Assembly: GCF_013297935.1 (NCBI RefSeq)
Contig: NZ_JAAFIX010000003.1
Span: forward strand, 248,001-312,000
Reading direction: 5' to 3'
From: Rhodoferax sp.
GTDB lineage: Bacteria > Pseudomonadota > Gammaproteobacteria > Burkholderiales > Burkholderiaceae_C
Length of the DNA stretch: 64,000 bases
Shown here one piece after another: positions 1 through 64,000 of the stretch. Numbering within the stretch: the stretch's first letter is position 1; each line of letters opens with the position of its first letter. The notes beneath the pieces were generated by a model that was not told where the DNA came from, did no database searches, and saw nothing but the letters and a program-made list of their open reading frames with translations. The translations under genes and the position numbers were made by a program.

Positions 1-653
1 CGTCTGCACAAATTACATGCCTGGACAACGCCATTGACACCAGCAGCTTTAAAGCGGACTTGGCTTCTTGGTCCGACTCAGAGGTAAAGGAGGCAAAGCA
101 GGAGCTGGGCATTGCACCCGATGCAGCTGTGGGCGTGTTTTGCGGATCGCTCTACCCCGACAAAAAACTGGGCTTGCTGGTGGCGGCGGCCGATTTGATT
201 CGCCAGCGTATGCCGGACTTTGCGCTGGTAGTGATTGGGGACGGCCCCTCCATGCCCGAAATGCGCGATGCCGCAGCTACCCGCCCTTGGATGCACCTGC
301 TGGGGGTGCGCAAGGGGCGCGAAAAGGCGCTCTACTTCCGCATGGGCGATGTAATGCTGAACCCTGGCTTGGTGGGGTTACACATCGTGGATGCGTTTTG
401 CGCCGGCATGGTGATGATGACGACCCGCACAGCCCGCCACTCCCCCGAAGTGGCCTACCTGCGCGACGGCGATAACGGCGTTTACAGCGACGACACGCCG
501 GCTGCCTACAGCAAAGCGGTGCTGAATGTGATTCAAGACAAAGATCGCTTGGCGCGCATGAAAGCCGCTGCACTGGCGGATAGTGAGCATTACACGCTAG
601 AAAATATGGTGCAACGGTTTGCAGATGGCATTGAGGCTGCAGTCAATGAATGA
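1..653 (+). CDS. Glycosyltransferase, GT-B fold (GT4-like), 5' truncated
   Basis: The reading frame is open from base 3, so the gene begins before the window; about 216 C-terminal residues are visible. The visible part is the nucleotide-sugar binding half of a GT-B enzyme: a strand-turn segment GVFCGSLYPDKKLG, then FALVVIGDGP, then the donor-site region NPGLVGLHIVDAFCAGM. In most GT4 enzymes that last region carries an E-x7-E motif; here the first Glu is replaced by a Gly/Leu stretch. It probably adds a sugar to a lipid-linked exopolysaccharide precursor at the inner membrane face. It overlaps the next gene by 8 bp, so the two are translated together. The substrate cannot be read from the sequence. 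Confidence 0.85.
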   Translation, partial: SAQITCLDNAIDTSSFKADLASWSDSEVKEAKQELGIAPDAAVGVFCGSLYPDKKLGLLVAAADLIRQRMPDFALVVIGDGPSMPEMRDAAATRPWMHLLGVRKGREKALYFRMGDVMLNPGLVGLHIVDAFCAGMVMMTTRTARHSPEVAYLRDGDNGVYSDDTPAAYSKAVLNVIQDKDRLARMKAAALADSEHYTLENMVQRFADGIEAAVNE

Positions 654-1404
654 GCTAAAACTTAGGGTACTAGGCGTTCCTGTAGACACAGTGACTTTTG
701 GCACGGCACAAGACCGCGTAATTGCCTGGGGCCACGCCCGGGAGAGCCGATATGTGGTGCTGGCGAACGTGCATGTGGTGGTTACTGCGTCGCGCGAGTC
801 AGCCTTTGGTGCTGTGGTGGCCGCTGCCGACATGGCCACGCCTGATGGCGCACCTGTGGCCTGGATGCTAGGAAAGGTAGGAAACAAGCCGCAAGAGCGA
901 GTAAGTGGCCCAGACTTGACTTGGGCACTGCTAGGGCGGTGCGAGCGCGAGGCATTGCCTGTCTACTTTTTTGGCAGTTCGAGAGAAACGCTTTCGTTAC
1001 TGGCTGAGCGCATTACTGCCACCTTTCCAAACCTGCTGGTGGTAGGTTTTGAAGCGCCACCCTTTAGGCCAATTTCAGAACAAGAAGCTAATGAATCCGT
1101 TGAGCGCATTAACGCCAGCGGTGCGGGCTTAGTGTTTGTGGGGCTGGGTTGCCCGAAGCAAGAGCATTGGATGCTTGCGCACAGGGGCAGAGTCAATGCG
1201 GTCATGCTGGGTGTAGGCGCGGCCTTTGATTTTCATGCTGGCACCGTGTCGCGCGCGCCTGAATGGATGCGCGAGCATGGCTTGGAGTGGCTACACCGCC
1301 TGGCATCAGAACCACGCCGCCTCTGGAAGCGCTACTTGGTAACCAACACTTTATTTATTGCGGGCGCTGCCCGCCAACTGCTAACGCGCCGCCATGCTGA
1401 GTAA
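646..1404 (+). CDS. WecG/TagA/CpsF family glycosyltransferase (GT26)
   Basis: A 252-residue enzyme of the family that moves GlcNAc/ManNAc-type sugars onto undecaprenyl-linked acceptors. The signature block is present: ANVHVVVTASRES, then ADMATPDGAPVAW with the conserved Asp near residue 67, then RVSGPDL. Further on come VYFFGSSRETL and FVGLGCPKQEHW, both typical of the family. The ATG at 646 is chosen because GAGG lies 9 nt upstream and it overlaps the previous stop by 8 bp; an in-frame start at 619 would extend the overlap with no better ribosome site. It sits in an exopolysaccharide operon, so a role in repeat-unit assembly is likely. The exact sugar is inference. Confidence 0.88.
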   Translation: MNELKLRVLGVPVDTVTFGTAQDRVIAWGHARESRYVVLANVHVVVTASRESAFGAVVAAADMATPDGAPVAWMLGKVGNKPQERVSGPDLTWALLGRCEREALPVYFFGSSRETLSLLAERITATFPNLLVVGFEAPPFRPISEQEANESVERINASGAGLVFVGLGCPKQEHWMLAHRGRVNAVMLGVGAAFDFHAGTVSRAPEWMREHGLEWLHRLASEPRRLWKRYLVTNTLFIAGAARQLLTRRHAE

Positions 1405-1873
1405 AGACGTTTTTTTGGGCGTGGTAGATGCCGCGCCCCTGGTCGCCATGGACCTGGTGGTGGTGCGCGGCGGCACCGAGATATTGCTAGGCCTGCGCAA
1501 CAACCGCCCCGCCCAAGGCTTTTGGTTTGTGCCGGGGGGGCGCATTCGTAAAAACGAAACCATGCAGGCCGCCATGGCGCGCGTTGCCCACGACGAGCTG
1601 GGCTTGGCGCTGGCCGATTTGCTGGTGCAGCCGCGTCATATGGGTGCCTTTGAGCACTTTTACACTGACTGTTTTGCGGGGGAGGTGGGCGTGTCCACCC
1701 ACTATGTGGTAATGGGCAACCTGGTTACATTGCCCGCTAGCACCGAGCTTGCTGCGGCCGATGCACAGCACAGCGCCCTGCGCTGGTGGCCGCTGGCCGA
1801 GGCACAAGCCGCCGCCGAGGTGCACCGCTTTACCAAAGACTATGTGGATGTCATTTTGCTATCAAAAGAGTAG
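1394..1873 (+). CDS. GDP-mannose mannosyl hydrolase-like Nudix protein
   Basis: A 159-residue Nudix protein. The box reads GGRIRKNETMQAAMARV then AHDELGL; it lacks the usual REXXEE ending, as in the GDP-mannose hydrolases (Gmm/WcaH), which cleave GDP-mannose to GDP and mannose. Length, the N-terminal SKDVFLGVVDAAPLVAMDLVV segment and the FEHFYTD motif also fit that subfamily. It overlaps the preceding gene by 11 bp and lies in the polysaccharide operon, suggesting control of the GDP-mannose pool. The last codons run into a dispersed repeat, so the C-terminus LLSKE is partly repeat-encoded. Confidence 0.85.
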   Translation: MLSKDVFLGVVDAAPLVAMDLVVVRGGTEILLGLRNNRPAQGFWFVPGGRIRKNETMQAAMARVAHDELGLALADLLVQPRHMGAFEHFYTDCFAGEVGVSTHYVVMGNLVTLPASTELAAADAQHSALRWWPLAEAQAAAEVHRFTKDYVDVILLSKE

Positions 1874-1915
1874 CTGTTTGCGAAGACTCTACTTGGGCTA
1901 GAGGCATATTTTGTT
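1854..1915 (+). repeat. Dispersed 60-bp repeat, copy 1
   Basis: Plus orientation. Core TAGCTGTTTGCG at 1871-1882, 12 nt, then GGGCTAGAGG at 1895-1904, preceded by TTTTGCTATC. It covers the end of the Nudix gene and most of the gap before ugd. It shares the fixed 12-nt spacing with seven other copies in the window. Confidence 0.8.
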
Positions 1916-1937
1916 TATATTTGAGAGGGAGTGAGTT

Positions 1938-3260
1938 ATGAAAATTACGGTTATCGGCACTGGCTATGTGGGCTTGGTGTCTGGCGCTTGTTTTGCCGAT
2001 GTGGGCAACGACGTGCTGTGCCTGGATGTAGACCCCGCCAAGATCAAGATCTTGGAGGATGGCGGCATTCCTATCTATGAGCCGGGCCTGCAAGAGATGG
2101 TCAAGCGCAATGTGGCCGCTGGCCGCCTGCACTTCACCACCGATGTAGAAAAAGCTGCCCACTTTGGCACGGTGCAGTTCATTGCGGTGGGCACGCCACC
2201 CGATGAAGACGGCTCGGCCGACATGAAATATGTGATTGCCGCCGCCCGCAACATCGGCAAATACATGACCGACTACAAGGTGGTAGTGGACAAGAGCACG
2301 GTGCCGGTGGGCACCGCCGACCGCGTGAAGGCCGCTATTGCCGACGAGTTGGCCAAGCGCGGTGTGACCACGCCGTTTAGCGTGGTGAGCAATCCCGAGT
2401 TTTTGAAAGAGGGCGCCGCCATTGACGACTTTATGCGGCCCGACCGCATTGTGGTGGGCTGTGAGGACGAGCAAGCCGCACTCAACATGCGCGCGCTGTA
2501 CGCGCCCATTCAGCGCAACCATGACCGCCTGATCGTGATGGATATTCGCAGCGCCGAGCTGACCAAATACGCCGCCAACGCCATGCTGGCCACCCGCATC
2601 AGCTTTATGAACGAGCTGGCCAACCTAGCCGAGAAGCTGGGCGCTGATATTGAAAACGTGCGCAAGGGCATTGGCTCCGACCCACGCATTGGCTACGACT
2701 TTTTGTACGCCGGTGCGGGCTACGGCGGCTCGTGCTTTCCCAAAGACGTGCAGGCGCTGGTGAAGACTGCGCAAGACGACGCGGGAATCAACCTGCAGGT
2801 GCTGACCGCCGTAGAAGCGGCCAACGATGCCCAAAAGCGGGTGCTGGGCGGCAAGGTAATCAAGCGCTTTGGGGCAGACCTGAAGGGCAAGCACTTTGCA
2901 CTGTGGGGCCTGGCCTTCAAGGCCAACACCGACGACATGCGCAAAGCCACCAGCCGCGACGTGATTCAAGACCTGCTGGATGCGGGCGCCACGGTCACGG
3001 CCTATGACCCAGTGGCCATGAAAGAAGCGCAGCACTGTTTCCCCGACGAGCCGCGCCTGACCTATGCTGATAGCCAAACCGCGGCGCTGGAGGGGGCGGA
3101 TGCACTCATCATCGTGACCGAGTGGCGCGAGTTCCGCAGCCCGGACTTTGACAACATCAAGGCCAAGCTCAAGCAGCCGGTGATTTTTGATGGCCGCAAT
3201 CTCTACGACCCCAAGCTAGTGCGCAGCATGGGCATTGAGTACCAGGCGATCGGGCGCTAA
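1938..3260 (+). CDS. ugd: UDP-glucose 6-dehydrogenase
   Basis: A 440-residue NAD-dependent enzyme that oxidises UDP-glucose twice to UDP-glucuronate, a precursor for acidic exopolysaccharide. The N-terminal Rossmann motif is GTGYVGL at residues 7-13. The catalytic cysteine is Cys266 in GGSCFPKD. Other family blocks are [22 protein letters not shown] and [14 protein letters not shown]. Length is normal for the bacterial family. A strong ribosome site, GAGGGAG, precedes the ATG. The next gene follows after 4 bp, so they form one operon. The distinction from GDP-mannose dehydrogenase rests on overall similarity to Ugd and is fairly safe. Confidence 0.95.
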
Positions 3261-3264
3261 CGCC

Positions 3265-4707
3265 ATGACAGTCTTAACCCTTCAAGATATGGCCACCCAG
3301 TCGGGCGTGGCCTTTGGCACCAGCGGCGCGCGCGGCAAGGTAGCCGACATGACGCCCGGCTTGTGCCACGCCTACACCACTGCCTTTTTGAATGCGGTGG
3401 TACCCAAGGCCACCCGCATTGTGCTGGGCCACGATTTGCGCCCCAGCAGCCCCGACATTGCGGCGGCCTGTGCGGCGGCCATTGAGAGCTTGGGCATGGA
3501 GGTGGTGTATGGCGGCGCCCTGCCCACTCCGGCCTTGGCTTTGTATGCGGCGCAAATTGGCTCGCCGGCGATTGTGGTCACGGGCAGCCACATTCCGTTT
3601 GACCGCAACGGCATCAAGTTTTACCGCGAAGATGGCGAGATCACCAAGGTGGACGAGCAGGCCATGCTCAACTTTTTGGTGGGGCTGCCCAAAAACCTCA
3701 AGCTACCCACCCTGCCCGCCCCGGATGCGCGGGTGCTGCAGGCCTACCTGAGCCGCTATATCGACTTTTTTGGCGCCGACGCTTTGGCCGGTGAAACGAT
3801 TGCCGTGTACGAGCACAGCAGCGTGGCGCGCGATGTGTTGCGCAGTATTTTGGAGGCGCTGGGGGCGGAAGTGATTTCGCTGGGGCGCACCGATGTGTTT
3901 GTGCCCATAGACACCGAGGCGGTGCGCCATGAAGACATTGAGCAGGCGCGCGAGTGGGCCGAGTTGCACGATTTTGATGCCCTGGTGTCTACCGACGGCG
4001 ATGCCGACCGCCCTTTGATTGGCGATGAAAAAGGCGAGTGGTTGCGGGGTGATGTAGTGGGCATTTTGACGGCCCAGTACCTGCACGCCACCGCGGTGGT
4101 GACCCCTGTGAGCAGCAACAGTGCGCTGGAGCGCACCCAGAGTTTTGCGCAGGTGGTGCGCACCCGCATTGGCTCGCCTTATGTGATTGAGGGCATGCAG
4201 CAGGCCGCCCGTGGCGGTGCGGACTTGGTGGTGGGCTTTGAGGCGAATGGCGGCTTTTTGCTGGGTAGCCAGGTGCTGCGCAATGGCAAACGCTTAGGGC
4301 CTTTGCCCACCCGCGATGCCGTGCTGCCCATGCTGGCGCTGTTGTGTGGCGCCAAGGCGCAGGGGCTGAAGATGTCGGAAGTGGGCTACCGCCTACCCAA
4401 GCGGTTTACTGCGAGCGACCGGATTCAAAACTTTGCCACGGCCAGCAGCCGCGAACTGATTGCCCGCTTGCGCAACGACCACATAGCCTTGCGCAACCTG
4501 ATGGCGCCCCAGGCCGGCCCGGTGGAGGGCATTGACGAGACCGATGGGCTGCGGGTGCAGTTTGCGTCGGGCGATATCGTGCACTTGCGCCCCAGCGGCA
4601 ATGCCCCCGAACTGCGCTGCTACGCCGAGAGCACCAGTGTGCGCAGTGCCAAGCGTTTGTGTGACGACTGTTTGCTACAGGTCTTGAAAACTGCAGCCCC
4701 TGTGTAA
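3265..4707 (+). CDS. Phosphomannomutase / phosphoglucomutase family protein
   Basis: An alpha-D-phosphohexomutase of 480 residues. The four family elements are visible: FGTSGARGK near the N-terminus, the phosphoserine loop TGSHIPFDRNG with Ser108, the metal loop DGDADRP with Asp244, Asp246 and Asp248, and a C-terminal phosphate-binding segment RPSGNAPELR. The usual loop is TGSHNP; here the Asn is Ile. It probably interconverts mannose-6-P and mannose-1-P to feed GDP-mannose, which fits the upstream GDP-mannose Nudix gene; glucose phosphate is an alternative substrate. The ATG at 3265 is chosen rather than an upstream start inside ugd. Confidence 0.88.
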   Translation: MTVLTLQDMATQSGVAFGTSGARGKVADMTPGLCHAYTTAFLNAVVPKATRIVLGHDLRPSSPDIAAACAAAIESLGMEVVYGGALPTPALALYAAQIGSPAIVVTGSHIPFDRNGIKFYREDGEITKVDEQAMLNFLVGLPKNLKLPTLPAPDARVLQAYLSRYIDFFGADALAGETIAVYEHSSVARDVLRSILEALGAEVISLGRTDVFVPIDTEAVRHEDIEQAREWAELHDFDALVSTDGDADRPLIGDEKGEWLRGDVVGILTAQYLHATAVVTPVSSNSALERTQSFAQVVRTRIGSPYVIEGMQQAARGGADLVVGFEANGGFLLGSQVLRNGKRLGPLPTRDAVLPMLALLCGAKAQGLKMSEVGYRLPKRFTASDRIQNFATASSRELIARLRNDHIALRNLMAPQAGPVEGIDETDGLRVQFASGDIVHLRPSGNAPELRCYAESTSVRSAKRLCDDCLLQVLKTAAPV

Positions 4708-4726
4708 CGATTGAGCGACAACCGGC

Positions 4727-4740
4727 CCGAACGGACTATG
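4727..4740 (+). promoter_or_regulatory. Shared 14-bp motif CCGAACGGACTATG upstream of PEP-CTERM gene
   Basis: The 14-mer ends 76 nt before the chosen PEP-CTERM start. A copy differing at one base lies at 6519-6532, at nearly the same distance (73 nt) upstream of rfbB. That makes it a candidate shared operator or promoter element of the exopolysaccharide locus. Its function is inferred from position only. Confidence 0.4.
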
Positions 4741-4773
4741 TACAGAGCCGAGGGCTAACCCTAGCATGGAACC

Positions 4774-4792
4774 AGCTGAAGTGGTTTCAGCT
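4774..4792 (+). promoter_or_regulatory. Hairpin in the 5' leader of the PEP-CTERM gene
   Basis: AGCTGAA and TTCAGCT form a 7-bp stem with a 5-nt loop, 24 nt before the start codon. A smaller stem AGGG-CTAA-CCCT lies just upstream at 4751-4762. No U-tract follows, so a leader structure or binding site is likelier than a terminator. Confidence 0.35.
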
Positions 4793-4816
4793 CACAACTG
4801 AAATTAAGGGATGTAT

Positions 4817-5302
4817 ATGAAAATGAAAACCGCAATCGCGGCCGCCACTTTGGCGTTGTTTGGTGCTGCTGCAAATGCAACTGATGTAGCTTTTGTGGAT
4901 GGTTTGGCTAACGTTGCCAGCGGCTCGATCACCGGTGCCAAAGGCGTCTCATTCAGCCAAAGCTGGACTTTCAGTGGCCTCACAAGCGGTACCTACAATG
5001 TTGAAGGCAGTTTGGCCGGCAATAACATTTCGTTCACCTCCGTGCTCCTGAATGGTGTGGCGTGGGACCTGAGCGGCACCGCAAAAGCGCCAACAGTGTT
5101 CAAGTTTGCTGACATCAGCTACACCGGCACCGGACCTTGGACTTTGGTGGCCACTGGCACCAAAACTACTGCTTCAGCAGGTAACTTTTCTGGTTCTTTG
5201 AATGTGACCCCCGTGCCTGAACCAGAAACCTACGCCATGCTGCTGGCTGGTTTGGGTGTGATGGGTGCAATCGCCCGCCGCCGCAACAAAACTGCTGCCT
5301 GA
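4817..5302 (+). CDS. PEP-CTERM sorted extracellular protein
   Basis: A small secreted protein of 161 residues. It has a Sec signal peptide (MKMKTAIAAATLALFGAAANA), a Ser/Thr/Gly-rich middle, and a C-terminal PEP-CTERM tripartite tail: VPEPETYAMLLAG, a hydrophobic helix, then RRR. Such tails are recognised by exosortase, whose gene is not in this window but is usually found in or near exopolysaccharide loci. The middle segment FSQSWTF resembles FxDxF-type PEP-CTERM proteins but lacks the Asp. The ATG at 4817 is preferred over 4811 because AAGGG ends directly before 4811, leaving no spacer. It is transcribed separately from the upstream operon, after 109 bp. Confidence 0.88.
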   Translation: MKMKTAIAAATLALFGAAANATDVAFVDGLANVASGSITGAKGVSFSQSWTFSGLTSGTYNVEGSLAGNNISFTSVLLNGVAWDLSGTAKAPTVFKFADISYTGTGPWTLVATGTKTTASAGNFSGSLNVTPVPEPETYAMLLAGLGVMGAIARRRNKTAA

Positions 5303-5325
5303 TCCGCAAGGTTTGCTGCAACGGA

Positions 5326-5356
5326 AAAGGGACTGCAATTGCAGTCCCTTTCTTTA
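5326..5356. terminator. Bidirectional Rho-independent terminator
   Basis: A perfect palindrome with 13-nt arms, AAAGGGACTGCAA and its complement, centred between 5338 and 5339. T-rich sequence flanks it on the plus side and T4 on the minus side. It lies between two convergent PEP-CTERM genes and can serve both. Confidence 0.85.
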
Positions 5357-5381
5357 TGGGCTTTTCAAGCAGGCGGGGCAA

Positions 5382-6026
5382 TCAGCTCGCTTGGCGTTTG
5401 CGGGCTGCAAACCCTAGCAGCCCCAAACCGGCCAACAAGAGTGCGTAGGTTTCAGGCTCTGGCACGGGTGCCATGACGAGGGCTATGTTGTCGACCCCCA
5501 CATAGCGCGCGTTGTTGGTGCCTGTGCCGCTGAGCTGAATGGACCTGAGGCCGGTAAAGCCATTGAAGAATGATGCGCCATAGGCCGTAAAGCTACCCGG
5601 TGTCAGGCTAAAGGCTTGGCTGGCAGTGACGGTGCCGCCAGCTGCTTTGGTGCCGGTAATGCGAACCGACAGCTTGTCGCCAGGCTGAAAACTCCCGCCG
5701 CCAATGAGACCTGCAAGGCTGAGGCCAGAGAGACTGAAGGTGTAGCCCGAGGCCGGCGCGAGGCTGATGGTTTCAGTTTGGGCCTCTAGCGCGTAGTAGG
5801 CCAGCAGCTTGTTGCCTGGCATCGGAGCGCTGAGGTAGCCGGTATCGCTCAGCACAAAGTGGGTGTTGGTGGAGTGCCGCAACTGGATGCCGTAGGGCAA
5901 GGCGCTGGCGGGGCTGCTCATGTCGTCAAAACTGAGCGTGAAGGCTTGAGCCCGGGCTTGGCCCAAAGCACAAGCGCTTAAGGCAAGGGCGCTGAGGGCG
6001 AAGCGGGCAAGGTGGCGAGTGGTCAA
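5382..6026 (-). CDS. PEP-CTERM sorted extracellular protein
   Basis: A 214-residue protein with a signal peptide (hydrophobic LSALALSACALGQARA, cleavage likely after ARA), a beta-rich extracellular region, and the exosortase tail VPEPETYALLLAGLGLLGF ending ARKRQAS. No enzymatic motif is visible; the central part resembles the many PEP-CTERM proteins thought to be displayed in the polysaccharide matrix. It converges on the first PEP-CTERM gene and shares its terminator. Both tails contain VPEPETYA, implying the same sorting enzyme. It is followed upstream by a prepilin gene on the same strand with a 23-bp gap, so the two may be cotranscribed. Confidence 0.85.
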   Translation of the reverse strand: MTTRHLARFALSALALSACALGQARAQAFTLSFDDMSSPASALPYGIQLRHSTNTHFVLSDTGYLSAPMPGNKLLAYYALEAQTETISLAPASGYTFSLSGLSLAGLIGGGSFQPGDKLSVRITGTKAAGGTVTASQAFSLTPGSFTAYGASFFNGFTGLRSIQLSGTGTNNARYVGVDNIALVMAPVPEPETYALLLAGLGLLGFAARKRQAS

Positions 6027-6049
6027 GGTGGTTCTCCCAGGCTTTTGTT

Positions 6050-6445
6050 TTAAAGAATGCCGATCAGGGTGGCGGTGGCTACGCTGCCATTGGGGCCGTT
6101 GAGCGTGCAGTTGACGACAGCGCCCTCAGGCACCGGCAGGGGCAGGCTGCCGCCCAGGCTGTAGTTGGCAGGTAGGCCGCCCTGCAGCAATTGGGCGCCG
6201 TGTGAACAGTCGGTGACCGGCACACCCTTGGTGCCATTGACTTTGCGGGTGGCTATGTTGATGGCTGAGCCGCTGGAAATAGCGCCGGCCACGGCTTGGG
6301 TGGCGGCGGTTTGGGCATCGCTGCGCAAATCCACAAACTTAGGAATGGCCACCGCCGACAGAATGCCCAGAATCACGATGACCATAACGAGCTCAATCAG
6401 GGTAAAGCCGGTTTGCAAGGTGCGTGAGGGGTAGGAGGAGCGCAT
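6050..6445 (-). CDS. Type IV prepilin / MSHA-like pseudopilin
   Basis: A 131-residue prepilin. The class III signal is clear: a short positive leader, then [18 protein letters not shown], with cleavage after Gly14 and Glu at mature position 5. [12 protein letters not shown] follows, as in MSHA-type major pilins. Two cysteines, in TDCSHG and VVNCTLN, could form the C-terminal disulfide. The prepilin peptidase PilD encoded at 13.1 kb could process it. It lies alone among polysaccharide genes, without assembly genes next to it. A rare short pilin, a minor pilin or an adhesin subunit are all possible. Confidence 0.82.
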
Positions 6446-6518
6446 GCGGAGTCTGTAACGAGTTGTTACCCAATGGTATTCAAACTCGGCGGGGTTGGGA
6501 ATAGTCCGGATGACTGAT

Positions 6519-6532
6519 CCGAATGGACTATG
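6519..6532 (+). promoter_or_regulatory. Shared 14-bp motif CCGAATGGACTATG upstream of rfbB, with inverted partner
   Basis: It matches the element at 4727-4740 at 13 of 14 positions. Here it is also the right half of a dyad: AATAGTCCGGAT at 6500-6511 is the inverted counterpart, with GGACTAT facing both ways. The dyad sits in the gap between the divergent prepilin gene and rfbB, where a regulator could control both. Confidence 0.4.
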
Positions 6533-6605
6533 GACGTGCCTGCCGACAACCCGGTTTCAGGGAGAAAGATAATCAGCGTAATGCATTCACCTACAAGATG
6601 ACACC

Positions 6606-7700
6606 ATGACGATTCTGGTGACCGGCGGCGCCGGCTTTATTGGCAGCAACTTTGTGCTGGACTGGCTGGCCGCCTCGGCTGAAACCGTAGTCAACCTGGA
6701 CAAGCTCACCTACGCCGGCAACTTGCAAAACCTAGCCTCGCTGGCGGGCAACCCCGCCCATGTGTTTGTGCAGGGCGATATTGGTGATGCCGAGCTCATG
6801 ACCCGCCTGCTGCAGGAGCACCGGCCCCGCGCGTTGCTGAACTTTGCGGCAGAGAGCCATGTAGACCGCAGCATCCAAGGGCCGGGCGAGTTTATTCAGA
6901 CCAATATTGTGGGCATCTTCCATTTGCTGGAGAGTGTGCGGGCCTACTGGGGCGCACTGGCCGCCGACGACAAGGCAGCGTTCCGGTTTCTGCATGTTTC
7001 GACCGACGAGGTGTATGGCTCACTCGCGAAAGACGATCCGGCCTTCACCGAAACCCACCAGTACGAACCCAACAGCCCTTACAGTGCCAGCAAGGCCGCC
7101 AGCGACCACTTGGTGCGCGCCTACCACCACACCTACGGCCTGCCGGTGCTGACCACCAACTGCAGCAACAACTACGGCCCCTACCATTTCCCCGAAAAGC
7201 TCATTCCGCTGATGATCGTCAACGCGCAGGCCGGCAAGCCCTTGCCGGTGTATGGCGATGGCCAGCAGATCCGCGATTGGCTCTACGTCAAAGACCACTG
7301 CAGCGCCATCCGCCGGGTGCTGGAAGCCGGTGTGCTGGGCGAGACCTATAACGTGGGCGGATGGAACGAGAAGCCTAACCTGGACATCGTGCACACCGTG
7401 TGCGCCCTGCTCGACGAGCTCAAGCCCCGTGCGGACGGCAAGCCTTACCAAGCGCAGATCACGTACGTTACCGACCGCCCCGGCCATGACCGCCGCTACG
7501 CCATTGATGCCCGCAAGATAGAGCAGCAACTGGGCTGGAAGCCGGCCGAGACCTTTGAGACCGGCATCCGCAAAACCGTGCAGTGGTACTTGGACCACCC
7601 CGAGTGGGTAGACAACGTGCTGAGCGGCGGCTACCGCGACTGGGTGAGCAAGCAATATGGCAGCACCAGCGCGCAGCAACCCACGCAGGCTGCAGCATGA
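6606..7700 (+). CDS. rfbB: dTDP-glucose 4,6-dehydratase
   Basis: The second step of dTDP-L-rhamnose synthesis, converting dTDP-glucose to the 4-keto-6-deoxy sugar. It is a 364-residue extended SDR with GGAGFIGSN at residues 7-15, the catalytic STDE motif (Asp134, Glu135), and the YSASK pair Tyr159/Lys163. [10 protein letters not shown] and YNVGGWNEK are characteristic of RmlB. It is the first gene of rfbB-rfbD-rfbA-rfbC, joined by ATGA-type overlaps, so all four steps are made from one message. The ribosome site is weak. The C-terminus has a short Gln/Ala/Thr-rich extension. Confidence 0.96.
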
Positions 7701-8605
7701 AGGTCTTGCTGTTCGGCCGTGATGGCCAGGTAGGCTGGGAGCTGCAGCGCGCTTTGAGCGTGCTGGGCGAGGTCGTGGCGCTGGACTTTGATGCCAGCCA
7801 GAACCCACAAGGTTTGTGCGGTGACTTTACCGACCTCGCAGGCTTGGAGCGCACCGTAGAAGCGGTGCAGCCGGATGTGATCGTCAATGCCGCCGCCCAC
7901 ACCGCGGTGGACAAAGCCGAGAGCGAGCCCGAGCTTGCACGCCTGATTAATGCTCTAGCACCCGCTACTCTTGCGCAAGCAGCTATTAAATCAGGAGCGC
8001 TATTGGTGCATTACAGCACCGACTATGTGTTTGACGGCAGCGGCGACACGCCGTGGACAGAAACGGACACCACCGGCCCTTTGAGCGTGTATGGCCAGAC
8101 CAAGTTGGAAGGTGAACAGGCCGTGGCTGCCTGCCCTCAGCACCTGATATTGCGCACCAGCTGGGTGTACGCCACCCGGTGTGGCAACTTTGCCAAAGCC
8201 ATGCTGCGCCTGGCGGGTGAGCGGGATTCACTCACGGTAATTAACGACCAGTTTGGCGCCCCGACTTCGGCGGAGCTGCTGGCCGATGTGACGGCCCACG
8301 CCATCTGCCGCCTGCAAACCCAACCCCAACTCGCCGGGCTGTACCACTGCATTGCGGCAGGCGAGACCACCTGGCATGGTTATGCCCAATTTGTCTTGCA
8401 ACAAGCCGCCTCTCTGGGCCTGCCGCTCAAGGCCACCGCTGACAAGGTGGCGCCCGCGCCCACCAGCAGCTACCCCACACCGGCCCGCCGCCCACTGAAC
8501 TCAAGGCTAGACACCCGCAAACTGCAGGTGGCCTTTGGCCTGACGCTGCCCCCTTGGCAGCACGGGGTGCAGCGCATGTTGACCGAAATAGCCGGGGAAC
8601 GATGA
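7697..8605 (+). CDS. rfbD: dTDP-4-dehydrorhamnose reductase
   Basis: The last step of the pathway, reducing dTDP-4-dehydrorhamnose with NAD(P)H. It has 302 residues, starting [16 protein letters not shown] with the Rossmann glycines. [13 protein letters not shown] and [10 protein letters not shown] are the classic RmlD blocks, and YGQTKLEGE carries the catalytic Tyr and Lys. The ATG at 7697 overlaps the rfbB stop by 4 bp. Codons for roughly residues 82-103 coincide with an inverted copy of the window's dispersed repeat, yet frame and family length are kept. That segment encodes [17 protein letters not shown], between two conserved motifs. Confidence 0.95.
7942..8003 (-). repeat. Dispersed 60-bp repeat, copy 2, inside rfbD
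   Basis: Minus orientation. Read on the minus strand, TAGCTGCTTGCG (7985-7974) is followed by 12 nt and GTGCTAGAGC (7961-7952), preceded by GCTCCTGATTTAA. It is the closest match to the inferred consensus core and is fully within coding sequence. Confidence 0.75.
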
Positions 8606-9516
8606 TGAAAACCAAGATGCAAATCACAGGTGCTAAGCCGCGTAAAGGCATTGTTTTGGCGGGCGGCTCCAGCATTCGCCTGTACCCGGCCACACTGGCA
8701 GTCAGCAAGCAATTGCTGCCTATCTATGACAAGCCGATGATTTATTACCCCTTGAGTGTGCTGCTGTTGGCAGGCATTAAGGAGGTGCTGGTGATCAGCA
8801 CACCGCAAGACACCCCGCGCTTTGAGCAGCTGCTGGGCAACGGTAGCCAATGGGGTGTACATATTGAATACGCGGTGCAGCCCTCGCCGGATGGCTTGGC
8901 GCAGGCGTTTTTGATTGGCGAAACGTTTCTGGATGGCGCGCCTAGCGCGCTCGTGCTGGGCGACAACATTTTTTATGGTCACGATCTCACTGGTCTGCTG
9001 GAGAGCGCCACGGCGCAAACCAGCGGCGCTACCGTGTTTGCCTATGCGGTGAACGACCCCGAGCGCTACGGCGTGGTGGAGTTTGATGCAGCGGGCAAGG
9101 CCATCAGCCTGGAAGAAAAGCCCAAAGCCCCCAAGTCGCGCTATGCGGTGACCGGCCTGTATTTCTACGACGACCGGGTGGTGGAGATGGCCAAGCAGGT
9201 CAAACCCTCTGCACGCGGGGAGCTGGAGATTACCGACCTGAACCGCATGTACCTGGAGCGCGGCGCGCTGGATGTGCAAACTATGGGCCGGGGCTATGCG
9301 TGGCTGGACACCGGCACCCACGAGTCGATGCTGGAGGCGAGCCAGTTCATTCACACCATTGAGAACCGCCAGGGCCTGAAGGTGGCCTGCCCGGAAGAAA
9401 TCGCCTGGCGCAGCGGCTGGATTGACGACACCCAGTTACAAGCCTTGGCACAGCCACTGGCCAAATCCGGCTATGGCCAGTACTTGTTGCGCTTGCTGAA
9501 AGAGAAGGTGTACTGA
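8602..9516 (+). CDS. rfbA: Glucose-1-phosphate thymidylyltransferase
   Basis: The first step of dTDP-rhamnose synthesis: glucose-1-P plus dTTP gives dTDP-glucose. It has 304 residues. [29 protein letters not shown] and the C-terminal [20 protein letters not shown] are diagnostic. The N-terminal nucleotide-binding loop reads [13 protein letters not shown], whereas the family signature is GGxGTRLxP; the usual Gly-Thr is Ser-Ile here. All other active-site motifs look intact, so activity is likely but the loop deserves attention. The start at 8602 overlaps the rfbD stop by 4 bp and has GGGG upstream. A second ATG lies directly after it at 8605. Confidence 0.94.
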
Positions 9517-10067
9517 TGCAAGTTACCCGAACCGCGATTTCGGATGTGCTGCTGCTGGAGCCCAAGGTGTTTGGCGACGAGCGTGGCTTCTTTTTTGAGA
9601 GTTTTAATGAGCGGGTGTTTCGCCAGGCCACGGGTGTCACATGGCCTTTTGTGCAGGACAACCATTCCAAATCTGGCTACGGCGTGTTGCGCGGCCTGCA
9701 CTACCAGACCCGCAACCCCCAGGGTAAGCTGGTGCGGGTAGCGCAAGGAGAGGTGTTTGACGTGGCAGTTGATATCCGCCCTGAGTCTCCCACCTATGGC
9801 AAATGGGTGGGCGAGATACTGTCGGCTAACAACAAGCGCCAACTTTGGGTGCCACCGGGCTTGGCCCACGGGTTTGTAGTGCTCTCAGAGACTGCTGAGT
9901 TTTTGTACAAAACCACCGACTACTACGCACCGGAATTCGAACGCTGCATTGCCTGGAATGACCCGACTCTGGGAATTGCGTGGCCGGCGCTGTCGGTTGC
10001 GCCCAAGCTGTCGGCCAAGGACATGGCGGGGGAATCCTTTCAGAATGCGCTGAAAAGTTCTGAATAG
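9516..10067 (+). CDS. rfbC: dTDP-4-dehydrorhamnose 3,5-epimerase
   Basis: Third step of the rhamnose pathway, a double epimerisation in a cupin-fold dimer. It has 183 residues, the usual length. FFFESFNERVF, QDNHSKSGYGVLRGLHYQ with the catalytic His, VDIRPESPTYGKW and PPGLAHGFVVLSE are all present, and YAPEFERCIAWNDPTLGI closes the fold. Its ATG shares one base with the rfbA stop. It is the last gene of the rfb operon; a weak hairpin follows. Together the four enzymes supply dTDP-L-rhamnose for the polysaccharide made by the upstream genes. Confidence 0.96.
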   Translation: MQVTRTAISDVLLLEPKVFGDERGFFFESFNERVFRQATGVTWPFVQDNHSKSGYGVLRGLHYQTRNPQGKLVRVAQGEVFDVAVDIRPESPTYGKWVGEILSANNKRQLWVPPGLAHGFVVLSETAEFLYKTTDYYAPEFERCIAWNDPTLGIAWPALSVAPKLSAKDMAGESFQNALKSSE

Positions 10068-10074
10068 GGGTGTG

Positions 10075-10093
10075 GTGGTGTGAAAATCACCAC
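10075..10093 (+). terminator. Weak hairpin after rfbC
   Basis: GTGGTG and CACCAC form a 6-bp stem with a 7-nt A-rich loop, followed by GTTCTGTTT. It is placed where the rfb operon should end, but the stem is short and the T-tract poor. Confidence 0.35.
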
Positions 10094-10170
10094 GTTCTGT
10101 TTGTGAAAATTCGTAACCGCCTCATTCCTGTGCCCTGAAGGGGTATGGCTTAGGCTATCCTTCACGGCTT

Positions 10171-11904
10171 ATGGCATCCGCAGACACTACCACCCGCGAC
10201 CCCGCCGCTGTAGCCCTGCCAGGCATCGGCCGGGCGCTGGTAGCGGCCGGCAAAATTCAGCAGAAGACGGCTGAAGACATTTACCGGAAAGCGGTTTCCG
10301 GCAAAAACAGTTTCATGGCGGAGTTGGTGGGTTCGGCGGCCGTGTCGTCGCTCGATTTGGCCCAAACGCTGTCCTCGGCCTTTGCAGCGCCTCTGGTGGA
10401 TTTGGACGCTGTCGATATTCAGCGCTTGCCCAAGGGCTTGCTGGACGCCAAGATTTGTACCGAGTTCCGCGTGCTGGTTTTGAGCAAACGGGGCAACCGG
10501 CTGATTATTGCCACCGCTGACCCGTCGGACCAACAGGCTGCAGAGCGAATCAAGTTTTCAACCCAGATGGGGTTTGACTGGATCATTGCAGAGTACGACA
10601 AGCTCTCCAAGATTGTGGATGCCAACACGGTCACTGCGACCGAAGCGATGGAAGAGATCATCGGCGGGGACTTTGAGTTTGACGAAGCGGCTGCCGAGTC
10701 CGCTGTCGAAACCACCCAAGCTGCCACCGCCGACGTAGAAGACGCGCCCGTGGTGCGCTTTTTGCACAAAATGCTGATGGATGCGTTCAGCATGCGGGCC
10801 TCGGACCTGCACTTTGAACCCTACGAACACCAGTACCGGGTGCGTTTCCGGATCGACGGGGAACTGCGCGAAATTGCCAGCCCGCCGATTGCCATCAAGG
10901 ACAAGTTGGCCTCGCGGATCAAGGTGATCTCGCGCATGGACATCTCGGAAAAGCGGGTACCTCAAGACGGCCGCATGAAACTCAAGGTGGGTGCCGACCG
11001 CGTGATCGACTTCCGGGTCAGCACCTTGCCCACGCTGTTTGGCGAAAAAATTGTGATCCGGATTCTCGACCCGAGCAGTGCCAAACTCGGGATTGACGCG
11101 CTGGGCTATGAGGCCGAGGAGAAGGAGCGCCTGGTGAAGGCGATCGGTCGGCCTTACGGCATGATTCTGGTGACGGGGCCCACGGGCTCCGGGAAGACGG
11201 TCTCGCTGTACACCTGCCTGAATATGCTGAACCAGCCGGGCGTGAACATCGCTACGGCGGAGGATCCGTCTGAAATCAACCTGCCTGGCGTTAATCAGGT
11301 GAACGTGAACGAGAAGGCAGGCCTGACTTTTGCTGCAGCGCTGAAGTCGTTTTTGCGTCAGGATCCGGACATCATCATGGTGGGTGAAATCCGCGATTTG
11401 GAGACCGCCGACATTTCGATCAAGGCGGCGCAAACCGGCCACTTGGTGCTGTCAACCCTGCACACCAATGACGCGCCAACGACGCTCACGCGGATGCGCA
11501 ACATGGGCATCCAGCCGTTCAACATCGCATCCAGTGTGATTCTTATTACCGCGCAGCGCTTGGCGCGGCGCTTGTGCGTGCAGTGCAAGCAGCCGGCCGA
11601 CGTGCCCGAGAAGGCTTTGCTGGATGCAGGCTTTAAGGCGTCGGAACTGGACGGTAGCTGGAAGCCTTACCGTGCGGTAGGTTGCTCGGCATGCAACAAC
11701 GGCTACAAAGGCCGCGTGGGCATCTATCAAGTGATGCCGATCAGCGATGAGATCCAACGCATCATTTTGCGGGACGGCAGTGCCATGGATATTGCAGCGC
11801 AGTCAGAGCTGGAGGGTGTGCGCTCCTTGCGGCAATCCGGCCTGCATAAAGTGAAACAAGGGCTGACTTCGTTGGAAGAAGTGCTTGCAGTGACCAACGA
11901 ATAG
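10171..11904 (+). CDS. pilB: Type IV pilus extension ATPase
   Basis: The cytoplasmic hexameric motor that powers pilus assembly. It has 577 residues: an N-terminal MshE/GspE-type domain to about residue 150, a linker, then the secretion ATPase core. Walker A is GPTGSGKT near residue 336, the Asp box and Walker B include RQDPDIIMVGEIRD, and the His box QTGHLVLSTLHTND follows. A tetracysteine zinc site is formed by CVQC and CSAC. It heads pilB-pilC-pilD, the usual betaproteobacterial cluster. No clear ribosome site is seen before the ATG, though the N-terminal MASADTT fits the family. Confidence 0.96.
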   Translation: MASADTTTRDPAAVALPGIGRALVAAGKIQQKTAEDIYRKAVSGKNSFMAELVGSAAVSSLDLAQTLSSAFAAPLVDLDAVDIQRLPKGLLDAKICTEFRVLVLSKRGNRLIIATADPSDQQAAERIKFSTQMGFDWIIAEYDKLSKIVDANTVTATEAMEEIIGGDFEFDEAAAESAVETTQAATADVEDAPVVRFLHKMLMDAFSMRASDLHFEPYEHQYRVRFRIDGELREIASPPIAIKDKLASRIKVISRMDISEKRVPQDGRMKLKVGADRVIDFRVSTLPTLFGEKIVIRILDPSSAKLGIDALGYEAEEKERLVKAIGRPYGMILVTGPTGSGKTVSLYTCLNMLNQPGVNIATAEDPSEINLPGVNQVNVNEKAGLTFAAALKSFLRQDPDIIMVGEIRDLETADISIKAAQTGHLVLSTLHTNDAPTTLTRMRNMGIQPFNIASSVILITAQRLARRLCVQCKQPADVPEKALLDAGFKASELDGSWKPYRAVGCSACNNGYKGRVGIYQVMPISDEIQRIILRDGSAMDIAAQSELEGVRSLRQSGLHKVKQGLTSLEEVLAVTNE

Positions 11905-11924
11905 AAGAACAACCCGGGGGAACT

Positions 11925-13142
11925 ATGGCAACAGGAAAATCCGCGCCCACCAAAGACGTCGTCTTTGAATGGGAAGGCAAAGATCGCAACGGAAAGCAAG
12001 TCCGGGGCGAAACGCGGGCCGCCGGCGAGAACCAAGTGAAGTCGATGTTGCGCCGCCAGGGCGTGACCCCCACCAAGATCAAAAAACGCCGCATGAGCTC
12101 GGGCAAGTCGATCAAGCCCAAGGACATGGCGATCTTCACCCGGCAGTTGGCCACCATGATGAAGGCGGGCGTGCCCTTGTTGCAGGCCTTTGACATTGTG
12201 GGCCGCGGCAACCCGAACCCGAGTGTGACCAAGCTCCTGAGCGACATCCGCTCCGACGTGGAGACCGGTACCTCGCTAAGTGCCGCTTTCCGCAAGTACC
12301 CGCTCTACTTTGACAACCTGTATTGCAACTTGGTCGAGGCCGGTGAGTCGGCAGGTATTCTGGACCAATTGCTGGACCGCTTGGCGGTCTATATGGAGAA
12401 GACTGAGGCCATTAAGTCGAAGATCAAAGCGGCACTGATGTACCCGATTGCCGTGCTCGTGGTTGCGTTTGTGGTGGTCTCTGTGATCATGATTTTTGTG
12501 ATCCCGTCATTCAAGCAAGTGTTCAGCTCCTTCGGCGGCGAGTTGCCGGCTCCCACCTTGTTTGTGATTGCCTTGAGTGAAATTTTTATTGATTACTGGT
12601 GGCTGATCTTCGGGGGCATCGGTGGCGGACTGTACTTTTTCATGCAGGCGTGGAAGCGCAATGAAAAGGTACAAGCCTTCATGGACCGCGTAATGCTGAA
12701 GTTACCTGTGTTCGGGGTAATGGTCGAAAAAAGTTGTATCGCGCGCTGGACGCGTACCTTGTCGACCATGTTTGCCGCAGGTGTGCCACTCGTAGAGGCG
12801 CTGGACTCCGTGGGCGGAGCCTCGGGAAATATCGTTTTCCAGACCGCGACCCAAAAAATCCAACAAGAAGTGTCTACCGGCACCTCCTTGACCGCCGCCA
12901 TGACCAACGCAAATATTTTCCCCTCCATGGTCCTGCAGATGTGTGCAATTGGAGAGGAGTCGGGCTCCATTGACCACATGTTGGGCAAGGCGGCAGACTT
13001 CTTTGAGTCTGAGGTGGACGATATGGTGGCCGGTATTTCCAGCTTGATGGAACCAATCATCATTGTGGTGCTAGGCACCTTGATCGGCGGGATTGTGGTG
13101 TCCATGTACCTCCCGATCTTTAAACTGGGACAAGTGGTCTGA
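11925..13142 (+). CDS. pilC: Type IV pilus inner-membrane platform protein
   Basis: The polytopic platform that couples the PilB/PilT motors to pilin insertion. It has 405 residues with two T2SSF repeats, each starting near DMAIFTRQLATMMKAGVPL and KSCIARWTRTLSTMFAAGVPL, and three hydrophobic membrane segments (around residues 175, 225 and 380). FRKYPLYFDNLYCNLVEAGE and MCAIGEESGSIDHML are matching halves of the duplicated domain. A good ribosome site, GGGGGAA, precedes the ATG. Its stop overlaps the pilD start by one base, consistent with a single operon. Confidence 0.96.
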   Translation: MATGKSAPTKDVVFEWEGKDRNGKQVRGETRAAGENQVKSMLRRQGVTPTKIKKRRMSSGKSIKPKDMAIFTRQLATMMKAGVPLLQAFDIVGRGNPNPSVTKLLSDIRSDVETGTSLSAAFRKYPLYFDNLYCNLVEAGESAGILDQLLDRLAVYMEKTEAIKSKIKAALMYPIAVLVVAFVVVSVIMIFVIPSFKQVFSSFGGELPAPTLFVIALSEIFIDYWWLIFGGIGGGLYFFMQAWKRNEKVQAFMDRVMLKLPVFGVMVEKSCIARWTRTLSTMFAAGVPLVEALDSVGGASGNIVFQTATQKIQQEVSTGTSLTAAMTNANIFPSMVLQMCAIGEESGSIDHMLGKAADFFESEVDDMVAGISSLMEPIIIVVLGTLIGGIVVSMYLPIFKLGQVV

Positions 13143-13990
13143 TGGGGTCCGGTGTGCAGTGGTTGGACTGCGGTCTATTGGCTTTGCTGGGCCTTTTGAT
13201 CGGTAGTTTTTTGAATGTGGTGATTCATAGACTCCCGAAAATGATGGAGCGCCAATGGGCTGCCGAATGCGCGGAGATGTCTGGCACCGAACCTGCCCCT
13301 GAACAGGCTCCCTTCAACTTGATGGTGCCGCGATCGCGTTGCCCGCACTGCGGTCATTTGATCGCTTGGTATGAAAACATTCCGGTCGTGAGTTACGTAG
13401 CGTTGCGCGGGCGTTGCTCAGACTGCAAAAAGTCCATCACCTTGCGATACCCACTAGTTGAGCTGGTGACTGGTGCATTGTTTGGCTTTTGCGCTTGGCA
13501 GTGGGGCCTCACTGCAACCGGTCTGGCGTGGTGTGCTTTTAGTGCGGCCTTGGTGGCATTGGCGCTGATTGACTGGGACACGACACTCCTGCCGGATGAC
13601 ATCACCCTGCCCTTGCTCTGGTTGGGCTTGGTGGCCTCTGCGCTGCAATGGACGCCCGTACCGCTGAGTACTTCTCTTTGGGGCGCTGTAGCGGGATACC
13701 TCTCTTTGTGGTCGGTGTATTGGCTCTTCAAGCTGGTAACCGGCAAAGAAGGAATGGGCTACGGGGACTTCAAGCTGTTTGCTGCCCTAGGTGCATGGTT
13801 TGGCTGGCCGGTATTGATTCCCATGATTTTGATGGCCTCGATCATTGGTGCGATTGTGGGGATCGCCATGAAATTCACCACCGGCTTGCGCGAAGGTGGC
13901 TATGTGCCATTCGGTCCGTTTTTGGCTGGCGCCGGCTTTGCAGCCTTGTTACTGGGGCCGGACACCTTGCGCCAAATGGTGAACTTGTAG
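13142..13990 (+). CDS. pilD: Prepilin peptidase / N-methyltransferase
   Basis: A membrane aspartic protease that cleaves type IV prepilin leaders and methylates the new N-terminus. It has 282 residues. The N-terminal GSFLNVVIHRLP leads into a cytoplasmic loop with the four-cysteine zinc motif CPHC and CSDC. The two catalytic aspartates are in ALIDWDTTLLPDD and GYGDFKLFAALG. About seven to eight hydrophobic segments follow the family pattern. It can process the prepilin at 6.0-6.4 kb as well as pilins encoded elsewhere. Confidence 0.96.
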   Translation: MGSGVQWLDCGLLALLGLLIGSFLNVVIHRLPKMMERQWAAECAEMSGTEPAPEQAPFNLMVPRSRCPHCGHLIAWYENIPVVSYVALRGRCSDCKKSITLRYPLVELVTGALFGFCAWQWGLTATGLAWCAFSAALVALALIDWDTTLLPDDITLPLLWLGLVASALQWTPVPLSTSLWGAVAGYLSLWSVYWLFKLVTGKEGMGYGDFKLFAALGAWFGWPVLIPMILMASIIGAIVGIAMKFTTGLREGGYVPFGPFLAGAGFAALLLGPDTLRQMVNL

Positions 13991-13992
13991 GG

Positions 13993-14601
13993 ATGGCGGT
14001 TGGAATGCGAGTCGGTCTGACGGGTGGTATCGGCAGCGGTAAAAGTACGGTGGCCGCGCTTCTCGCAGCCAAAGGAGCCGTCGTCGTCGATGCCGACGCA
14101 GTCTCTAGAGCATGCACAGCACCAGGCGGTGCGGCAATCGCTTTCATCCGCGACACATTCGGTGATGATTTGATAGACGCAAAGGGGGCATTGGACCGCC
14201 AAAAGATGCGGGAACTGGTGTTTCAAGACAGCACAGCCCGAAAGCGCTTGGAGGCCATCATTCACCCCTTAGTTGCCCACGAGATGGAGCGGGATGTGGC
14301 CGTGCAACTAGCCGCTGGTGCTTCCTGTGTGGTGTTCGATATTCCGCTGCTGGTGGAGTCGGCACATTGGCGCTCACGATTGGATTTCATCCTGGTCGTA
14401 GACTGTGAAGCACAAACCCAAATTGCACGCGTTGTGCGTCGTAGTGGCCTGACTGAGAGCGAGGTACGTGGTGTGATGGCGACTCAGGCTTCCCGTGCGA
14501 AGCGACTGTCTGCGGCTGACCATGTGCTCTATAACGATGGCCTGACTTTGGATCAACTTGAAGTGCTGACAGCGCAAATTTATGCGCGCTTCGGGCTATG
14601 A
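13993..14601 (+). CDS. coaE: Dephospho-CoA kinase
   Basis: Final step of coenzyme A synthesis: ATP-dependent phosphorylation of the ribose 3'-OH. The P-loop is LTGGIGSGKST close to the N-terminus. DADAVSR, the lid region and VFDIPLLVES are typical, and the protein is about 202 residues, the family norm. Two starts are possible: ATG 13993, two bases after the pilD stop, or ATG 14005 (MRVGLTGG), which has slightly better spacing from GGCGG. Neither has a strong ribosome site. It sits between pilD and zapD, as in many Burkholderiales. Confidence 0.93.
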   Translation: MAVGMRVGLTGGIGSGKSTVAALLAAKGAVVVDADAVSRACTAPGGAAIAFIRDTFGDDLIDAKGALDRQKMRELVFQDSTARKRLEAIIHPLVAHEMERDVAVQLAAGASCVVFDIPLLVESAHWRSRLDFILVVDCEAQTQIARVVRRSGLTESEVRGVMATQASRAKRLSAADHVLYNDGLTLDQLEVLTAQIYARFGL

Positions 14602-14623
14602 TCGGCGGACCGGAAATATCAGC

Positions 14624-15379
14624 GTGATCCTTTACGAATACCCCTTCAACGAACGCATTCGCACTTACCTGCGACTTGAGCATTTGTTCTTGCGTCTGGC
14701 TGAATTGATGGGCCGCCAGGATCCGCTGGATCACCACTTTGCGCTGGCGACAATTTTTGAGGTGATGGATGTCGGTGCCCGCGCTGACTTGAAATCCGAC
14801 GTTCTCAAAGACCTCGACAAACAAAAGCAGATTCTCAATGCTTACCGCGGTAACCCCGCGATTTCTGAAGCGGTACTGGACAAAGTGATCGCCCAGCTCG
14901 ACGGCTGTTTTTCCGCGTTGAATGCACTGACCGGTAAGGCAGGGCAGTCTCTGACGGAAAATGATTGGCTAATGAGCATTCGAAGCCGGGTGGGCATTCC
15001 CGGGGGAACATGCGAGTTTGATTTACCGGCCTACTTTGCATGGCAGCACCGTGACCCTCAGTCCCGACAGCAGGATTTGCAGCGCTGGGCCTCGACGATT
15101 GCACCATTGGCAGAATCGATTCACTTGCTTTTGAAGATGCTTCGGGACTCTGGCGCTCCGCAAAAAGTCATGGCAGTGGGCGGGCAGTTCCAGCAAAACC
15201 TGCCGCAAGGGCGCACATTTCAGCTGTTGCGGCTCTCATTAGACCCGAGCTTGGCCGTCATTCCAGAGATCAGTGGCAACCGGTTGATGGTGTCTATTCG
15301 GTTGATGCGCCATGAGGCCGATGACAAATTGCACGCTTGCGCAGAAGACGTTGGTTTTGAACTGACGCTCTGCTCCTGA
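14624..15379 (+). CDS. zapD: Cell division protein ZapD
   Basis: A FtsZ-binding protein that bundles filaments and stabilises the Z ring. From the GTG at 14624 it has 251 residues and begins [19 protein letters not shown], aligning with the start of E. coli ZapD/YacF. The conserved [16 protein letters not shown] and the C-terminal [22 protein letters not shown] match the family. An alternative ATG at 14582 would overlap coaE by 20 bp and add a non-conserved leader. The neighbours coaE and yacG are the standard pairing. Confidence 0.92.
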
Positions 15380-15398
15380 CCTGCGGGGAGAGTTGTCG

Positions 15399-15602
15399 AT
15401 GAGTCAAAGCGCTGTAGAAAAATTGGTGCGTTGCCCCGGGTGTGGAGGCGATAGCGTCTACGGCCCCGCTAATCTTTACCGCCCGTTTTGCAGCGAGCGC
15501 TGCAAAAATTTAGACCTAGGCGCGTGGGCGAGCGAGTCTTTCAGGGTGCCGACAGAGGCGCCCCCCGAAGATGCCCAGTTCGGCGATCCAAAACTTCAAT
15601 AA
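15399..15602 (+). CDS. yacG: DNA gyrase inhibitor YacG (zinc-binding)
   Basis: A 67-residue zinc-finger protein whose E. coli homologue binds GyrB and blocks DNA binding by gyrase. The four ligands are visible in RCPGCGG and [14 protein letters not shown], and the tail is acidic. The ATG at 15399 has GGGGAG 8 nt upstream, so it is preferred to the in-frame TTG at 15393. It ends the pilBCD-coaE-zapD-yacG run and converges on mutT; between the two lies a copy of the dispersed repeat. Confidence 0.93.
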
Positions 15603-15660
15603 ATTACGGTACTAGCCCGCACAGTGTCTGCGGTTTATGCTCCTGAAATAGTAGCAGCCT
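15600..15660 (-). repeat. Dispersed 60-bp repeat, variant copy 3, at the mutT stop
   Basis: Minus orientation and more diverged. GAGCATAAACCG (15642-15631) is followed by 12 nt and GGGCTAGTAC (15618-15609). The mutT stop codon TAA lies inside it. A stem CCGCA/TGCGG at 15617-15633 could act as a terminator for the two convergent genes. Confidence 0.6.
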
Positions 15661-16108
15661 GATATCCGCGTTCTTCGGCGAACCAATCCAACACGGGAAC
15701 GGTGCCTGGAAGAATGGGCGCCACGTTCACAGGCAGCTGCTGCCAGGCGAACTTTTGGGACTCCCGCATTTCGAGCTCGCCCACCCAATCAAATACTTTG
15801 CAGAAATTCAGGCGCACCAGCGCATGTGGGTAGTCAACAAGCTCAGTTCGCCAAGCTTGTGCATCACCGATACGGATGCCTATTTCCTCGATGAGCTCAC
15901 GCCGTAGCGCCTGCTCTACCGTCTCCCCGGGCTCCACCTTGCCACCGGGGAACTCCCAATAACCAGCGTAGGCCTTGCCTTCGGGTCGAGACGTCAATAG
16001 GAATGCGCCATCGGGCCGGAGTAAAACGCCTACTGCGACCTCGACGACAGGACGATCGCTTCCTCCCGTACGGTGCAGATCCGGGTCGGCAATCAGGGGT
16101 GATGTCAT
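15635..16108 (-). CDS. mutT: 8-oxo-dGTP diphosphatase (Nudix, MutT-like)
   Basis: A nucleotide-pool sanitiser that hydrolyses oxidised dGTP. It has 157 residues with a perfect Nudix box, GGKVEPGETVEQALRRELIE followed by EIG, and the YWEFPGGK lead-in typical of MutT. The start overlaps the stop of the DUF815 ATPase gene by 4 bp. The last residues, ATISGA, and the stop come from the dispersed repeat copy. Betaproteobacterial MutT proteins are often fused to a thiamine phosphate synthase-like domain; this one is not. Confidence 0.92.
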   Translation of the reverse strand: MTSPLIADPDLHRTGGSDRPVVEVAVGVLLRPDGAFLLTSRPEGKAYAGYWEFPGGKVEPGETVEQALRRELIEEIGIRIGDAQAWRTELVDYPHALVRLNFCKVFDWVGELEMRESQKFAWQQLPVNVAPILPGTVPVLDWFAEERGYQAATISGA

Positions 16109-16983
16109 GGAAGTACAGCCCGACCAGAATAGTCCCGCGCAAACTGGTAGGCCACTCGGCCGCTACGAGCTCCACGCTCAAGTGCCCACAGGAGCGCTTC
16201 AGCACGCGCAGCCTCGATGGCAGCGGCAGAAAACCCCAAATGTGCAAGCCACTGGTTCACGATGGTCAGATATTCGTCTTGGCTAAACGGGTAAAAGCTG
16301 ATCCATAAGCCGAATCGTTCGGAGAGAGATATCTTCTCCTCCACTCCCTCGCCCGGGTGCACTTCTCCATCGGCCGTGTGCTTGTAGGTCTGATTCTCAG
16401 ACATGTACTCCGGCAACAGGTGCCGGCGATTGCTGGTGGCGTAGATCAACACATTGGGCGTGGACGCTGCGACAGAACCATCCAGCACTGACTTGAGGGC
16501 CTTGTATCCGGGTTCGCCGTCGTCGAAGCTCAAATCGTCGCAAAACACGATGAATTTCTCCGGACGAGAAGCAACGAGCTCAATGATGTCTTGCAGATCA
16601 ATCAAGTCTGCTTTGTCGACCTCAATCAAACGCAAGCCCTCGGGGGCAAAGGTCTGCAAACAAGCACGGATCAGGGAGGACTTGCCGGTACCTCGCGCAC
16701 CCGTCAGGAGCACATTGTTGGCCAAACCACCGCGTACGAACTGCGCCGTATTGCGGTGGATCTTTTCCTTTTGGTCATCAATCTCGCGCAGAGTATCAAG
16801 CGCCATGACACCGACATGCTGCACCGGGGAGATGACGCCCTGTCCGGTCGATCGACGACGGTAACGGAATGCAATCGATGCATTCCAGTCCGGCGCGGTC
16901 AGGATGTGCGGCAAAGATGCCTCCACACGCTGCATGAACAACTCCGCACGCGCGAAGAAGCGCTCCAAAGCATCAGCAGACAT
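16105..16983 (-). CDS. DUF815 family AAA-type ATP-binding protein
   Basis: A 292-residue AAA+-like ATPase of unknown biological role. The P-loop is LLTGARGTGKSSL near residues 92-104, the Walker B-like acidic stretch is KFIVFCDDLSFDD, and sensor-1 is IYATSNRRHL. These match DUF815, whose members are widespread in Proteobacteria and placed here between mutT and argJ. It starts 12 bp after argJ on the same strand and overlaps mutT by 4 bp. No partner protein is apparent. Confidence 0.85.
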   Translation of the reverse strand: MSADALERFFARAELFMQRVEASLPHILTAPDWNASIAFRYRRRSTGQGVISPVQHVGVMALDTLREIDDQKEKIHRNTAQFVRGGLANNVLLTGARGTGKSSLIRACLQTFAPEGLRLIEVDKADLIDLQDIIELVASRPEKFIVFCDDLSFDDGEPGYKALKSVLDGSVAASTPNVLIYATSNRRHLLPEYMSENQTYKHTADGEVHPGEGVEEKISLSERFGLWISFYPFSQDEYLTIVNQWLAHLGFSAAAIEAARAEALLWALERGARSGRVAYQFARDYSGRAVLP

Positions 16984-16995
16984 CTGGGAGTCTCC

Positions 16996-18222
16996 TCAGG
17001 AGCGGTAGTCGGCGTTAATCGTCACGTAGTCGTAACTGAAATCGCATGTCCAGACAGTTTGAGTTGCGCTACCACGACCCAGATTCACCCGCACCGTGAT
17101 CTCGCTTTGCTTCATCACGCGCTGCCCGTCTTCTTCGCGATAGGCCGGATTGCGACCGCCCTGTGTAGCCACATGTACGTCGTCAAGGTAGAGCTCTATC
17201 AGACCCTGGTCCAAATCAGTGACTCCGGCATAGCCAACTGCCGCCAAGATGCGACCCAAGTTCGGGTCACTGGCGAAAAAGGCTGTTTTCACGAGGGGTG
17301 AGTGGGCGATAGCGTAGGCAACCAGACGACACTCCGCCTCCGTCTGTCCACCTTCTACCTGAACAGCAATGAACTTGGTGGCACCCTCTCCATCGCGCAC
17401 GATGGCTTGTGCCAACTGTCGAGCCACCGACAACATGGCTTGCTTGAGGGGAGCCGCAGAAGCCGCATTCAGATCAGTAACTGGGGTATTGCCAGCTTTG
17501 TTGGTTGCAATCACCAGCAGCGAGTCATTGGTGGACGTGTCGCCGTCGACGGTGACCCGATTGAATGATCCTTCGGCCAACTCGAGAGATAGCGCCGCCA
17601 TTACCGACTTGTCGATACACGCATCGGTGGCAATAAAGCCCAGCATGGTGGCCATATTAGGCCGGATCATGCCCGCGCCTTTGCTGATACCGGTTACCGT
17701 GACCTTGCGTCCATCCACTAGCGCAGAAGCACTAAAGGCCTTCGGCTGCGTGTCAGTCGTCATGATGCCTTCAGCTGCCCGCAACCAATGGGTTTCGCGG
17801 GCGTCTGCAATCGCAGCATCCATGCCGGCAACGATGCGGTCCACCGGCAGAGGCTCCATGATCACGCCAGTCGAGAAGGGCAATACCTGCTGTGGCGTGA
17901 GGCCCAAACGGCTGGACAACGCACTGCAGGTTTCACGTGCCCTTGCAAGCCCGTCAGCCCCGGTACCGGCATTGGCATTGCCCGTATTGATAATGACCGC
18001 GCGGATATCGCTCTGCAAAAGGTGTTCGCGACAGATTTGCACAGGCGCCGCGCAAAAACGATTGGTCGTAAACACGCCGCCGACGCTGCATCCCGGGTCC
18101 AACAGCATGACGGTGACGTCTTTGCGTCCGGCCTTACGGACTCCGGCCTCCGTCACACCAATGCGAAGCCCTGCAACAGGGGACAGATCAGCCTCGACAG
18201 GCAGTGGGAGGTTTACTGGCAT
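16996..18222 (-). CDS. argJ: Glutamate N-acetyltransferase / amino-acid acetyltransferase
   Basis: Arginine pathway enzyme that transfers the acetyl group of N-acetylornithine to glutamate, recycling it. It has 408 residues and is self-cleaved into two chains; the site is in [15 protein letters not shown], with Thr192 as the new N-terminal nucleophile. VNTGNANA-type ([11 protein letters not shown]) and [10 protein letters not shown] motifs are present. The ATG at 18222 (MPVNLPLPV) is taken because it lies 10 bp after the secA stop; the longer frame would run into secA. Order secA-argJ-ATPase-mutT suggests one transcript. Confidence 0.96.
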
Positions 18223-18232
18223 CCGGTTGCTT

Positions 18233-20986
18233 TCAAGAGAGTTTGCCGTGGCACTGTTTGTATTTCTTGCCACTGCCGCACGGGCAAGGCTCATTGCGAC
18301 CTACGCGAGGAACTTCAGCGGCCTCGGTGACCCCCTTAGCTGCAGCAGGCACGGTCTCAGCCTCACCGGACTCAGTAGGAGCGGTGTAGGTGACGTTGGC
18401 AATGCTTTCTCCACGGGTTTCAATCGCTTCAGCAGCTTCTTCAAGCTGCTCGTTGGATTGGATCTTGACGGTCATCAGTACCTTGGTAACGTCGTTTTTA
18501 ACGGAGTCCAGTAACTGCCCGAACAGCTCAAAGGCCTCGCGTTTGTATTCTTGCTTGGGTTGCTTTTGTGCATAGCCACGCAGATGGATGCCTTGGCGCA
18601 AGTAGTCCAGTGCGCTCAGGTGGTCGCGCCAATGGCTGTCAATGCTTTGCAGCAGTACCATCCGCTCGAACTGGGTGAAGTTGTCCTTGCCCACCAAGGT
18701 GACCTTGCTCTCGAAAGCCTCATTGGCTCTAGCTGTCACTGTGGATACGATTTCTTCGTCCGTGATGGAACTCGCTTCAGAGACTTGCTTTTGCAAATCA
18801 AGTTGCAACTGCCATTCATCCGATAGCATTTTTTGCAGCGCGGGAATGTCCCACTGCTCTTCGACAGACTCCGCCGGCACGAACTGGCGCACCATGTCCT
18901 CGAACGCTCCTTCGCGCAAGCCGGTGATTTGCGCAGTGAGGTCTGCAGCATCCAGAATGGCATTGCGTTGCTGGTAGATGACCTTACGCTGGTCGTTGGA
19001 GACATCGTCGTACTCCAACAATTGTTTGCGCATGTCAAAGTTGCGGGCCTCCACCTTGCGCTGCGCGCTTTCAATACTGCGGGTGACGATACCGGCCTCG
19101 ATAGCCTCACCCTCGGGCATCTTCAGCCGGTCCATGATGGATTTGACGCGATCACCCGCAAATATCCGCATCAAGGAGTCGTCCAGGCTCAGGTAAAAGC
19201 GGGAAGAGCCCGGGTCGCCCTGGCGACCGGACCGGCCGCGCAACTGGTTGTCAATGCGGCGGGATTCATGCCGTTCGGTGGCAATGATGCGCAAACCACC
19301 GAGTGCTTTGATCGCCTCGTGATCTGTTTGCCATTGGCTGCGGATCTCAAGGATGCGGGCTTGTTTCGCATCCGCATCCAAAGCCTCATCCGACTCAACG
19401 GCTTCAATGGCTTTGTCCATGTTGCCACCCAACACAATGTCGGTTCCACGACCAGCCATATTGGTGGCAATAGTGATCATTTTTGCCCGACCTGCCTGGG
19501 CCACGATATCGGCTTCGCGCGCATGTTGCTTCGCATTCAGCACCTGATGTGGGAGTTTTTCTTTCTCCAACAATTCGGCAATGATTTCAGAGTTTTCGAT
19601 GGAAGTTGTCCCCACCAAAACCGGCTGACCACGCTCGTAGCACTCGCGAATGTCCTTGATCGCAGCGTCGTACTTTTCTCGAGTTGTTTTGTAAACCCGG
19701 TCCAGCTGGTCGTCACGACGACTAATGCGGTTCGGCGGAATAACCATGGTCTCCAGACCATAGATTTCCTGAAACTCATAGGCCTCGGTGTCCGCAGTAC
19801 CGGTCATGCCGGCCAGCTTGTTGTACAGACGGAAGTAGTTCTGGAAAGTGATAGAAGCTAGTGTCTGATTTTCAGCCTGGATTTGCACACCCTCTTTGGC
19901 CTCGACTGCCTGGTGAAGTCCATCGCTCCAACGGCGCCCGGTCATCAAGCGCCCGGTGAATTCGTCGACGATAACAATCTCGCCGCTCTGCACCACATAG
20001 TGTTGATCACGGTGGTAAAGATGGTTAGCGCGCAGAGCTGCATACAGGTGATGCATCAAGGTGATGTTGGCGGGGTCGTACAACGAGGATCCTGCCGGAA
20101 TAAGTCCTAGCTCCGCAAAAATCGTCTCGGCAGCTTCGTGGCCTTGTTCTGTCAAAAAGACCTGGTGGCTTTTCTCATCGAGCGTAAAGTCGCCCGGCTT
20201 GGTGATACCTTGGCCCGTGATGGGATCCGCTTCTCCTTCTTGCTTAACCAAGCGAGGAATTGCTTTGTTAATCGCCAGATAGAGCTCGGTGTGGTCCTCA
20301 GCCTGACCACTGATGATCAGTGGCGTGCGGGCTTCATCAATCAGGATCGAATCCACCTCATCCACGATTGCGAAGTTGAGACCACGCTGAACCCGGTCGT
20401 TGGCTTCGTAGACCATGTTGTCGCGCAAGTAGTCAAAGCCATACTCATTGTTGGTACCGTACGTAATGTCGGATTGGTAGGCTTGCTGTTTTTCTTCACG
20501 CGGGGCTTGCGGCAGGTTAATGCCGACGGTCAATCCCAGAAAGTTATACAGGCGGCCCATCCAACGGGCATCGCGACTGGCGAGGTAGTCATTGACGGTC
20601 ACTACGTGCACGCCTTTGCCACTCAATGCATTCAAGTAGACGGGCAACGTCGCGGTCAGGGTTTTACCTTCGCCTGTACGCATTTCGGAAATCTTGCCGT
20701 AGTGCAATGCCATACCGCCCAGCATCTGGACATCGAAATGGCGCATTTTCATGATGCGCTTGGAACCTTCGCGAACTACTGCGAAGGCCTCAGGAAGAAT
20801 CGCGTCAAGAGACTCACCTTTGGACACGCGGTCTTTGAACTCTTGCGTCTTGGCACGGAGGCCGTCATCCGTCAGTGTCTCGAACTGGGTTTCAAGGGCA
20901 TTGATTCGGGTGACAACGGCCCGGTACTGCTTCAGCAAGCGGTCGTTGCGGCTGCCAAAAATTTTGGTAAGGATGTTAATGGCCAT
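18233..20986 (-). CDS. secA: Preprotein translocase ATPase SecA
   Basis: The essential motor that pushes unfolded preproteins through SecYEG. It has 917 residues. Walker A is MRTGEGKT near residue 105, Walker B includes [15 protein letters not shown], and the second motor half has [10 protein letters not shown] and [11 protein letters not shown]. The C-terminus carries the SecB/zinc motif [16 protein letters not shown]. The ATG at 20986 ([20 protein letters not shown]) matches the family N-terminus; the frame is open upstream but that extension is not conserved. A plausible promoter lies at 21056-21083. Confidence 0.98.
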
Positions 20987-21055
20987 CAATGCGAGCGCCG
21001 TTTGGAGAATCCACCATGGACTCACCACGCAGCACAGTCCTTTTAGAGTCTGAGT

Positions 21056-21083
21056 GAGATAGTGGCTCTTTGCGGGAAGTCAA
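21056..21083 (-). promoter_or_regulatory. Candidate sigma-70 promoter of secA
   Basis: On the minus strand, TTGACT (21083-21078) and TATCTC (21061-21056) are separated by 16 nt. That would start transcription near 21049 and give a leader of about 60 nt before secA. A small stem GCCCT/AGGGC at 21085-21098 lies directly upstream. Confidence 0.4.
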
Positions 21084-21128
21084 GCCCTTGAGAGGGCCCC
21101 CGCTCTACGATGAGCTTAGCCCGACATT

Positions 21129-22085
21129 TTAGCGTTGCGGAACAGGCACTTTTCCGGCAGCCACCTGTGGCGCGGCAAGTCCCTTACCAGCGCTTAAAAA
21201 CTTCTGTGGATCTTGCGGGATTCCTTGAACCAAGACTTCAAAATGTAGGTGAGAACCTGTTGAGCGACCGGTGCTGCCGACCTCTGCTATTCGTTGACCG
21301 CGCTTGATAAGGTCACCTTTCTTGACACTCACCTTAGAGGCGTGGGCGTAGCGTGTGATGAGATCATTTCCATGATCCACTTCTAGCATGTTGCCGTATT
21401 GGGGGTGAAATTCCTGGGTAACCACTACGCCACCTGCAGCAGCGTAGATCGGAGTGCCATTAGCCGCAGGGAAGTCCAGACCAGTGTGCAACGCAGAACG
21501 GCCGGTGATCGGGTCAATACGCCAGCCAAAACTTGAGCCGAGATTGGCATCCGGCACCGGAATCTGTGTGGGCACCATCATTTTTTTGATTTTTTGCTCA
21601 AACAGGCGAGACTCGATGACGGTCATAACGTCTGCATTCTGGGCTGCTGCTGCATCAAGGGCTGCCAAGGTGGCGTCCAGCTCTTCCATCGAGAGATCCC
21701 TACCGCCCACCATCAGCCCACCCCTGCCGGGAGGAACCGTGATATCGGCCGGATTAATACCAGCCAGTCCGGACACCCGCTCACCCAAAGACTCCAGCTG
21801 CAACATTTTGGCCTGCATCTCCCCCAAGCGCTTCGCCAAGACTTCGATGTTTTCTTTTACGTAGCGGTCGCGCTGGGCAAACTCATCTTTCACCACGATA
21901 CGCACCAAGGTTCCAATAATCGGCCAGCCCTCTCTCGCACCCTTCATGAAAACCCAGTGATACAAGCCGACCGACACCAACATCAGGAGCACTGAGGCCA
22001 GCAGCATGGAGGCAATCAACTTGATGCCGTTGAGATGAAAGGCGCGGGTTTTTGCCATCCACGCATCCGTGATAATCACTTGCAT
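21129..22085 (-). CDS. M23 family metallopeptidase (murein endopeptidase-like)
   Basis: A 318-residue membrane-anchored protein. After a cytoplasmic start (MQVIITDAWMAKTRAF) there is one membrane helix, ASMLLASVLLMLVSVGLYHW, then a coiled-coil-like region and the LytM/M23 domain. Zinc ligands are in HTGLDFPAANGTPI and SHLHFEV, with VDHGNDLITRYAHASK between, so it looks catalytically competent. It probably trims peptidoglycan cross-links or activates an amidase. The ATG at 22085 has AAGGAAG 8 nt upstream. It precedes secA and diverges from the dciA-like gene with only about 30 bp between starts. Confidence 0.88.
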   Translation of the reverse strand: MQVIITDAWMAKTRAFHLNGIKLIASMLLASVLLMLVSVGLYHWVFMKGAREGWPIIGTLVRIVVKDEFAQRDRYVKENIEVLAKRLGEMQAKMLQLESLGERVSGLAGINPADITVPPGRGGLMVGGRDLSMEELDATLAALDAAAAQNADVMTVIESRLFEQKIKKMMVPTQIPVPDANLGSSFGWRIDPITGRSALHTGLDFPAANGTPIYAAAGGVVVTQEFHPQYGNMLEVDHGNDLITRYAHASKVSVKKGDLIKRGQRIAEVGSTGRSTGSHLHFEVLVQGIPQDPQKFLSAGKGLAAPQVAAGKVPVPQR

Positions 22086-22115
22086 CCAGCGCTTCCTTAA
22101 GTTAGAACTCCGTAC

Positions 22116-22436
22116 ATGATCAGAAATCACCGCTCGATAACAGCTTTGCAGGCAGCCCATGAGTCGCCTACTCTCTCGCATCTTGCGGCGCTTGCAAAAG
22201 AGTCGTCGGCTCGCCTTCAGAGTCTTCAGGGAGTGATCCCTAGCCCCCTGTTGAGGTACATCAAGGCCGGACCGATCGAGGGGTCAACGTGGTGCTTGCT
22301 GCTAGAAAACAACGCAGTGGCCGCAAAGCTCCGCCAACTTATGCCGGCGCTGCAAGCGCACCTGAGATCAAAGGGGTGGGAGGTTACCTCAATTCGACTC
22401 AAGGTACAAATGTCGTCGCAAGCAAACTACCGCTAG
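22116..22436 (+). CDS. DciA-like DUF721 protein
   Basis: A 106-residue protein with a DUF721-like core: ALAKESSARLQSLQGVIPSP, then WCLLLENNAVAAKLRQLMPALQAHLR and a final beta strand SIRLKVQ. DciA proteins load the replicative helicase DnaB in bacteria that lack DnaC, which fits this lineage. It is short and lacks an extended tail. It is divergent from the M23 peptidase gene and ends 12 bp from a tRNA gene on the other strand. The family call is moderate; the replication role is inferred from the family. Confidence 0.62.
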   Translation: MIRNHRSITALQAAHESPTLSHLAALAKESSARLQSLQGVIPSPLLRYIKAGPIEGSTWCLLLENNAVAAKLRQLMPALQAHLRSKGWEVTSIRLKVQMSSQANYR

Positions 22437-22448
22437 CGAGAAATGAAA

Positions 22449-22524
22449 TGGTGCCGATTATCGGATTCGAACTGATGACCTACCGCTTACAAGGCGGTTG
22501 CTCTACCAACTGAGCTAAATCGGC
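22449..22524 (-). tRNA. tRNA-Thr (anticodon TGT)
   Basis: A 76-nt cloverleaf on the minus strand. The acceptor stem pairs GCCGATT with AATCGGC, the D loop contains AGTTGGTAGA, the anticodon stem-loop is ACCGC-CTTGTAA-GCGGT, and the T arm holds TTCGAATC. The 3' CCA is encoded. Anticodon TGT reads ACA threonine codons. Confidence 0.97.
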
Positions 22525-22572
22525 ACGGGCTGAATTCTACATCAGCAAATTAGGCGTTCCCGGAAAGAAGTA

Positions 22573-23037
22573 CTATTTAATTCTTGTTAACGCTGGGCGT
22601 GTTCCGGTCGCTGGCGTTTTGGGTGGGACGGGATCGGGCTCCGCGTCGGAAACAGAGGCCAAGCCCTTCTGTGGGGACTTAGAGGCCTCTTCCAGATGAG
22701 CCGAGTTGCTCTTGGGGGCAATCGAAAAGGCCATACCTTGCCCGTTCTCACGCGCGTAGATGGCCAAAACCTGATCGACAGGCACCAGAATATCGCGAGC
22801 AACTCCGCCGAAGCGCCCTTTGAACTCAATGTACTCATTGCCAAGTTTGAGCGCACTGGTGGCATCAAAGCTCACGTTCAGCACGATCTCCCCATCCTTT
22901 ACAAACTCCATGGGCACCCGCACCGACTCATTCACCTGCACCGCAATAAAAGGCGTAAAGCCGTTATCGGTGCACCACTCGTAAAGTGCACGAATCAGAT
23001 ACGGTCGAGTCGAAGGGGCGTCCAAGGAATCCAGCAT
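22573..23037 (-). CDS. sspB: ClpXP specificity-enhancing factor SspB
   Basis: An adaptor that delivers ssrA-tagged proteins to ClpXP. It has 154 residues: a folded substrate-binding domain (TRPYLIRALYEWCTDNGFTP to VLAIYARENGQGM), then a flexible linker rich in Pro/Ser/Ala, then a C-terminal ClpX-docking tail TRPALTRIK, comparable to RPALRVVK in E. coli. It lies 13 bp after sspA on the same strand, the standard sspAB pair. Confidence 0.95.
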   Translation of the reverse strand: MLDSLDAPSTRPYLIRALYEWCTDNGFTPFIAVQVNESVRVPMEFVKDGEIVLNVSFDATSALKLGNEYIEFKGRFGGVARDILVPVDQVLAIYARENGQGMAFSIAPKSNSAHLEEASKSPQKGLASVSDAEPDPVPPKTPATGTRPALTRIK

Positions 23038-23050
23038 GTGTACCGTCCGG

Positions 23051-23662
23051 TTATTTACGCATTACTTTCTCAGAGGGCGTCAGCGCCTCAATGTAAGCAG
23101 GACGGGAGAATATACGCTCGGCATATTTCAACAAAGGAGCCGCGTTCTTGCTCAGGTCAATGCCGTAATAGTCAAGGCGCCAAAGCAATGGCGCAATCGC
23201 TACGTCCAACATTGAGAAGCTTTCACCCAGCATGTACTTGTTCTTCAAGAACACGGGGGCGAGCTGTGTCAAACGGTCGCGGATATGAGCACGCGCTTTT
23301 TCAAGCGCCTTCTCATTGCCTTTTGAGGCACGGGCTTCCAGCGTGTTGACATGTACGAACAACTCTTTTTCGAAATTCAGCAAGAAGAGACGGACACGAG
23401 CCCGATCTACGGGATCGCCGGGCATCAACTGAGGGTGTGGGAAACGCTCATCAATATATTCATTGATGATGTTCGACTCATACAAAATCAGGTCTCGCTC
23501 CACCAGGATGGGCACCTGACCATAGGGATTCATGACACTGATGTCTTCCGGCTTGTTGTACAGGTCCACATCGCGGATTTCAAAGTCCATTCCCTTTTCG
23601 AACAACACGAAACGGCAACGATGGGAAAAAGGGCAGGTCGTTCCTGAATACAGCACCATCAT
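23051..23662 (-). CDS. sspA: Stringent starvation protein A (GST-fold)
   Basis: An RNA-polymerase-associated protein with a glutathione S-transferase fold, involved in stationary-phase and acid responses in enterobacteria. It has 203 residues: a thioredoxin-like half starting MMVLYSGTTCPFSHRCRFVL, with NPYGQVPILVERDLILYESN, then an all-helical half with NKYMLGESFSMLDVAIAPLLWRL. The neighbourhood petABC-sspA-sspB is typical for betaproteobacteria. A strong terminator separates it from petC, so it probably has its own promoter in the short gap. Confidence 0.95.
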   Translation of the reverse strand: MMVLYSGTTCPFSHRCRFVLFEKGMDFEIRDVDLYNKPEDISVMNPYGQVPILVERDLILYESNIINEYIDERFPHPQLMPGDPVDRARVRLFLLNFEKELFVHVNTLEARASKGNEKALEKARAHIRDRLTQLAPVFLKNKYMLGESFSMLDVAIAPLLWRLDYYGIDLSKNAAPLLKYAERIFSRPAYIEALTPSEKVMRK

Positions 23663-23680
23663 GGCGAGAGACTCCTAAAA

Positions 23681-23717
23681 AATGAAAAAGAGTGGGACGC
23701 GTCAGCGGACCCACTCT
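23681..23717 (-). terminator. Rho-independent terminator after petC
   Basis: On the minus strand, AGAGTGGG and CCCACTCT form an 8-bp stem with a 13-nt loop, followed by TTTTTCATTTTTT. It ends the petABC transcript before sspA. Confidence 0.85.
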
Positions 23718-23764
23718 GAACCTGTCGCTGGCCGCCAGTCAAGGCAGCAGGACAGCATAAAGCG

Positions 23765-24520
23765 TTATTTCACGTCTTTCCAGAATGCTGCGTTCAATCG
23801 CCATGCAAATAAGGTCAGTACAGACAAGAACAACAACACCCAAACTCCGACACGCACACGGGTATTTTGAGCCGGCTCGCCCATCCACTGGAGATAGTTC
23901 ACCAGATCACCCACGGTTTGATCATACTGGGCAGGAGTCATCGTGCCGGGAGTTACCTGTTGCCAACCCTTGAAAACTTGAACTTCATGACCGTGCTCGG
24001 TAACCGTGTCATACACAGGTACGCGCTTACCTTGCAATTCCCACAAAGCATGCGGCATGCCGACGCTCGGGAAAACCAGGTTGTTCCAGCCCGTTGCCTT
24101 GGTGTCGTCAGGATAGTAAGTACGCAGATAGGTGTAAAGGTAATCTGCACCAGTTCCGCCTGCGCCAGCGCGTGAGCGGGCGATAACAGTGAGGTCAGGC
24201 GGATTTGCTCCGAACCAGTCTTTGGCCTGCTTGGGGTCGATTGCCGCTTTCATGGTCTCGCCCACTTTTTCTGTGGTGAACAGCAGGTTGTCTTTGATTT
24301 GCTGCTCAGTCAGACCAATGTCCTTCAGCCGATTGAAACGCATAAAGGCCGCGGAGTGGCAATTCAGGCAATAGTTCACGAACACCTTTGCACCATTTTG
24401 CAAAGAGGCCAAGTCGTTGGTCTTGGAAGGCGCTTTGTCGAGCGCAATACCACCGCCAGAGGCATGTGCACCGACCACAAAACCCAATGCCGCTACCCAG
24501 GAAATGATGATTTTTTTCAT
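23765..24520 (-). CDS. petC: Cytochrome c1 of the bc1 complex
   Basis: The c-type haem subunit of ubiquinol-cytochrome c reductase, passing electrons from the Rieske centre to soluble cytochrome c. It has 251 residues: signal sequence (IIISWVAALGFVVGAHA), haem motif CLNCH near residue 55, the axial Met region around VGMPHALWELQG, and a C-terminal membrane anchor VGVWVLLFLSVLTLFAWRL. Third gene of petA-petB-petC. Confidence 0.96.
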   Translation of the reverse strand: MKKIIISWVAALGFVVGAHASGGGIALDKAPSKTNDLASLQNGAKVFVNYCLNCHSAAFMRFNRLKDIGLTEQQIKDNLLFTTEKVGETMKAAIDPKQAKDWFGANPPDLTVIARSRAGAGGTGADYLYTYLRTYYPDDTKATGWNNLVFPSVGMPHALWELQGKRVPVYDTVTEHGHEVQVFKGWQQVTPGTMTPAQYDQTVGDLVNYLQWMGEPAQNTRVRVGVWVLLFLSVLTLFAWRLNAAFWKDVK

Positions 24521-24538
24521 GTCAGTTATCCCCGGCGC

Positions 24539-25954
24539 TCAGTGAGCCACAAAGTTAACACGGCTCGGTACCGGCTTGCTCTCGCCAACGGTGCTCCACC
24601 ATGGCATCAACAAGAAGAACCCGAAGTAGAACAAGGTACCGACCTGCGACACCCGCTCGCCAATTGGGGATGGAGGTTGCACACCCAGGTAAGCTAAGAC
24701 GACAAAGTTAATAACGAAAATGCCGTAGAGATATTTGTGCCAATCTGGGCGATACCGGATCGACTTGACCGGGCTGTTGTCAAGCCAAGGCAAGAAGAAC
24801 AAGATAACTACGGCTCCGCCCATCACTACTACACCCCAGAACTTAGCGTCGATAGACAGCATGGCAGCAGAAACCACCACAGCTGCACCGACCATCGCCC
24901 CCTTGAAGAGGGTTGGCAGCTTAGCCTTTGCGACTCCGAATGCGGCAGCACCCAATACGCAGGCAATCAGTGCGTACATCATCTCGCTGGTGATTGCACG
25001 CAACATCGAATAGAAAGGTGTGAAGTACCAGACAGGCGCAATGTGCGCTGGTGTTTTCAACGGATCCGCTGGAATAAAGTTGTTGTATTCCAAAAAGTAG
25101 CCGCCGAACTCGGGAGCAAAGAAGATGATGGCGGTGAAAACCATCAGAAAGGTACTAACAGCAAAAATGTCATGCACTGTGTAGTAGGGGTGGAAAGGCA
25201 CACCATCCAAAGGATGCCCTTGAGCATCTCTAGGTGCATCCGGACCTTTGATCTCAACGCCGTCGGGGTTGTTGGAGCCCACGTCATGGAGAGCCAACAA
25301 GTGCGCGACAACCAAGCCCAGCAGAACCAGGGGCACCGCGATCACGTGGAAGCTGAAGAAACGGTTCAAAGTGGCGTCGCCCACCACGAAGTCACCACGA
25401 ATCAACAATGCCAGGTCAGGGCCAACCAATGGCACTGCAGCAAACAGGTTCACGATCACCTGTGCACCCCAGTAGGACATTTGGCCCCATGGAAGCAGGT
25501 AACCCATGAATGCTTCGGCCATCAAACACAAGAAGATGGCGCAACCGAAAATCCATACCAATTCACGTGGCTTGCGATAGCTACCGTAGATCAGTCCACG
25601 GAACATGTGCAGATAAACGACCACAAAGAATGCAGAGGCGCCGGTCGAGTGCATGTAACGAATCAGCCAGCCCCAAGGCACATCACGCATGATGTACTCC
25701 ACCGAACCAAACGCCAAGTTGGCATCCGGCTTGTAGTGCATCACCAAAAAGATGCCAGTCACGATTTGGATCACCAGCACCAGCAGGGCGAGTGATCCGA
25801 AGATGTACCAGAAATTGAAGTTTTTCGGAGCGTAGTACTCCGACATGTGAACTTTGTAAGCGTCGAACGCGGTAGGGAAGCGGTTCTCAAACCAGTTCGT
25901 CACCTTTTCGCCCGCTGAGGCGTTGGGAGAGATGTCCTTGAATGCACGGGCCAT
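24539..25954 (-). CDS. petB: Cytochrome b of the bc1 complex
   Basis: The core membrane subunit that holds haems bL and bH and both quinone sites. It has 471 residues with eight or nine hydrophobic helices. The Qo-site PEWY motif appears as PEFG in IIFFAPEFGGYF, followed by PLKTPAHIAPVWYFTPFYSMLR, and GYLLPWGQMSYWGA is the conserved helix C-cd1 segment. Paired histidines lie in helices B and D. It starts 10 bp after petA. Confidence 0.96.
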   Translation of the reverse strand: MARAFKDISPNASAGEKVTNWFENRFPTAFDAYKVHMSEYYAPKNFNFWYIFGSLALLVLVIQIVTGIFLVMHYKPDANLAFGSVEYIMRDVPWGWLIRYMHSTGASAFFVVVYLHMFRGLIYGSYRKPRELVWIFGCAIFLCLMAEAFMGYLLPWGQMSYWGAQVIVNLFAAVPLVGPDLALLIRGDFVVGDATLNRFFSFHVIAVPLVLLGLVVAHLLALHDVGSNNPDGVEIKGPDAPRDAQGHPLDGVPFHPYYTVHDIFAVSTFLMVFTAIIFFAPEFGGYFLEYNNFIPADPLKTPAHIAPVWYFTPFYSMLRAITSEMMYALIACVLGAAAFGVAKAKLPTLFKGAMVGAAVVVSAAMLSIDAKFWGVVVMGGAVVILFFLPWLDNSPVKSIRYRPDWHKYLYGIFVINFVVLAYLGVQPPSPIGERVSQVGTLFYFGFFLLMPWWSTVGESKPVPSRVNFVAH

Positions 25955-25964
25955 GTCTTAATCC

Positions 25965-26579
25965 TCAGGCTTTCTTGTCTTCACCGATCAGCAGCTTGCT
26001 GTCGGACAGGAACATATGGGGCGGGACTTCGAGGTTGTCCGGCGCGGGCTTGTTTTTAAACACCCGACCCGCCATGTCGAAGGTCGAACCGTGGCAAGGG
26101 CACAAAAAGCCGCCAGCCCAGTTGTCCGGCAAGGAAGGTTGGGCGCCGGTTTGAAACTTGTCGGAGGGCGAGCAGCCGAGGTGGGAACATATTCCCACGG
26201 CAACAAAAAGTTCAGGCTTGATCGAACGACCTTCATTGCGCGCGTATTCGGGCGTCAACTCTGAGGGCTTGCGTTCCGACTTAGGGTCTGCAAGCGTTGA
26301 GTCGTTGCCAGCCAATGCTGCAACTTGCTCCGGGGTCCGGCGCACAATCCAGACCGGTTTGCCACGCCACTCCACAGTGATTTTTTCACCGGGCTTCAAA
26401 TCAGCGATGTCCACCTCAACCGCTGCACCGGCGGCTTTGGCTCGCTCGGATGGCTGAAATGTGCTCACAAACGGAATGGCGGTAGCAACACCACCTACCG
26501 CACCAGCACAACCTGAGGCGATAAGCCATGTCCGTTTGCTGGCGTCGATCTTTTTGCTGTCGACAGTTGTTTCACTCAT
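25965..26579 (-). CDS. petA: Rieske iron-sulfur subunit of the bc1 complex
   Basis: The 2Fe-2S subunit that takes the first electron from quinol. It has 204 residues: a Tat-type N-terminus without the classic twin Arg (SKKIDASKRTWLIASGCAGAV), one transmembrane anchor, and the cluster-binding boxes CSHLGCSP and CPCHGSTFD. The ATG at 26579 has AGGA 5 nt upstream and begins MSETTVDSKK; a start 12 nt earlier is less likely. Nearby tatABC could export it, as Rieske proteins are usual Tat clients, but only one Arg is evident in the signal. Confidence 0.95.
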   Translation of the reverse strand: MSETTVDSKKIDASKRTWLIASGCAGAVGGVATAIPFVSTFQPSERAKAAGAAVEVDIADLKPGEKITVEWRGKPVWIVRRTPEQVAALAGNDSTLADPKSERKPSELTPEYARNEGRSIKPELFVAVGICSHLGCSPSDKFQTGAQPSLPDNWAGGFLCPCHGSTFDMAGRVFKNKPAPDNLEVPPHMFLSDSKLLIGEDKKA

Positions 26580-26733
26580 GAGAATCCTCAATGAACATCG
26601 CTAGTAGATTAGGAAAGAATTGTAGCTGACGGTTGTAGGGTTATTCAACGCGACCAAAGCCCCATAACCCCAGTCATCGCCTTGGGCATTTGAGGGATAC
26701 TGTTGTTTTCAACAATTTAAGGAGTCCTGAGTC

Positions 26734-27168
26734 ATGGGTATGTTGCAAGAGTTCAAAGAGTTTGCAGTTAAAGGCAACGTGGTGGATTTGGCTGTAGGTG
26801 TGATCATTGGCGGGGCTTTCGGCAAGATCGTCGACTCTGTCGTGGGTGACTTGATCATGCCTTTGGTGGGTGCCGTGGTCGGAAAATTGGACTTTTCCAA
26901 CTTGTTCTTGGTGCTCGGAAACGTGCCCGAAGGCACCGCAATGACACTGGATGCACTCAAAAAAGCGGGTGTGCCGGTCTTTGCATATGGCAACTTTGTC
27001 ACAGTTGCTGTGAATTTTGCAATCTTGGCCTTCATCATCTTTTTGATGATCAAGCAGATCAATCGCATGAAGAAAGAAGCGCCGGTAGCGCCGGCAGAAC
27101 CAGCACCGGTGGTCACACCGGAAGATGTGATTTTGTTGCGCGAAATTCGCGACAGCCTGAAAAAATAA
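26734..27168 (+). CDS. mscL: Large-conductance mechanosensitive channel
   Basis: A homopentameric inner-membrane valve that opens under high membrane tension to release solutes. It has 144 residues: the conserved N-terminus [33 protein letters not shown] forms the amphipathic helix and TM1 (only parts cited), and TM2 is [20 protein letters not shown] strong ribosome site AAGGAG precedes it. It is a single-gene unit with its own terminator, divergent from petA. Confidence 0.96.
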
Positions 27169-27178
27169 GTCGATCAGC

Positions 27179-27212
27179 AGGGTTTGCTGCTTCGGGTAGC
27201 AAACCCTTTTTG
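27179..27212 (+). terminator. Rho-independent terminator after mscL
   Basis: AGGGTTTGCT pairs with AGCAAACCCT across a 9-nt loop containing TTCGG, followed by TTTTG. The 10-bp stem is perfect. Confidence 0.9.
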
Positions 27213-27234
27213 ATGCGTAAATGCAGTGCCCTAG

Positions 27235-28281
27235 TTAGGTCACACGGACAAGACGCTTGGCCATCTCTACCGCCTCCATCAGGCTGCTGCAATCAGCAAC
27301 ACCGCGCCCGGCAATATCGAACGCGGTACCGTGGTCTGGGCTGGTACGAACCAGCGGCAGCCCCAAAGTCACATTTACCCCTTGCTCTACCCCGAGGTAC
27401 TTGACGGGGATGAGCCCTTGGTCGTGGTACATCGCAACCACCACGTCAAATTCACCGGGATGGTCATCGCTGTCCCTTGCGCGCATGAACACGGTATCCG
27501 GTGCAATGGGGCCGTAAACATCAGCACCTTCTGATCGCACCGCGTTAATGGCCGGGGCAATGATCTCAATTTCTTCGCGCCCGAACAAACCGCCCTCACC
27601 CGCATGGGGGTTCAGACCTGCCACCGCAATCCGGGGCTCACGGTTCAATGCACTGCGCAGTGCCATCCTAGTTATCCGGATCGTGGAGGCCACATTATCA
27701 AAAGTCACGGCGTCCAAGGCCTCCCGCAACGACACATGAATGCTGACCAAAACCGTTCTCAGCGCGTGGTTGGCCAGCATCATCCGCACCGGCATTTCTG
27801 CGAGCGTGAAACCACGCGCCTTGGCGGCACGCGCTTGCAGTAGCTCCGTGTGACCCGGAAAAGCGTTGTAGGGTGCGCCGGCAGCACTCATGGCCTCTTT
27901 GTGCAAAGGAGCCGTCACCAAGGCTGCAATGTCGCCGCGCAGGGCACTGTCTGCCGCCCAAACGACGCAACGCCCCGCAAACTCACCGGCAGCTGCACTC
28001 ACCTGGCCATACGCCACCTCCGCCAGTGGCGCGCCGATTTGCAGCACCGGGATGCAACCGGTTGGCACATGGGCCAAATCCCCCAGCGCAGCCAATACCG
28101 CCACGGGCAAAGGCAGACCGGCCCCACCCACTAGTTGACTGGCACGTCGCATGGCGCCCACATCGCCGGCTACAAAACAATCCCGCATAAGAACCGGTGC
28201 CCGCTGGTAGCAGCGAGCAATGATTTCAGGCCCGATTCCGGCTGCGTCGCCGAGTGTGATGGCTATCGGTGGGTGTGTCAT
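27235..28281 (-). CDS. pdxA: 4-hydroxythreonine-4-phosphate dehydrogenase
   Basis: Pyridoxal phosphate pathway enzyme that oxidises 4-phosphohydroxy-threonine. It has 348 residues starting MTHPPIAITLGDAAGIGPEI, the PdxA signature. GLNPHAGEGGLFGREE and VVAMYHDQGLIPVKYLG carry the metal-binding histidines, with LVRTSPDHGTAFDIAG near the C-terminus. The start at 28281 overlaps the Nif3 gene stop by 4 bp; the open frame upstream is not conserved. Confidence 0.95.
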   Translation of the reverse strand: MTHPPIAITLGDAAGIGPEIIARCYQRAPVLMRDCFVAGDVGAMRRASQLVGGAGLPLPVAVLAALGDLAHVPTGCIPVLQIGAPLAEVAYGQVSAAAGEFAGRCVVWAADSALRGDIAALVTAPLHKEAMSAAGAPYNAFPGHTELLQARAAKARGFTLAEMPVRMMLANHALRTVLVSIHVSLREALDAVTFDNVASTIRITRMALRSALNREPRIAVAGLNPHAGEGGLFGREEIEIIAPAINAVRSEGADVYGPIAPDTVFMRARDSDDHPGEFDVVVAMYHDQGLIPVKYLGVEQGVNVTLGLPLVRTSPDHGTAFDIAGRGVADCSSLMEAVEMAKRLVRVT

Positions 28282-29030
28282 GCGGGGTTCGGGATATCGA
28301 TAAAACTGTGGGTCAAGCCATGCTGGGCAGCCACCCAAGTCGCAACCGCGGCAGAACCATAACGCTCGCTCGCATGGTGCCCACACGCAATGTAGGAGAC
28401 ACCGCATTCACGAGCGTAATGAGCCTGCGGCTCCGAGATTTCACCCGTGATAAACACCTGCGCACCTGCGGCAATCGCCGCCTCGAAATACCCCTGTGCG
28501 CCTCCGGTGCACCAAGCCACCCGGCGTACAGGCCCCGCAAAGCCCTCCACACAAGTCACGTTGCGCCCCAGCACGGACTCCACATGGGCTGCCAACAGCA
28601 AATCACTCTGCCACTCGGTTGCTGACACGCCCAAGTGTCCCAGGCCTTGTTCCCCAAAGTTCGAGAGTGTTTCCAGACCCAGCAGCTTTCCAAGCTGTGC
28701 GTTGTTACCAAACTCTGGGTGAGCGTCTAATGGCAAGTGGTACGCGAGCAAGTTGATGTCATGGGAGAGCAACAAGCCCAAGCGTTTGCGCATCCAGCCA
28801 CTGACCTGCCCATCAAAACCTTTCCAGAACAAGCCGTGGTGTACCAAAATCGCATCCGCTTTCTGGTCGATAGCTGCTTGTATCAGGGCCTCACTGGCTG
28901 TCACCCCGCTCACCACATGCCCGACGCGGCTCCGCCCCTCGACTTGCAGACCGTTATGACAAAAGTCTTTGAAACGCTCAGGCTGCAGCAGGATGTTGAG
29001 CGTCTGAAGGAGTTGCTGGCGGTCAATCAT
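28278..29030 (-). CDS. Nif3-like dinuclear metal centre protein (YbgI family)
   Basis: A 250-residue member of the Nif3/YbgI family, which forms toroidal hexamers with a two-metal site; a GTP cyclohydrolase-like or phosphatase role has been proposed, but the function is not settled. Metal ligands are seen in ILVHHGLFWKG, LPLDAHPEFGN and CGHHASERYG. It overlaps pdxA by 4 bp and is itself overlapped by the cysteine-cluster gene upstream, suggesting a three-gene operon. Confidence 0.9.
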   Translation of the reverse strand: MIDRQQLLQTLNILLQPERFKDFCHNGLQVEGRSRVGHVVSGVTASEALIQAAIDQKADAILVHHGLFWKGFDGQVSGWMRKRLGLLLSHDINLLAYHLPLDAHPEFGNNAQLGKLLGLETLSNFGEQGLGHLGVSATEWQSDLLLAAHVESVLGRNVTCVEGFAGPVRRVAWCTGGAQGYFEAAIAAGAQVFITGEISEPQAHYARECGVSYIACGHHASERYGSAAVATWVAAQHGLTHSFIDIPNPA

Positions 29031-29419
29031 GGTGTTTCGGAATCTTGGTTCTGGAAAGGTATTGTCCCCGAGGGGCGGGCTGTTTCAAGCGTGCTGTCGC
29101 ACCCCTGCCCCGCTGCGATCCAACGCGGAGCCGATTTCTTCAGCAAGGCCGCGAGGGCCTTGCGCAGTGGCTCCCAAATGCCCGGCCACTGGCGCAACAA
29201 CACCTCACCAGGGTCTGACATGGCCCCGCAGCGGTATTGACGCGCCGTATATTCCCACCGAAGTGCCACACAAGCGCCCCGTCGACGCCGACTCAGGACC
29301 ACACCGATAGGGCATGGCTCCACCAGACAACAAACACCGCAGCCGTTGCAGGCAGCACCTGTAGGCGGCTTATTTGGCGCCTCCGGCTCGATCATGATGG
29401 TGCGATAGGGGTCAGTCAT
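29027..29419 (-). CDS. Cysteine-cluster protein (YkgJ-like)
   Basis: A 130-residue protein with a compact cysteine motif CNGCGVCCLVEPCPIG, followed by two more cysteines in GACVALRW and QYRCGAM. The arrangement resembles the YkgJ/zinc- or iron-chelating family, though the whole domain is short. The rest has no motif I recognise. Its stop overlaps the start of the Nif3 gene by 4 bp, so they are translationally coupled. It is divergent from the HtrA-like protease gene across an 82-bp gap. Confidence 0.72.
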   Translation of the reverse strand: MTDPYRTIMIEPEAPNKPPTGAACNGCGVCCLVEPCPIGVVLSRRRRGACVALRWEYTARQYRCGAMSDPGEVLLRQWPGIWEPLRKALAALLKKSAPRWIAAGQGCDSTLETARPSGTIPFQNQDSETP

Positions 29420-29501
29420 AGGTCATGCAGCTACTCGCAGCTTAGCAGCCTACAATTTGCCGGTGGCATCCGCTGTTGTGTGCCTTTTGCTGAGTGATTT
29501 C

Positions 29502-30644
29502 ATGAAAAGACTTTGGTTGCTGTTCTCTCAAACGTGCACCGTACTTCTGGCGACTTACTTTGTAGTGGCCACTCTCAAACCGCAATGGGTGAACCCTGGC
29601 AGTAGCTCCCGCGGTGTCATCTCCATGTTTGAATCTCCGGCGCCTGCAGTCGGGGAAATCCCGCCGGGGAGCCTGCGCAACGCGGCACAGATCGCCTCGT
29701 CGGCAGTGGTGAGCATTGCCACCAGCAAAGCCGCCGCACAGCACCCCAACGCCAACGACCCTTGGTTCAAATTCTTCTACGGTGACCAAAGTGAGGACCC
29801 TCAAGGTGGTCTCGGGAGTGGTGTGATCGTCAGCCCCCAAGGCTACATACTGACCAACAATCATGTGATTGAAGAGGCCGATGAAATTGAAGTGTTCTTC
29901 AACGACGGGCGCAAATCCATTGCCAAGGTGATCGGCACCGACCCCGACAGCGATCTCGCTGTTTTGAAGGTCGAGCTCGACAAATTGCCCGCCATCGTGC
30001 TCGGCAATGCTGATGCATTGCGGGTGGGCGACCAAGTCTTGGCCATCGGCAACCCCTTTGGCGTAGGCCAGACGGTTACCAGCGGGATTGTGAGCGCACT
30101 GGGCAGAAACCAGTTGGGCATCAACACGTTTGAGAACTTTATCCAAACGGACGCCGCCATCAACCCCGGCAACTCAGGCGGCGCACTGGTGGACACCAAC
30201 GGCAACTTGCTCGGCATCAACACCGCCATCTACTCCCGCTCCGGCGGCAGTATGGGCATCGGTTTTGCCATACCGGTGACTACGGCCAAGCAAGTGCTCG
30301 AAGACATTGTGAAAGACGGCAAAGTCACGCGCGGCTGGATCGGGGTGGAACCCAATGACCTTTCGCCTGAATTGGCGGAGACATTTGATGTCAAGGCCCA
30401 AGAAGGAGTCATCATCACCGGCGTCTTGCAAAACGGCCCGGCCTCCCAAGCGGGGATCCGCCCGGGTGATGTCATTTTGAGCATCAACGGCAAACCGGTG
30501 AAGGACGTCACGCAGCTTTTAGCGCTGGTGTCTTCCCTGAAGCCCGGTGTTGAATCCGCCTTTACGGTCCAGCGCAAAGATGCGGACGTGAACTTGAAAC
30601 TCACCCCAGGCGTACGGCCCAAGCCCAAAGCTGTTAAGCGCTGA
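29502..30644 (+). CDS. DegS/HtrA-type serine protease with one PDZ domain
   Basis: A periplasmic trypsin-like protease of 380 residues. One N-terminal membrane anchor (LLFSQTCTVLLATYFVV) is followed by the protease domain with catalytic His121 in TNNHVI, Asp151 in DSDLAVLK and Ser225 in GNSGGALV, then a single PDZ domain (GVIITGVLQNGPASQAGIRP). One PDZ plus an anchor is the DegS/AlgW layout, suggesting a sensor that starts the envelope stress cascade, rather than the two-PDZ DegP type. Substrate is inferred. The start MKRLWLLF at 29502 is chosen because the upstream residues are not signal-like. Confidence 0.9.
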   Translation: MKRLWLLFSQTCTVLLATYFVVATLKPQWVNPGSSSRGVISMFESPAPAVGEIPPGSLRNAAQIASSAVVSIATSKAAAQHPNANDPWFKFFYGDQSEDPQGGLGSGVIVSPQGYILTNNHVIEEADEIEVFFNDGRKSIAKVIGTDPDSDLAVLKVELDKLPAIVLGNADALRVGDQVLAIGNPFGVGQTVTSGIVSALGRNQLGINTFENFIQTDAAINPGNSGGALVDTNGNLLGINTAIYSRSGGSMGIGFAIPVTTAKQVLEDIVKDGKVTRGWIGVEPNDLSPELAETFDVKAQEGVIITGVLQNGPASQAGIRPGDVILSINGKPVKDVTQLLALVSSLKPGVESAFTVQRKDADVNLKLTPGVRPKPKAVKR

Positions 30645-30649
30645 AAGCA

Positions 30650-30674
30650 AAACCCCCGCACGGAGGCGGGGGTT
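30650..30674. terminator. Terminator between htrA-like gene and tatC
   Basis: AACCCCCGC pairs with GCGGGGGTT, 9 bp, with a 6-nt loop. On the minus strand the stem is followed by TTTT, so it ends the tat transcript; on the plus strand the T-tract is only two bases long. Confidence 0.75.
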
Positions 30675-30696
30675 GCAGATCTAGGCAGTTGCGCGC

Positions 30697-31482
30697 TTAG
30701 GCGGAACTGGACTCTTCGGCCGGAGCCTGCGTGTGTTTGATGAAAATCTGCGCTGCCCAAATGCCGATCTCGTACAAGATACACATCGGAATTGCTAGCG
30801 CCAGTTGCGACACCACATCGGGCGGCGTCACGATAGCAGCCACCACAAACGCCAGCACTATGAAATAGCTACGAAAGGCCTTGAGTTTTTCGACAGAGAC
30901 GATGCCCATTCGGGCGAGCACCACCACAACGATGGGCACTTCAAACGCCAGGCCGAATGCCAGGAACATGGACAACACAAAGTCCAGATACGCCTCGATA
31001 TCCGGCGTCGCGGCAATGCTTTTGGGTGCGAAGCTCTGGATGAACTTGAAAACCTGCCCGAAGACGAAAAAGTAGCAAAACGCCACGCCAATGAAGAACA
31101 GCACTGTGCTGGACACCACCAGCGGCAAGACCAGTTTCTTCTCATGGCTGTAGAGGCCGGGCGCCACAAATGCCCACATCTGCCACAGCACCACCGGTAG
31201 CGCAATCAGGAATGCTGTCATCAGCATGATCTTGAGCGGCACCAGGAATGGCGAAATCACCGAGGTCGCAATCAGCTTGCCGCCCTCCGGCAAAGAGGCA
31301 ATCAAAGGCTGGGCCAAGAAGTCATACAGCGCGGCCGGGCCCGGGTACAGCGCCAACACCGCCATAGCGATGCCCACTGCAATCGCGGCTTTGACCAAGC
31401 GGTCGCGCAACTCCATCAAATGCTGGACGAACGGCTGCTCGGTTCCGGCAAGCTCGTCTTGCGGTTGATTTTCAGTAGACAT
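30697..31482 (-). CDS. tatC: Twin-arginine translocase subunit TatC
   Basis: The multispanning receptor of the Tat export pathway, which recognises twin-Arg signals of folded proteins. It has 261 residues and six hydrophobic segments. QHLMELRDRLVKA is the conserved cytoplasmic N-terminus, and FALVVAAIVTPPDVVSQ-like sequence (VVAAIVTPPDVVSQLALAIP) marks the last helices. It is last in tatA-tatB-tatC, downstream of the his and HIT genes. Confidence 0.96.
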   Translation of the reverse strand: MSTENQPQDELAGTEQPFVQHLMELRDRLVKAAIAVGIAMAVLALYPGPAALYDFLAQPLIASLPEGGKLIATSVISPFLVPLKIMLMTAFLIALPVVLWQMWAFVAPGLYSHEKKLVLPLVVSSTVLFFIGVAFCYFFVFGQVFKFIQSFAPKSIAATPDIEAYLDFVLSMFLAFGLAFEVPIVVVVLARMGIVSVEKLKAFRSYFIVLAFVVAAIVTPPDVVSQLALAIPMCILYEIGIWAAQIFIKHTQAPAEESSSA

Positions 31483-31503
31483 GGCGAAATTGTTGTGCTC
31501 CGT

Positions 31504-31947
31504 TTAACGGACGCGTGGAGGACGGAAGCGGGCCACCCTTGCGGCGCCCGAGAGAGCACGTGTGCGCACCCCGTTGCGGGCCTTGTACCACTGCGGCATG
31601 GCACCCTGCTTCAGGCGCCAATTCTTGTTGGGATGCTTGTAGCTCGGAGGCTCAGACTCCAGCGCCGCATCCGTGGTGGCCGACCAGGTGTTTTCAAAGT
31701 CAGACGCAGTGGTTTGGATGGAGTTTTCAACATCACGCGCAGCACCTTCTACGGTTTCACGCATTTTCTTCAACTCGTCCAAGTCCATCGACCGGTTGAC
31801 CTCAGCTTTGACGTCCGCCACGTATCGCTGCGCCTTGCCCAGCAAGGCACCCACCGTGCGGGCTACCCGAGGCAGCTTCTCCGGCCCGATGACGATCAAC
31901 GCCACCGCGCCGATCAGCGCCATTTTGGAAATTCCGAGATCAATCAC
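31504..31947 (-). CDS. tatB: Sec-independent translocase protein TatB
   Basis: A single-span partner of TatC. It has 147 residues: [20 protein letters not shown] as the membrane helix with the Glu8-equivalent replaced by SK, the hinge [13 protein letters not shown], then a long amphipathic helix ([20 protein letters not shown]). The basic C-terminal tail after residue 105, rich in Arg and Ala, is not conserved. It lies between tatA and tatC. Confidence 0.93.
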
Positions 31948-31958
31948 GCAGGACTAGC

Positions 31959-32195
31959 TCAGTTTTTTTGCTTGGCTTCCACGTCGATCGTGGTTTTTTC
32001 AGAAGCGTTGGCCACTTGCTGTGCAGGAGCGGCTTTGTCGTCGGCCGCGGGAGCGGTGCCGTCTTTCATGCCGTCCTTAAAGCCCTTTACGGCTCCACCC
32101 AGATCGGAGCCGATGTTCTTGAGCTTTTTGGTGCCGAACACCATCACCACGATCAGCAGAACGATTAACCAGTGCCAGATAGAAAAAGAACCCAT
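31959..32195 (-). CDS. tatA: Sec-independent translocase protein TatA
   Basis: The pore-forming subunit, 78 residues. One helix, [18 protein letters not shown], is followed by the [21 protein letters not shown] amphipathic helix, here cited in part, and an Ala/Asp-rich acidic tail. It starts the tatABC group and lies 48 bp after the HIT gene. Confidence 0.95.
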
Positions 32196-32243
32196 GATGT
32201 ACTCCTAACGATAAATTGAATTCTAGTCGCCCACCCGGAGCAA

Positions 32244-32621
32244 CTAACCTCTCAGCCAAGGGCGCGGACCACCCATGACATGAAAATGCAAGTGATGGAC
32301 CTCTTGGCCCCCTTCCACCCCGGTGTTGGTCACCAAACGGTAGCCGCCTTCCGGATAGGGGTTGCAGCCCTCCTTCAATGCCAACTGCGGCACCAAGGAC
32401 ATCATGTGCGCCATCAGAGCGCCATGCTCCGCCGTAATGTGGGCCATGCTGGGAATATGGGCTTTGGGAATCAGCAAAAAGTGCACCGGCGCCCACGGGT
32501 TGATGTCGTGAAAGGCGTACACCAGCTCGTCCTCAAAGACCACCTTGGACGGAATCTGCTTGGCCACGATCTTGCAAAAAATGCAATTCGGATCGTGGGC
32601 GCTGTGGGTGTGCTCGCTCAT
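32244..32621 (-). CDS. HIT family nucleotide hydrolase (HinT-like)
   Basis: A 125-residue purine nucleoside phosphoramidase-like protein. The N-terminal CIFCKIVAKQIPS motif and the C-terminal HIT triad HHLHFHVMGG are complete. HinT proteins hydrolyse AMP-lysine-type adducts; the cellular substrate is unknown. The ATG at 32621 (MSEHTHSAHD) overlaps the preceding stop by 4 bp. The position between hisE and tatA is common in the Burkholderiales. Confidence 0.93.
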   Translation of the reverse strand: MSEHTHSAHDPNCIFCKIVAKQIPSKVVFEDELVYAFHDINPWAPVHFLLIPKAHIPSMAHITAEHGALMAHMMSLVPQLALKEGCNPYPEGGYRLVTNTGVEGGQEVHHLHFHVMGGPRPWLRG

Positions 32622-33019
32622 GCACCAATCTCCTGACCTTTGTTCATAGCCATAAAGCCCGTCACGATACGGTAGAGAAACCACACCGATATGACAGCCC
32701 AGGCAATAGCCCCGGGAAAGTAGAACAAGAAGAACAAGGGGAAGGTCAGTGCATAGGCCAGCCCCGCAAAAATAACGGAACGGATGCGCCACCGGAAATG
32801 CGATGCATGCCAGGTGCCGACTGCGTCATCGCGCTTGACCAAGTCCAGTATCAAGGCCACGACCAGCAGCGTCATGCCGAACTGCCCACCGGGAATAAAT
32901 GCCGCCACCGCCACAATGAGGTGCAGCACATAGCTGATCGTCCCCACCGTGTTGAGCCCTTGCAGCTTGAGCAACAGGGTTTGGTCTGGCGTGGCAGGCG
33001 TCGTAAAGTCTTGGCTCAT
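32618..33019 (-). CDS. Small membrane protein, DUF4870-like
   Basis: A 133-residue protein with a short polar N-terminus and three to four hydrophobic segments (ISYVLHLIVAVAAFIPGG, MTLLVVALILDLV, SVIFAGLAYALTFPLFFLFY, AIAWAVISVWFLYRIV). The pattern of a His/Trp-containing loop, TWHASHFRWRIR, between helices fits DUF4870-type membrane proteins; function is unknown. It starts 11 bp after hisE and overlaps the HIT gene by 4 bp, so it is part of the his-tat transcript. Confidence 0.72.
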   Translation of the reverse strand: MSQDFTTPATPDQTLLLKLQGLNTVGTISYVLHLIVAVAAFIPGGQFGMTLLVVALILDLVKRDDAVGTWHASHFRWRIRSVIFAGLAYALTFPLFFLFYFPGAIAWAVISVWFLYRIVTGFMAMNKGQEIGA

Positions 33020-33030
33020 GGCTTGGCTCC

Positions 33031-33411
33031 TTATTTCGACTCGGCTTCGCGGGCCACGGCCTTGCGCAAGGCTTTTTCTTCCAAGCCGCTGGTGCCCAAG
33101 CGGCGCTCCAGCTCGGCAATGACGTCGGCAGGGCTCAGCCCGTAGTGGGCCAATGCCACCATGCTGTGGAACCACAGGTCCGCCATTTCGTAGACGATCT
33201 TGTTTTTGTCGCCGCCGTAGTCGGCGTCTTTGGCGGCGAGCACCACTTCGGTGGCCTCTTCGCCGATTTTCTTCAAAAAGGCGTCAGGGCCTTTGTGCAG
33301 CAGGCGAGCCACATAGCTGGCCTCGGGGTCACCCCCGTTGGCGGCTTTGCGGCTTTCAATGACCGCGGCCAAATGGGCCAGCGCGTCTTGGGAAGTGATT
33401 GTGTCCTGCAT
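33031..33411 (-). CDS. hisE: Phosphoribosyl-ATP pyrophosphohydrolase
   Basis: Second step of histidine synthesis, removing pyrophosphate from PR-ATP. It has 126 residues in the MazG-like all-alpha fold. The metal-binding pattern is seen in [15 protein letters not shown] and [19 protein letters not shown]. It is a separate gene from hisI here, as is usual in betaproteobacteria. It follows hisI by 16 bp. Confidence 0.95.
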
Positions 33412-33427
33412 GGTGTGAATACGCGCT

Positions 33428-33841
33428 TTACTTGTAAATGGATTCAGGGTCTTTCAGCACCGGGTCCACCGCCGCCCACACGCCGTCCTTCAGCACACTG
33501 AAGAAGCAGCTGTGGCGACCGGTGTGGCAGGCAATCCCCGGCTCGTGGCCCAACTGGGTCACTTTGAGCAAGATAACGTCACTGTCGCAGTCCATGCGAA
33601 TCTCATGGACTTTCTGCACATGGCCCGACTCCTCGCCCTTGAACCAGAGCTTGTCACGCGAGCGGCTGAAATACACCGCCTGCCCGAGCTCCACCGTTTT
33701 TTGCAACGCTTCGCGGTTCATCCAGGCAAACATCAGCACATCGCCGGTGGTTTGCTCTTGCGCAATCACCGGCACCAGGCCTTTGGAGTCCCAGCGAATG
33801 TGCTTGATCCAGCTGACGGGAGGGGTAGTGGGAGTGTCCAT
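33428..33841 (-). CDS. hisI: Phosphoribosyl-AMP cyclohydrolase
   Basis: Third step of the pathway, opening the purine ring of PR-AMP. It has 137 residues. [20 protein letters not shown] and [18 protein letters not shown] are signature blocks, and metal ligands lie in [11 protein letters not shown] and [10 protein letters not shown]. Its start codon touches a dispersed repeat that fills the gap to hisF. Confidence 0.96.
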
Positions 33842-33903
33842 TTGCTACTTTTTTAATAGCTACTCGCGCAATATTAGCGAGGGCTAGAGGCCAAAAAGGC
33901 TTA
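33841..33903 (+). repeat. Dispersed 60-bp repeat, copy 4, filling the hisF-hisI gap
   Basis: Plus orientation. TAGCTACTCGCG (33857-33868), 12 nt, then GGGCTAGAGG (33881-33890) and CCAAAAAGGC. It occupies the whole space between hisF and hisI; the hisF stop and the first base of the hisI start codon are at its edges. Confidence 0.8.
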
Positions 33904-34680
33904 AATCCGGACGGGAATTCCCCGCTCGGCCATACGGGCCTTGGCTTGGCCCACGGTGTATTCACCGTAGTGGAAGATGCTGGCCGCCAACACGGCGTCC
34001 GCCCCACCCTGCTGCACACCATCGGCCAGATGGTCGAGGTTGCCTACGCCACCGCTAGCAATCACCGGCACACTGATGGCGTCTGCCACCGCGCGGGTCA
34101 GCGCCAGGTCAAAACCGCTCTTGGTGCCGTCGCGGTCCATGCTGGTGAGCAAAATCTCACCAGCCCCACGCCGGGCCATTTCGGTCGCCCACACCACGGC
34201 ATCGAGACCGGTGTTTTTACGCCCACCGTGGCTGTAGACATCCCAGCCGGCGCCACGGGTGGCGGCGTCTTCAGCCGAGCGCCGCTTGGCGTCGATGGCG
34301 ACCACAATGGCCTGCGAACCATACTTGTGCGAAGCGTCTTCAATCACTTGCGGGTTGGCCAATGCAGCGGAGTTGAAGCTGACCTTGTCGGCACCGGCAT
34401 TGAGCAGGCGGCGCACATCTTCGACCACCCGCACGCCACCACCCACGGTGAGCGGAATAAACACCTGGGATGCCACGGCTTCGATGATGTGCAGGATCAG
34501 GTCGCGCCCATCGCTGGTGGCCGTGATGTCGAGGAAGGTGAGCTCGTCGGCGCCCTGGTCGTTGTAGCGGGCGGCAATCTCCACCGGGTCACCGGCATCG
34601 CGCAGCTCGACAAAATTGACGCCTTTGACGACGCGACCACCGGTCACGTCCAGGCACGGAATGATGCGTTTAGCGAGCAT
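33901..34680 (-). CDS. hisF: Imidazole glycerol phosphate synthase, cyclase subunit
   Basis: The TIM-barrel subunit that builds imidazole glycerol phosphate with ammonia from HisH. It has 259 residues: [20 protein letters not shown], the catalytic Asp in [12 protein letters not shown], and [15 protein letters not shown] with the second Asp. [13 protein letters not shown] closes the phosphate site. It shares one base with the hisA stop. Only hisI and hisE of the pathway follow it. Confidence 0.97.
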
Positions 34681-35420
34681 CAGCCGTTCAACTCATCAGC
34701 GCGGAGCTGGGCTTTTTCAAAGTCGAGATCGCCGCTGTAGATGGCGCGGCCGCAGATCACACCTTCTACGCCTTCACTCTCTACTTCGCACAATGCCTCA
34801 ATGTCTGCCATGTTGGACAAGCCACCCGAGGCGATCACGGGAATGGTCAGCGCCTGGGCGAGCTTGACGGTGGCGTCGATGTTGATGCCCGAGAGCATGC
34901 CGTCGCGGCCGATGTCGGTGTAGATGATGGATTCGACGCCGTAGTCTTCAAACTTCTTGCCCAGGTCCACCACGTCGTGGCGGGTGAGCTTGCTCCAGCC
35001 GTCGGTGGCTACCTTGCCGTCGCGCGCGTCCAGGCCCACGATGATGTGGCCGCCAAATGCGGTGCAGGCGTCCTGCAAAAAGCCGGGGTTTTTAACCGCT
35101 GCGGTGCCGATGATCACGTAGCGCAAGCCCGCATCCAGATAGCGCTCGATGGTGTCCAGGTCGCGGATACCGCCACCCAGCTGCACATCAATCTCGCCGC
35201 CCACTTCTTTCAAAATCTTGCGGATGGCCACCTCGTTCTTTGGATGGCCGGCAAACGCGCCATTCAGGTCTACCAGGTGCAGGCGGCGCGCGCCTTTGTC
35301 AACCCAGCTTCGGGCCATGACCGCAGGGTCTTCGCCGAAAGTGGTGGATTGGTCCATATCGCCTTGTTTGAGGCGAACGCAGTGGCCGTCTTTGAGGTCA
35401 ATCGCAGGAATTAAAAGCAT
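34680..35420 (-). CDS. hisA: ProFAR isomerase (HisA)
   Basis: A TIM-barrel Amadori isomerase of 246 residues acting just before HisF/His[18 protein letters not shown] with the catalytic Asp, [27 protein letters not shown] with the second Asp and [13 protein letters not shown] are all present. Half-barrel symmetry with the neighbouring hisF is evident. It follows hisH by 68 bp. Confidence 0.97.
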
Positions 35421-35488
35421 GGTGCTTCAGGGTTGGAGGAAAAAAGAGGTCGCTTTGCCAAATGCAGAGGTGCGGCAAGGAAAAAGAA

Positions 35489-36151
35489 TCAAGGGTTCCA
35501 GTGCAGGAAATTTCGGTACAGGGCTAAACCATGTTCGGCGCTCTTCTCGGGGTGGAATTGCGTCGCGAAAATATTATCGCGCGCAATGGCGCAAGAGAAG
35601 CGCTGGCCGTATTCGGTCTCGCCCACGCTGTGGCGCGCATCCGACGGTTGGGCGTAGTAGCTGTGCACAAAGTAAAAGTAAGCGCCGTCCGGCACATCGC
35701 CCCACACCGGGTGCCGCAGTGCAGCATCGGCGGCGCCGGTTTGCCACACGCGGTTCCAGCCCATTTGGGGCACTTTGTAGCGGCTGCCATCGGGCTGAAT
35801 TTGCCCTGCCAGCTCAAACTTGACCACCTCGCCAGGAATCAGGCCCAGCGAGGGCGTGTCTTGCTCTTGCGAGTGGTCGAGCAGCATTTGCATGCCCACA
35901 CACACGCCCATGAGCGGCTTGTGGGCAGCGGCATGCATGACGGCATCGAACATGCCGGAGTCGTGCAACTCGCGCATGCAGTCGCGCATGGCGCCCTGGC
36001 CCGGCAGCACCACGCGTTCGGCGTCCATTACCTCTTGCGCAGTGCGGGCCCACACGACTTCGACACCTGCATCGGCTGCGACATGCATCACCGCCTGGGT
36101 GACCGAGCGCAAATTTCCCATGCCGTAATCGACGACTGCCACTTTTTTCAT
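35489..36151 (-). CDS. hisH: Imidazole glycerol phosphate synthase, glutaminase subunit
   Basis: A class I glutamine amidotransferase of 220 residues that feeds ammonia to HisF. The nucleophile is in [15 protein letters not shown], and His and Glu of the triad are in [25 protein letters not shown] is the standard N-terminus. It is a little longer than usual (around 200-215). Its start shares one base with the hisB stop. Confidence 0.97.
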
Positions 36152-36780
36152 CAGAGCGATCCTTTGGTGGAGGGAATCACGCCCAGTGCGCGCGGGTCGA
36201 ACTCCAGGGCGGAGCGCAGTGCGCGGGCAAAGGCCTTGAATACGGTTTCGGCCTGGTGGTGGGCGTTTTCGCCCTTGAGGTTGTCAATGTGCAGGGTCAC
36301 CAGCGCGTGGTTCACAAAACCCTGAAAAAACTCGTGCGTGAGCTGGGTGTCAAACGCGCCGATCATGCCGCTCTTGAAGGGCACATCCATCTCCAGCTGC
36401 GGGCGGCCCGAAAAGTCGATCACCACGCGGCTCAAGGCTTCGTCCAGCGGCACATAGGCGTGTCCGTAGCGGCGAATACCTTTTTTGTCGCCCACCGCTT
36501 TGGCAAACGCCTGCCCGAGGGTGATGCCCACGTCTTCCACGGTGTGGTGGCCGTCAATGTGCAAGTCGCCTTCGGCCTCGATGTCGAGGTCGATCAGCCC
36601 GTGGCGGGCAATCTGGTCGAGCATGTGGTCAAAAAAGCCGATGCCGGTGGACAAGCGGCTCACGCCGGTGCCATCGATATTGATGCGCACGCGGATTTTG
36701 GTCTCGGCCGTGTTGCGCGACACCTCGGCAACGCGGGCCGGCATGGCGGTGGAAACTTCAGTCAGTGGGTAATTGCTCAT
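36151..36780 (-). CDS. hisB: Imidazoleglycerol-phosphate dehydratase
   Basis: A manganese enzyme that dehydrates IGP to imidazole acetol phosphate. It has 209 residues and no phosphatase domain, so it is the monofunctional type. [32 protein letters not shown] and [15 protein letters not shown] carry the metal-binding histidines. The upstream gap to hisC contains a GC-rich hairpin repeat rather than a promoter I can recognise. Confidence 0.97.
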
Positions 36781-36790
36781 AGCGACTCCT

Positions 36791-36858
36791 GCCGAGCCGC
36801 CTCCAAGGAGGCGACGGCCCCCTTGGGGGGCAGCGAACGAATGTAAGCGTGGGGGTTC
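36791..36858. repeat. GC-rich double-hairpin intergenic repeat between hisC and hisB
   Basis: Two adjacent stems: CGCCTCC-AA-GGAGGCG and GCCCCC-TT-GGGGGGC, followed by AGCGAACGA and AAGCGTGGGGG. From memory, similar GC-rich double hairpins recur between genes in Comamonadaceae; I cannot confirm that here. Only one copy is in the window. It would fold strongly in the his mRNA. Confidence 0.6.
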
Positions 36859-38017
36859 ATAGTATTTCCTGCAGGGCCTGAATCAGTCGGGCGTTTTCGT
36901 CGGCGGTGCCAACCGTCAAACGCAAACAACGGGCCAGCAATGGGTGCATTTTAGAAACGTTCTTGACCAGCACCCCGCGCGCCTTCAAACCATCGAAGAC
37001 TTTTTGGGCTGCATCGTCGGCACCGGCAAAGCGGACCAGCACCATATTGGCATCGCTGTCCCAGGCTTTCACGCCGGGCATGGCGCGCAATGCTCCTAAA
37101 AGCATAGCGCGTTGCGCACATATCTCTTGGGCTTGCGCCGCAAAAGCCTCTTGATGCTCCAAGGCAAACAGCGCGCACTCGTAGTTGAGCACGCTGATGT
37201 TGTAGGGCGGGCGCACCTTGTCAATCTGGCCGATCAGGGCGGCCGGGCCAGTCATGTAGCCCAGGCGCACACCGGCCAAGCCGAACTTGCTCAGGGTGCG
37301 CATCAGCACCACATGGCTGTGGGCGGCGGGGTTGGCGCGAATCACGTCCATGAAGGTGCGGCTGGAGAACGGCTGGTAGGCCTCGTCCACCGCCACGATG
37401 CTGCCGGCCTGCTTGGCTGCGGCGATGACCGTGGCCATGTCGGCCTCGTCCCACAGGTTGGCGGTGGGGTTGTTGGGGTAAGCCAGGTAGACGATGGCGG
37501 GCTGCCGCTCGGTGATGGCCTGCACCATGGCGGGCACATCGAGGGCAAAGTCTTCGGTGAGCGGCACGCCCACAAAGTCCAGCCCCTGCAGCTGCGCGCT
37601 CATGGCGTACATCACAAAACCCGGCGTGGGCGCCAGCACCACAGGGCGGGCTTCGCCCGGCTGGGCGGGCACATCGCAGGCCATGGAGAGCAGGCTGATC
37701 AGCTCGTCCGAGCCATTGCCCAGCATGATGTCGTGGCCGGCCGGCATGCCGGCATAGGCGGCGAGTGCGGTGCGCAAATCATCCACACGGCCATCGGGGT
37801 AGCGGTTCAGCGCCAGCGCGCCCAGGCGTTGGCCCAACTCGGCTTGCAGGTGGGCGGGCAGCGAAAACGGGTTCTCCATGGCATCGAGCTTGACCATGCC
37901 TTTGGAGTCTTGGATGGCGTAGGCGTGCATGCTCTGCACATCCTGGCGGATGCGGCGCGCAATCAGCGCCTGAACGTCAGCGGCTATGTCGGCAGAAGTA
38001 TCAGCTGAAGAAGTCAT
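36857..38017 (-). CDS. hisC: Histidinol-phosphate aminotransferase
   Basis: A PLP enzyme of 386 residues that makes histidinol phosphate. [12 protein letters not shown] binds the cofactor phosphate, [14 protein letters not shown] is the Asn-containing block, and the PLP lysine is Lys244 in [14 protein letters not shown]. Residues about 290-309 (around [18 protein letters not shown]) are encoded by DNA that fits the dispersed repeat. It starts 19 bp after the toxin gene vapC, which is unusual: hisD is normally its upstream neighbour. Confidence 0.96.
37092..37150 (+). repeat. Dispersed 60-bp repeat, copy 5, inside hisC
   Basis: Plus orientation, on the template strand of hisC. TAGCGCGTTGCG (37105-37116), 12 nt, GGGCTTGCGC (37129-37138), then CAAAAGCCT, preceded by GCTCCTAAAAGCA as in copy 2. 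It is more diverged than copies 1, 2, 4 and 6. Confidence 0.55.
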
Positions 38018-38036
38018 GCAGTGGCTTTCAAAAAAA

Positions 38037-38501
38037 CTAGTCGGCCAGCGCCAGGTCGGCGGGCGTGGCTTGCAAAGGGTTCAGGATGGTGATGCCGTCC
38101 ATCTGCTGGCCGTGCTGCAGGTCGAACGACAGCACATGGCTGGCCCCGCTCTGCGCGGCGGCGGCCACCACCAGTGCGTCCCAATACGGCAGGCCGAAGC
38201 GGGCTTCCACGCCCCAGGCGGTTTCTACCGTCTGGTGGTCAATCTGCCAAGGCTGCCAGAGCTGGTAGCGGCGCAGCTTGGCGCGCGCATCGCCCTGCGG
38301 CATGGCGAAGTGGCGGGTGGCCCCCACGTAATAGGCGTTGAGCACCTGGGTGCTGATGCGCCCTGCCCGGCGCTGCCACAGCGCCTGCAGCCATTCGCGC
38401 ACACGGGCTTGGCGGGCGGCGTCAAACGCGTCGTCGGCGGCCAGCAGCACATTGGTGTCTACAAACACAATGGCGCCGGAGGTGTCGAGCGGGCTAGCCA
38501 T
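38037..38501 (-). CDS. vapC: PIN-domain toxin, VapC-like
   Basis: A 154-residue PIN ribonuclease-like protein. The acidic metal-binding residues appear in IVFVDTNVLLAADD (first Asp), GLPYWDALVVAAAAQSG and SFDLQHG (last Asp). The ATG at 38501 overlaps the antitoxin stop by 8 bp; the open frame further upstream is antitoxin sequence in another frame. VapC toxins cleave specific RNAs, often tRNA. Here the gene is inserted in the his cluster and ends 19 bp before hisC, so the two should share a transcript. The exact RNA target is unknown. Confidence 0.88.
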   Translation of the reverse strand: MASPLDTSGAIVFVDTNVLLAADDAFDAARQARVREWLQALWQRRAGRISTQVLNAYYVGATRHFAMPQGDARAKLRRYQLWQPWQIDHQTVETAWGVEARFGLPYWDALVVAAAAQSGASHVLSFDLQHGQQMDGITILNPLQATPADLALAD

Positions 38502-38718
38502 TGTGGAGATCCCGAGCTGGGTACGCCTTGCCACCCGAGCTGAAGCTGGACGTATCCGCCACCCAATCGCGCTGGGCGCGGGCGTAGGCGTCGTCGTGCT
38601 GCATCTTGTCGGTGAGCATCTCACCCACCAAGCGCGACACGCTGGTGTTACGCCGCGCCGCCTCGATCCGCACCCACTCCAGGGTGGCGTCTTCAACGGT
38701 GATGGTGACGTTTTTCAT
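38494..38718 (-). CDS. vapB: Ribbon-helix-helix antitoxin, VapB-like
   Basis: A 74-residue protein with an N-terminal ribbon-helix-helix DNA-binding domain (MKNVTITVEDATLEWVRIEA, then RRNTSVSRLVGEML) and a C-terminal half that should wrap the toxin (AYARAQRDWVADTSSF). The ATG at 38718 is the first conserved start; a GTG at 38751 would lie inside the operator. Tandem palindromes directly upstream are the expected binding sites for autoregulation. Confidence 0.88.
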   Translation of the reverse strand: MKNVTITVEDATLEWVRIEAARRNTSVSRLVGEMLTDKMQHDDAYARAQRDWVADTSSFSSGGKAYPARDLHNG

Positions 38719-38731
38719 TTGAAGGCAGTTT

Positions 38732-38761
38732 ACACGAAATTCGTGTTGCACGAAATTCGTG
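38732..38761. promoter_or_regulatory. Tandem palindromic operators of vapBC
   Basis: Two identical 13-bp palindromes, CACGAAATTCGTG, at 38733-38745 and 38749-38761, centres 16 bp apart. The first extends to 15 bp (ACACGAAATTCGTGT). They lie 15-43 bp upstream of the vapB start, where an RHH antitoxin would bind cooperatively. Confidence 0.85.
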
Positions 38762-38817
38762 TGAATTTTCTAGGGTTTATGGATAGGGCCAACGAGCATC
38801 GCGCACGTGCCTCGGGC

Positions 38818-38823
38818 TATAGT
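38818..38823 (+). promoter_or_regulatory. Candidate -10 box TATAGT for the divergent small gene
   Basis: TATAGT lies 33 nt before a strong Shine-Dalgarno, GGGAGGGG at 38842-38849. No convincing -35 box is seen; the sequence 17 nt upstream is AGCATC. Confidence 0.3.
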
Positions 38824-38855
38824 GCGACGAAAGCAAAAAACGGGAGGGGTGAACG

Positions 38856-38960
38856 ATGATGGCTGCTCAAGCTAAAAAGAGCACATGGAGGCTGGCGGGT
38901 TTACCGCTATCTTTATATGAGCAGCTTGCGCTTATTCCGCGAGGGCTGGAGGCCAATTAG
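38856..38960 (+). CDS. Possible 34-residue small ORF
   Basis: A short frame, MMAAQAKKSTWRLAGLPL to GLEAN, too short for a usual gene call. It has a very strong ribosome site (GGGAGGGG, 7 nt spacing) and a possible -10 box. Its second half is encoded by a copy of the dispersed repeat, which argues against an old conserved protein: it may be a leader peptide for the membrane-protein gene 58 bp downstream, or an interrupted gene remnant. Confidence 0.35.
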   Translation: MMAAQAKKSTWRLAGLPLSLYEQLALIPRGLEAN

Positions 38961-38967
38961 GCTGGTA
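38903..38967 (+). repeat. Dispersed 60-bp repeat, copy 6
   Basis: Plus orientation. GCTAT at 38906, GAGCAGCTTGCG (38919-38930), 12 nt, GGGCTGGAGG (38943-38952), then CCAATTAGGCTGG. It faces copy 7 (39660-39732) in the opposite orientation, and the two bracket the membrane-protein gene. Confidence 0.7.
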
Positions 38968-39018
38968 AATCTGCCGGAATATCCGACTCAGATACATCAC
39001 GTTAAACAGCGAGAGCCT

Positions 39019-39501
39019 ATGAGATCCATTGCCTACTTTTTGTGCACTGTATTGGTCGCACTCCCGACTTTGCATTGGCTTGTCGTGTCCTTATTGACGC
39101 TGCTGAAAGTTCAAGTTCCATACAACTCGCTTCTTTCACTTCTTTTTTCGTTTGGATCTTTGCTTCCTTTTACGTTTGCTTGGGCCCCTCCACGCGCGCT
39201 TACGATGCTTCTGGGATATGCAATGATGTTTTTGGTCCTGCGACGGATTTGGTTATTCGTAGTGAAGAAGGAGCGAACACCGGCTTCATTTGTGGGGCTT
39301 CAAAAGGCGCTTGGCTACGTCGGATTCTGGTCTCTCTCGCTTAGTGTTCTGGTGTTGATACTCAGCATAGCGCTGAGCGCCGGTTCGGGTGTTCCAGCGG
39401 GCCTGCTAATGATGCCCGCGATGTTCTGCGTGCCTTGGGCGTTTTTCATAACCGAGGTCACTAGCTTCACGCGGAAGGCTGCTGCTCGTGCGACTGTTTA
39501 A
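39019..39501 (+). CDS. Hypothetical membrane protein in the his-cluster insertion
   Basis: A 160-residue protein I do not recognise. It has four hydrophobic segments: residues about 4-25 (IAYFLCTVLVALPTLHWLVV), 35-52, 60-80 (RALTMLLGYAMMFLVL) and 100-145, with a short basic C-terminus. Codon choice is visibly more AT-rich than the neighbouring his genes, with many CTT/TCG/TTT codons, suggesting foreign origin. It is transcribed against the his genes, and inverted repeat copies lie on both sides. GAGAG 6 nt before the ATG is a modest ribosome site; a longer start at 38917 would run through the repeat. Confidence 0.6.
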   Translation: MRSIAYFLCTVLVALPTLHWLVVSLLTLLKVQVPYNSLLSLLFSFGSLLPFTFAWAPPRALTMLLGYAMMFLVLRRIWLFVVKKERTPASFVGLQKALGYVGFWSLSLSVLVLILSIALSAGSGVPAGLLMMPAMFCVPWAFFITEVTSFTRKAAARATV

Positions 39502-39659
39502 CTGGTCGCCCAAGTCGGACGCCTTCGGCGCCCCTTGGCTTCGGCGTTGCTCAAAACCCTAGCCTGCATACCCCAATTGCCTCACTGTGCGCTCACACAC
39601 AACGTCACACTGCTACAGACCGGATTCAAAACAAACCGAACCGCCAACTCCCGCCGAAT
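39502..39659. other. Gap downstream of the membrane-protein gene with no recognised feature
   Basis: This stretch holds no open frame with a ribosome site. A small CG-rich stem, CGCCTTCGGCG, near 39527 could be a weak terminator of the membrane-protein gene but has no T-tract. Confidence 0.4.
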
Positions 39660-39732
39660 TCTTAGGCTTTTCGGACCCTAGCCCTTACGAAATATGCGCA
39701 AGCAGCTATCGAATAGATAGCAAAAAAACCTA
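39660..39732 (-). repeat. Dispersed 60-bp repeat, copy 7
   Basis: Minus orientation. On the minus strand: TTTTTTTGCTATC, TAGCTGCTTGCG (39708-39697), 12 nt, GGGCTAGGGT (39684-39675), then CCGAAAAGCCTAAG. Its hairpin lies just after the stop of the Rap1a-like gene (39739), a terminator-like position. Confidence 0.8.
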
Positions 39733-39738
39733 ACGGAT

Positions 39739-40125
39739 TCACAAACAGGGATAAACCGTCCCCAGCGCGTTCACCACCACCAGTTGCACCGGGAAGTCGG
39801 CCTCGTAGAGGTCGGCGTTGCGCTTGAGTTCGGATGTGTAGATGTTTTTGGCCATGCTGGGCTCCAGCCTGCGGCCGTTGAGACAGATGCTGGCGGGGGC
39901 TCCGGCGCGCACTGCTTGGGCGTGGGCCTCTAGCGCCCCCTCCATAACGCCGACGAGGTAGTAGTCGGTGTAGGTGCTGCCTTGTTTCTCGGTCTTCTCC
40001 AAGGCCCGCATTTCGCGGATGGTCATGGCCTGGGCGGTGGAGGCCGCAGCAAGACACAGGGCGAACATGGCTGCCGCTTGCCGCAGCAGGGAGAGATTGT
40101 TAGGGGTGTGAGGTGTGGTGCGCAT
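39739..40125 (-). CDS. Secreted small protein, possibly Rap1a/Tai-like
   Basis: A 128-residue protein with a signal peptide (LSLLRQAAAMFALCLAAASTAQA). The mature part, TDYYLVGVMEGALEAH, ICLNGRRLEPS and the final VYPC cysteine, resembles the pattern of Rap1a/Tai immunity proteins (YxxGxxxG, two cysteines), but the match is weak. It begins 29 bp after hisD on the same strand and so is likely cotranscribed. No toxin partner is visible. I would call it a secreted protein of unknown function. Confidence 0.6.
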   Translation of the reverse strand: MRTTPHTPNNLSLLRQAAAMFALCLAAASTAQAMTIREMRALEKTEKQGSTYTDYYLVGVMEGALEAHAQAVRAGAPASICLNGRRLEPSMAKNIYTSELKRNADLYEADFPVQLVVVNALGTVYPCL

Positions 40126-40154
40126 AGGGCTTGGTCGTCCTGATGCGCGCAACC

Positions 40155-41471
40155 TTACTTCAATCGCATTTCCGCCGCACGCGCATGGGCTTGCAGGCCC
40201 TCGCCGTGGGCCAGCACCGAGGCGATCTGCCCCAGCGCCTGCGCGCCCTGCTCGCTCACCTCGATCAGGCTGCTGCGCTTCTGGAAATCGTACACGCCCA
40301 GCGGGCTGCTAAACCGTGCGGTGCCGCTGGTGGGCAGCACGTGATTGGGGCCAGCGCAGTAGTCGCCTAGGCTCTCGGAGGTGTAGGCGCCCAAAAAGAT
40401 GGCACCGGCGTGCTTGAGCAGCGACTCCCAGCGGTGCGGGTCATTGCTGCTTACTTCCAAGTGCTCGGGCGCGATGCGGTTGCTGATGTCGCAGGCTTCT
40501 TCCATGCTGCGGGTCCGGATCAGTGCGCCACGGCCGGTAAGGCTCTTGGCAATGATCTCGGCGCGCGGCATTTCGGGCAGCAGGCGGTTGATGCTTTGCT
40601 GCACTTGCTCGATGTAAGCCGCGTCGGGGCACAGCAAAATGCTTTGCGCCAGCTCGTCGTGCTCGGCCTGGCTGAACAAGTCCATGGCCACCCAGTCGGG
40701 CGGCGTGGTGCCGTCGGCCAGCACCAAAATTTCGCTGGGGCCGGCAATCATGTCGATGCCCACCGTGCCAAACACGCGGCGCTTGGCGGCGGCCACATAG
40801 GCGTTGCCGGGGCCGGTGATTTTGTGCACCGCGGGAATGGTGGCAGTGCCATAGGCCAATGCAGCCACGGCTTGCGCGCCACCGATGGTGAAGGCGCGGG
40901 TGACGCCGGCCACATAGGCGGCAGCCAGCACCAGTGCGTTCTTCTCGCCCTTGGGCGTAGGCACCACCATGATGATTTCGTCCACTCCGGCCACGTGGGC
41001 GGGGATGGCGTTCATCAACACGCTGCTGGGGTACGCCGCTTTGCCGCCGGGCACATAAATGCCCACGCGGTCCAGCGGCGTGACCTTTTGGCCCAAGAGC
41101 GTGCCGTCTTCGTCGCGGTAGGTCCAGCTCTCGCCGGAGGCCTTCTTTTGTGCTTCGTGGTAGCTGCGTACGCGCTTTGCGGCGGCCTCCAGCGCAGAGC
41201 GCTGGTCTGCGGGAATGCTGTCAAACGCGGCTTTGAGCTCGGCCTGGGTCAGCTCCAGCGCTTTCATGTCGGGGGCGCTCAGGCCGTCGAAACGGGCGGT
41301 GTACTCCAGCACGGCGGCATCACCACGCAGCTGCACGTCGGCCAGGATGTCGGCCACGCGCTGCTCGATGGCGGCGTCGGTGTCCGCAGACCAATGCAGG
41401 CGCGCCTTGAAATCAGCCTCAAAAGTGGCGCTAGCTGTCGAAAGACGTGCGGGAGCAGCTACAAAATTCAT
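40155..41471 (-). CDS. hisD: Histidinol dehydrogenase
   Basis: Zinc enzyme of the last two oxidations to histidine. It has 438 residues. [53 protein letters not shown] and [17 protein letters not shown] are the classic blocks including the catalytic Glu/His region. The start [20 protein letters not shown] lies wholly in a repeat-like segment that also supplies the region before the ATG. GGAAA about 10 nt upstream is the ribosome site. Confidence 0.97.
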
Positions 41472-41480
41472 AGCAAAATA
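41416..41480 (-). repeat. Dispersed 60-bp repeat, copy 8, at the hisD start
   Basis: Minus orientation. TTTTGCTATG (containing the hisD ATG), TAGCTGCTCCCG (41461-41450), 12 nt, CAGCTAGCGC (41437-41428), then CACTTTTGAGGC. It encodes about the first 18 residues of HisD. Confidence 0.6.
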
Positions 41481-41490
41481 GTTTCCGGAG

Positions 41491-42141
41491 TTACTTGCCG
41501 ACGGCACCGGCAAAGGCGTCGATGATTTTGCGGATGGGTTCTTGCTTGAGCTTGAGCGCGGCTTGGTTGACCACCAGGCGGGAGCTGATGTCCATGATGC
41601 GCTCCACCTCGACGAGATGGTTGGCCTTGAGCGTGTTGCCGGTGGAGACCAAGTCCACAATCGCGTCGGCCAAGCCCACCAAGGGTGCGAGCTCCATGCT
41701 GCCGTAGAGCTTGATCAGGTCCACGTGCACGCCCTTGCTGGCGAAAAACTCGCGCGCAATGGCTACGTATTTGGTAGCCACTTTCAGGCGGGAGCCTTGC
41801 TTGACGGCCGAGGCGTAGTCAAAGTCGGCACGCACCGCCACGCTGATACGGCACTTGGCAATTTGCAAGTCCAGCGGCTGGTAGAGGCCTTGGCTGCCGT
41901 GCTCCAGGAGCGTGTCTTTGCCGGTAATGCCCAGGTCGGCACCGCCGTATTGCACATAGGTGGGCACGTCGGTGGCGCGCACCACCAGCACACGAACGTT
42001 GGGCTGGTTGGTGTCGAGAATCAGCTTGCGCGATTTTTCGGGGTCGTCCAGCACCTCAATGCCTGCGGCTTTGAGCAGGGGCACGGTTTCTTCAAAGATG
42101 CGGCCTTTGGACAGGGCCAGGGTAATCATGTCTGCGCTCAT
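41491..42141 (-). CDS. hisG: ATP phosphoribosyltransferase, short form
   Basis: First and feedback-controlled step of histidine synthesis. It has 216 residues, so it is the HisGS form, which needs the regulatory subunit HisZ encoded elsewhere. [33 protein letters not shown] and [20 protein letters not shown] (PRPP loop) are present. The ATG at 42141 begins [10 protein letters not shown]. It starts 26 bp after bolA; murA, often placed between them in relatives, is absent. Confidence 0.96.
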
Positions 42142-42167
42142 GGCGGGCTCTCGGGGTTGCGTGCGCC

Positions 42168-42410
42168 TCAGGCGGACTGGGCTGCCCACTCAGCGGGCGA
42201 AAAAGTCTTCATGGACAAGGCGTGTACCTCGTCGGTTTGCATGCGGTTGCCCAAGGTGGCGTACACCAAGCGCTGGCGCTGCACGAGGCGTTTGCCCTCG
42301 AATTCGGGCGACACGATGGTGGCGTACCAGTGACGGCCATCGCCTTCGAGTGCGCAATGGTCGCAGGCGAGGCCGGCGGTAATGAGGGCTTGGAGTTGGT
42401 CTGCGGTCAT
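42168..42410 (-). CDS. BolA/IbaG family protein
   Basis: An 80-residue BolA-type protein. [20 protein letters not shown] and the [10 protein letters not shown] block, plus the conserved His in [11 protein letters not shown], fit the IbaG/YrbA subgroup, which binds 2Fe-2S clusters with monothiol glutaredoxins. Linkage to the mla operon also matches ibaG in enterobacteria. It starts 7 bp after the ABC permease gene. Confidence 0.9.
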
Positions 42411-42417
42411 AAAAGGT

Positions 42418-43173
42418 TCAGCTGCGGATTTTGTAGCCGCTGCGCAGCAATTGAAGGGCGATCAGGCTCACCAGCACCGTGGCGCCACCGACCACCGAGA
42501 GGCTCAGCCACGGCGACACATCGCTGATGCCGAAGAAGCCGTAGCGGAAGCCGTCGATCATGTAGAAAAACGGGTTGAAGTGGCTCACCCCTTGCCAGAA
42601 CGCGGGCAGGGAATGGATGGAGTAAAACACCCCGCTCAAAAACGTCATGGGCATGACCACAAAGTTCTGGAAGGCGGCCAGCTGGTCAAACTTTTCAGCC
42701 CACAGACCGGCAATGAGGCCGAGCGCTGCCATCAGGGTCGCGCCCAGCACCGCGAAAACCAGAATCCACACCGGTGCGGCGTAGCTCATGGGGGCAAAAA
42801 AAGCAGCCACCACAAACACTCCCAGCGCCACCACCAAACCGCGGATGACGGCTGCGCCCACGTAGGCCACGAACCAGTTCCAGTACGACAAGGGGGTGAG
42901 CAACAAAAACACCAGGTTGCCCATGACCTTGCTCATGATGAGCGAAGACGAACTGTTGGCAAAAGCGTTTTGCAGCAAGCTCATCATGGCCAGGCCAGGC
43001 ACCAGAAAGGCGGTGTAGCTGACCTGGTCGTACACCTTCACATGGCTCTCCAGAGCGTGGCCGAAGATCAGCAGGTAGAGCATGGCCGTGAGCACGGGGC
43101 CGGCGATGGTTTGCGCGGCGACCTTCCAGAAACGCAGCGTTTCTTTGTAGAGCAGGGTTTGCCAGCCGTTCAT
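42418..43173 (-). CDS. ABC-2 type transporter permease
   Basis: A 251-residue ABC-2 membrane subunit with six hydrophobic segments, YadH/NodJ-like. GWQTLLYKETLRFWKVA is the N-terminal cytoplasmic motif, LVPGLAMMSLLQNAFANSSS and VFYSIHSLPAFWQGVSHFNP are family landmarks. It overlaps its ATPase gene by 4 bp. The substrate is not known; the location beside mla suggests an envelope lipid or glycan. Confidence 0.92.
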   Translation of the reverse strand: MNGWQTLLYKETLRFWKVAAQTIAGPVLTAMLYLLIFGHALESHVKVYDQVSYTAFLVPGLAMMSLLQNAFANSSSSLIMSKVMGNLVFLLLTPLSYWNWFVAYVGAAVIRGLVVALGVFVVAAFFAPMSYAAPVWILVFAVLGATLMAALGLIAGLWAEKFDQLAAFQNFVVMPMTFLSGVFYSIHSLPAFWQGVSHFNPFFYMIDGFRYGFFGISDVSPWLSLSVVGGATVLVSLIALQLLRSGYKIRS

Positions 43174-44096
43174 GCTTGTGCTCCTTGCTGGTTCATGACG
43201 TCGAGGAACACGTCCTCCAGATCGGCTTTGCGGATTTCCACGTCTTCCACCGTGACACCGGCTTGGCGCACTGCGGCCAGGTAGTTTTCAATCTCCAGCG
43301 CGCTGTTGGCGGGCAGCTGGACAATGCGGCCGGTAATGCGGGCGCGCGCAGCCAGGTCGGCGGGCAAGGCGTCTGCAGTTTTGAACCGCAACACGTTGCT
43401 GCTGGCGGCTTTAAGCAGGTCGCTGGTTTTGTCCAAGGCCACAATGCGGCCGGTCTTGAGCATGGCAATGCGCCCACACAGGGCTTCGGCTTCTTCGAGG
43501 TAGTGGGTGGTCAGCAGCACGGTGCTGCCTTGCTTGTTGAGGTTGGCGACAAACTGCCAAAGGGTCTGGCGCAGCTCGACATCCACCCCGGCGGTGGGCT
43601 CGTCCAGCACGATGACGGGGGGTTTGTGCACCAGCGCTTGCGCCACCAGCACGCGGCGCTTCATGCCGCCGGAGAGTTGGCGCATGTTGGCATTGGCTTT
43701 GTCGGCCAGGCCCAGGCCTTCCAGCAACTCGTCCACCCAGGCTTCGTTGTTGCGCAGGCCGAAGTAACCGGACTGGATGCGCAGCATCTCGCGCACATTG
43801 AAAAAGGGGTCAAACACCAGCTCCTGCGGCACGACGCCGAGCTTGCGGCGCGCATCGGCATAGTCGGCCTGCACATCGCTGCCCAACACGCTCACGCTGC
43901 CGCTGGTGGGCCGCGACAGCCCTGCGAGCATGCTGATCATGGTGGTTTTGCCCGCTCCGTTGGGGCCAAGGAGACCGAAGAATTCGCCCTGCTCGATGTT
44001 GAGACTGACGTTATCGACTGCCTTGAAGGTTGAGCCTTTCGGCCCCTTGGGCGAGGGATACGTCTTGGAGATGGATTGGAAGGAGATGGCGGGCAT
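43170..44096 (-). CDS. ABC transporter ATP-binding protein
   Basis: The ATPase partner of the ABC-2 permease, 308 residues, YadG-like. Walker A is GPNGAGKTT near residue 43, the signature is LSGGMKRRVLVAQAL, Walker B is VIVLDEPTAGVD, and the H-loop is LTTHYLEEAE. A C-terminal extension of about 90 residues follows, typical of drug/polysaccharide exporters of this class. It lies between mlaB and the permease gene. Confidence 0.93.
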   Translation of the reverse strand: MPAISFQSISKTYPSPKGPKGSTFKAVDNVSLNIEQGEFFGLLGPNGAGKTTMISMLAGLSRPTSGSVSVLGSDVQADYADARRKLGVVPQELVFDPFFNVREMLRIQSGYFGLRNNEAWVDELLEGLGLADKANANMRQLSGGMKRRVLVAQALVHKPPVIVLDEPTAGVDVELRQTLWQFVANLNKQGSTVLLTTHYLEEAEALCGRIAMLKTGRIVALDKTSDLLKAASSNVLRFKTADALPADLAARARITGRIVQLPANSALEIENYLAAVRQAGVTVEDVEIRKADLEDVFLDVMNQQGAQA

Positions 44097-44125
44097 AAAG
44101 AACCCGCGATTTTACGCTGCCGCGC

Positions 44126-44392
44126 TTATGCGGGCTTGAGGAGTGCGTCAATCCCATACAGCGCAGCGAGGTCGCGCAAACGAGCCGGGAGCTTTTGCAC
44201 TGCAAACAACTTGCCGGCCTTGGCGCATTCGCGCCGCAGCTCCAACAACACTGCCAAAGCCGAGGAGTCGAAGCGCTGCAAACGCTCACCATCAATCACC
44301 ACGGTGCCGGCTTCGTGCTGCAGTCCGTCGCGCAGTTCGGACAAGCAGGCGGGTGCGACCTCGTGGGTCATGGTGGCGGGCAGTTTCAGCAC
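44126..44392 (-). CDS. mlaB: Phospholipid transport STAS protein MlaB
   Basis: An 88-residue STAS-domain protein. GTVVIDGERLQRFDSSALAV matches the conserved loop with the Asp-Ser-Ser site; it stabilises the MlaFE transporter in the cytoplasm. It starts 1 bp after mlaC. Confidence 0.88.
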   Translation of the reverse strand: MLKLPATMTHEVAPACLSELRDGLQHEAGTVVIDGERLQRFDSSALAVLLELRRECAKAGKLFAVQKLPARLRDLAALYGIDALLKPA

Positions 44393-44393
44393 A

Positions 44394-45035
44394 TCAGCCT
44401 TTCTTGGCGTTGGCCTTGTTTTGTTCAGCCAAGGCGTCGATCAGTCCATCGACACCCTTGGCATTGATCTGCTGGGCAAACTGGCTGCGGTAGGTTTCCA
44501 CCAGCCACACGCCCAACACGTTCAGGTTGTAGATCTTCCAGCCTGCGCCCACGCCCGGGGTTTTTTCCAAGCGGTAGTCGAGCTGGATGGGATCACCCTT
44601 CCCTTTGATTTCGGTACGAACCACCACTTCTTTATCCTCCGGCGCTGCGCGCAGGGGCTTCATGGCAATGGTCTGGTCGCTCACCTGCGCCAAAGCGCCG
44701 GCATAGGTGCGAACCAGCAGGGTCTTGAACTCGTCTTGCAAGCGCTTTTGTTGCTCCGGGCTGGCCTGGCGCCAGCCGGGGCCCACGGCAGACGCTGTCA
44801 TGCGCTGGAAATTCACGTTGGGCATGATGCGGCTGTCCACCAACGCAATGATTTTGGTGAGCTCGCCTGTGCGAAGGGTTTTGTCCGCCTTGATGGTGTC
44901 GAGCACATCGACCGACAAGCGCTTGATCAGCACATCGGGGGCCTCGTCGTCGGCCAAAACAGTCAGCGGCGCCCACATGGCACCCAGCACCAACGCACTG
45001 AACACACCACCCAAAAATCCACGTTTCTTTAACAT
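44394..45035 (-). CDS. mlaC: Periplasmic phospholipid-binding protein MlaC
   Basis: Carries phospholipid between the outer-membrane MlaA and the inner-membrane MlaFEDB. It has 213 residues: signal peptide (GGVFSALVLGAMWAPLTVLA), then the MlaC/Ttg2D fold with RMTASAVGPGWRQASPEQQK and WKIYNLNVLGVWLVETYRSQF. Operon position after mlaA is typical. Confidence 0.95.
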   Translation of the reverse strand: MLKKRGFLGGVFSALVLGAMWAPLTVLADDEAPDVLIKRLSVDVLDTIKADKTLRTGELTKIIALVDSRIMPNVNFQRMTASAVGPGWRQASPEQQKRLQDEFKTLLVRTYAGALAQVSDQTIAMKPLRAAPEDKEVVVRTEIKGKGDPIQLDYRLEKTPGVGAGWKIYNLNVLGVWLVETYRSQFAQQINAKGVDGLIDALAEQNKANAKKG

Positions 45036-45103
45036 TCATCGTCCCTCAAACAGGCCCAGATTATCCACTTCGGCGATGGTTAGTCGCGCCACCCGCTTCA
45101 GCC

Positions 45104-45817
45104 TTACGGCTCAGAGGGTTCTTCGTCCGGCGGATTGCCGTCATACACCTGATAACGCTGGCGCTGCAAATACGCATCGCGGGTAAACGAGTAGCGATCG
45201 AGCGCTGCGCCATTCACCACCCCTTCCGCTGCCAGATAGGTGGAGCGGGTATCCACCACATTCACCACCGTGAGCCCGGTGCGGGTGCCCTCGTCGGCAA
45301 CTTGGTTGACCAGATTGCCTTGGCGGTCAATGGGCAATGCTGCGACCTCACGCAATGTAAATGGGCCGAGCAGCGGCAGCACCACATAGGGCCCGGCACC
45401 TACCCCCCAGTGGCCCAGGGTAATGTTGAAGTTGGAGGGGTGCTTTTCGATATTCAAATCGCTGGCCACATCGATCAAACCGCCCAACCCGATGGTGCTG
45501 TTAACCATGACACGGCCCACGCTGTCGCCGAAGGCCTGGCCGCGCAACTGCAGTCCGTTGTTCACGGCAGACCACAGGTCACTGAGGTTGCCGAAAAAGT
45601 TGTTGATGCCTTTGCGGCCCCAGGAAGGAACTGTATCGACGTAGGCAGTCGCCACCGGTTTGAGGACCGCGCGGTCCACCGCATCATTGAAGCCGAACAT
45701 GGTGCGGTTGATGGACTCCAGCGGATCCCGTGGATCGGGGTTGGCCACCGTGGCGCACCCCTGGAGGCACACCACCGCCGCAACAGCGAACCAGCGCATA
45801 ACTGCAAGGCGTTTCAT
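45104..45817 (-). CDS. mlaA: Outer-membrane lipoprotein MlaA (VacJ)
   Basis: Removes phospholipids from the outer leaflet. It has 237 residues with a lipoprotein signal ending VCLQGC. DPLESINRTMFGFNDAVDRA, then GRKGINNFFGNLSDLWSAVN and FNITLGHWGVGAGPYVVLPL are diagnostic. Unlike E. coli, where mlaA is elsewhere, it lies inside the mla operon. It overlaps mlaD by 4 bp. Confidence 0.96.
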   Translation of the reverse strand: MKRLAVMRWFAVAAVVCLQGCATVANPDPRDPLESINRTMFGFNDAVDRAVLKPVATAYVDTVPSWGRKGINNFFGNLSDLWSAVNNGLQLRGQAFGDSVGRVMVNSTIGLGGLIDVASDLNIEKHPSNFNITLGHWGVGAGPYVVLPLLGPFTLREVAALPIDRQGNLVNQVADEGTRTGLTVVNVVDTRSTYLAAEGVVNGAALDRYSFTRDAYLQRQRYQVYDGNPPDEEPSEP

Positions 45818-46293
45818 GGTGACTCTTTCCCGGATGGGCCGTCCGCCGCTTTGCTGTACAGGAACTGGCTGATCAGGTTTTCTAACACCACCGCGCTTTG
45901 GGTGGTGCTGATGACATCGCCGGCCGCGAGGTTGGCGCTGTCGGCACCGGCTTCAATACCGATGTACTGCTCGCCCAACAAGCCACTGGTCAAAATTTTG
46001 AGCGAGCTGTCTTTGGGGAACGCAAAGCGCTTGTCCATCGACAAGTTCACCTTGGCTTGGAAAGTTTTGTCGTCAAAGCCAATGGACTCCACCCGGCCGA
46101 CCACGACACCCGCACTTTTGACGGCCGCCTTGGGCTTGAGTCCGCCGATGTTGTCGAACTTGGCCGTGACTGCGTAACCCTTGTCCACGCTGAAGCTCAA
46201 CAGATTGGCGGACTGCAGTGCCAGGAACGCTAGCGCCAAAGCACCGAGCAACACAAACACGCCCACCCACAGATCATTTTTTGAACGCTGCAT
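45814..46293 (-). CDS. mlaD: Phospholipid transport MCE protein MlaD
   Basis: A 159-residue protein with one N-terminal helix (DLWVGVFVLLGALALAFLAL) and a single MCE domain (VTAKFDNIGGLKPKAAVKSA, GLLGEQYIGIEAGADSANLA). Hexameric MlaD forms the lipid-holding ring on MlaFE. It ends with a short polar tail. Confidence 0.95.
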   Translation of the reverse strand: MQRSKNDLWVGVFVLLGALALAFLALQSANLLSFSVDKGYAVTAKFDNIGGLKPKAAVKSAGVVVGRVESIGFDDKTFQAKVNLSMDKRFAFPKDSSLKILTSGLLGEQYIGIEAGADSANLAAGDVISTTQSAVVLENLISQFLYSKAADGPSGKESP

Positions 46294-46303
46294 TTTTCTA
46301 CCC

Positions 46304-47086
46304 TCAAATACTAAACATCATGGCGGTCAGGACAAAGTCCAGTGCCAACACGGTGAGCGATGCTACGACCACCGTGCGGGTTGTGGCGCGGGCCACACCT
46401 TCGGGGGTGGGCTGGGCCTCAAAACCCTGCAACAGGGCGATAAAACTCACCGCAAACCCGAACACTACGCTTTTGATAACGCCATTGCCCACGTCAACCC
46501 ACGCATCCACCCCGCTCTGCATCTGGCTCCAGAAAGCACCGGAATCAATACCGATCATGGGCACACTCACCACCCAGCCCCCCAGCACACCGACGGCACT
46601 GAAAATAGCGGCGAGGATGGGCATGGCAATGATGGCCGCCCAGAAACGCGGCGCCAGGATGCGCGAGACCGGATCAACAGCCATCATCTCCATGGCACTG
46701 AGTTGCTCACCGGCCTTCATGAGACCGATTTCAGCGGTCAGCGACGTTCCGGCGCGCCCGGCAAACAGCAAGGCTGTCAGCACGGGGCCAAACTCCCGCA
46801 CCAGGCTCAGGCTGATCAACATGCCCACCGAATCCGCAGCACCAAAGCGCTGCAGCCCGTAGTAGTACTGCAGGCCCATCACGAAGCCGACGAACACCCC
46901 TGACACCGCAATGATGGCGAGGGAGTAATTCCCCATGAAGTGAATCTGATCACGCAACAAGGCAGGACGGCGCAACACCGCCCCGATTGACGCCACAAGA
47001 CGGAAAAACAATCGGGCACCGGCACCCGCATCCGCCAGTTTGCTACGGACGGCGAAGCCGAGTTCAGCCGGGTGAAGGAACTTCAT
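46304..47086 (-). CDS. mlaE: Phospholipid ABC transporter permease MlaE
   Basis: The membrane subunit of the Mla transporter, 260 residues, five or six hydrophobic helices. GLQYYYGLQRFGAADSVGML and AEIGLMKAGEQLSAMEMMAV with the coupling helix are conserved in the MlaE family (PF02405). It overlaps mlaF by 4 bp. Confidence 0.96.
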   Translation of the reverse strand: MKFLHPAELGFAVRSKLADAGAGARLFFRLVASIGAVLRRPALLRDQIHFMGNYSLAIIAVSGVFVGFVMGLQYYYGLQRFGAADSVGMLISLSLVREFGPVLTALLFAGRAGTSLTAEIGLMKAGEQLSAMEMMAVDPVSRILAPRFWAAIIAMPILAAIFSAVGVLGGWVVSVPMIGIDSGAFWSQMQSGVDAWVDVGNGVIKSVVFGFAVSFIALLQGFEAQPTPEGVARATTRTVVVASLTVLALDFVLTAMMFSI

Positions 47087-47922
47087 GGGTGGAGTCCGGC
47101 AGAAAAGTCCGCATCCACGGGGGCTGCGGGGTAATGGAAACGCACCGGACCTTCCGGCAGTGCATTGACGAATTGGTGCACCAAGGGGTCTACGCTGTCG
47201 CGCACCTCTTGCGGTGTTCCCTGGGCTGCAATTTTCCCGTTGGCCAGGACGATGACCTGGTCTGCAATATGAAAAGTTTCTTCCAGGTCGTGGGACACCA
47301 CGATGCTGGTCAGGCCCATGGCATCGTTAAGCTGGCGGATCAGGCGGGCTGCGGTGCCCAATGAAATCGGGTCGAGGCCTGCAAAGGGCTCGTCGTACAT
47401 GACCAACTCTGGGTCCAGGGCAATCGCCCGCGCCAGTGCTACGCGACGGGCCATGCCCCCTGACACTTCCGAGGGCATCAAGTCCCGGGCTCCCCGCAGG
47501 CCCACGGCGTTAAGCTTCATCAGCACGATGTCACGGATCAGCGCTTCGGGCAGGCCGGTGTGCTCGCGCAGGGGAAAGGCTACGTTGTCAAACACGCTCA
47601 GATCTGTGAACAGGGCCCCGAACTGAAACAGCATGCCCATGCGGCGGCGGACCGCATACAGGCTTTTAGCGCCGAGCTGAGACACATCCTGCGAAGCCTC
47701 GCCGTCCTGCGCGCCGTGCAGCAGAACCTGACCGCTTTGCACGCGGTTCTGCCCGCCGATGAGGCGCAGCACGGTCGTTTTACCGCCGCCTGAGGCTCCC
47801 ATGAGGGCTGTGACTTTGCCGCGAGGTACGGTGAGGCTGACGCCATCCAGAATGCGACGCTCCCCGTAGCCGAAGGAGACGTTCTTGAGTTCAACCAGTG
47901 CAGTAGAAGATGTTGGAGCCAT
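47083..47922 (-). CDS. mlaF: Phospholipid ABC transporter ATPase MlaF
   Basis: The ATPase of the Mla transporter, 279 residues, and first gene of the operon. Walker A is GASGGGKTT, the signature EVSGGMARRVALARA, Walker B LVMYDEPFAGLDP, H-loop IVVSHDLEE. It probably keeps outer-membrane asymmetry by moving phospholipid. A terminator directly upstream ends gltBD, so mla should have its own promoter in a very short gap or read-through. Confidence 0.95.
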   Translation of the reverse strand: MAPTSSTALVELKNVSFGYGERRILDGVSLTVPRGKVTALMGASGGGKTTVLRLIGGQNRVQSGQVLLHGAQDGEASQDVSQLGAKSLYAVRRRMGMLFQFGALFTDLSVFDNVAFPLREHTGLPEALIRDIVLMKLNAVGLRGARDLMPSEVSGGMARRVALARAIALDPELVMYDEPFAGLDPISLGTAARLIRQLNDAMGLTSIVVSHDLEETFHIADQVIVLANGKIAAQGTPQEVRDSVDPLVHQFVNALPEGPVRFHYPAAPVDADFSAGLHP

Positions 47923-47930
47923 AAAGCAAG

Positions 47931-47953
47931 AAGGCCGGGATGTGCCCGGCCTT
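47931..47953 (-). terminator. Terminator after gltD
   Basis: AAGGCCGGG and CCCGGCCTT form a 9-bp stem with a 5-nt loop; the minus strand then reads TTCTTGCTTTAT. A smaller stem AAGGG/CCCTT lies just before it at 47962-47977. Confidence 0.75.
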
Positions 47954-47978
47954 GGAATGATAAGGGGGAAAACCCTTA

Positions 47979-49445
47979 TTAGCGCGGCAGCTCGGTAAAG
48001 CCCATCAGGAACTCATCGACCGCACGGGCAGCCTGGCGGCCTTCACGGATGGCCCACACCACCAGCGACTGGCCGCGACGGATGTCGCCTGCGGCAAAAA
48101 CCTTGGGCACATTGGTGGCGTAGCCACCGGTGAAGTCGGTCGTTGCCTTGGCGTTTCCACGAGCGTCCTTGTCAATACCGAAGGACTCCAGCACGGTCGC
48201 CACCGGGTTCACAAAGCCCATGGCCAGCAACACGAGGTCGGCCTTGAGAACTTTTTCAGTGCCGGGCACATCGACCAGCTTGCCGTCTTTGAACTCGACT
48301 TGCACGGTCTTGAGGCCGGTGACCTTGCCTTTTTCGCCGATGAACTCTTTGGTAGAGATGGAAAACACACGTTCGCAACCCTCTTCATGGCTGGAGCTGG
48401 TACGCAGCTTCAGGGGCCAGTAAGGCCAAGTCATGGGGCGGTTTTCTTCTTCAGGGGGCTGCGGCATCACCTCGAACTGGGTCACGCTGACCGCGCCATG
48501 GCGGTTAGAGGTACCCACGCAATCGGAGCCGGTGTCGCCACCGCCGATGACGATGACATGCTTGCCATCGGCACGCAGCTGGCCCTTGAGCTTGTCGCCC
48601 GCATTGACCTTGTTCTGCTGAGGCAGGAACTCCATGGCGAAGTGGATGCCGTCGAGGTCGCGGCCGGGCACGGGCAGGTCACGCGATTGCTCGGAGCCAC
48701 CGGTCAACAGCACGGCGTCAAAGTCTTTCTTGAGCTGCTCGGGGGAAATGGTTTCCTTGGCCCAGTTGGTGACCTTGGAATCTTTAGGCATTTCGCCGAC
48801 CAATACGCTGGTGCGGATAGTGACGCCCTCAGCGACCAGCTGCTCTGCGCGGCGGTCGATGTGGGACTTCTCCATCTTGAAGTCAGGAATGCCGTAGCGC
48901 AGCAGGCCGCCAATGCGATCGTTCTTTTCGAACAAGGTCACGTCGTGACCGACGCGGGCCAGCTGCTGAGCTGCCGCCATACCGGCCGGGCCGGAACCGA
49001 CGACTGCGACCTTTTTGCCGGTCTTCACGGTCGAGGGCTGGGGAGTCACCCAGCCTTCGTGCCATGCGCGGTCGATGATGGCGTGCTCGATCGACTTGAT
49101 GCCCACCGCTTCTTCGTTGACGTTCAAGGTGCAGGCTGCTTCGCATGGTGCGGGGCAGATGCGACCGGTGAACTCGGGGAAGTTGTTGGTGCTGTGCAGC
49201 GTGTCGATTGCGGCCTTCCAGTCCTTGCGGAACACGAGGTCGTTGAAGTCCGGAATGATGTTGTTGACCGGGCAGCCGTTGTTGCAAAACGGTGTGCCGC
49301 AGTCCATGCAGCGGGCTGCTTGTTTGTTGGCTTGTGCGTCGTCCAAGCCGATCACAAACTCTTTGTAATTCTTCAAGCGCTCGGTGACGGGCTTGTAGCC
49401 CTCTTCGATGCGCTCAAACTCCATGAAGCCAGTGACTTTTCCCAT
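47979..49445 (-). CDS. gltD: Glutamate synthase small subunit
   Basis: The NADPH-oxidising subunit of GOGAT, 488 residues. The N-terminal cysteine-rich segment ([20 protein letters not shown]) holds 4Fe-4S clusters, followed by FAD- and NADPH-binding folds with [17 protein letters not shown] and [14 protein letters not shown]. It passes electrons to GltB for glutamate synthesis from 2-oxoglutarate and glutamine. It follows gltB by 34 bp. Confidence 0.97.
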
Positions 49446-49479
49446 GATGTAGGTCCTTGTGCGTTAGATCAAGCCAGCC

Positions 49480-54252
<4,773 letters not shown>

Positions 54253-54267
54253 GGCGCACTCCTGAAA

Positions 54268-54295
54268 ATTGCAGTGGGTTGGAGAATACTGCAAT
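54268..54295. promoter_or_regulatory. Inverted repeat over the gltB promoter
   Basis: ATTGCAGT (54268-54275) and ACTGCAAT (54288-54295) form a perfect 8-bp dyad with a 12-nt spacer. It covers the -10 box and the predicted transcription start of gltB, the position of a repressor or a LysR-type site. Confidence 0.6.
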
Positions 54296-54311
54296 GCAAC
54301 AAAAGTGCCAA
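54283..54311 (-). promoter_or_regulatory. Sigma-70 promoter of gltBD
   Basis: On the minus strand, TTGGCA (54311-54306) and TATTCT (54288-54283) are separated by exactly 17 nt. Transcription would start near 54276, about 24 nt before the ATG. Confidence 0.65.
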
Positions 54312-54316
54312 GAATT

Positions 54317-54341
54317 TTAAATAGGGTCTGACCCTATTTAA
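54317..54341. repeat. 25-bp perfect palindrome upstream of gltB
   Basis: Arms TTAAATAGGGTC and GACCCTATTTAA around a single central T. It lies 5 bp beyond the gltB -35 box and on the 3' side of the REP-associated transposase. The GGGTC-T-GACCC centre resembles repeats that accompany such transposases. Confidence 0.65.
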
Positions 54342-54363
54342 TTTCAAGTCAGATGAGCGAGAT

Positions 54364-54385
54364 ATTTAATGGGGACATATTAAAT
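54364..54385. repeat. Second inverted repeat near the RAYT gene
   Basis: ATTTAAT and ATTAAAT flank GGGGACAT. With the palindrome at 54317-54341 it forms a pair of hairpins between gltB and the transposase, as expected of a REP doublet. Confidence 0.5.
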
Positions 54386-54431
54386 TCATAGCATGGAGCG
54401 CACGTGAAATAAGCGCTTACACGGGAAAACA

Positions 54432-55124
54432 CTAGTCTTCGAGCGCGTTCCTAGGTCGCCCCGGTGCTTTTTTACTCAGTCTGCGGGGTGTGCTTTTTTG
54501 CAAATTTGCGACAAACTCAAGGTCACCCAGTACCCAGCCGCCGGTCACCGACGCTGTGATCTCTTGCAGTTGCACTGAATTGAGGCCCTCCCTGACTGCG
54601 GCCTGGTAACGCGCCTCCCGGGCAAATGGGGTATTGCCGAGCCCCCAATATTCGGAGTGGCTCGCCATGCGCCTGTCTGATCGGGCGCCGCTGTAATGGG
54701 GAAAGCTAGACCAGGGGTAATCCTCGGGCGCCACCTTGTTGCCAAGCCTGAGTGCATGGGTGTCGAAAAAAATCAACACGGGCATAAACCATAAGGGTTG
54801 CAGCACCGCAGATTTGAACCGCCCTTCCCACAAGGTGCCTCGTCGGCTGTATTTGCGGTTGAAGTATCGGACATAGCTTCGGCCGAGTGACTGCATCAGC
54901 GCCGGAAGGCCCTCCGCGGTGGCCGGAGTCACCAGCAAGTGGAAGTGATCTTCAAGGATCACGTAACCATGGACCTCTACGTTCAGTGCGTCAGCATTCG
55001 AATGCAGAGCAGTCAAAAAGGTCTCAAAGTCCTCACTGTCCTTGCACAGCATTTGCCCCGATGCAGCGCGCTGCAGTACGTGATGCAAATGCCCTGCTAT
55101 CGCTAATCGGGGAAGTCGTGCCAT
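54432..55124 (-). CDS. REP-associated tyrosine transposase (RAYT, Y1 family)
   Basis: A 230-residue HUH-type single-strand transposase, domesticated relative of IS200/IS605 TnpA. The start MARLPRLAIAGHLHHVLQRA is standard. The HUH histidines are in ILEDHFHLLV, the catalytic Tyr in GRSYVRYFN, and RRGTLWEGRFKSA is the family block. It has no left or right insertion-sequence ends that I can see; instead two small hairpins lie downstream. It appears intact. Such proteins are thought to mobilise REP sequences. Confidence 0.9.
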   Translation of the reverse strand: MARLPRLAIAGHLHHVLQRAASGQMLCKDSEDFETFLTALHSNADALNVEVHGYVILEDHFHLLVTPATAEGLPALMQSLGRSYVRYFNRKYSRRGTLWEGRFKSAVLQPLWFMPVLIFFDTHALRLGNKVAPEDYPWSSFPHYSGARSDRRMASHSEYWGLGNTPFAREARYQAAVREGLNSVQLQEITASVTGGWVLGDLEFVANLQKSTPRRLSKKAPGRPRNALED

Positions 55125-55161
55125 GGACGGCGATGGTAGCGGAAGCCCACCCTCTGCCCCG

Positions 55162-55938
55162 CTACAAACTGCGGACAGGCAATTGGTATTGCGGCGCACC
55201 CATCAAATCGATGCCACACGACAAAGAGTCCAGCCAGTTCAGCAACTGGGGAATGGCCTCACCAACCAAAGGCGCGCCATGCTGCGGGACGATCATGTGG
55301 ATATCCAACCTTCGTACCATCTGGACCCATAACTTCAAAATTTTGTTGCTCACCATGTATCGACGGTGAAAAGGCTCCATACCTGGCGGCATCGGCTGCA
55401 AACTGGTGATGGCTTGCTGAGCATCCTGACCCGAGACCATGGAAACTCCCAGATCACCCGAAAACAGAATTTTGCTTATCGGATCGTAGAACTGGAAGTT
55501 ACCCTCGGCATGCATAAAGTGTGCGGGCAACAGCCACAGTTCAGACTTGCCCAATTTCAGGATGCCTCCTTCGTCGGGTATGGCGGTAATCCGATCTTCA
55601 GTTTTTCCCACCTTACAAAAATGGGGGGCAAAGCGCGCCCAGAGCTGGGAGATCAGCAGCTTTGCGGAGGTAGACGTCATCCAACGGTCCAAAGACGCAA
55701 TGATGTCCGGATCCGCGTGCGATGCAATGATGTAGTCGAGATGCTGCGGCGCCATGTATTTGCGCATGGTCAGGTTCAGCTCGTTGTAGGTCATGTTGCC
55801 ACCCGGATCGAGGATGACCCCTTGGCCGTGGTCCACGATCAAAAACTGGTTGGCCTGGACTGCCTCGGCCTCATCAGAGACCAGATCGCTGAACATCACG
55901 CAGCTATGGTGCGCATCTTTATAGAGTTCTACCGCCAT
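55162..55938 (-). CDS. MBL-fold metallo-hydrolase, ODP (diiron oxygen-binding) type
   Basis: A 258-residue metallo-beta-lactamase-fold protein. Metal ligands are in ASHADPDIIASLDRW, LPAHFMHAEGNFQFYDP, LFSGDLGVSMV and IVPQHGAPL. The HADPD spacing, rather than HxHxDH, places it with the ODP/flavodiiron-like branch, which binds diiron and reacts with oxygen or NO; no flavodoxin domain is attached. The ATG at 55938 begins MAVELYKD. Function is unknown; oxygen or NO sensing is a guess from the family. Confidence 0.82.
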   Translation of the reverse strand: MAVELYKDAHHSCVMFSDLVSDEAEAVQANQFLIVDHGQGVILDPGGNMTYNELNLTMRKYMAPQHLDYIIASHADPDIIASLDRWMTSTSAKLLISQLWARFAPHFCKVGKTEDRITAIPDEGGILKLGKSELWLLPAHFMHAEGNFQFYDPISKILFSGDLGVSMVSGQDAQQAITSLQPMPPGMEPFHRRYMVSNKILKLWVQMVRRLDIHMIVPQHGAPLVGEAIPQLLNWLDSLSCGIDLMGAPQYQLPVRSL

Positions 55939-56025
55939 GTCAGGGCCCTTATGCAAAGTGGGCGCCTATGCGCCCACATGAACCCCGATTGTTAAATCAA
56001 CTCCCCTAAAGGGCATTGACACACA

Positions 56026-56496
56026 TCAATTTTTAGGTGCCTTGGTCACGCGAACTTTGCCGCCTGTAGTCACGATGATTACAGGGTCACCGGCGGCCAA
56101 TTGCTCGCCGCCTTTAGCCTGCACGATGGCGCGGCGGTCTCCGCCCTTCAGCTGCACCAGGATTTCTACAGCTTCTTCTTTCGTTGAAAACCGCTCGATG
56201 GCATTGCCCGCCGCCGCACCGGCGACGCCCGCCAAAACGCCGAGAACCTGGGCCTCACGCTGTACGCCACTGCCGCCATAACCACCAATAGCGCCAACCA
56301 CTCCGCCCACCGCAGCACCAACACCGGACTGGTTGCCGTCAACAACCACGTTGCGGATGGACAGCACCACACCGTCCTGCACCTGTGCCATGCGCTGGGT
56401 ATCTCCGCGCTGAATCACGTCCGGGCTGCTGCTTGCGCATGCGCCCAACAAGGTGACGACTACACCGACACCCAACCATTTCATCCAATTTTTCAT
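56026..56496 (-). CDS. Glycine-zipper lipoprotein (SlyB/17-kDa antigen-like)
   Basis: A 156-residue outer-membrane lipoprotein. The signal ends LLGAC (lipobox), giving a lipidated Cys. A glycine-zipper stretch, VGAAVGGVVGAIGGYGGSG then VLAGVAGAAAGNAIE, forms a two-helix hairpin as in SlyB and Rickettsia 17-kDa antigen. A beta-rich C-terminal part (GDPVIIVTTGGKVRVTKAP) follows. GGAGAAAG precedes the ATG at 56496. Role: envelope integrity, by family analogy. Confidence 0.82.
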   Translation of the reverse strand: MKNWMKWLGVGVVVTLLGACASSSPDVIQRGDTQRMAQVQDGVVLSIRNVVVDGNQSGVGAAVGGVVGAIGGYGGSGVQREAQVLGVLAGVAGAAAGNAIERFSTKEEAVEILVQLKGGDRRAIVQAKGGEQLAAGDPVIIVTTGGKVRVTKAPKN

Positions 56497-56542
56497 ATCT
56501 TTCTCCAATGTGGAAATACGCCTGCGTTGAACAGCTAACGCT

Positions 56543-57457
56543 TCAGACAGCAATTCCGTTGTCTCGCGTATTGTCGGCCGGCAATGTAAACCGCGTGTCA
56601 AGCAGGGGCAGTAGTCCGAATTCCTCCAGAATGGCTTTCAACCGCTCCGCTGACTGGCGCTTTTTTTGGCCGGTGTACCGCGCGAGGATGAGCTCGTTCT
56701 TCATGCTGTGCTCCCAACCGACCAATTCGGTGACCGTGACCTGATAACCGTGTGCCTCGAGGTACAGGCAACGCAGCACATTGGTGAGCTGACTCCCCAT
56801 TTCTCGCGTGTGCAATGGGTGCCGCCACAACTCCGCCAACGGTGTGCGAGTGAGGTTGAGCGCTTTACTTTGGTTCAGGTGGCGCGCCAGCTCAGCTTGA
56901 CAGCACGGAACCAACACAAATGCCTTGACCCGTTTTTCAAGTCCAAAGGCGATAGCGTCATCCGTTGCGGTGTCGCAGGCATGTAGCGCGGTAACGACGT
57001 CAAACTGTTTAGGCAGCTCCTCTAGCTGGGTTGAGGCCTCGACGCTCACATTGAGAAAACTCATCCGCTCGAAATGAAGCTTTTCAGCCAGCTGGCGGGA
57101 CTTTTCTACCAGCTCGGCGCGGGTTTCGATGCCATAGAGATGGCTATGTTGCAGGTGCTTGAAATAAAGATCGTAAAGAATGAACCCCAAATACGACTTG
57201 CCTGCGCCATGGTCCGCCAGAGTGAAACTACGGTCCGGGTTTTGCGGCAGTTCGTTCATCAACTTCTCAATGAACTGGTACAAGTGATAGACCTGCTTGA
57301 GCTTGCGGCGGGAGTCCTGATTAAGTTTGCCCTCTCGGGTCAGAATGTGAAGCTCTTTCAAGAGCTCCAGGGATTGCCCGTCGCGAATTTCCGGGATAAG
57401 GGGCTCTTGAGCGATAGAACCTTTGCTGTGACCCGCTGTTGCTTTTTGTTTTTTCAT
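56543..57457 (-). CDS. SAM-dependent methyltransferase, Methyltransf_32-like
   Basis: A 304-residue class I methyltransferase. The SAM motif is LADHGAGKSYLGFILYDLY (motif I with the DxGxGxG variant DHGAGKS) and the second acidic residue is in YGIETRAELVE. DVVTALHACDTATDDAI and FVLVPCCQAE match the METTL25/PF13679 group, in which PCC is conserved. The substrate is unknown. It lies 5 bp after the DUF1415 gene. Confidence 0.78.
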   Translation of the reverse strand: MKKQKATAGHSKGSIAQEPLIPEIRDGQSLELLKELHILTREGKLNQDSRRKLKQVYHLYQFIEKLMNELPQNPDRSFTLADHGAGKSYLGFILYDLYFKHLQHSHLYGIETRAELVEKSRQLAEKLHFERMSFLNVSVEASTQLEELPKQFDVVTALHACDTATDDAIAFGLEKRVKAFVLVPCCQAELARHLNQSKALNLTRTPLAELWRHPLHTREMGSQLTNVLRCLYLEAHGYQVTVTELVGWEHSMKNELILARYTGQKKRQSAERLKAILEEFGLLPLLDTRFTLPADNTRDNGIAV

Positions 57458-57462
57458 GTCTT

Positions 57463-58062
57463 TTACTTCGAGGGCGCGGAATCCGCCAACGGATTAGCGG
57501 ATACATCCAGTGCCAGCCAACCATCAGCGCCAAGGTCTTTCAGGGTTGCAATATTGCGAGCATAGATTTGCTCTGCCTCTGGGAATGCCTCCACCGCCTT
57601 ATCGATACTGGACTCACGCAACAAATGCAGCACCGGGTATGGGGCACGATTGGTGAAGTTGCTTATATCGTCGGCACTCACATCTGCAAACTGAAAGTCC
57701 GGATGAAAGCTTGCAATTTGGAGCTCGCCTGACAGTTTCAGTTTTCGCAAGCACTTCTCCGCGGCATACAGAAAGTCATTGAAGTCCACAAACTCAGACA
57801 AGGCCTCCGGCAGTATCAGCAGCGTGGTGTCACGGAGCTCGGGCGAGGTGGCTTGGAGGTCCAGCAGCTCTTTGTGCAAAATATCCAACACGTCAGCGCG
57901 CTCGGTGGCACGGCAGACCACATAGTGGATCTGATTTTTGACGTAGACCGCTTTCGCAAAAGGGCATAAGTTGAGGCCGATGACGGCGCGCTGCAGCCAT
58001 TGCCGCATGCGGGCAATCACGACCGCGTCTGTTTGCGCAGGGTGAGGATTCGCTTCAAACAT
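57463..58062 (-). CDS. DUF1415 family protein
   Basis: A 199-residue protein. The N-terminal WLQRAVIGLNLCPFAKAVY block with its single Cys-Pro, and the middle LPEALSEFVDFNDFLYAAEK and FHPDFQFADVSADDISNFTN regions, are characteristic of DUF1415, a family without a proven function. It overlaps dgt by 8 bp and is followed at 5 bp by the methyltransferase gene. Confidence 0.85.
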   Translation of the reverse strand: MFEANPHPAQTDAVVIARMRQWLQRAVIGLNLCPFAKAVYVKNQIHYVVCRATERADVLDILHKELLDLQATSPELRDTTLLILPEALSEFVDFNDFLYAAEKCLRKLKLSGELQIASFHPDFQFADVSADDISNFTNRAPYPVLHLLRESSIDKAVEAFPEAEQIYARNIATLKDLGADGWLALDVSANPLADSAPSK

Positions 58063-59227
58063 GAAACAAGGCCTTTCCAGTTAATCGGGCGTGTTCACGC
58101 ATGGCGAACCGGTCCGTCATACCCGCAACGTGGTCACACACTAGCCTCGGGAGAGGGCCATCGGGCGCACTGTCCTGGCCGTGGTGCATTTCGGAAGGAT
58201 CGTGGAGGTAGGCCGCAAAGAGATCGCTCACCACTTGTTTGGCCTTGTTCATGGTGTCCATCACTCTGGTGTGGCGATACAGTCGATCAAATAAAAATTT
58301 CTTGAGTTCACGTGTTTCGGCGCGCATCGCCGGGCTGAACAAGACCATCGCTTTAGCAGCACGGACATCCTCAACACTCACAGGCGCTGTGGTGGTGAGT
58401 TGGGCTTGGGTGGTGTGGAGCACGTCGTAAACCATGTCACTCAGCATCAGGCGATTCGTCTCGTACAACCATCGTCGTTGCTGCTTGGGCTGCGCAAGTG
58501 CCACATGCTGACCTGTCGCAAGGTTGGCATAGCGAGAAAAAAGCGGCACCTCCATCATTTGTTCCATCGAAAGCAAGCCGGAGCGGACACCGTCGTCGAT
58601 GTCGTGGCAGTTGTACGCAATTTCATCGGCTAAGTTGCAAAGTTGTGCCTCTAGGCTTGGTTGTCCGCCATGCAGAAACCTTCGGGCTACCCCTGCGGCA
58701 CTTGAAGGGAATTCCGCCTCAGACTGCTCGATGGCTTGTGCGTTTGTCCGGGAACAATGTTTCAAAATACCTTCGCGGGACTCGAAACACAGATTCAGTC
58801 CGTTGAATTGAGGGTAGCGCTCTTCTAAGTGATCAACCACCCTCAAGCTCTGCAAATTGTGTTCAAAGCCACCGAAGTCGGCCATGCATTCGTTCAGGGC
58901 ATCTTGACCCGCGTGCCCGAAAGGTGTGTGCCCGAGGTCATGGGCCAGTGCAATAGTTTCTACCAAATCCTCATTCAAACCCAGCGTGCGGGCCATGGAA
59001 CGGCCAAGTTGGGCCACCTCCAGTGAATGCGTAAGGCGGGTACGAAATAGGTCACCTTCGTGGTTGATGAACACTTGGGTTTTGTATACCAGTCGCCTGA
59101 AGGCAGTGGAGTGAACGATCCGATCGCGATCACGCTGAAACGGTGTGCGCGTGGGTGCAGCTTGCTCAGGAAAACGTCGCCCACGACTCTGAGTCGGGTC
59201 GCATGCATAGGATTTTGTTTGGCCCAT
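58055..59227 (-). CDS. dgt: Deoxyguanosinetriphosphate triphosphohydrolase-like HD protein
   Basis: A 390-residue HD-domain dNTPase that releases tripolyphosphate from dGTP and possibly other dNTPs. RTRLTHSLEVAQLGR carries the first His, ALAHDLGHTPFGHAGQDAL the HD pair and the following His, and NLADEIAYNCHDIDD the last Asp. It is the shorter dgt-2 form, not the 500-residue E. coli type. The location next to aroB is conserved in betaproteobacteria. Confidence 0.93.
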   Translation of the reverse strand: MGQTKSYACDPTQSRGRRFPEQAAPTRTPFQRDRDRIVHSTAFRRLVYKTQVFINHEGDLFRTRLTHSLEVAQLGRSMARTLGLNEDLVETIALAHDLGHTPFGHAGQDALNECMADFGGFEHNLQSLRVVDHLEERYPQFNGLNLCFESREGILKHCSRTNAQAIEQSEAEFPSSAAGVARRFLHGGQPSLEAQLCNLADEIAYNCHDIDDGVRSGLLSMEQMMEVPLFSRYANLATGQHVALAQPKQQRRWLYETNRLMLSDMVYDVLHTTQAQLTTTAPVSVEDVRAAKAMVLFSPAMRAETRELKKFLFDRLYRHTRVMDTMNKAKQVVSDLFAAYLHDPSEMHHGQDSAPDGPLPRLVCDHVAGMTDRFAMREHARLTGKALFHV

Positions 59228-59263
59228 ATCAGGAGCAACCTGCCCTCATATTTAAAGCGACTA

Positions 59264-59284
59264 TTGCTATATTTTTTATAGCAA
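59264..59284. repeat. Hairpin between dgt and aroB
   Basis: TTGCTATA and TATAGCAA form an 8-bp stem with a T5 loop. It resembles the GCTAT/ATAGC hairpin of the dispersed repeat but lacks the GGGCTAGAGG part. It could also stop aroB transcription. Confidence 0.4.
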
Positions 59285-59298
59285 CTTCATCCGAAAAG

Positions 59299-60396
59299 TT
59301 AACAACAGGCGTCAATAACCTCACGCACAATCGCATCAGACGCAGTGCGTAGAACAGCGCGCCCGGGTCCGTCTAAGAGCACAAAGCGAATCTCGCCAGC
59401 CTCCGACTTCTTGTCGTGCCGCATCAGGTCCAGATAACGCCCCGCGTTGTCAGCCGCATCAATGCGCGGTCCTTGGGTCGGCAAGCCTGCCGCGGCGATC
59501 AACATTTTCAGTCGTTGCACGTATGCGGCATCAATCAACCCTAAGCGCTCGGATAGGGTCGCAGCCATCACCATGCCGCAACCCACGGCTTCGCCGTGCA
59601 GCCACTCGCCGTATCCAAGCCCCGCCTCAATGGCATGGCCGAACGTGTGCCCAAAGTTGAGAATGGCTCTGAGTCCGGACTCTCGCTCATCCTGACCGAC
59701 TACCCAAGCCTTGATCTCACAACTACGCTTGACTGCATGGGCCAATGCCGCGCCATCAAGTCGGACCAACTTATGAATGTGAAGTTCAATCCAATCGAGG
59801 AACTCCATGTCCGCTATAGGTCCGTATTTAATGATTTCCGCCAACCCAGCGGCGACCTCCCTTTGAGGGAGTGTTGTTAGGGTACTAAGATCGCAAACCA
59901 CCATCTGAGGCTGATAGAACGCGCCCACCATGTTTTTGCCCAGTGGGTGATTGATTCCGGTTTTCCCCCCCACGGAAGAATCCACTTGGGATAACAAAGT
60001 TGTGGGCACCTGGACAAAGGGCACTCCGCGCATATAACTTGCAGCGGCGAACCCGGTCATGTCTCCCACGACACCCCCGCCCAAGGCAAACAAAGTCGTT
60101 TTGCGGTCTGCCGTGTGGGTCAACAACACATCGAAAATCAGATTCAGTGTTTCCCAATGCTTGTGCGATTCGCCATCCGGGAGCTCGATGAGCAGCACGC
60201 GCGAATACTTCGCCTGAAGTGCGGCTCTCAGCTTGTCCGCATACAAAGGAGCGACCGTGGTGTTGCTGACAATTAGCGCAGTGTGGCCGCCTGGGAGTGT
60301 GGCAAAAGTGTCCGCCCCGTCGATTAAGCCGCTGCCGATATGTATGGGATAGCTCCGCTCTTCGAGCGAAATGTTTACGGTGTGTAGCGGATGCAT
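59299..60396 (-). CDS. aroB: 3-dehydroquinate synthase
   Basis: Second step of the shikimate pathway, turning DAHP into 3-dehydroquinate with NAD and a divalent metal. It has 365 residues. [38 protein letters not shown] and [19 protein letters not shown] with the metal histidines are all present. GGG lies 9 nt before the ATG at 60396; a second ATG at 60402 is possible. The aroK-aroB pair follows pilQ, as in many proteobacteria. Confidence 0.96.
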
Positions 60397-60449
60397 AGTC
60401 ATAAGCCCGATAGTTTAGGGCCTACTTGCAAGGCTCGGCCCGCCAGAGT

Positions 60450-60977
60450 TCACTCGGTCGTTGGTAACGCACCGGCGAGTTCGAGCTGCATCACAATCAT
60501 GTTGACCAGTGTCGCAACCGAAGGTCGTCCCGTTTCGAGCACGAAGTGCGCAGTGTCGCGATAGAGTGGGTCTCTTACGGAGAAGAGTTCTCGCATGCGC
60601 GTCAGCGGATCCGCCACCTGCAATAAAGGGCGGCTGACATCATGTCGGAGACGCCTGAACAGCTCCTCTGGTGTTGACTTCAAGTAGACGACTTTTCCAC
60701 GACCGTGCAAGTGAACACGATTGTTCACTCGCAGCACAGCGCCACCACCGGTTGACAACACAGAGTCCGGGTTAAGGGAGAGTTCATCCAGGACCTCTTC
60801 CTCAATATCGCGAAATCGTTCTTCGCCTTCACGATCAAAAAACTCGCGGATCGAACACCCGATCCTGCTTTCAATCGCATGATCGGAGTCTACAAAGGGA
60901 AGGCGCAGGCGTCGCGCCAACTGACGCCCGACGGTAGTCTTCCCAGAGCCGGGAAGACCGACAAGACTGATGCTCAA
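60450..60977 (-). CDS. aroK: Shikimate kinase
   Basis: Phosphorylates shikimate at the 3-OH. It has 175 residues, with the P-loop GLPGSGKTTVG at the N-terminus, FVDSDHAIE for shikimate and DREGEERFRDIEEEVL, and LSTGGGAVL. The start is most likely the TTG at 60977 (MSISLVGLPG), which lies 22 bp after the pilQ stop; an in-frame TTG at 61025 would overlap pilQ by 26 bp and is not conserved. No ATG exists in frame. Confidence 0.94.
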   Translation of the reverse strand: MSISLVGLPGSGKTTVGRQLARRLRLPFVDSDHAIESRIGCSIREFFDREGEERFRDIEEEVLDELSLNPDSVLSTGGGAVLRVNNRVHLHGRGKVVYLKSTPEELFRRLRHDVSRPLLQVADPLTRMRELFSVRDPLYRDTAHFVLETGRPSVATLVNMIVMQLELAGALPTTE

Positions 60978-60999
60978 GTGCTCACTACCGCGGGAACCA

Positions 61000-63090
61000 T
61001 CAGCGACCCACAACTTTGTCGGCAATCACCTTTGGCGTGATGAAAACGAGCATTTCCCGCTTGGTGATTTCCTTAGCGCGATTTCTGAACAGCACACCAA
61101 GGCCAGGCAGATCGCCAAAGAATGGCACCTTAGTCTCAGTGTCGGTGGAGCTCTCTGTGAAGATGCCACCGATCACCACAGTGCCACCGTTCTCCACGAG
61201 AACCTGCGTTTGGACATGCTTCGTATCAATAGCAAAACCTGCAGGGGTAGACTGTCCCACCGTATCCTTTGTCACATCCAATGTCAGGATGATGTTGCCC
61301 TCAGGCGTGATTTGAGGCAGTACTTCTAATTTCAGATTTGCTTTTCGGAAGGCAATCGATGTTGCGCCGCTAGACGAAGCCACCTGGTAAGGCAACTCAG
61401 TTCCTTGCTCTATCAGTGCCTTGATTTGATCGGCTGTCACCACACGAGGGCTGGATACGACTTTACCTTTGCCTTCTGCCTCCAACGCAGAAATTTCAAG
61501 GTTCAAAAATCTATCCGCGCCGGCTCCGAAAATCGACACAGCGAACTGGCCGGGTGTATTGGATCCCAAGGCGCCAGAAGACGGCAGGTTCACGAAGTTG
61601 CCGGACGTGGTGGCAGCGGAACCCACTACATAGCTTGAACCGAGTGCCAACCCTGGTTTGTCGCCCGAGGCTGCTGCAGTTCCCCCTCCGCCCAGTTTGA
61701 CGCCCAGCGATTTTCCAAAGCTATCCGACGCTTCCACAATTCGAGCCTCAATCAAAACTTGGCGAACCGCAATATCGATCTTTGCAATAAGCTGTTGCAC
61801 CTGTTCCAGCTTGCTGGGGATGTCTGTTACAAAAAGTTGATTTGTCCGGTTCTCAAAAATCACGCTTCCACGGGAGCTGAGAATTCGACTGGCGGTAACT
61901 CCCTGGCCAGCTCCGGAGCTAGATGCAATCAATCCCGCCGCGATGTCAGATGCTTTGCCGTAGTTGATCTGGAAAGATTGCGTACGTAAAGGCTCGAGAT
62001 TTTGGACAGCAACTACCGTCTCCAAATCAAGCTTTTCTTTCGCTGCAATCTCATCTTTCGGTGCAACCCACAGCACATTCCCTGTTTTCCGCATGCCGAG
62101 GCCCTTGGCCTGCAGAATAATGTCCAAAGCTTGATCCCAAGGCACATCCTGCAAGCGCAGGGTAACGGATCCGGACACCGAGTCAGAAGTCACAATATTG
62201 AAGTTAGTGAAGTCTGCAATGACTTGGAGCAAGGACCGGACCTCGATATTCTGGAAATTCAAAGAGAGCTTTTGGCCGTTATAACCAACACCTTGGGTGA
62301 GCTTTTTGGGGTCAACTTTTGTTTCTTTGACCTCGACGACAAACTGCTCGTCGCTCTGGTAGGCACTGTGCTCCCATTGCCCTTGAGGCTCAATCACCAT
62401 GCGGACACGATCACCCGACTGCGTAGTAGTCACTGTTTTCACCGGCGTACCGAAGTCGGCGACATCCAGTTTCCGGCGCAAGCCCTCTGGCAGGCTGGCC
62501 TTCATGAACTCCACAACCAATCCCTGGCCTTGCTGACGGATATCCACGCCAACCTGGCTGTTAGGTAAGGTCACGACAATGCGGCCAGCCCCATCAGCAG
62601 CACGTCGGAAGTCAACATCCTTCAACGGTGCCGACACCCGGCTGGTGGTTTCTGCAAACGCATTCCCCGGCTTCGCGTTAGCAATCTCCGCAGCTCCCAA
62701 TGAGACCAACAGAGACTTACCTTGGATTTCCGCCTTGTATGCGGCGGCTTGTTTCAAGTTCAATACGACACGCGTACGCTCTCCGGCCTGCACCACACTC
62801 ACCGATTTCAAATTTCCTTGGTTAATCTCCACAGTCGACCGCCCCATGGCGTTGGCGACTCCCGGGAAATCCAGTGCAATCCTCGCAGGCGACTGAATTG
62901 CAAACCCGGTCGGAAGCGCGGTTAGCGTCTGTGACAAATCGATACGGACCACCTCATTCCCGCCCTGCATAGAACCTGACACGGCTTCGATTGCACCCTG
63001 AGCGTAGACGATCTGGCAGAGCAGCAGACTCGCACCCAGCACGATTTTTTTAAACATGCGCATTCCCATTAATTCGTTCCGATGTGTCAT
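61000..63090 (-). CDS. pilQ: Type IV pilus outer-membrane secretin
   Basis: Forms the multimeric gate for the pilus. It has 696 residues: signal peptide (IVLGASLLLCQIVYAQ), two AMIN domains (residues about 30-260, binding peptidoglycan), STN/secretin N domain with RLQDVPWDQALDIILQ, N-domain NQLFVTDIPSKLEQV, and the secretin core (KVVSSPRVVTADQIKALIEQ, VPFFGDLPGLGVLFRN). The ATG at 63090 overlaps pilP by 4 bp and has GAGAGGG upstream. The start several residues later is possible. Confidence 0.97.
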   Translation of the reverse strand: MTHRNELMGMRMFKKIVLGASLLLCQIVYAQGAIEAVSGSMQGGNEVVRIDLSQTLTALPTGFAIQSPARIALDFPGVANAMGRSTVEINQGNLKSVSVVQAGERTRVVLNLKQAAAYKAEIQGKSLLVSLGAAEIANAKPGNAFAETTSRVSAPLKDVDFRRAADGAGRIVVTLPNSQVGVDIRQQGQGLVVEFMKASLPEGLRRKLDVADFGTPVKTVTTTQSGDRVRMVIEPQGQWEHSAYQSDEQFVVEVKETKVDPKKLTQGVGYNGQKLSLNFQNIEVRSLLQVIADFTNFNIVTSDSVSGSVTLRLQDVPWDQALDIILQAKGLGMRKTGNVLWVAPKDEIAAKEKLDLETVVAVQNLEPLRTQSFQINYGKASDIAAGLIASSSGAGQGVTASRILSSRGSVIFENRTNQLFVTDIPSKLEQVQQLIAKIDIAVRQVLIEARIVEASDSFGKSLGVKLGGGGTAAASGDKPGLALGSSYVVGSAATTSGNFVNLPSSGALGSNTPGQFAVSIFGAGADRFLNLEISALEAEGKGKVVSSPRVVTADQIKALIEQGTELPYQVASSSGATSIAFRKANLKLEVLPQITPEGNIILTLDVTKDTVGQSTPAGFAIDTKHVQTQVLVENGGTVVIGGIFTESSTDTETKVPFFGDLPGLGVLFRNRAKEITKREMLVFITPKVIADKVVGR

Positions 63091-63629
63091 TTCGCCCTCT
63101 CTTGCAACTCTAAAGTTGCGGCCCGCTCGATCCATTCGCCGGCTGCATCTTGGACAATTTCGCGGAGGGTCACTTGGGTTTCGCTGATTTTGGTGACCTT
63201 CCCATAGTTCTGGCCCAGATAGTTACCGAGCTTGACTTGATAAAGAAGATTCTCGACCCTGACCAACGCAACTGGCTGCCCTGCCTTGGTCAAATTCCCC
63301 ACCATGGCCATCGTGTCCAGCGGGAATGATTCCAGCGCCTCCTTGCGCCGCGCCAATTCCGGGGCTACCAATGCACCATTGGTCACCGCCTGTGAGGATT
63401 CACGCTTCAAAGCTTGCGTCAATTTGAGACTACTGAAGGGCTCGATGGACGCAGAACTCGCATAGGACTCCGGCACAAACTGCTTTGGCGCTGGAATTGG
63501 CGCAACCCTGGGGCGGGTTTGGTTGCGCTCTTCAACGATCCAGCTCCGCAAATCACCTTCAGCGTTAGAACCGCACCCAGTCAGAAACACGATGAGCGAG
63601 CTTGACGCCAAAATAAAAGGCAGCTTCAT
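63087..63629 (-). CDS. pilP: Type IV pilus lipoprotein PilP
   Basis: A 180-residue inner-membrane lipoprotein that links PilNO to PilQ. Lipobox FLTGC at residue 19. Disordered Pro-rich part (RPRVAPIPAPKQFVPES), then a HR-type beta domain (YQVKLGNYLGQNYGKVTKIS). It overlaps both pilQ and pilO by 4 bp. Confidence 0.95.
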   Translation of the reverse strand: MKLPFILASSSLIVFLTGCGSNAEGDLRSWIVEERNQTRPRVAPIPAPKQFVPESYASSASIEPFSSLKLTQALKRESSQAVTNGALVAPELARRKEALESFPLDTMAMVGNLTKAGQPVALVRVENLLYQVKLGNYLGQNYGKVTKISETQVTLREIVQDAAGEWIERAATLELQERAK

Positions 63630-64000
63630 TTTTTCGCTCCCGTCGCGGCACGCTGGGCCTGCACTTCTTCAGGGTCCAGATACCGGAATGTCTTAGCGGT
63701 CGCGTCTAAGGTCAACATGGCATCCTGGCGCGGCATCAACGTCAAGTTATTCAACGTCACGATTCGCGATAGGTTGGCGATATCCGATGCGAAGCTACCG
63801 ATGTCATGGTACTTCCCTGTCACCTTGATGGTAATCGGGAGTTCGGCGTAGTACTCTTTGACCGCAATTTGCCCAGGGCGAAACAACTCGAATTGAAGGC
63901 TACGCCCCAGTCCAGCCTGGTTGATATCCGACAACAAAGCGTCCATCTCTGCCTTGCTCGGCAACTGCTTTTCCAACTGGGTTACGTACTGCTGGACTTG
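63626..64000 (-). CDS. pilO: Type IV pilus assembly protein PilO, 5' truncated
   Basis: The last 124 residues of PilO; the frame is open to the window edge, and the transmembrane N-terminus lies outside. The visible part is the coiled coil (QVQQYVTQLEKQLPSKAEMD) and the ferredoxin-like domain (ELPITIKVTGKYHDIGSFAS). With PilN and PilP it forms the alignment complex. The start seen at 63976 is an internal Leu codon, not a real start. Confidence 0.93.
   Translation of the reverse strand, partial: QVQQYVTQLEKQLPSKAEMDALLSDINQAGLGRSLQFELFRPGQIAVKEYYAELPITIKVTGKYHDIGSFASDIANLSRIVTLNNLTLMPRQDAMLTLDATAKTFRYLDPEEVQAQRAATGAKK

Follow-up and report, generated by a model that had tools for sequence, protein, structure and literature searches.

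The window, the whole 64,000-nucleotide stretch of Rhodoferax sp. DNA analysed here, contains ten copies of one repeated element, set among genes that include rmlD, a histidine biosynthesis (his) cluster and the gene for the large subunit of glutamate synthase. The eight sites listed by a first-pass annotation are real, each being scored by our weight matrix (copies 1 to 8 below), and copies 9 and 10 lie beyond them. Orthologues are given for two congeners, G399 and G405, and for G413 and G407 where found.

Copy 1, 1857..1921, + strand: score 70.0; overlaps a NUDIX gene (1394-1873, +) at its 3' end and supplies its TAG stop; a UDP-glucose dehydrogenase-type gene (1938-3260, +; Pfam) lies downstream; G399 and G405 have orthologues at this place.
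Copy 2, 7935..7999, - strand: score 42.6; inside rmlD (7583-8605, +), antisense; orthologues in G399 and G405.
Copy 3 (weak), 15592..15656, - strand: score 40.5; shares 22 bp with a NUDIX gene (15635-16108, -) at its 3' end, same strand; orthologues in G399 and G405 score 28.6 and 27.3.
Copy 4, 33843..33907, + strand: score 74.8; a phosphoribosyl-AMP cyclohydrolase gene (33428-33841, -) on one side and a HisA/HisF-family gene (33901-34680, -), overlapped by 7 bp, on the other, antisense to both (Pfam); same place in G399, G405 and G413.
Copy 5 (weak), 37091..37155, + strand: score 38.1; inside a his-cluster aminotransferase gene (36857-38017, -), antisense; the site scores 28.7 in G399 and 30.5 in G405, and is not seen in G413 (-11.3).
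Copy 6, 38905..38969, + strand: score 63.2; intergenic by gene calls; one of its flanks was not located in G399 or G405.
Copy 7, 39658..39722, - strand: score 66.6; intergenic by gene calls; again, one of its flanks was not located in G399 or G405.
Copy 8, 41411..41475, - strand: score 51.2; across the start of hisD, same strand (Pfam Histidinol_dh), encoding by the gene call the N-terminus of the protein; orthologues in G399, G405, G413 and G407.
Copy 9, 49495..49559, + strand: score 48.0; inside the gene, at the C-terminal end, of the glutamate synthase large subunit (49480-54294, -), antisense (Pfam); orthologues in G399, G405 and G413.
Copy 10 (weak), 59219..59283, - strand: score 25.2; at, or immediately upstream of, the point where an HD-domain gene starts (ORF 58055-59227, -); scores 44.0 in G399 and 48.3 in G405 at the same place.

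The element is a single rigid motif of 65 bp and about 53 bits (52.9 bits across 67 positions), found 69 times in 464 kb, or once per 6.7 kb. Its left box is a 17-bp dyad-like sequence (GCTAY, an A/T tract, RTAGC), to the right of which follow a middle box, GCGC...GSGC, and then an A/T tail; it is with this tail that the repeat, previously put at 60 bp, reaches its length of about 65 bp. The spacing is as exact as had been claimed. In G000, the genome of the window, the left half and the right box stand at offset 0 in 54 cases and at no other offset within 12, the A and B blocks at offset 0 in 61 cases and never 1-2 either way, and the B and C blocks at offset 0 in 50 cases and never at 1-2. 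The 12-nt spacer is indeed fixed in length, but it is not free in sequence as had been supposed, since its first two bases, C and A, are worth about 1.4 bits apiece and its other positions are biased. Furthermore, the dinucleotide TpA is depleted in both A/T tracts in G000 (8 observed versus 25.8 expected, and 1 versus 13.0) and is likewise avoided in G405 and G420, as double-stranded shape readout would predict.

As the copies align gap-free, a weight matrix was used instead of a covariance model. The first version, whose training set of 30 copies was drawn from contigs other than C12 and C23 (the contig of the window), gave 64 matches in 464 kb and none in a 3-mer shuffle, a result under which the claim of a repeat family survives the shuffled-sequence comparison proposed for it. 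Retrained on its own matches, the matrix gave 69 and none in reversed sequence, so that the motif is over-represented across the core genome (69 copies versus 0 in controls). The simpler two-box pattern with at most three mismatches recovered five of the eight listed sites and nothing else in the window, and 100 shuffles yielded 0. The matrix scan covered at most ~23% of any genome; extrapolation from 69 copies in 464 kb gives ~540 per genome, and 131 close copies were counted genome-wide. The his region had been named as a place where copies crowd; over 400 kb of C12, the spacing between copies is about random (CV 1.16). Exact matches also occur in IMG/VR, in 8 stretches from 7 contigs (DNA of phage or host).

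Conservation, position in genes and species dialects

Orthologous copies at the same place and on the same strand were found for 49 of the 69 in G399 and for 61 of the 69 in G405, in a search via the motif matrix, a method biased towards conserved copies. Identity at low-information positions is 0.59-0.60 between orthologues and 0.31-0.35 between non-orthologues, which speaks against copying from site to site. High-information positions are held at 0.85-0.87, both inside and between genes, while low-information positions drift near the level of the flanks. Third-codon identity of in-gene copies was likewise compared with that of the same gene's flanks, genes with less than 70% ungapped identity being excluded; it is 0.722 versus 0.597 in G399, with 21 of 25 genes retained (p 2e-7), and 0.679 versus 0.624 in G405, with 20 of 28 retained (p 0.03). 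Of the strong copies that could be judged in both other species (27, 24 and 33), none was a private gain; two further strong copies are missing from one relative and could not be aligned in the other, and such absences as occur between species are deletions or one decayed copy. Lineage-specific segments hold 2 of 56 copies versus 9.4 expected, both in one 11-kb segment at a block end. Within the genus, a pattern match is present in 34 of 61 genomes, and at least 10 matches occur in 30 of 150 genomes of the family, which bears out the link to Comamonadaceae that the first-pass annotation had suggested. G543, G587 and G530 are among the genomes with 100 matches or more, and G434, G554 and G416 among those with zero. 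The carriers are patchy, which argues that the function is dispensable.

Thirty-three of the 69 copies lie inside genes, the remainder lying between genes and often at 3' ends. As a correction to the gene-end placement claimed earlier, three of the ten copies in the window (7942, 37092 and 49495) are inside genes by the gene calls. The element occurs on both strands, and within genes it has mostly one open frame per strand; 22 of the 33 in-gene copies are antisense. An insertion would add 21 residues to the encoded protein, whereas five in-gene cases differ from solved structures by 0-10 residues: RmlD by 0 (the region of copy 2 being ungapped in the three RmlD alignments shown), NadE by 1-3, MurI by 3-5, AroA by 5 and enoyl-CoA hydratase by ~1-10. 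In a TrmH-type gene, among the best 30 of 149 matched genomes, the element (score at least 20) occupies the same codons in 21, and the protein has no gap there in 29. Seven of the nine genomes without the element at this site have zero pattern matches genome-wide. G350 and G539 retain a weak copy (~32) there though they have zero matches genome-wide, and in G418 it is absent despite 24 matches elsewhere. One case is contrary: at C12:141034 the element-free relative L291 falls short by 12 residues, a difference that an insertion would account for; in some comparisons among element-bearing relatives, protein lengths near the element differ by 3-18 residues. With no 21-residue difference and no births, an insertion element is disfavoured for the in-gene copies, this 12-residue case notwithstanding.

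The species differ in a concerted manner at one base. At the 61 orthologous sites, position 47 is G in 51 in G000 and C in 58 in G405, with the neighbouring bases unchanged, and G399 is mixed (C 30, G 19, n=49). Of the 47 sites found in all three species, 36 combine a G in G000 with a C in G405, inside as well as between genes. A shift at position 50 is partial (T at 51 of 61 in G000; T at 29 and C at 31 of 61 in G405), and genomes also differ at position 35 and in the spacer. The position-47 difference rests on a single species trio. Gene conversion was rejected as its cause, as low-information bases stay site-specific. A change of this kind at orthologous sites suggests that the element is read by a putative protein.

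Alternative explanations

Genome-wide motifs with species dialects, with copies in and between genes and with A/T-rich regions beside the core are familiar from the DNA uptake sequences of Neisseriaceae (DUS) and, for the A/T-rich regions in particular, the uptake signal sequences of Pasteurellaceae (USS), as far as the accessible portions of the sources describe them (PMC3630211, PMC12616744). A comparable system in Comamonadaceae, in which a competence receptor would prefer motif-bearing DNA and uptake with recombination would spread and maintain the motif, is unlikely, if worth serious consideration. The scarcity of copies in lineage-specific segments is consistent with such a system. All 30 family genomes with at least 10 matches have the ComEC domain (PF03772), but so do 114 of the remaining 120; at 144 of 150 genomes, its presence carries no information on an uptake role. 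Ongoing site gain by drive is expected of DUS and USS, and it was not seen here, no private copy having been found among those judged. Last, at 65 bp the element exceeds both DUS (~13 nt) and USS (up to 32 nt), by the lengths given in the available text of PMC12616744, and any uptake role for it would be putative.

REP elements with their RAYT transposases are short, palindrome-bearing chromosomal repeats present in many copies, a description that fits our element as well, and its preference for gene ends adds to the likeness. We nonetheless think it improbable that the element is a REP- or MITE-like relic, dispersed in the distant past by a Y1 transposase (RAYT) and since fixed. The single Y1_Tnp gene of the genome does sit in the window (54432-55199), and such a gene is present in 27 of the 30 genomes with at least 10 matches; however, the gene in the window is not flanked by any copy, 85 of the 120 genomes below that threshold have a Y1_Tnp gene as well, and no Y1_Tnp match was found in G505 (18 matches) or G548 (97 matches). 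A RAYT partner is therefore unsupported, the presence of Y1_Tnp not following the copies. The length differences near the element noted above could be read as traces of movement, but the many in-gene copies are without insertions of unit length, absences trace to deletion or decay rather than birth, and a relic would not be expected to change one base in concert.

A replication-polarised motif such as KOPS or Chi is very improbable. Strand biases do exist: 44 of 59 copies are on the + strand in C12:1-400000, the sampled arms of G405 are unequal (right 36+/60-, left 25+/13-, p 0.004), and sampled stretches of G420 give 21+/8- in the first half and 13+/14- in the second (p 0.10, with halves not set by a mapped origin). 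In G405, however, the sign flips part-way along the right arm, from 12+/2- close to the origin to 15+/48- towards the terminus (p 3e-5), so the sampled copies show no switch at dnaA, and the antisense placement of in-gene copies may contribute to the bias.

That the element is a structured RNA or transcription signal (hairpin, terminator or sRNA) we regard as barely credible: the inverted repeats GCTAT/ATAGC and GCGC/GCGC and the frequent placement at 3' ends are in its favour, as is the pairing of the stated stems in 75% of cells versus 33-44% when slid, which conserved complementary arms would give, but the compensatory changes sought in the hairpin gave no clear signal (lowest p 0.015 among many pairs tested in three genomes, at one outer pair, 26-54, in G000, with 0.047 in G420), none of five RNAalifold pairs in a 31-copy alignment shows a double change, 136 of 500 shuffles reach the covariation score of the structure, copies take both orientations relative to genes with many inside them and antisense, and the only Rfam match in the window is a tRNA (22452-22524). 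A loop inversion in the left box, AAA to TTT, was entertained as a putative hairpin process.

Published relatives

Fragments of the element have been known since 2017, as motifs without an assigned function. The accessible part of that study lists, in Table 7, the spaced pair GCTTAT(N)5AAGCG with 114 copies in Acidovorax ebreus and ATAGCT(N)22CAAAAG with 125 in Polaromonas naphthalenivorans, the largest number of motif pairs (140) being in Rhodoferax ferrireducens; the pairs sit near genes, and the authors argue against a role in transcription initiation (PMC5217627). Both fit the 65-bp element in register. The first has 5 matches in 400 kb of G420, each in element-like sequence as judged by eye, and ATAGCT-N22 ends at the element's CTAGAG box. 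The same part of the paper differs from the present account in treating spaced pairs only, without mention of a 65-bp unit, of conservation between orthologues or of dialects, and in placing its pairs mostly between genes (94% and 81%; PMC5217627), whereas 33 of 69 copies are in genes here. The beta-proteobacterial repeat element, BRE, of Bordetella and Comamonadaceae resembles ours in being a repeat with some copies wholly within coding sequences; by its published description it would differ in being, in Bordetella, 75-91 bp long, 69% GC, sometimes tandem and only moderately conserved in context, and the listed Comamonadaceae have 1-29 copies of it (Hot et al. 2011, PMC3110155). In the literature searched, including by box sequences, no description of the whole 65-bp element was found.

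A putative recognition site

The first-pass annotation had offered a structured or a protein-bound unit. The first part is not supported, the hairpin arms being without clear covariation; the second is indirectly supported by the rigid spacing, the conserved motif positions, the TpA-poor tracts and the one-base difference between lineages. Taken together, we consider it probable that the element is an ancient, vertically inherited recognition site in double-stranded DNA for a putative sequence-specific DNA-binding factor of Comamonadaceae. The many sites of a genome would all be read by one dedicated trans-acting factor; the position-47 difference would reflect a change in its binding specificity, and in a lineage that had lost the factor the sites would be expected to erode in place. 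As to its role, our first guess would be a chromosome-level address serving chromosome organisation or maintenance, and our second a mark of self of the DNA-uptake-sequence type. Among the points that run against a recognition site, 53 bits is very long and information-rich for a single DNA-binding protein, the carriers are patchy, and erosion is imperfectly tied to genome-wide loss, as G350, G539 and G418 illustrate at the TrmH site.

More tentatively, the recognition site may belong to a genome-wide architectural or self-recognition system of Comamonadaceae that has so far gone unrecognised, in which a multi-domain protein would read ~500 fixed 65-bp addresses. Such addresses might be imposed on coding sequence where needed, and re-spelled site by site when the specificity of the protein changes. 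The putative reader would then be a bacterial counterpart, by analogy only, of CTCF, an architectural factor with long sites.

Long motifs overlaid on conserved protein genes, and shifting in concert, would point to a reader with genome-wide reach, in a family that is large and well sequenced. That reader would be expected to differ between G-dialect and C-dialect species, and to be missing or altered where the sites have eroded. The split between G and C at position 47, with G399 mixed, makes the co-evolution of a recognition code and its putative reader directly testable.

A spaced 65-bp motif family

The eight sites first noticed in the window are real and form one family, as judged by pattern and matrix scans whose shuffled and reversed controls were empty. 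Across the 3.61 Mb Rhodoferax genome that contains the window (G000), a two-box pattern (11-base gap, at most three mismatches) matched 131 times, and the backwards pattern not once. A first matrix, whose 30 training copies all came from contigs other than those scanned, detected 64 copies in the 64-kb window together with 400 kb of contig C12, and none in a 3-mer shuffle of the sequence; retrained with its own matches it found 69, and none in reversed sequence at thresholds of 10 to 20. This density, one copy per 6.7 kb, extrapolates to about 540 per genome. The consensus, TTGCTATTAATTTAATAGCTGCTTGCGCATAATCTACGAGGGCTAGAGGCCTATTTGACTCAAAA, carries 52.9 bits over matrix positions 8-74.

The element consists of GCTAY-N-(A/T tract)-N-RTAGC, a GCGCA...GSGC piece with CTAGAGG, and an A/T tail. 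The exact spacing claimed by the first-pass annotation holds, the register of the three pieces being constant: 61 left boxes and 50 right boxes of G000 stand at the expected distance from the core and none lies one or two bases to either side, while in the congener G405 the counts at offset 0 are 66 and 57, with a few scattered elsewhere. The tail is looser, its spacing peaking at the expected value yet with many matches away from it. Most A/T tracts read AAA, TTT, AAT or ATT, and TpA occurs in the two tracts 8 and 1 times in G000 (25.8 and 13.0 expected), 6 and 5 times in G405 (32.1 and 28.6), and 9 and 1 times in G420, a further genome compared (19.7 and 13.6). Such strand-symmetric avoidance is the pattern that readout of double-stranded DNA shape would give. 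The accompanying suggestion of a structured unit found no such backing, as the hairpins of three genomes gave no clear covariation: stem-arm pairing did not clearly exceed column shuffles, the smallest of many p values being 0.015, for a single outer pair. In a separate alignment RNAalifold found none of five pairs doubly changed. The arms are complementary, and the stated three-stem structure pairs 75% of cells against 33-44% when slid, but it does no better than shuffles.

Two fragments of the element appeared in a 2017 paper as spaced motif pairs from Acidovorax ebreus and Polaromonas naphthalenivorans, with no function assigned (PMC5217627); both pairs are in register with the element. As described in 2011, the beta-proteobacterial repeat element BRE shares host range and in-gene copies with our element but is unlike it in length, base composition and arrangement, the comparison being one of descriptions rather than sequences (PMC3110155). 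No description of the whole element was found in the literature searched, most subscription journals lying outside that search.

Placement, inheritance and turnover

Our own simple gene calls place 33 of the 69 copies wholly within genes, 22 across a gene end (mostly 3') and 14 in intergenic DNA, in sequence that is about 91% coding. Antisense orientation accounts for 22 of the 33 in-gene copies. These copies mainly use one frame per strand; on C12, at scores of at least 35, antisense copies occupy frame 1 in 15 of 17 cases and sense copies frame 2 in 7 of 8. Three copies (window 1857-1921 and two on C12) share 17 bp with the 3' end of a gene on their own strand, and the window copy supplies the TAG stop codon of the overlapped gene.

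As far as tested, the in-gene copies are not extra protein. An inserted 65-bp unit would add about 21 residues, and five in-gene proteins were compared with PDB relatives (three alignments each).

Length differences at the element relative to PDB relatives
RmlD: no gap
NadE: 1-3 residues
AroA: 5 residues
MurI: about 3-5 residues
Enoyl-CoA hydratase: about 1-10 residues

In the loci of other genera that were compared, most relatives have the element on matching codons; the four comparisons with element-free relatives differ by 0, 0, 7 and 12 residues, the first three being remote (28-29% identity). The 12-residue difference, between C12:141034 and the element-free stretch L291, is compatible with an insertion. 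Among the best-scoring 30 of 149 genomes matched for a TrmH-type gene, 21 have the element (called at a score of at least 20) on the same codons, and 29 have a protein that is ungapped at the site. The nine genomes lacking it there have genome-wide pattern matches of 0 (seven genomes), 1 (one) and 24 (one). Two further genomes, G350 and G539, hold weak copies at this site yet have no pattern match elsewhere. The protein tree, itself weakly supported, requires five changes of element state.

Orthologous copies at the same place and strand were located for 49 of the 69 in the congener G399 and 61 of the 69 in G405, the remainder mostly having flanks that fail to align. Where both other species were alignable, no strong copy (score at least 45) was private to one species among the 27, 24 and 33 judged in G000, G399 and G405, respectively; absences at judged sites were deletions or one decayed copy, and two further strong copies are missing from one relative, the site in the other relative failing to align. 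Seven lineage-specific segments, each at least 1.5 kb long and together 67 kb, contain 2 of 56 copies where 9.4 would be expected (p 0.004); these two share the final segment, which closes the analysed block. Copies scoring at least 30 are absent from two lineage-specific stretches of 20-23 kb (L033-L035; C12 about 41997-64655 and 67225-86927).

Selection and the position-47 dialect

When G000 is compared with its congeners, high-information positions are 0.85-0.87 identical, whether the copy is genic or intergenic; the corresponding values are 0.54-0.56 for low-information positions of intergenic copies and 0.51-0.60 for intergenic flanks aligned without gaps. Third-codon identity, with less well aligned genes dropped, is 0.722 in the element versus 0.597 in the rest of the gene for G399 (21 genes) and 0.679 versus 0.624 for G405 (20 genes, p 0.03). 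The sites do not overwrite one another; low-information identity is 0.59-0.60 for orthologues and 0.31-0.35 for non-orthologues.

Position 47 runs counter to this general conservation, being G in 51 of 61 G000 sites and C in 58 of the 61 orthologous G405 sites, whereas its neighbours 46 and 48 remain at identities of 0.94-1.00; since the matrix that located the G405 copies favours G here, search bias opposes the result. In G399 both bases occur (30 C, 19 G), and over the 47 sites found in all three species, genic and intergenic, G/C/C (G000/G399/G405) occurs 21 times and G/G/C 15 times. Position 50 shows a partial shift as well. We infer that this dialect reflects a specificity change in a putative trans-acting reader.

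Distribution and candidate role

Exact matching against GTDB species genomes yielded at least 116 stretches; the 80 titles listed refer to genera of Comamonadaceae or to wider categories such as beta proteobacterium. Order-wide, at up to two mismatches, 8 of 399 genomes matched, 6 of them among the 12 sampled from the family itself and 2 outside it with one match each. Within the family, at three mismatches, the pattern occurs one or more times in 64 of 150 genomes and at least ten times in 30 (maximum 315); the reversed control gave one or two matches in 17 of the 150, and so single matches mean little. In the genus, 34 of 61 genomes match, or 20 of 29 of good quality. This within-genus patchiness, to which incomplete genomes contribute, fits repeated loss of a dispensable putative reader. 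Seven IMG/VR contigs, named by the database as viral, carry exact matches in eight stretches (L318-L325), and in two of these stretches a further copy lies about 300 bp from the first.

Copies show a strand bias, and a polarity set by replication is at most a tentative reading of it. On C12, 44 of 59 lie on the plus strand; the two arms of G405 carry 36+/60- and 25+/13- (p 0.004), with a sign change inside the right arm, not at dnaA, from 12+/2- to 15+/48- (p 3e-5). In G420, halves split by position rather than origin-mapped arms give 21+/8- and 13+/14- (p 0.10).

The first rival is an uptake mark of the DUS/USS type, the best-known phenomenon to combine dialects with in-gene sites, but the length of the element and the lack of births do not fit. 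G000 has a single detected Y1_Tnp (IS200-like, RAYT-type transposase domain) gene:
window 54432-55199 (-), Y1_Tnp gene
It has syntenic counterparts in G399 (73% amino-acid identity) and G405 (66%). Across the family such genes occur in 27 of the 30 genomes where the element pattern matches ten times or more, and in 85 of the 120 others. One family member, G431, has 20 Y1_Tnp matches, several equal-scoring, and 244 element matches. A promoter or RNA role is argued against by the both-strand, in-gene and 3'-end placement.

Given this both-strand and in-gene placement, the misfit with DUS/USS and the distribution of Y1_Tnp, we prefer a chromosome-level DNA-binding reader; as read from sequence, the element is most likely the site of such a putative factor, with a role at the level of the chromosome.
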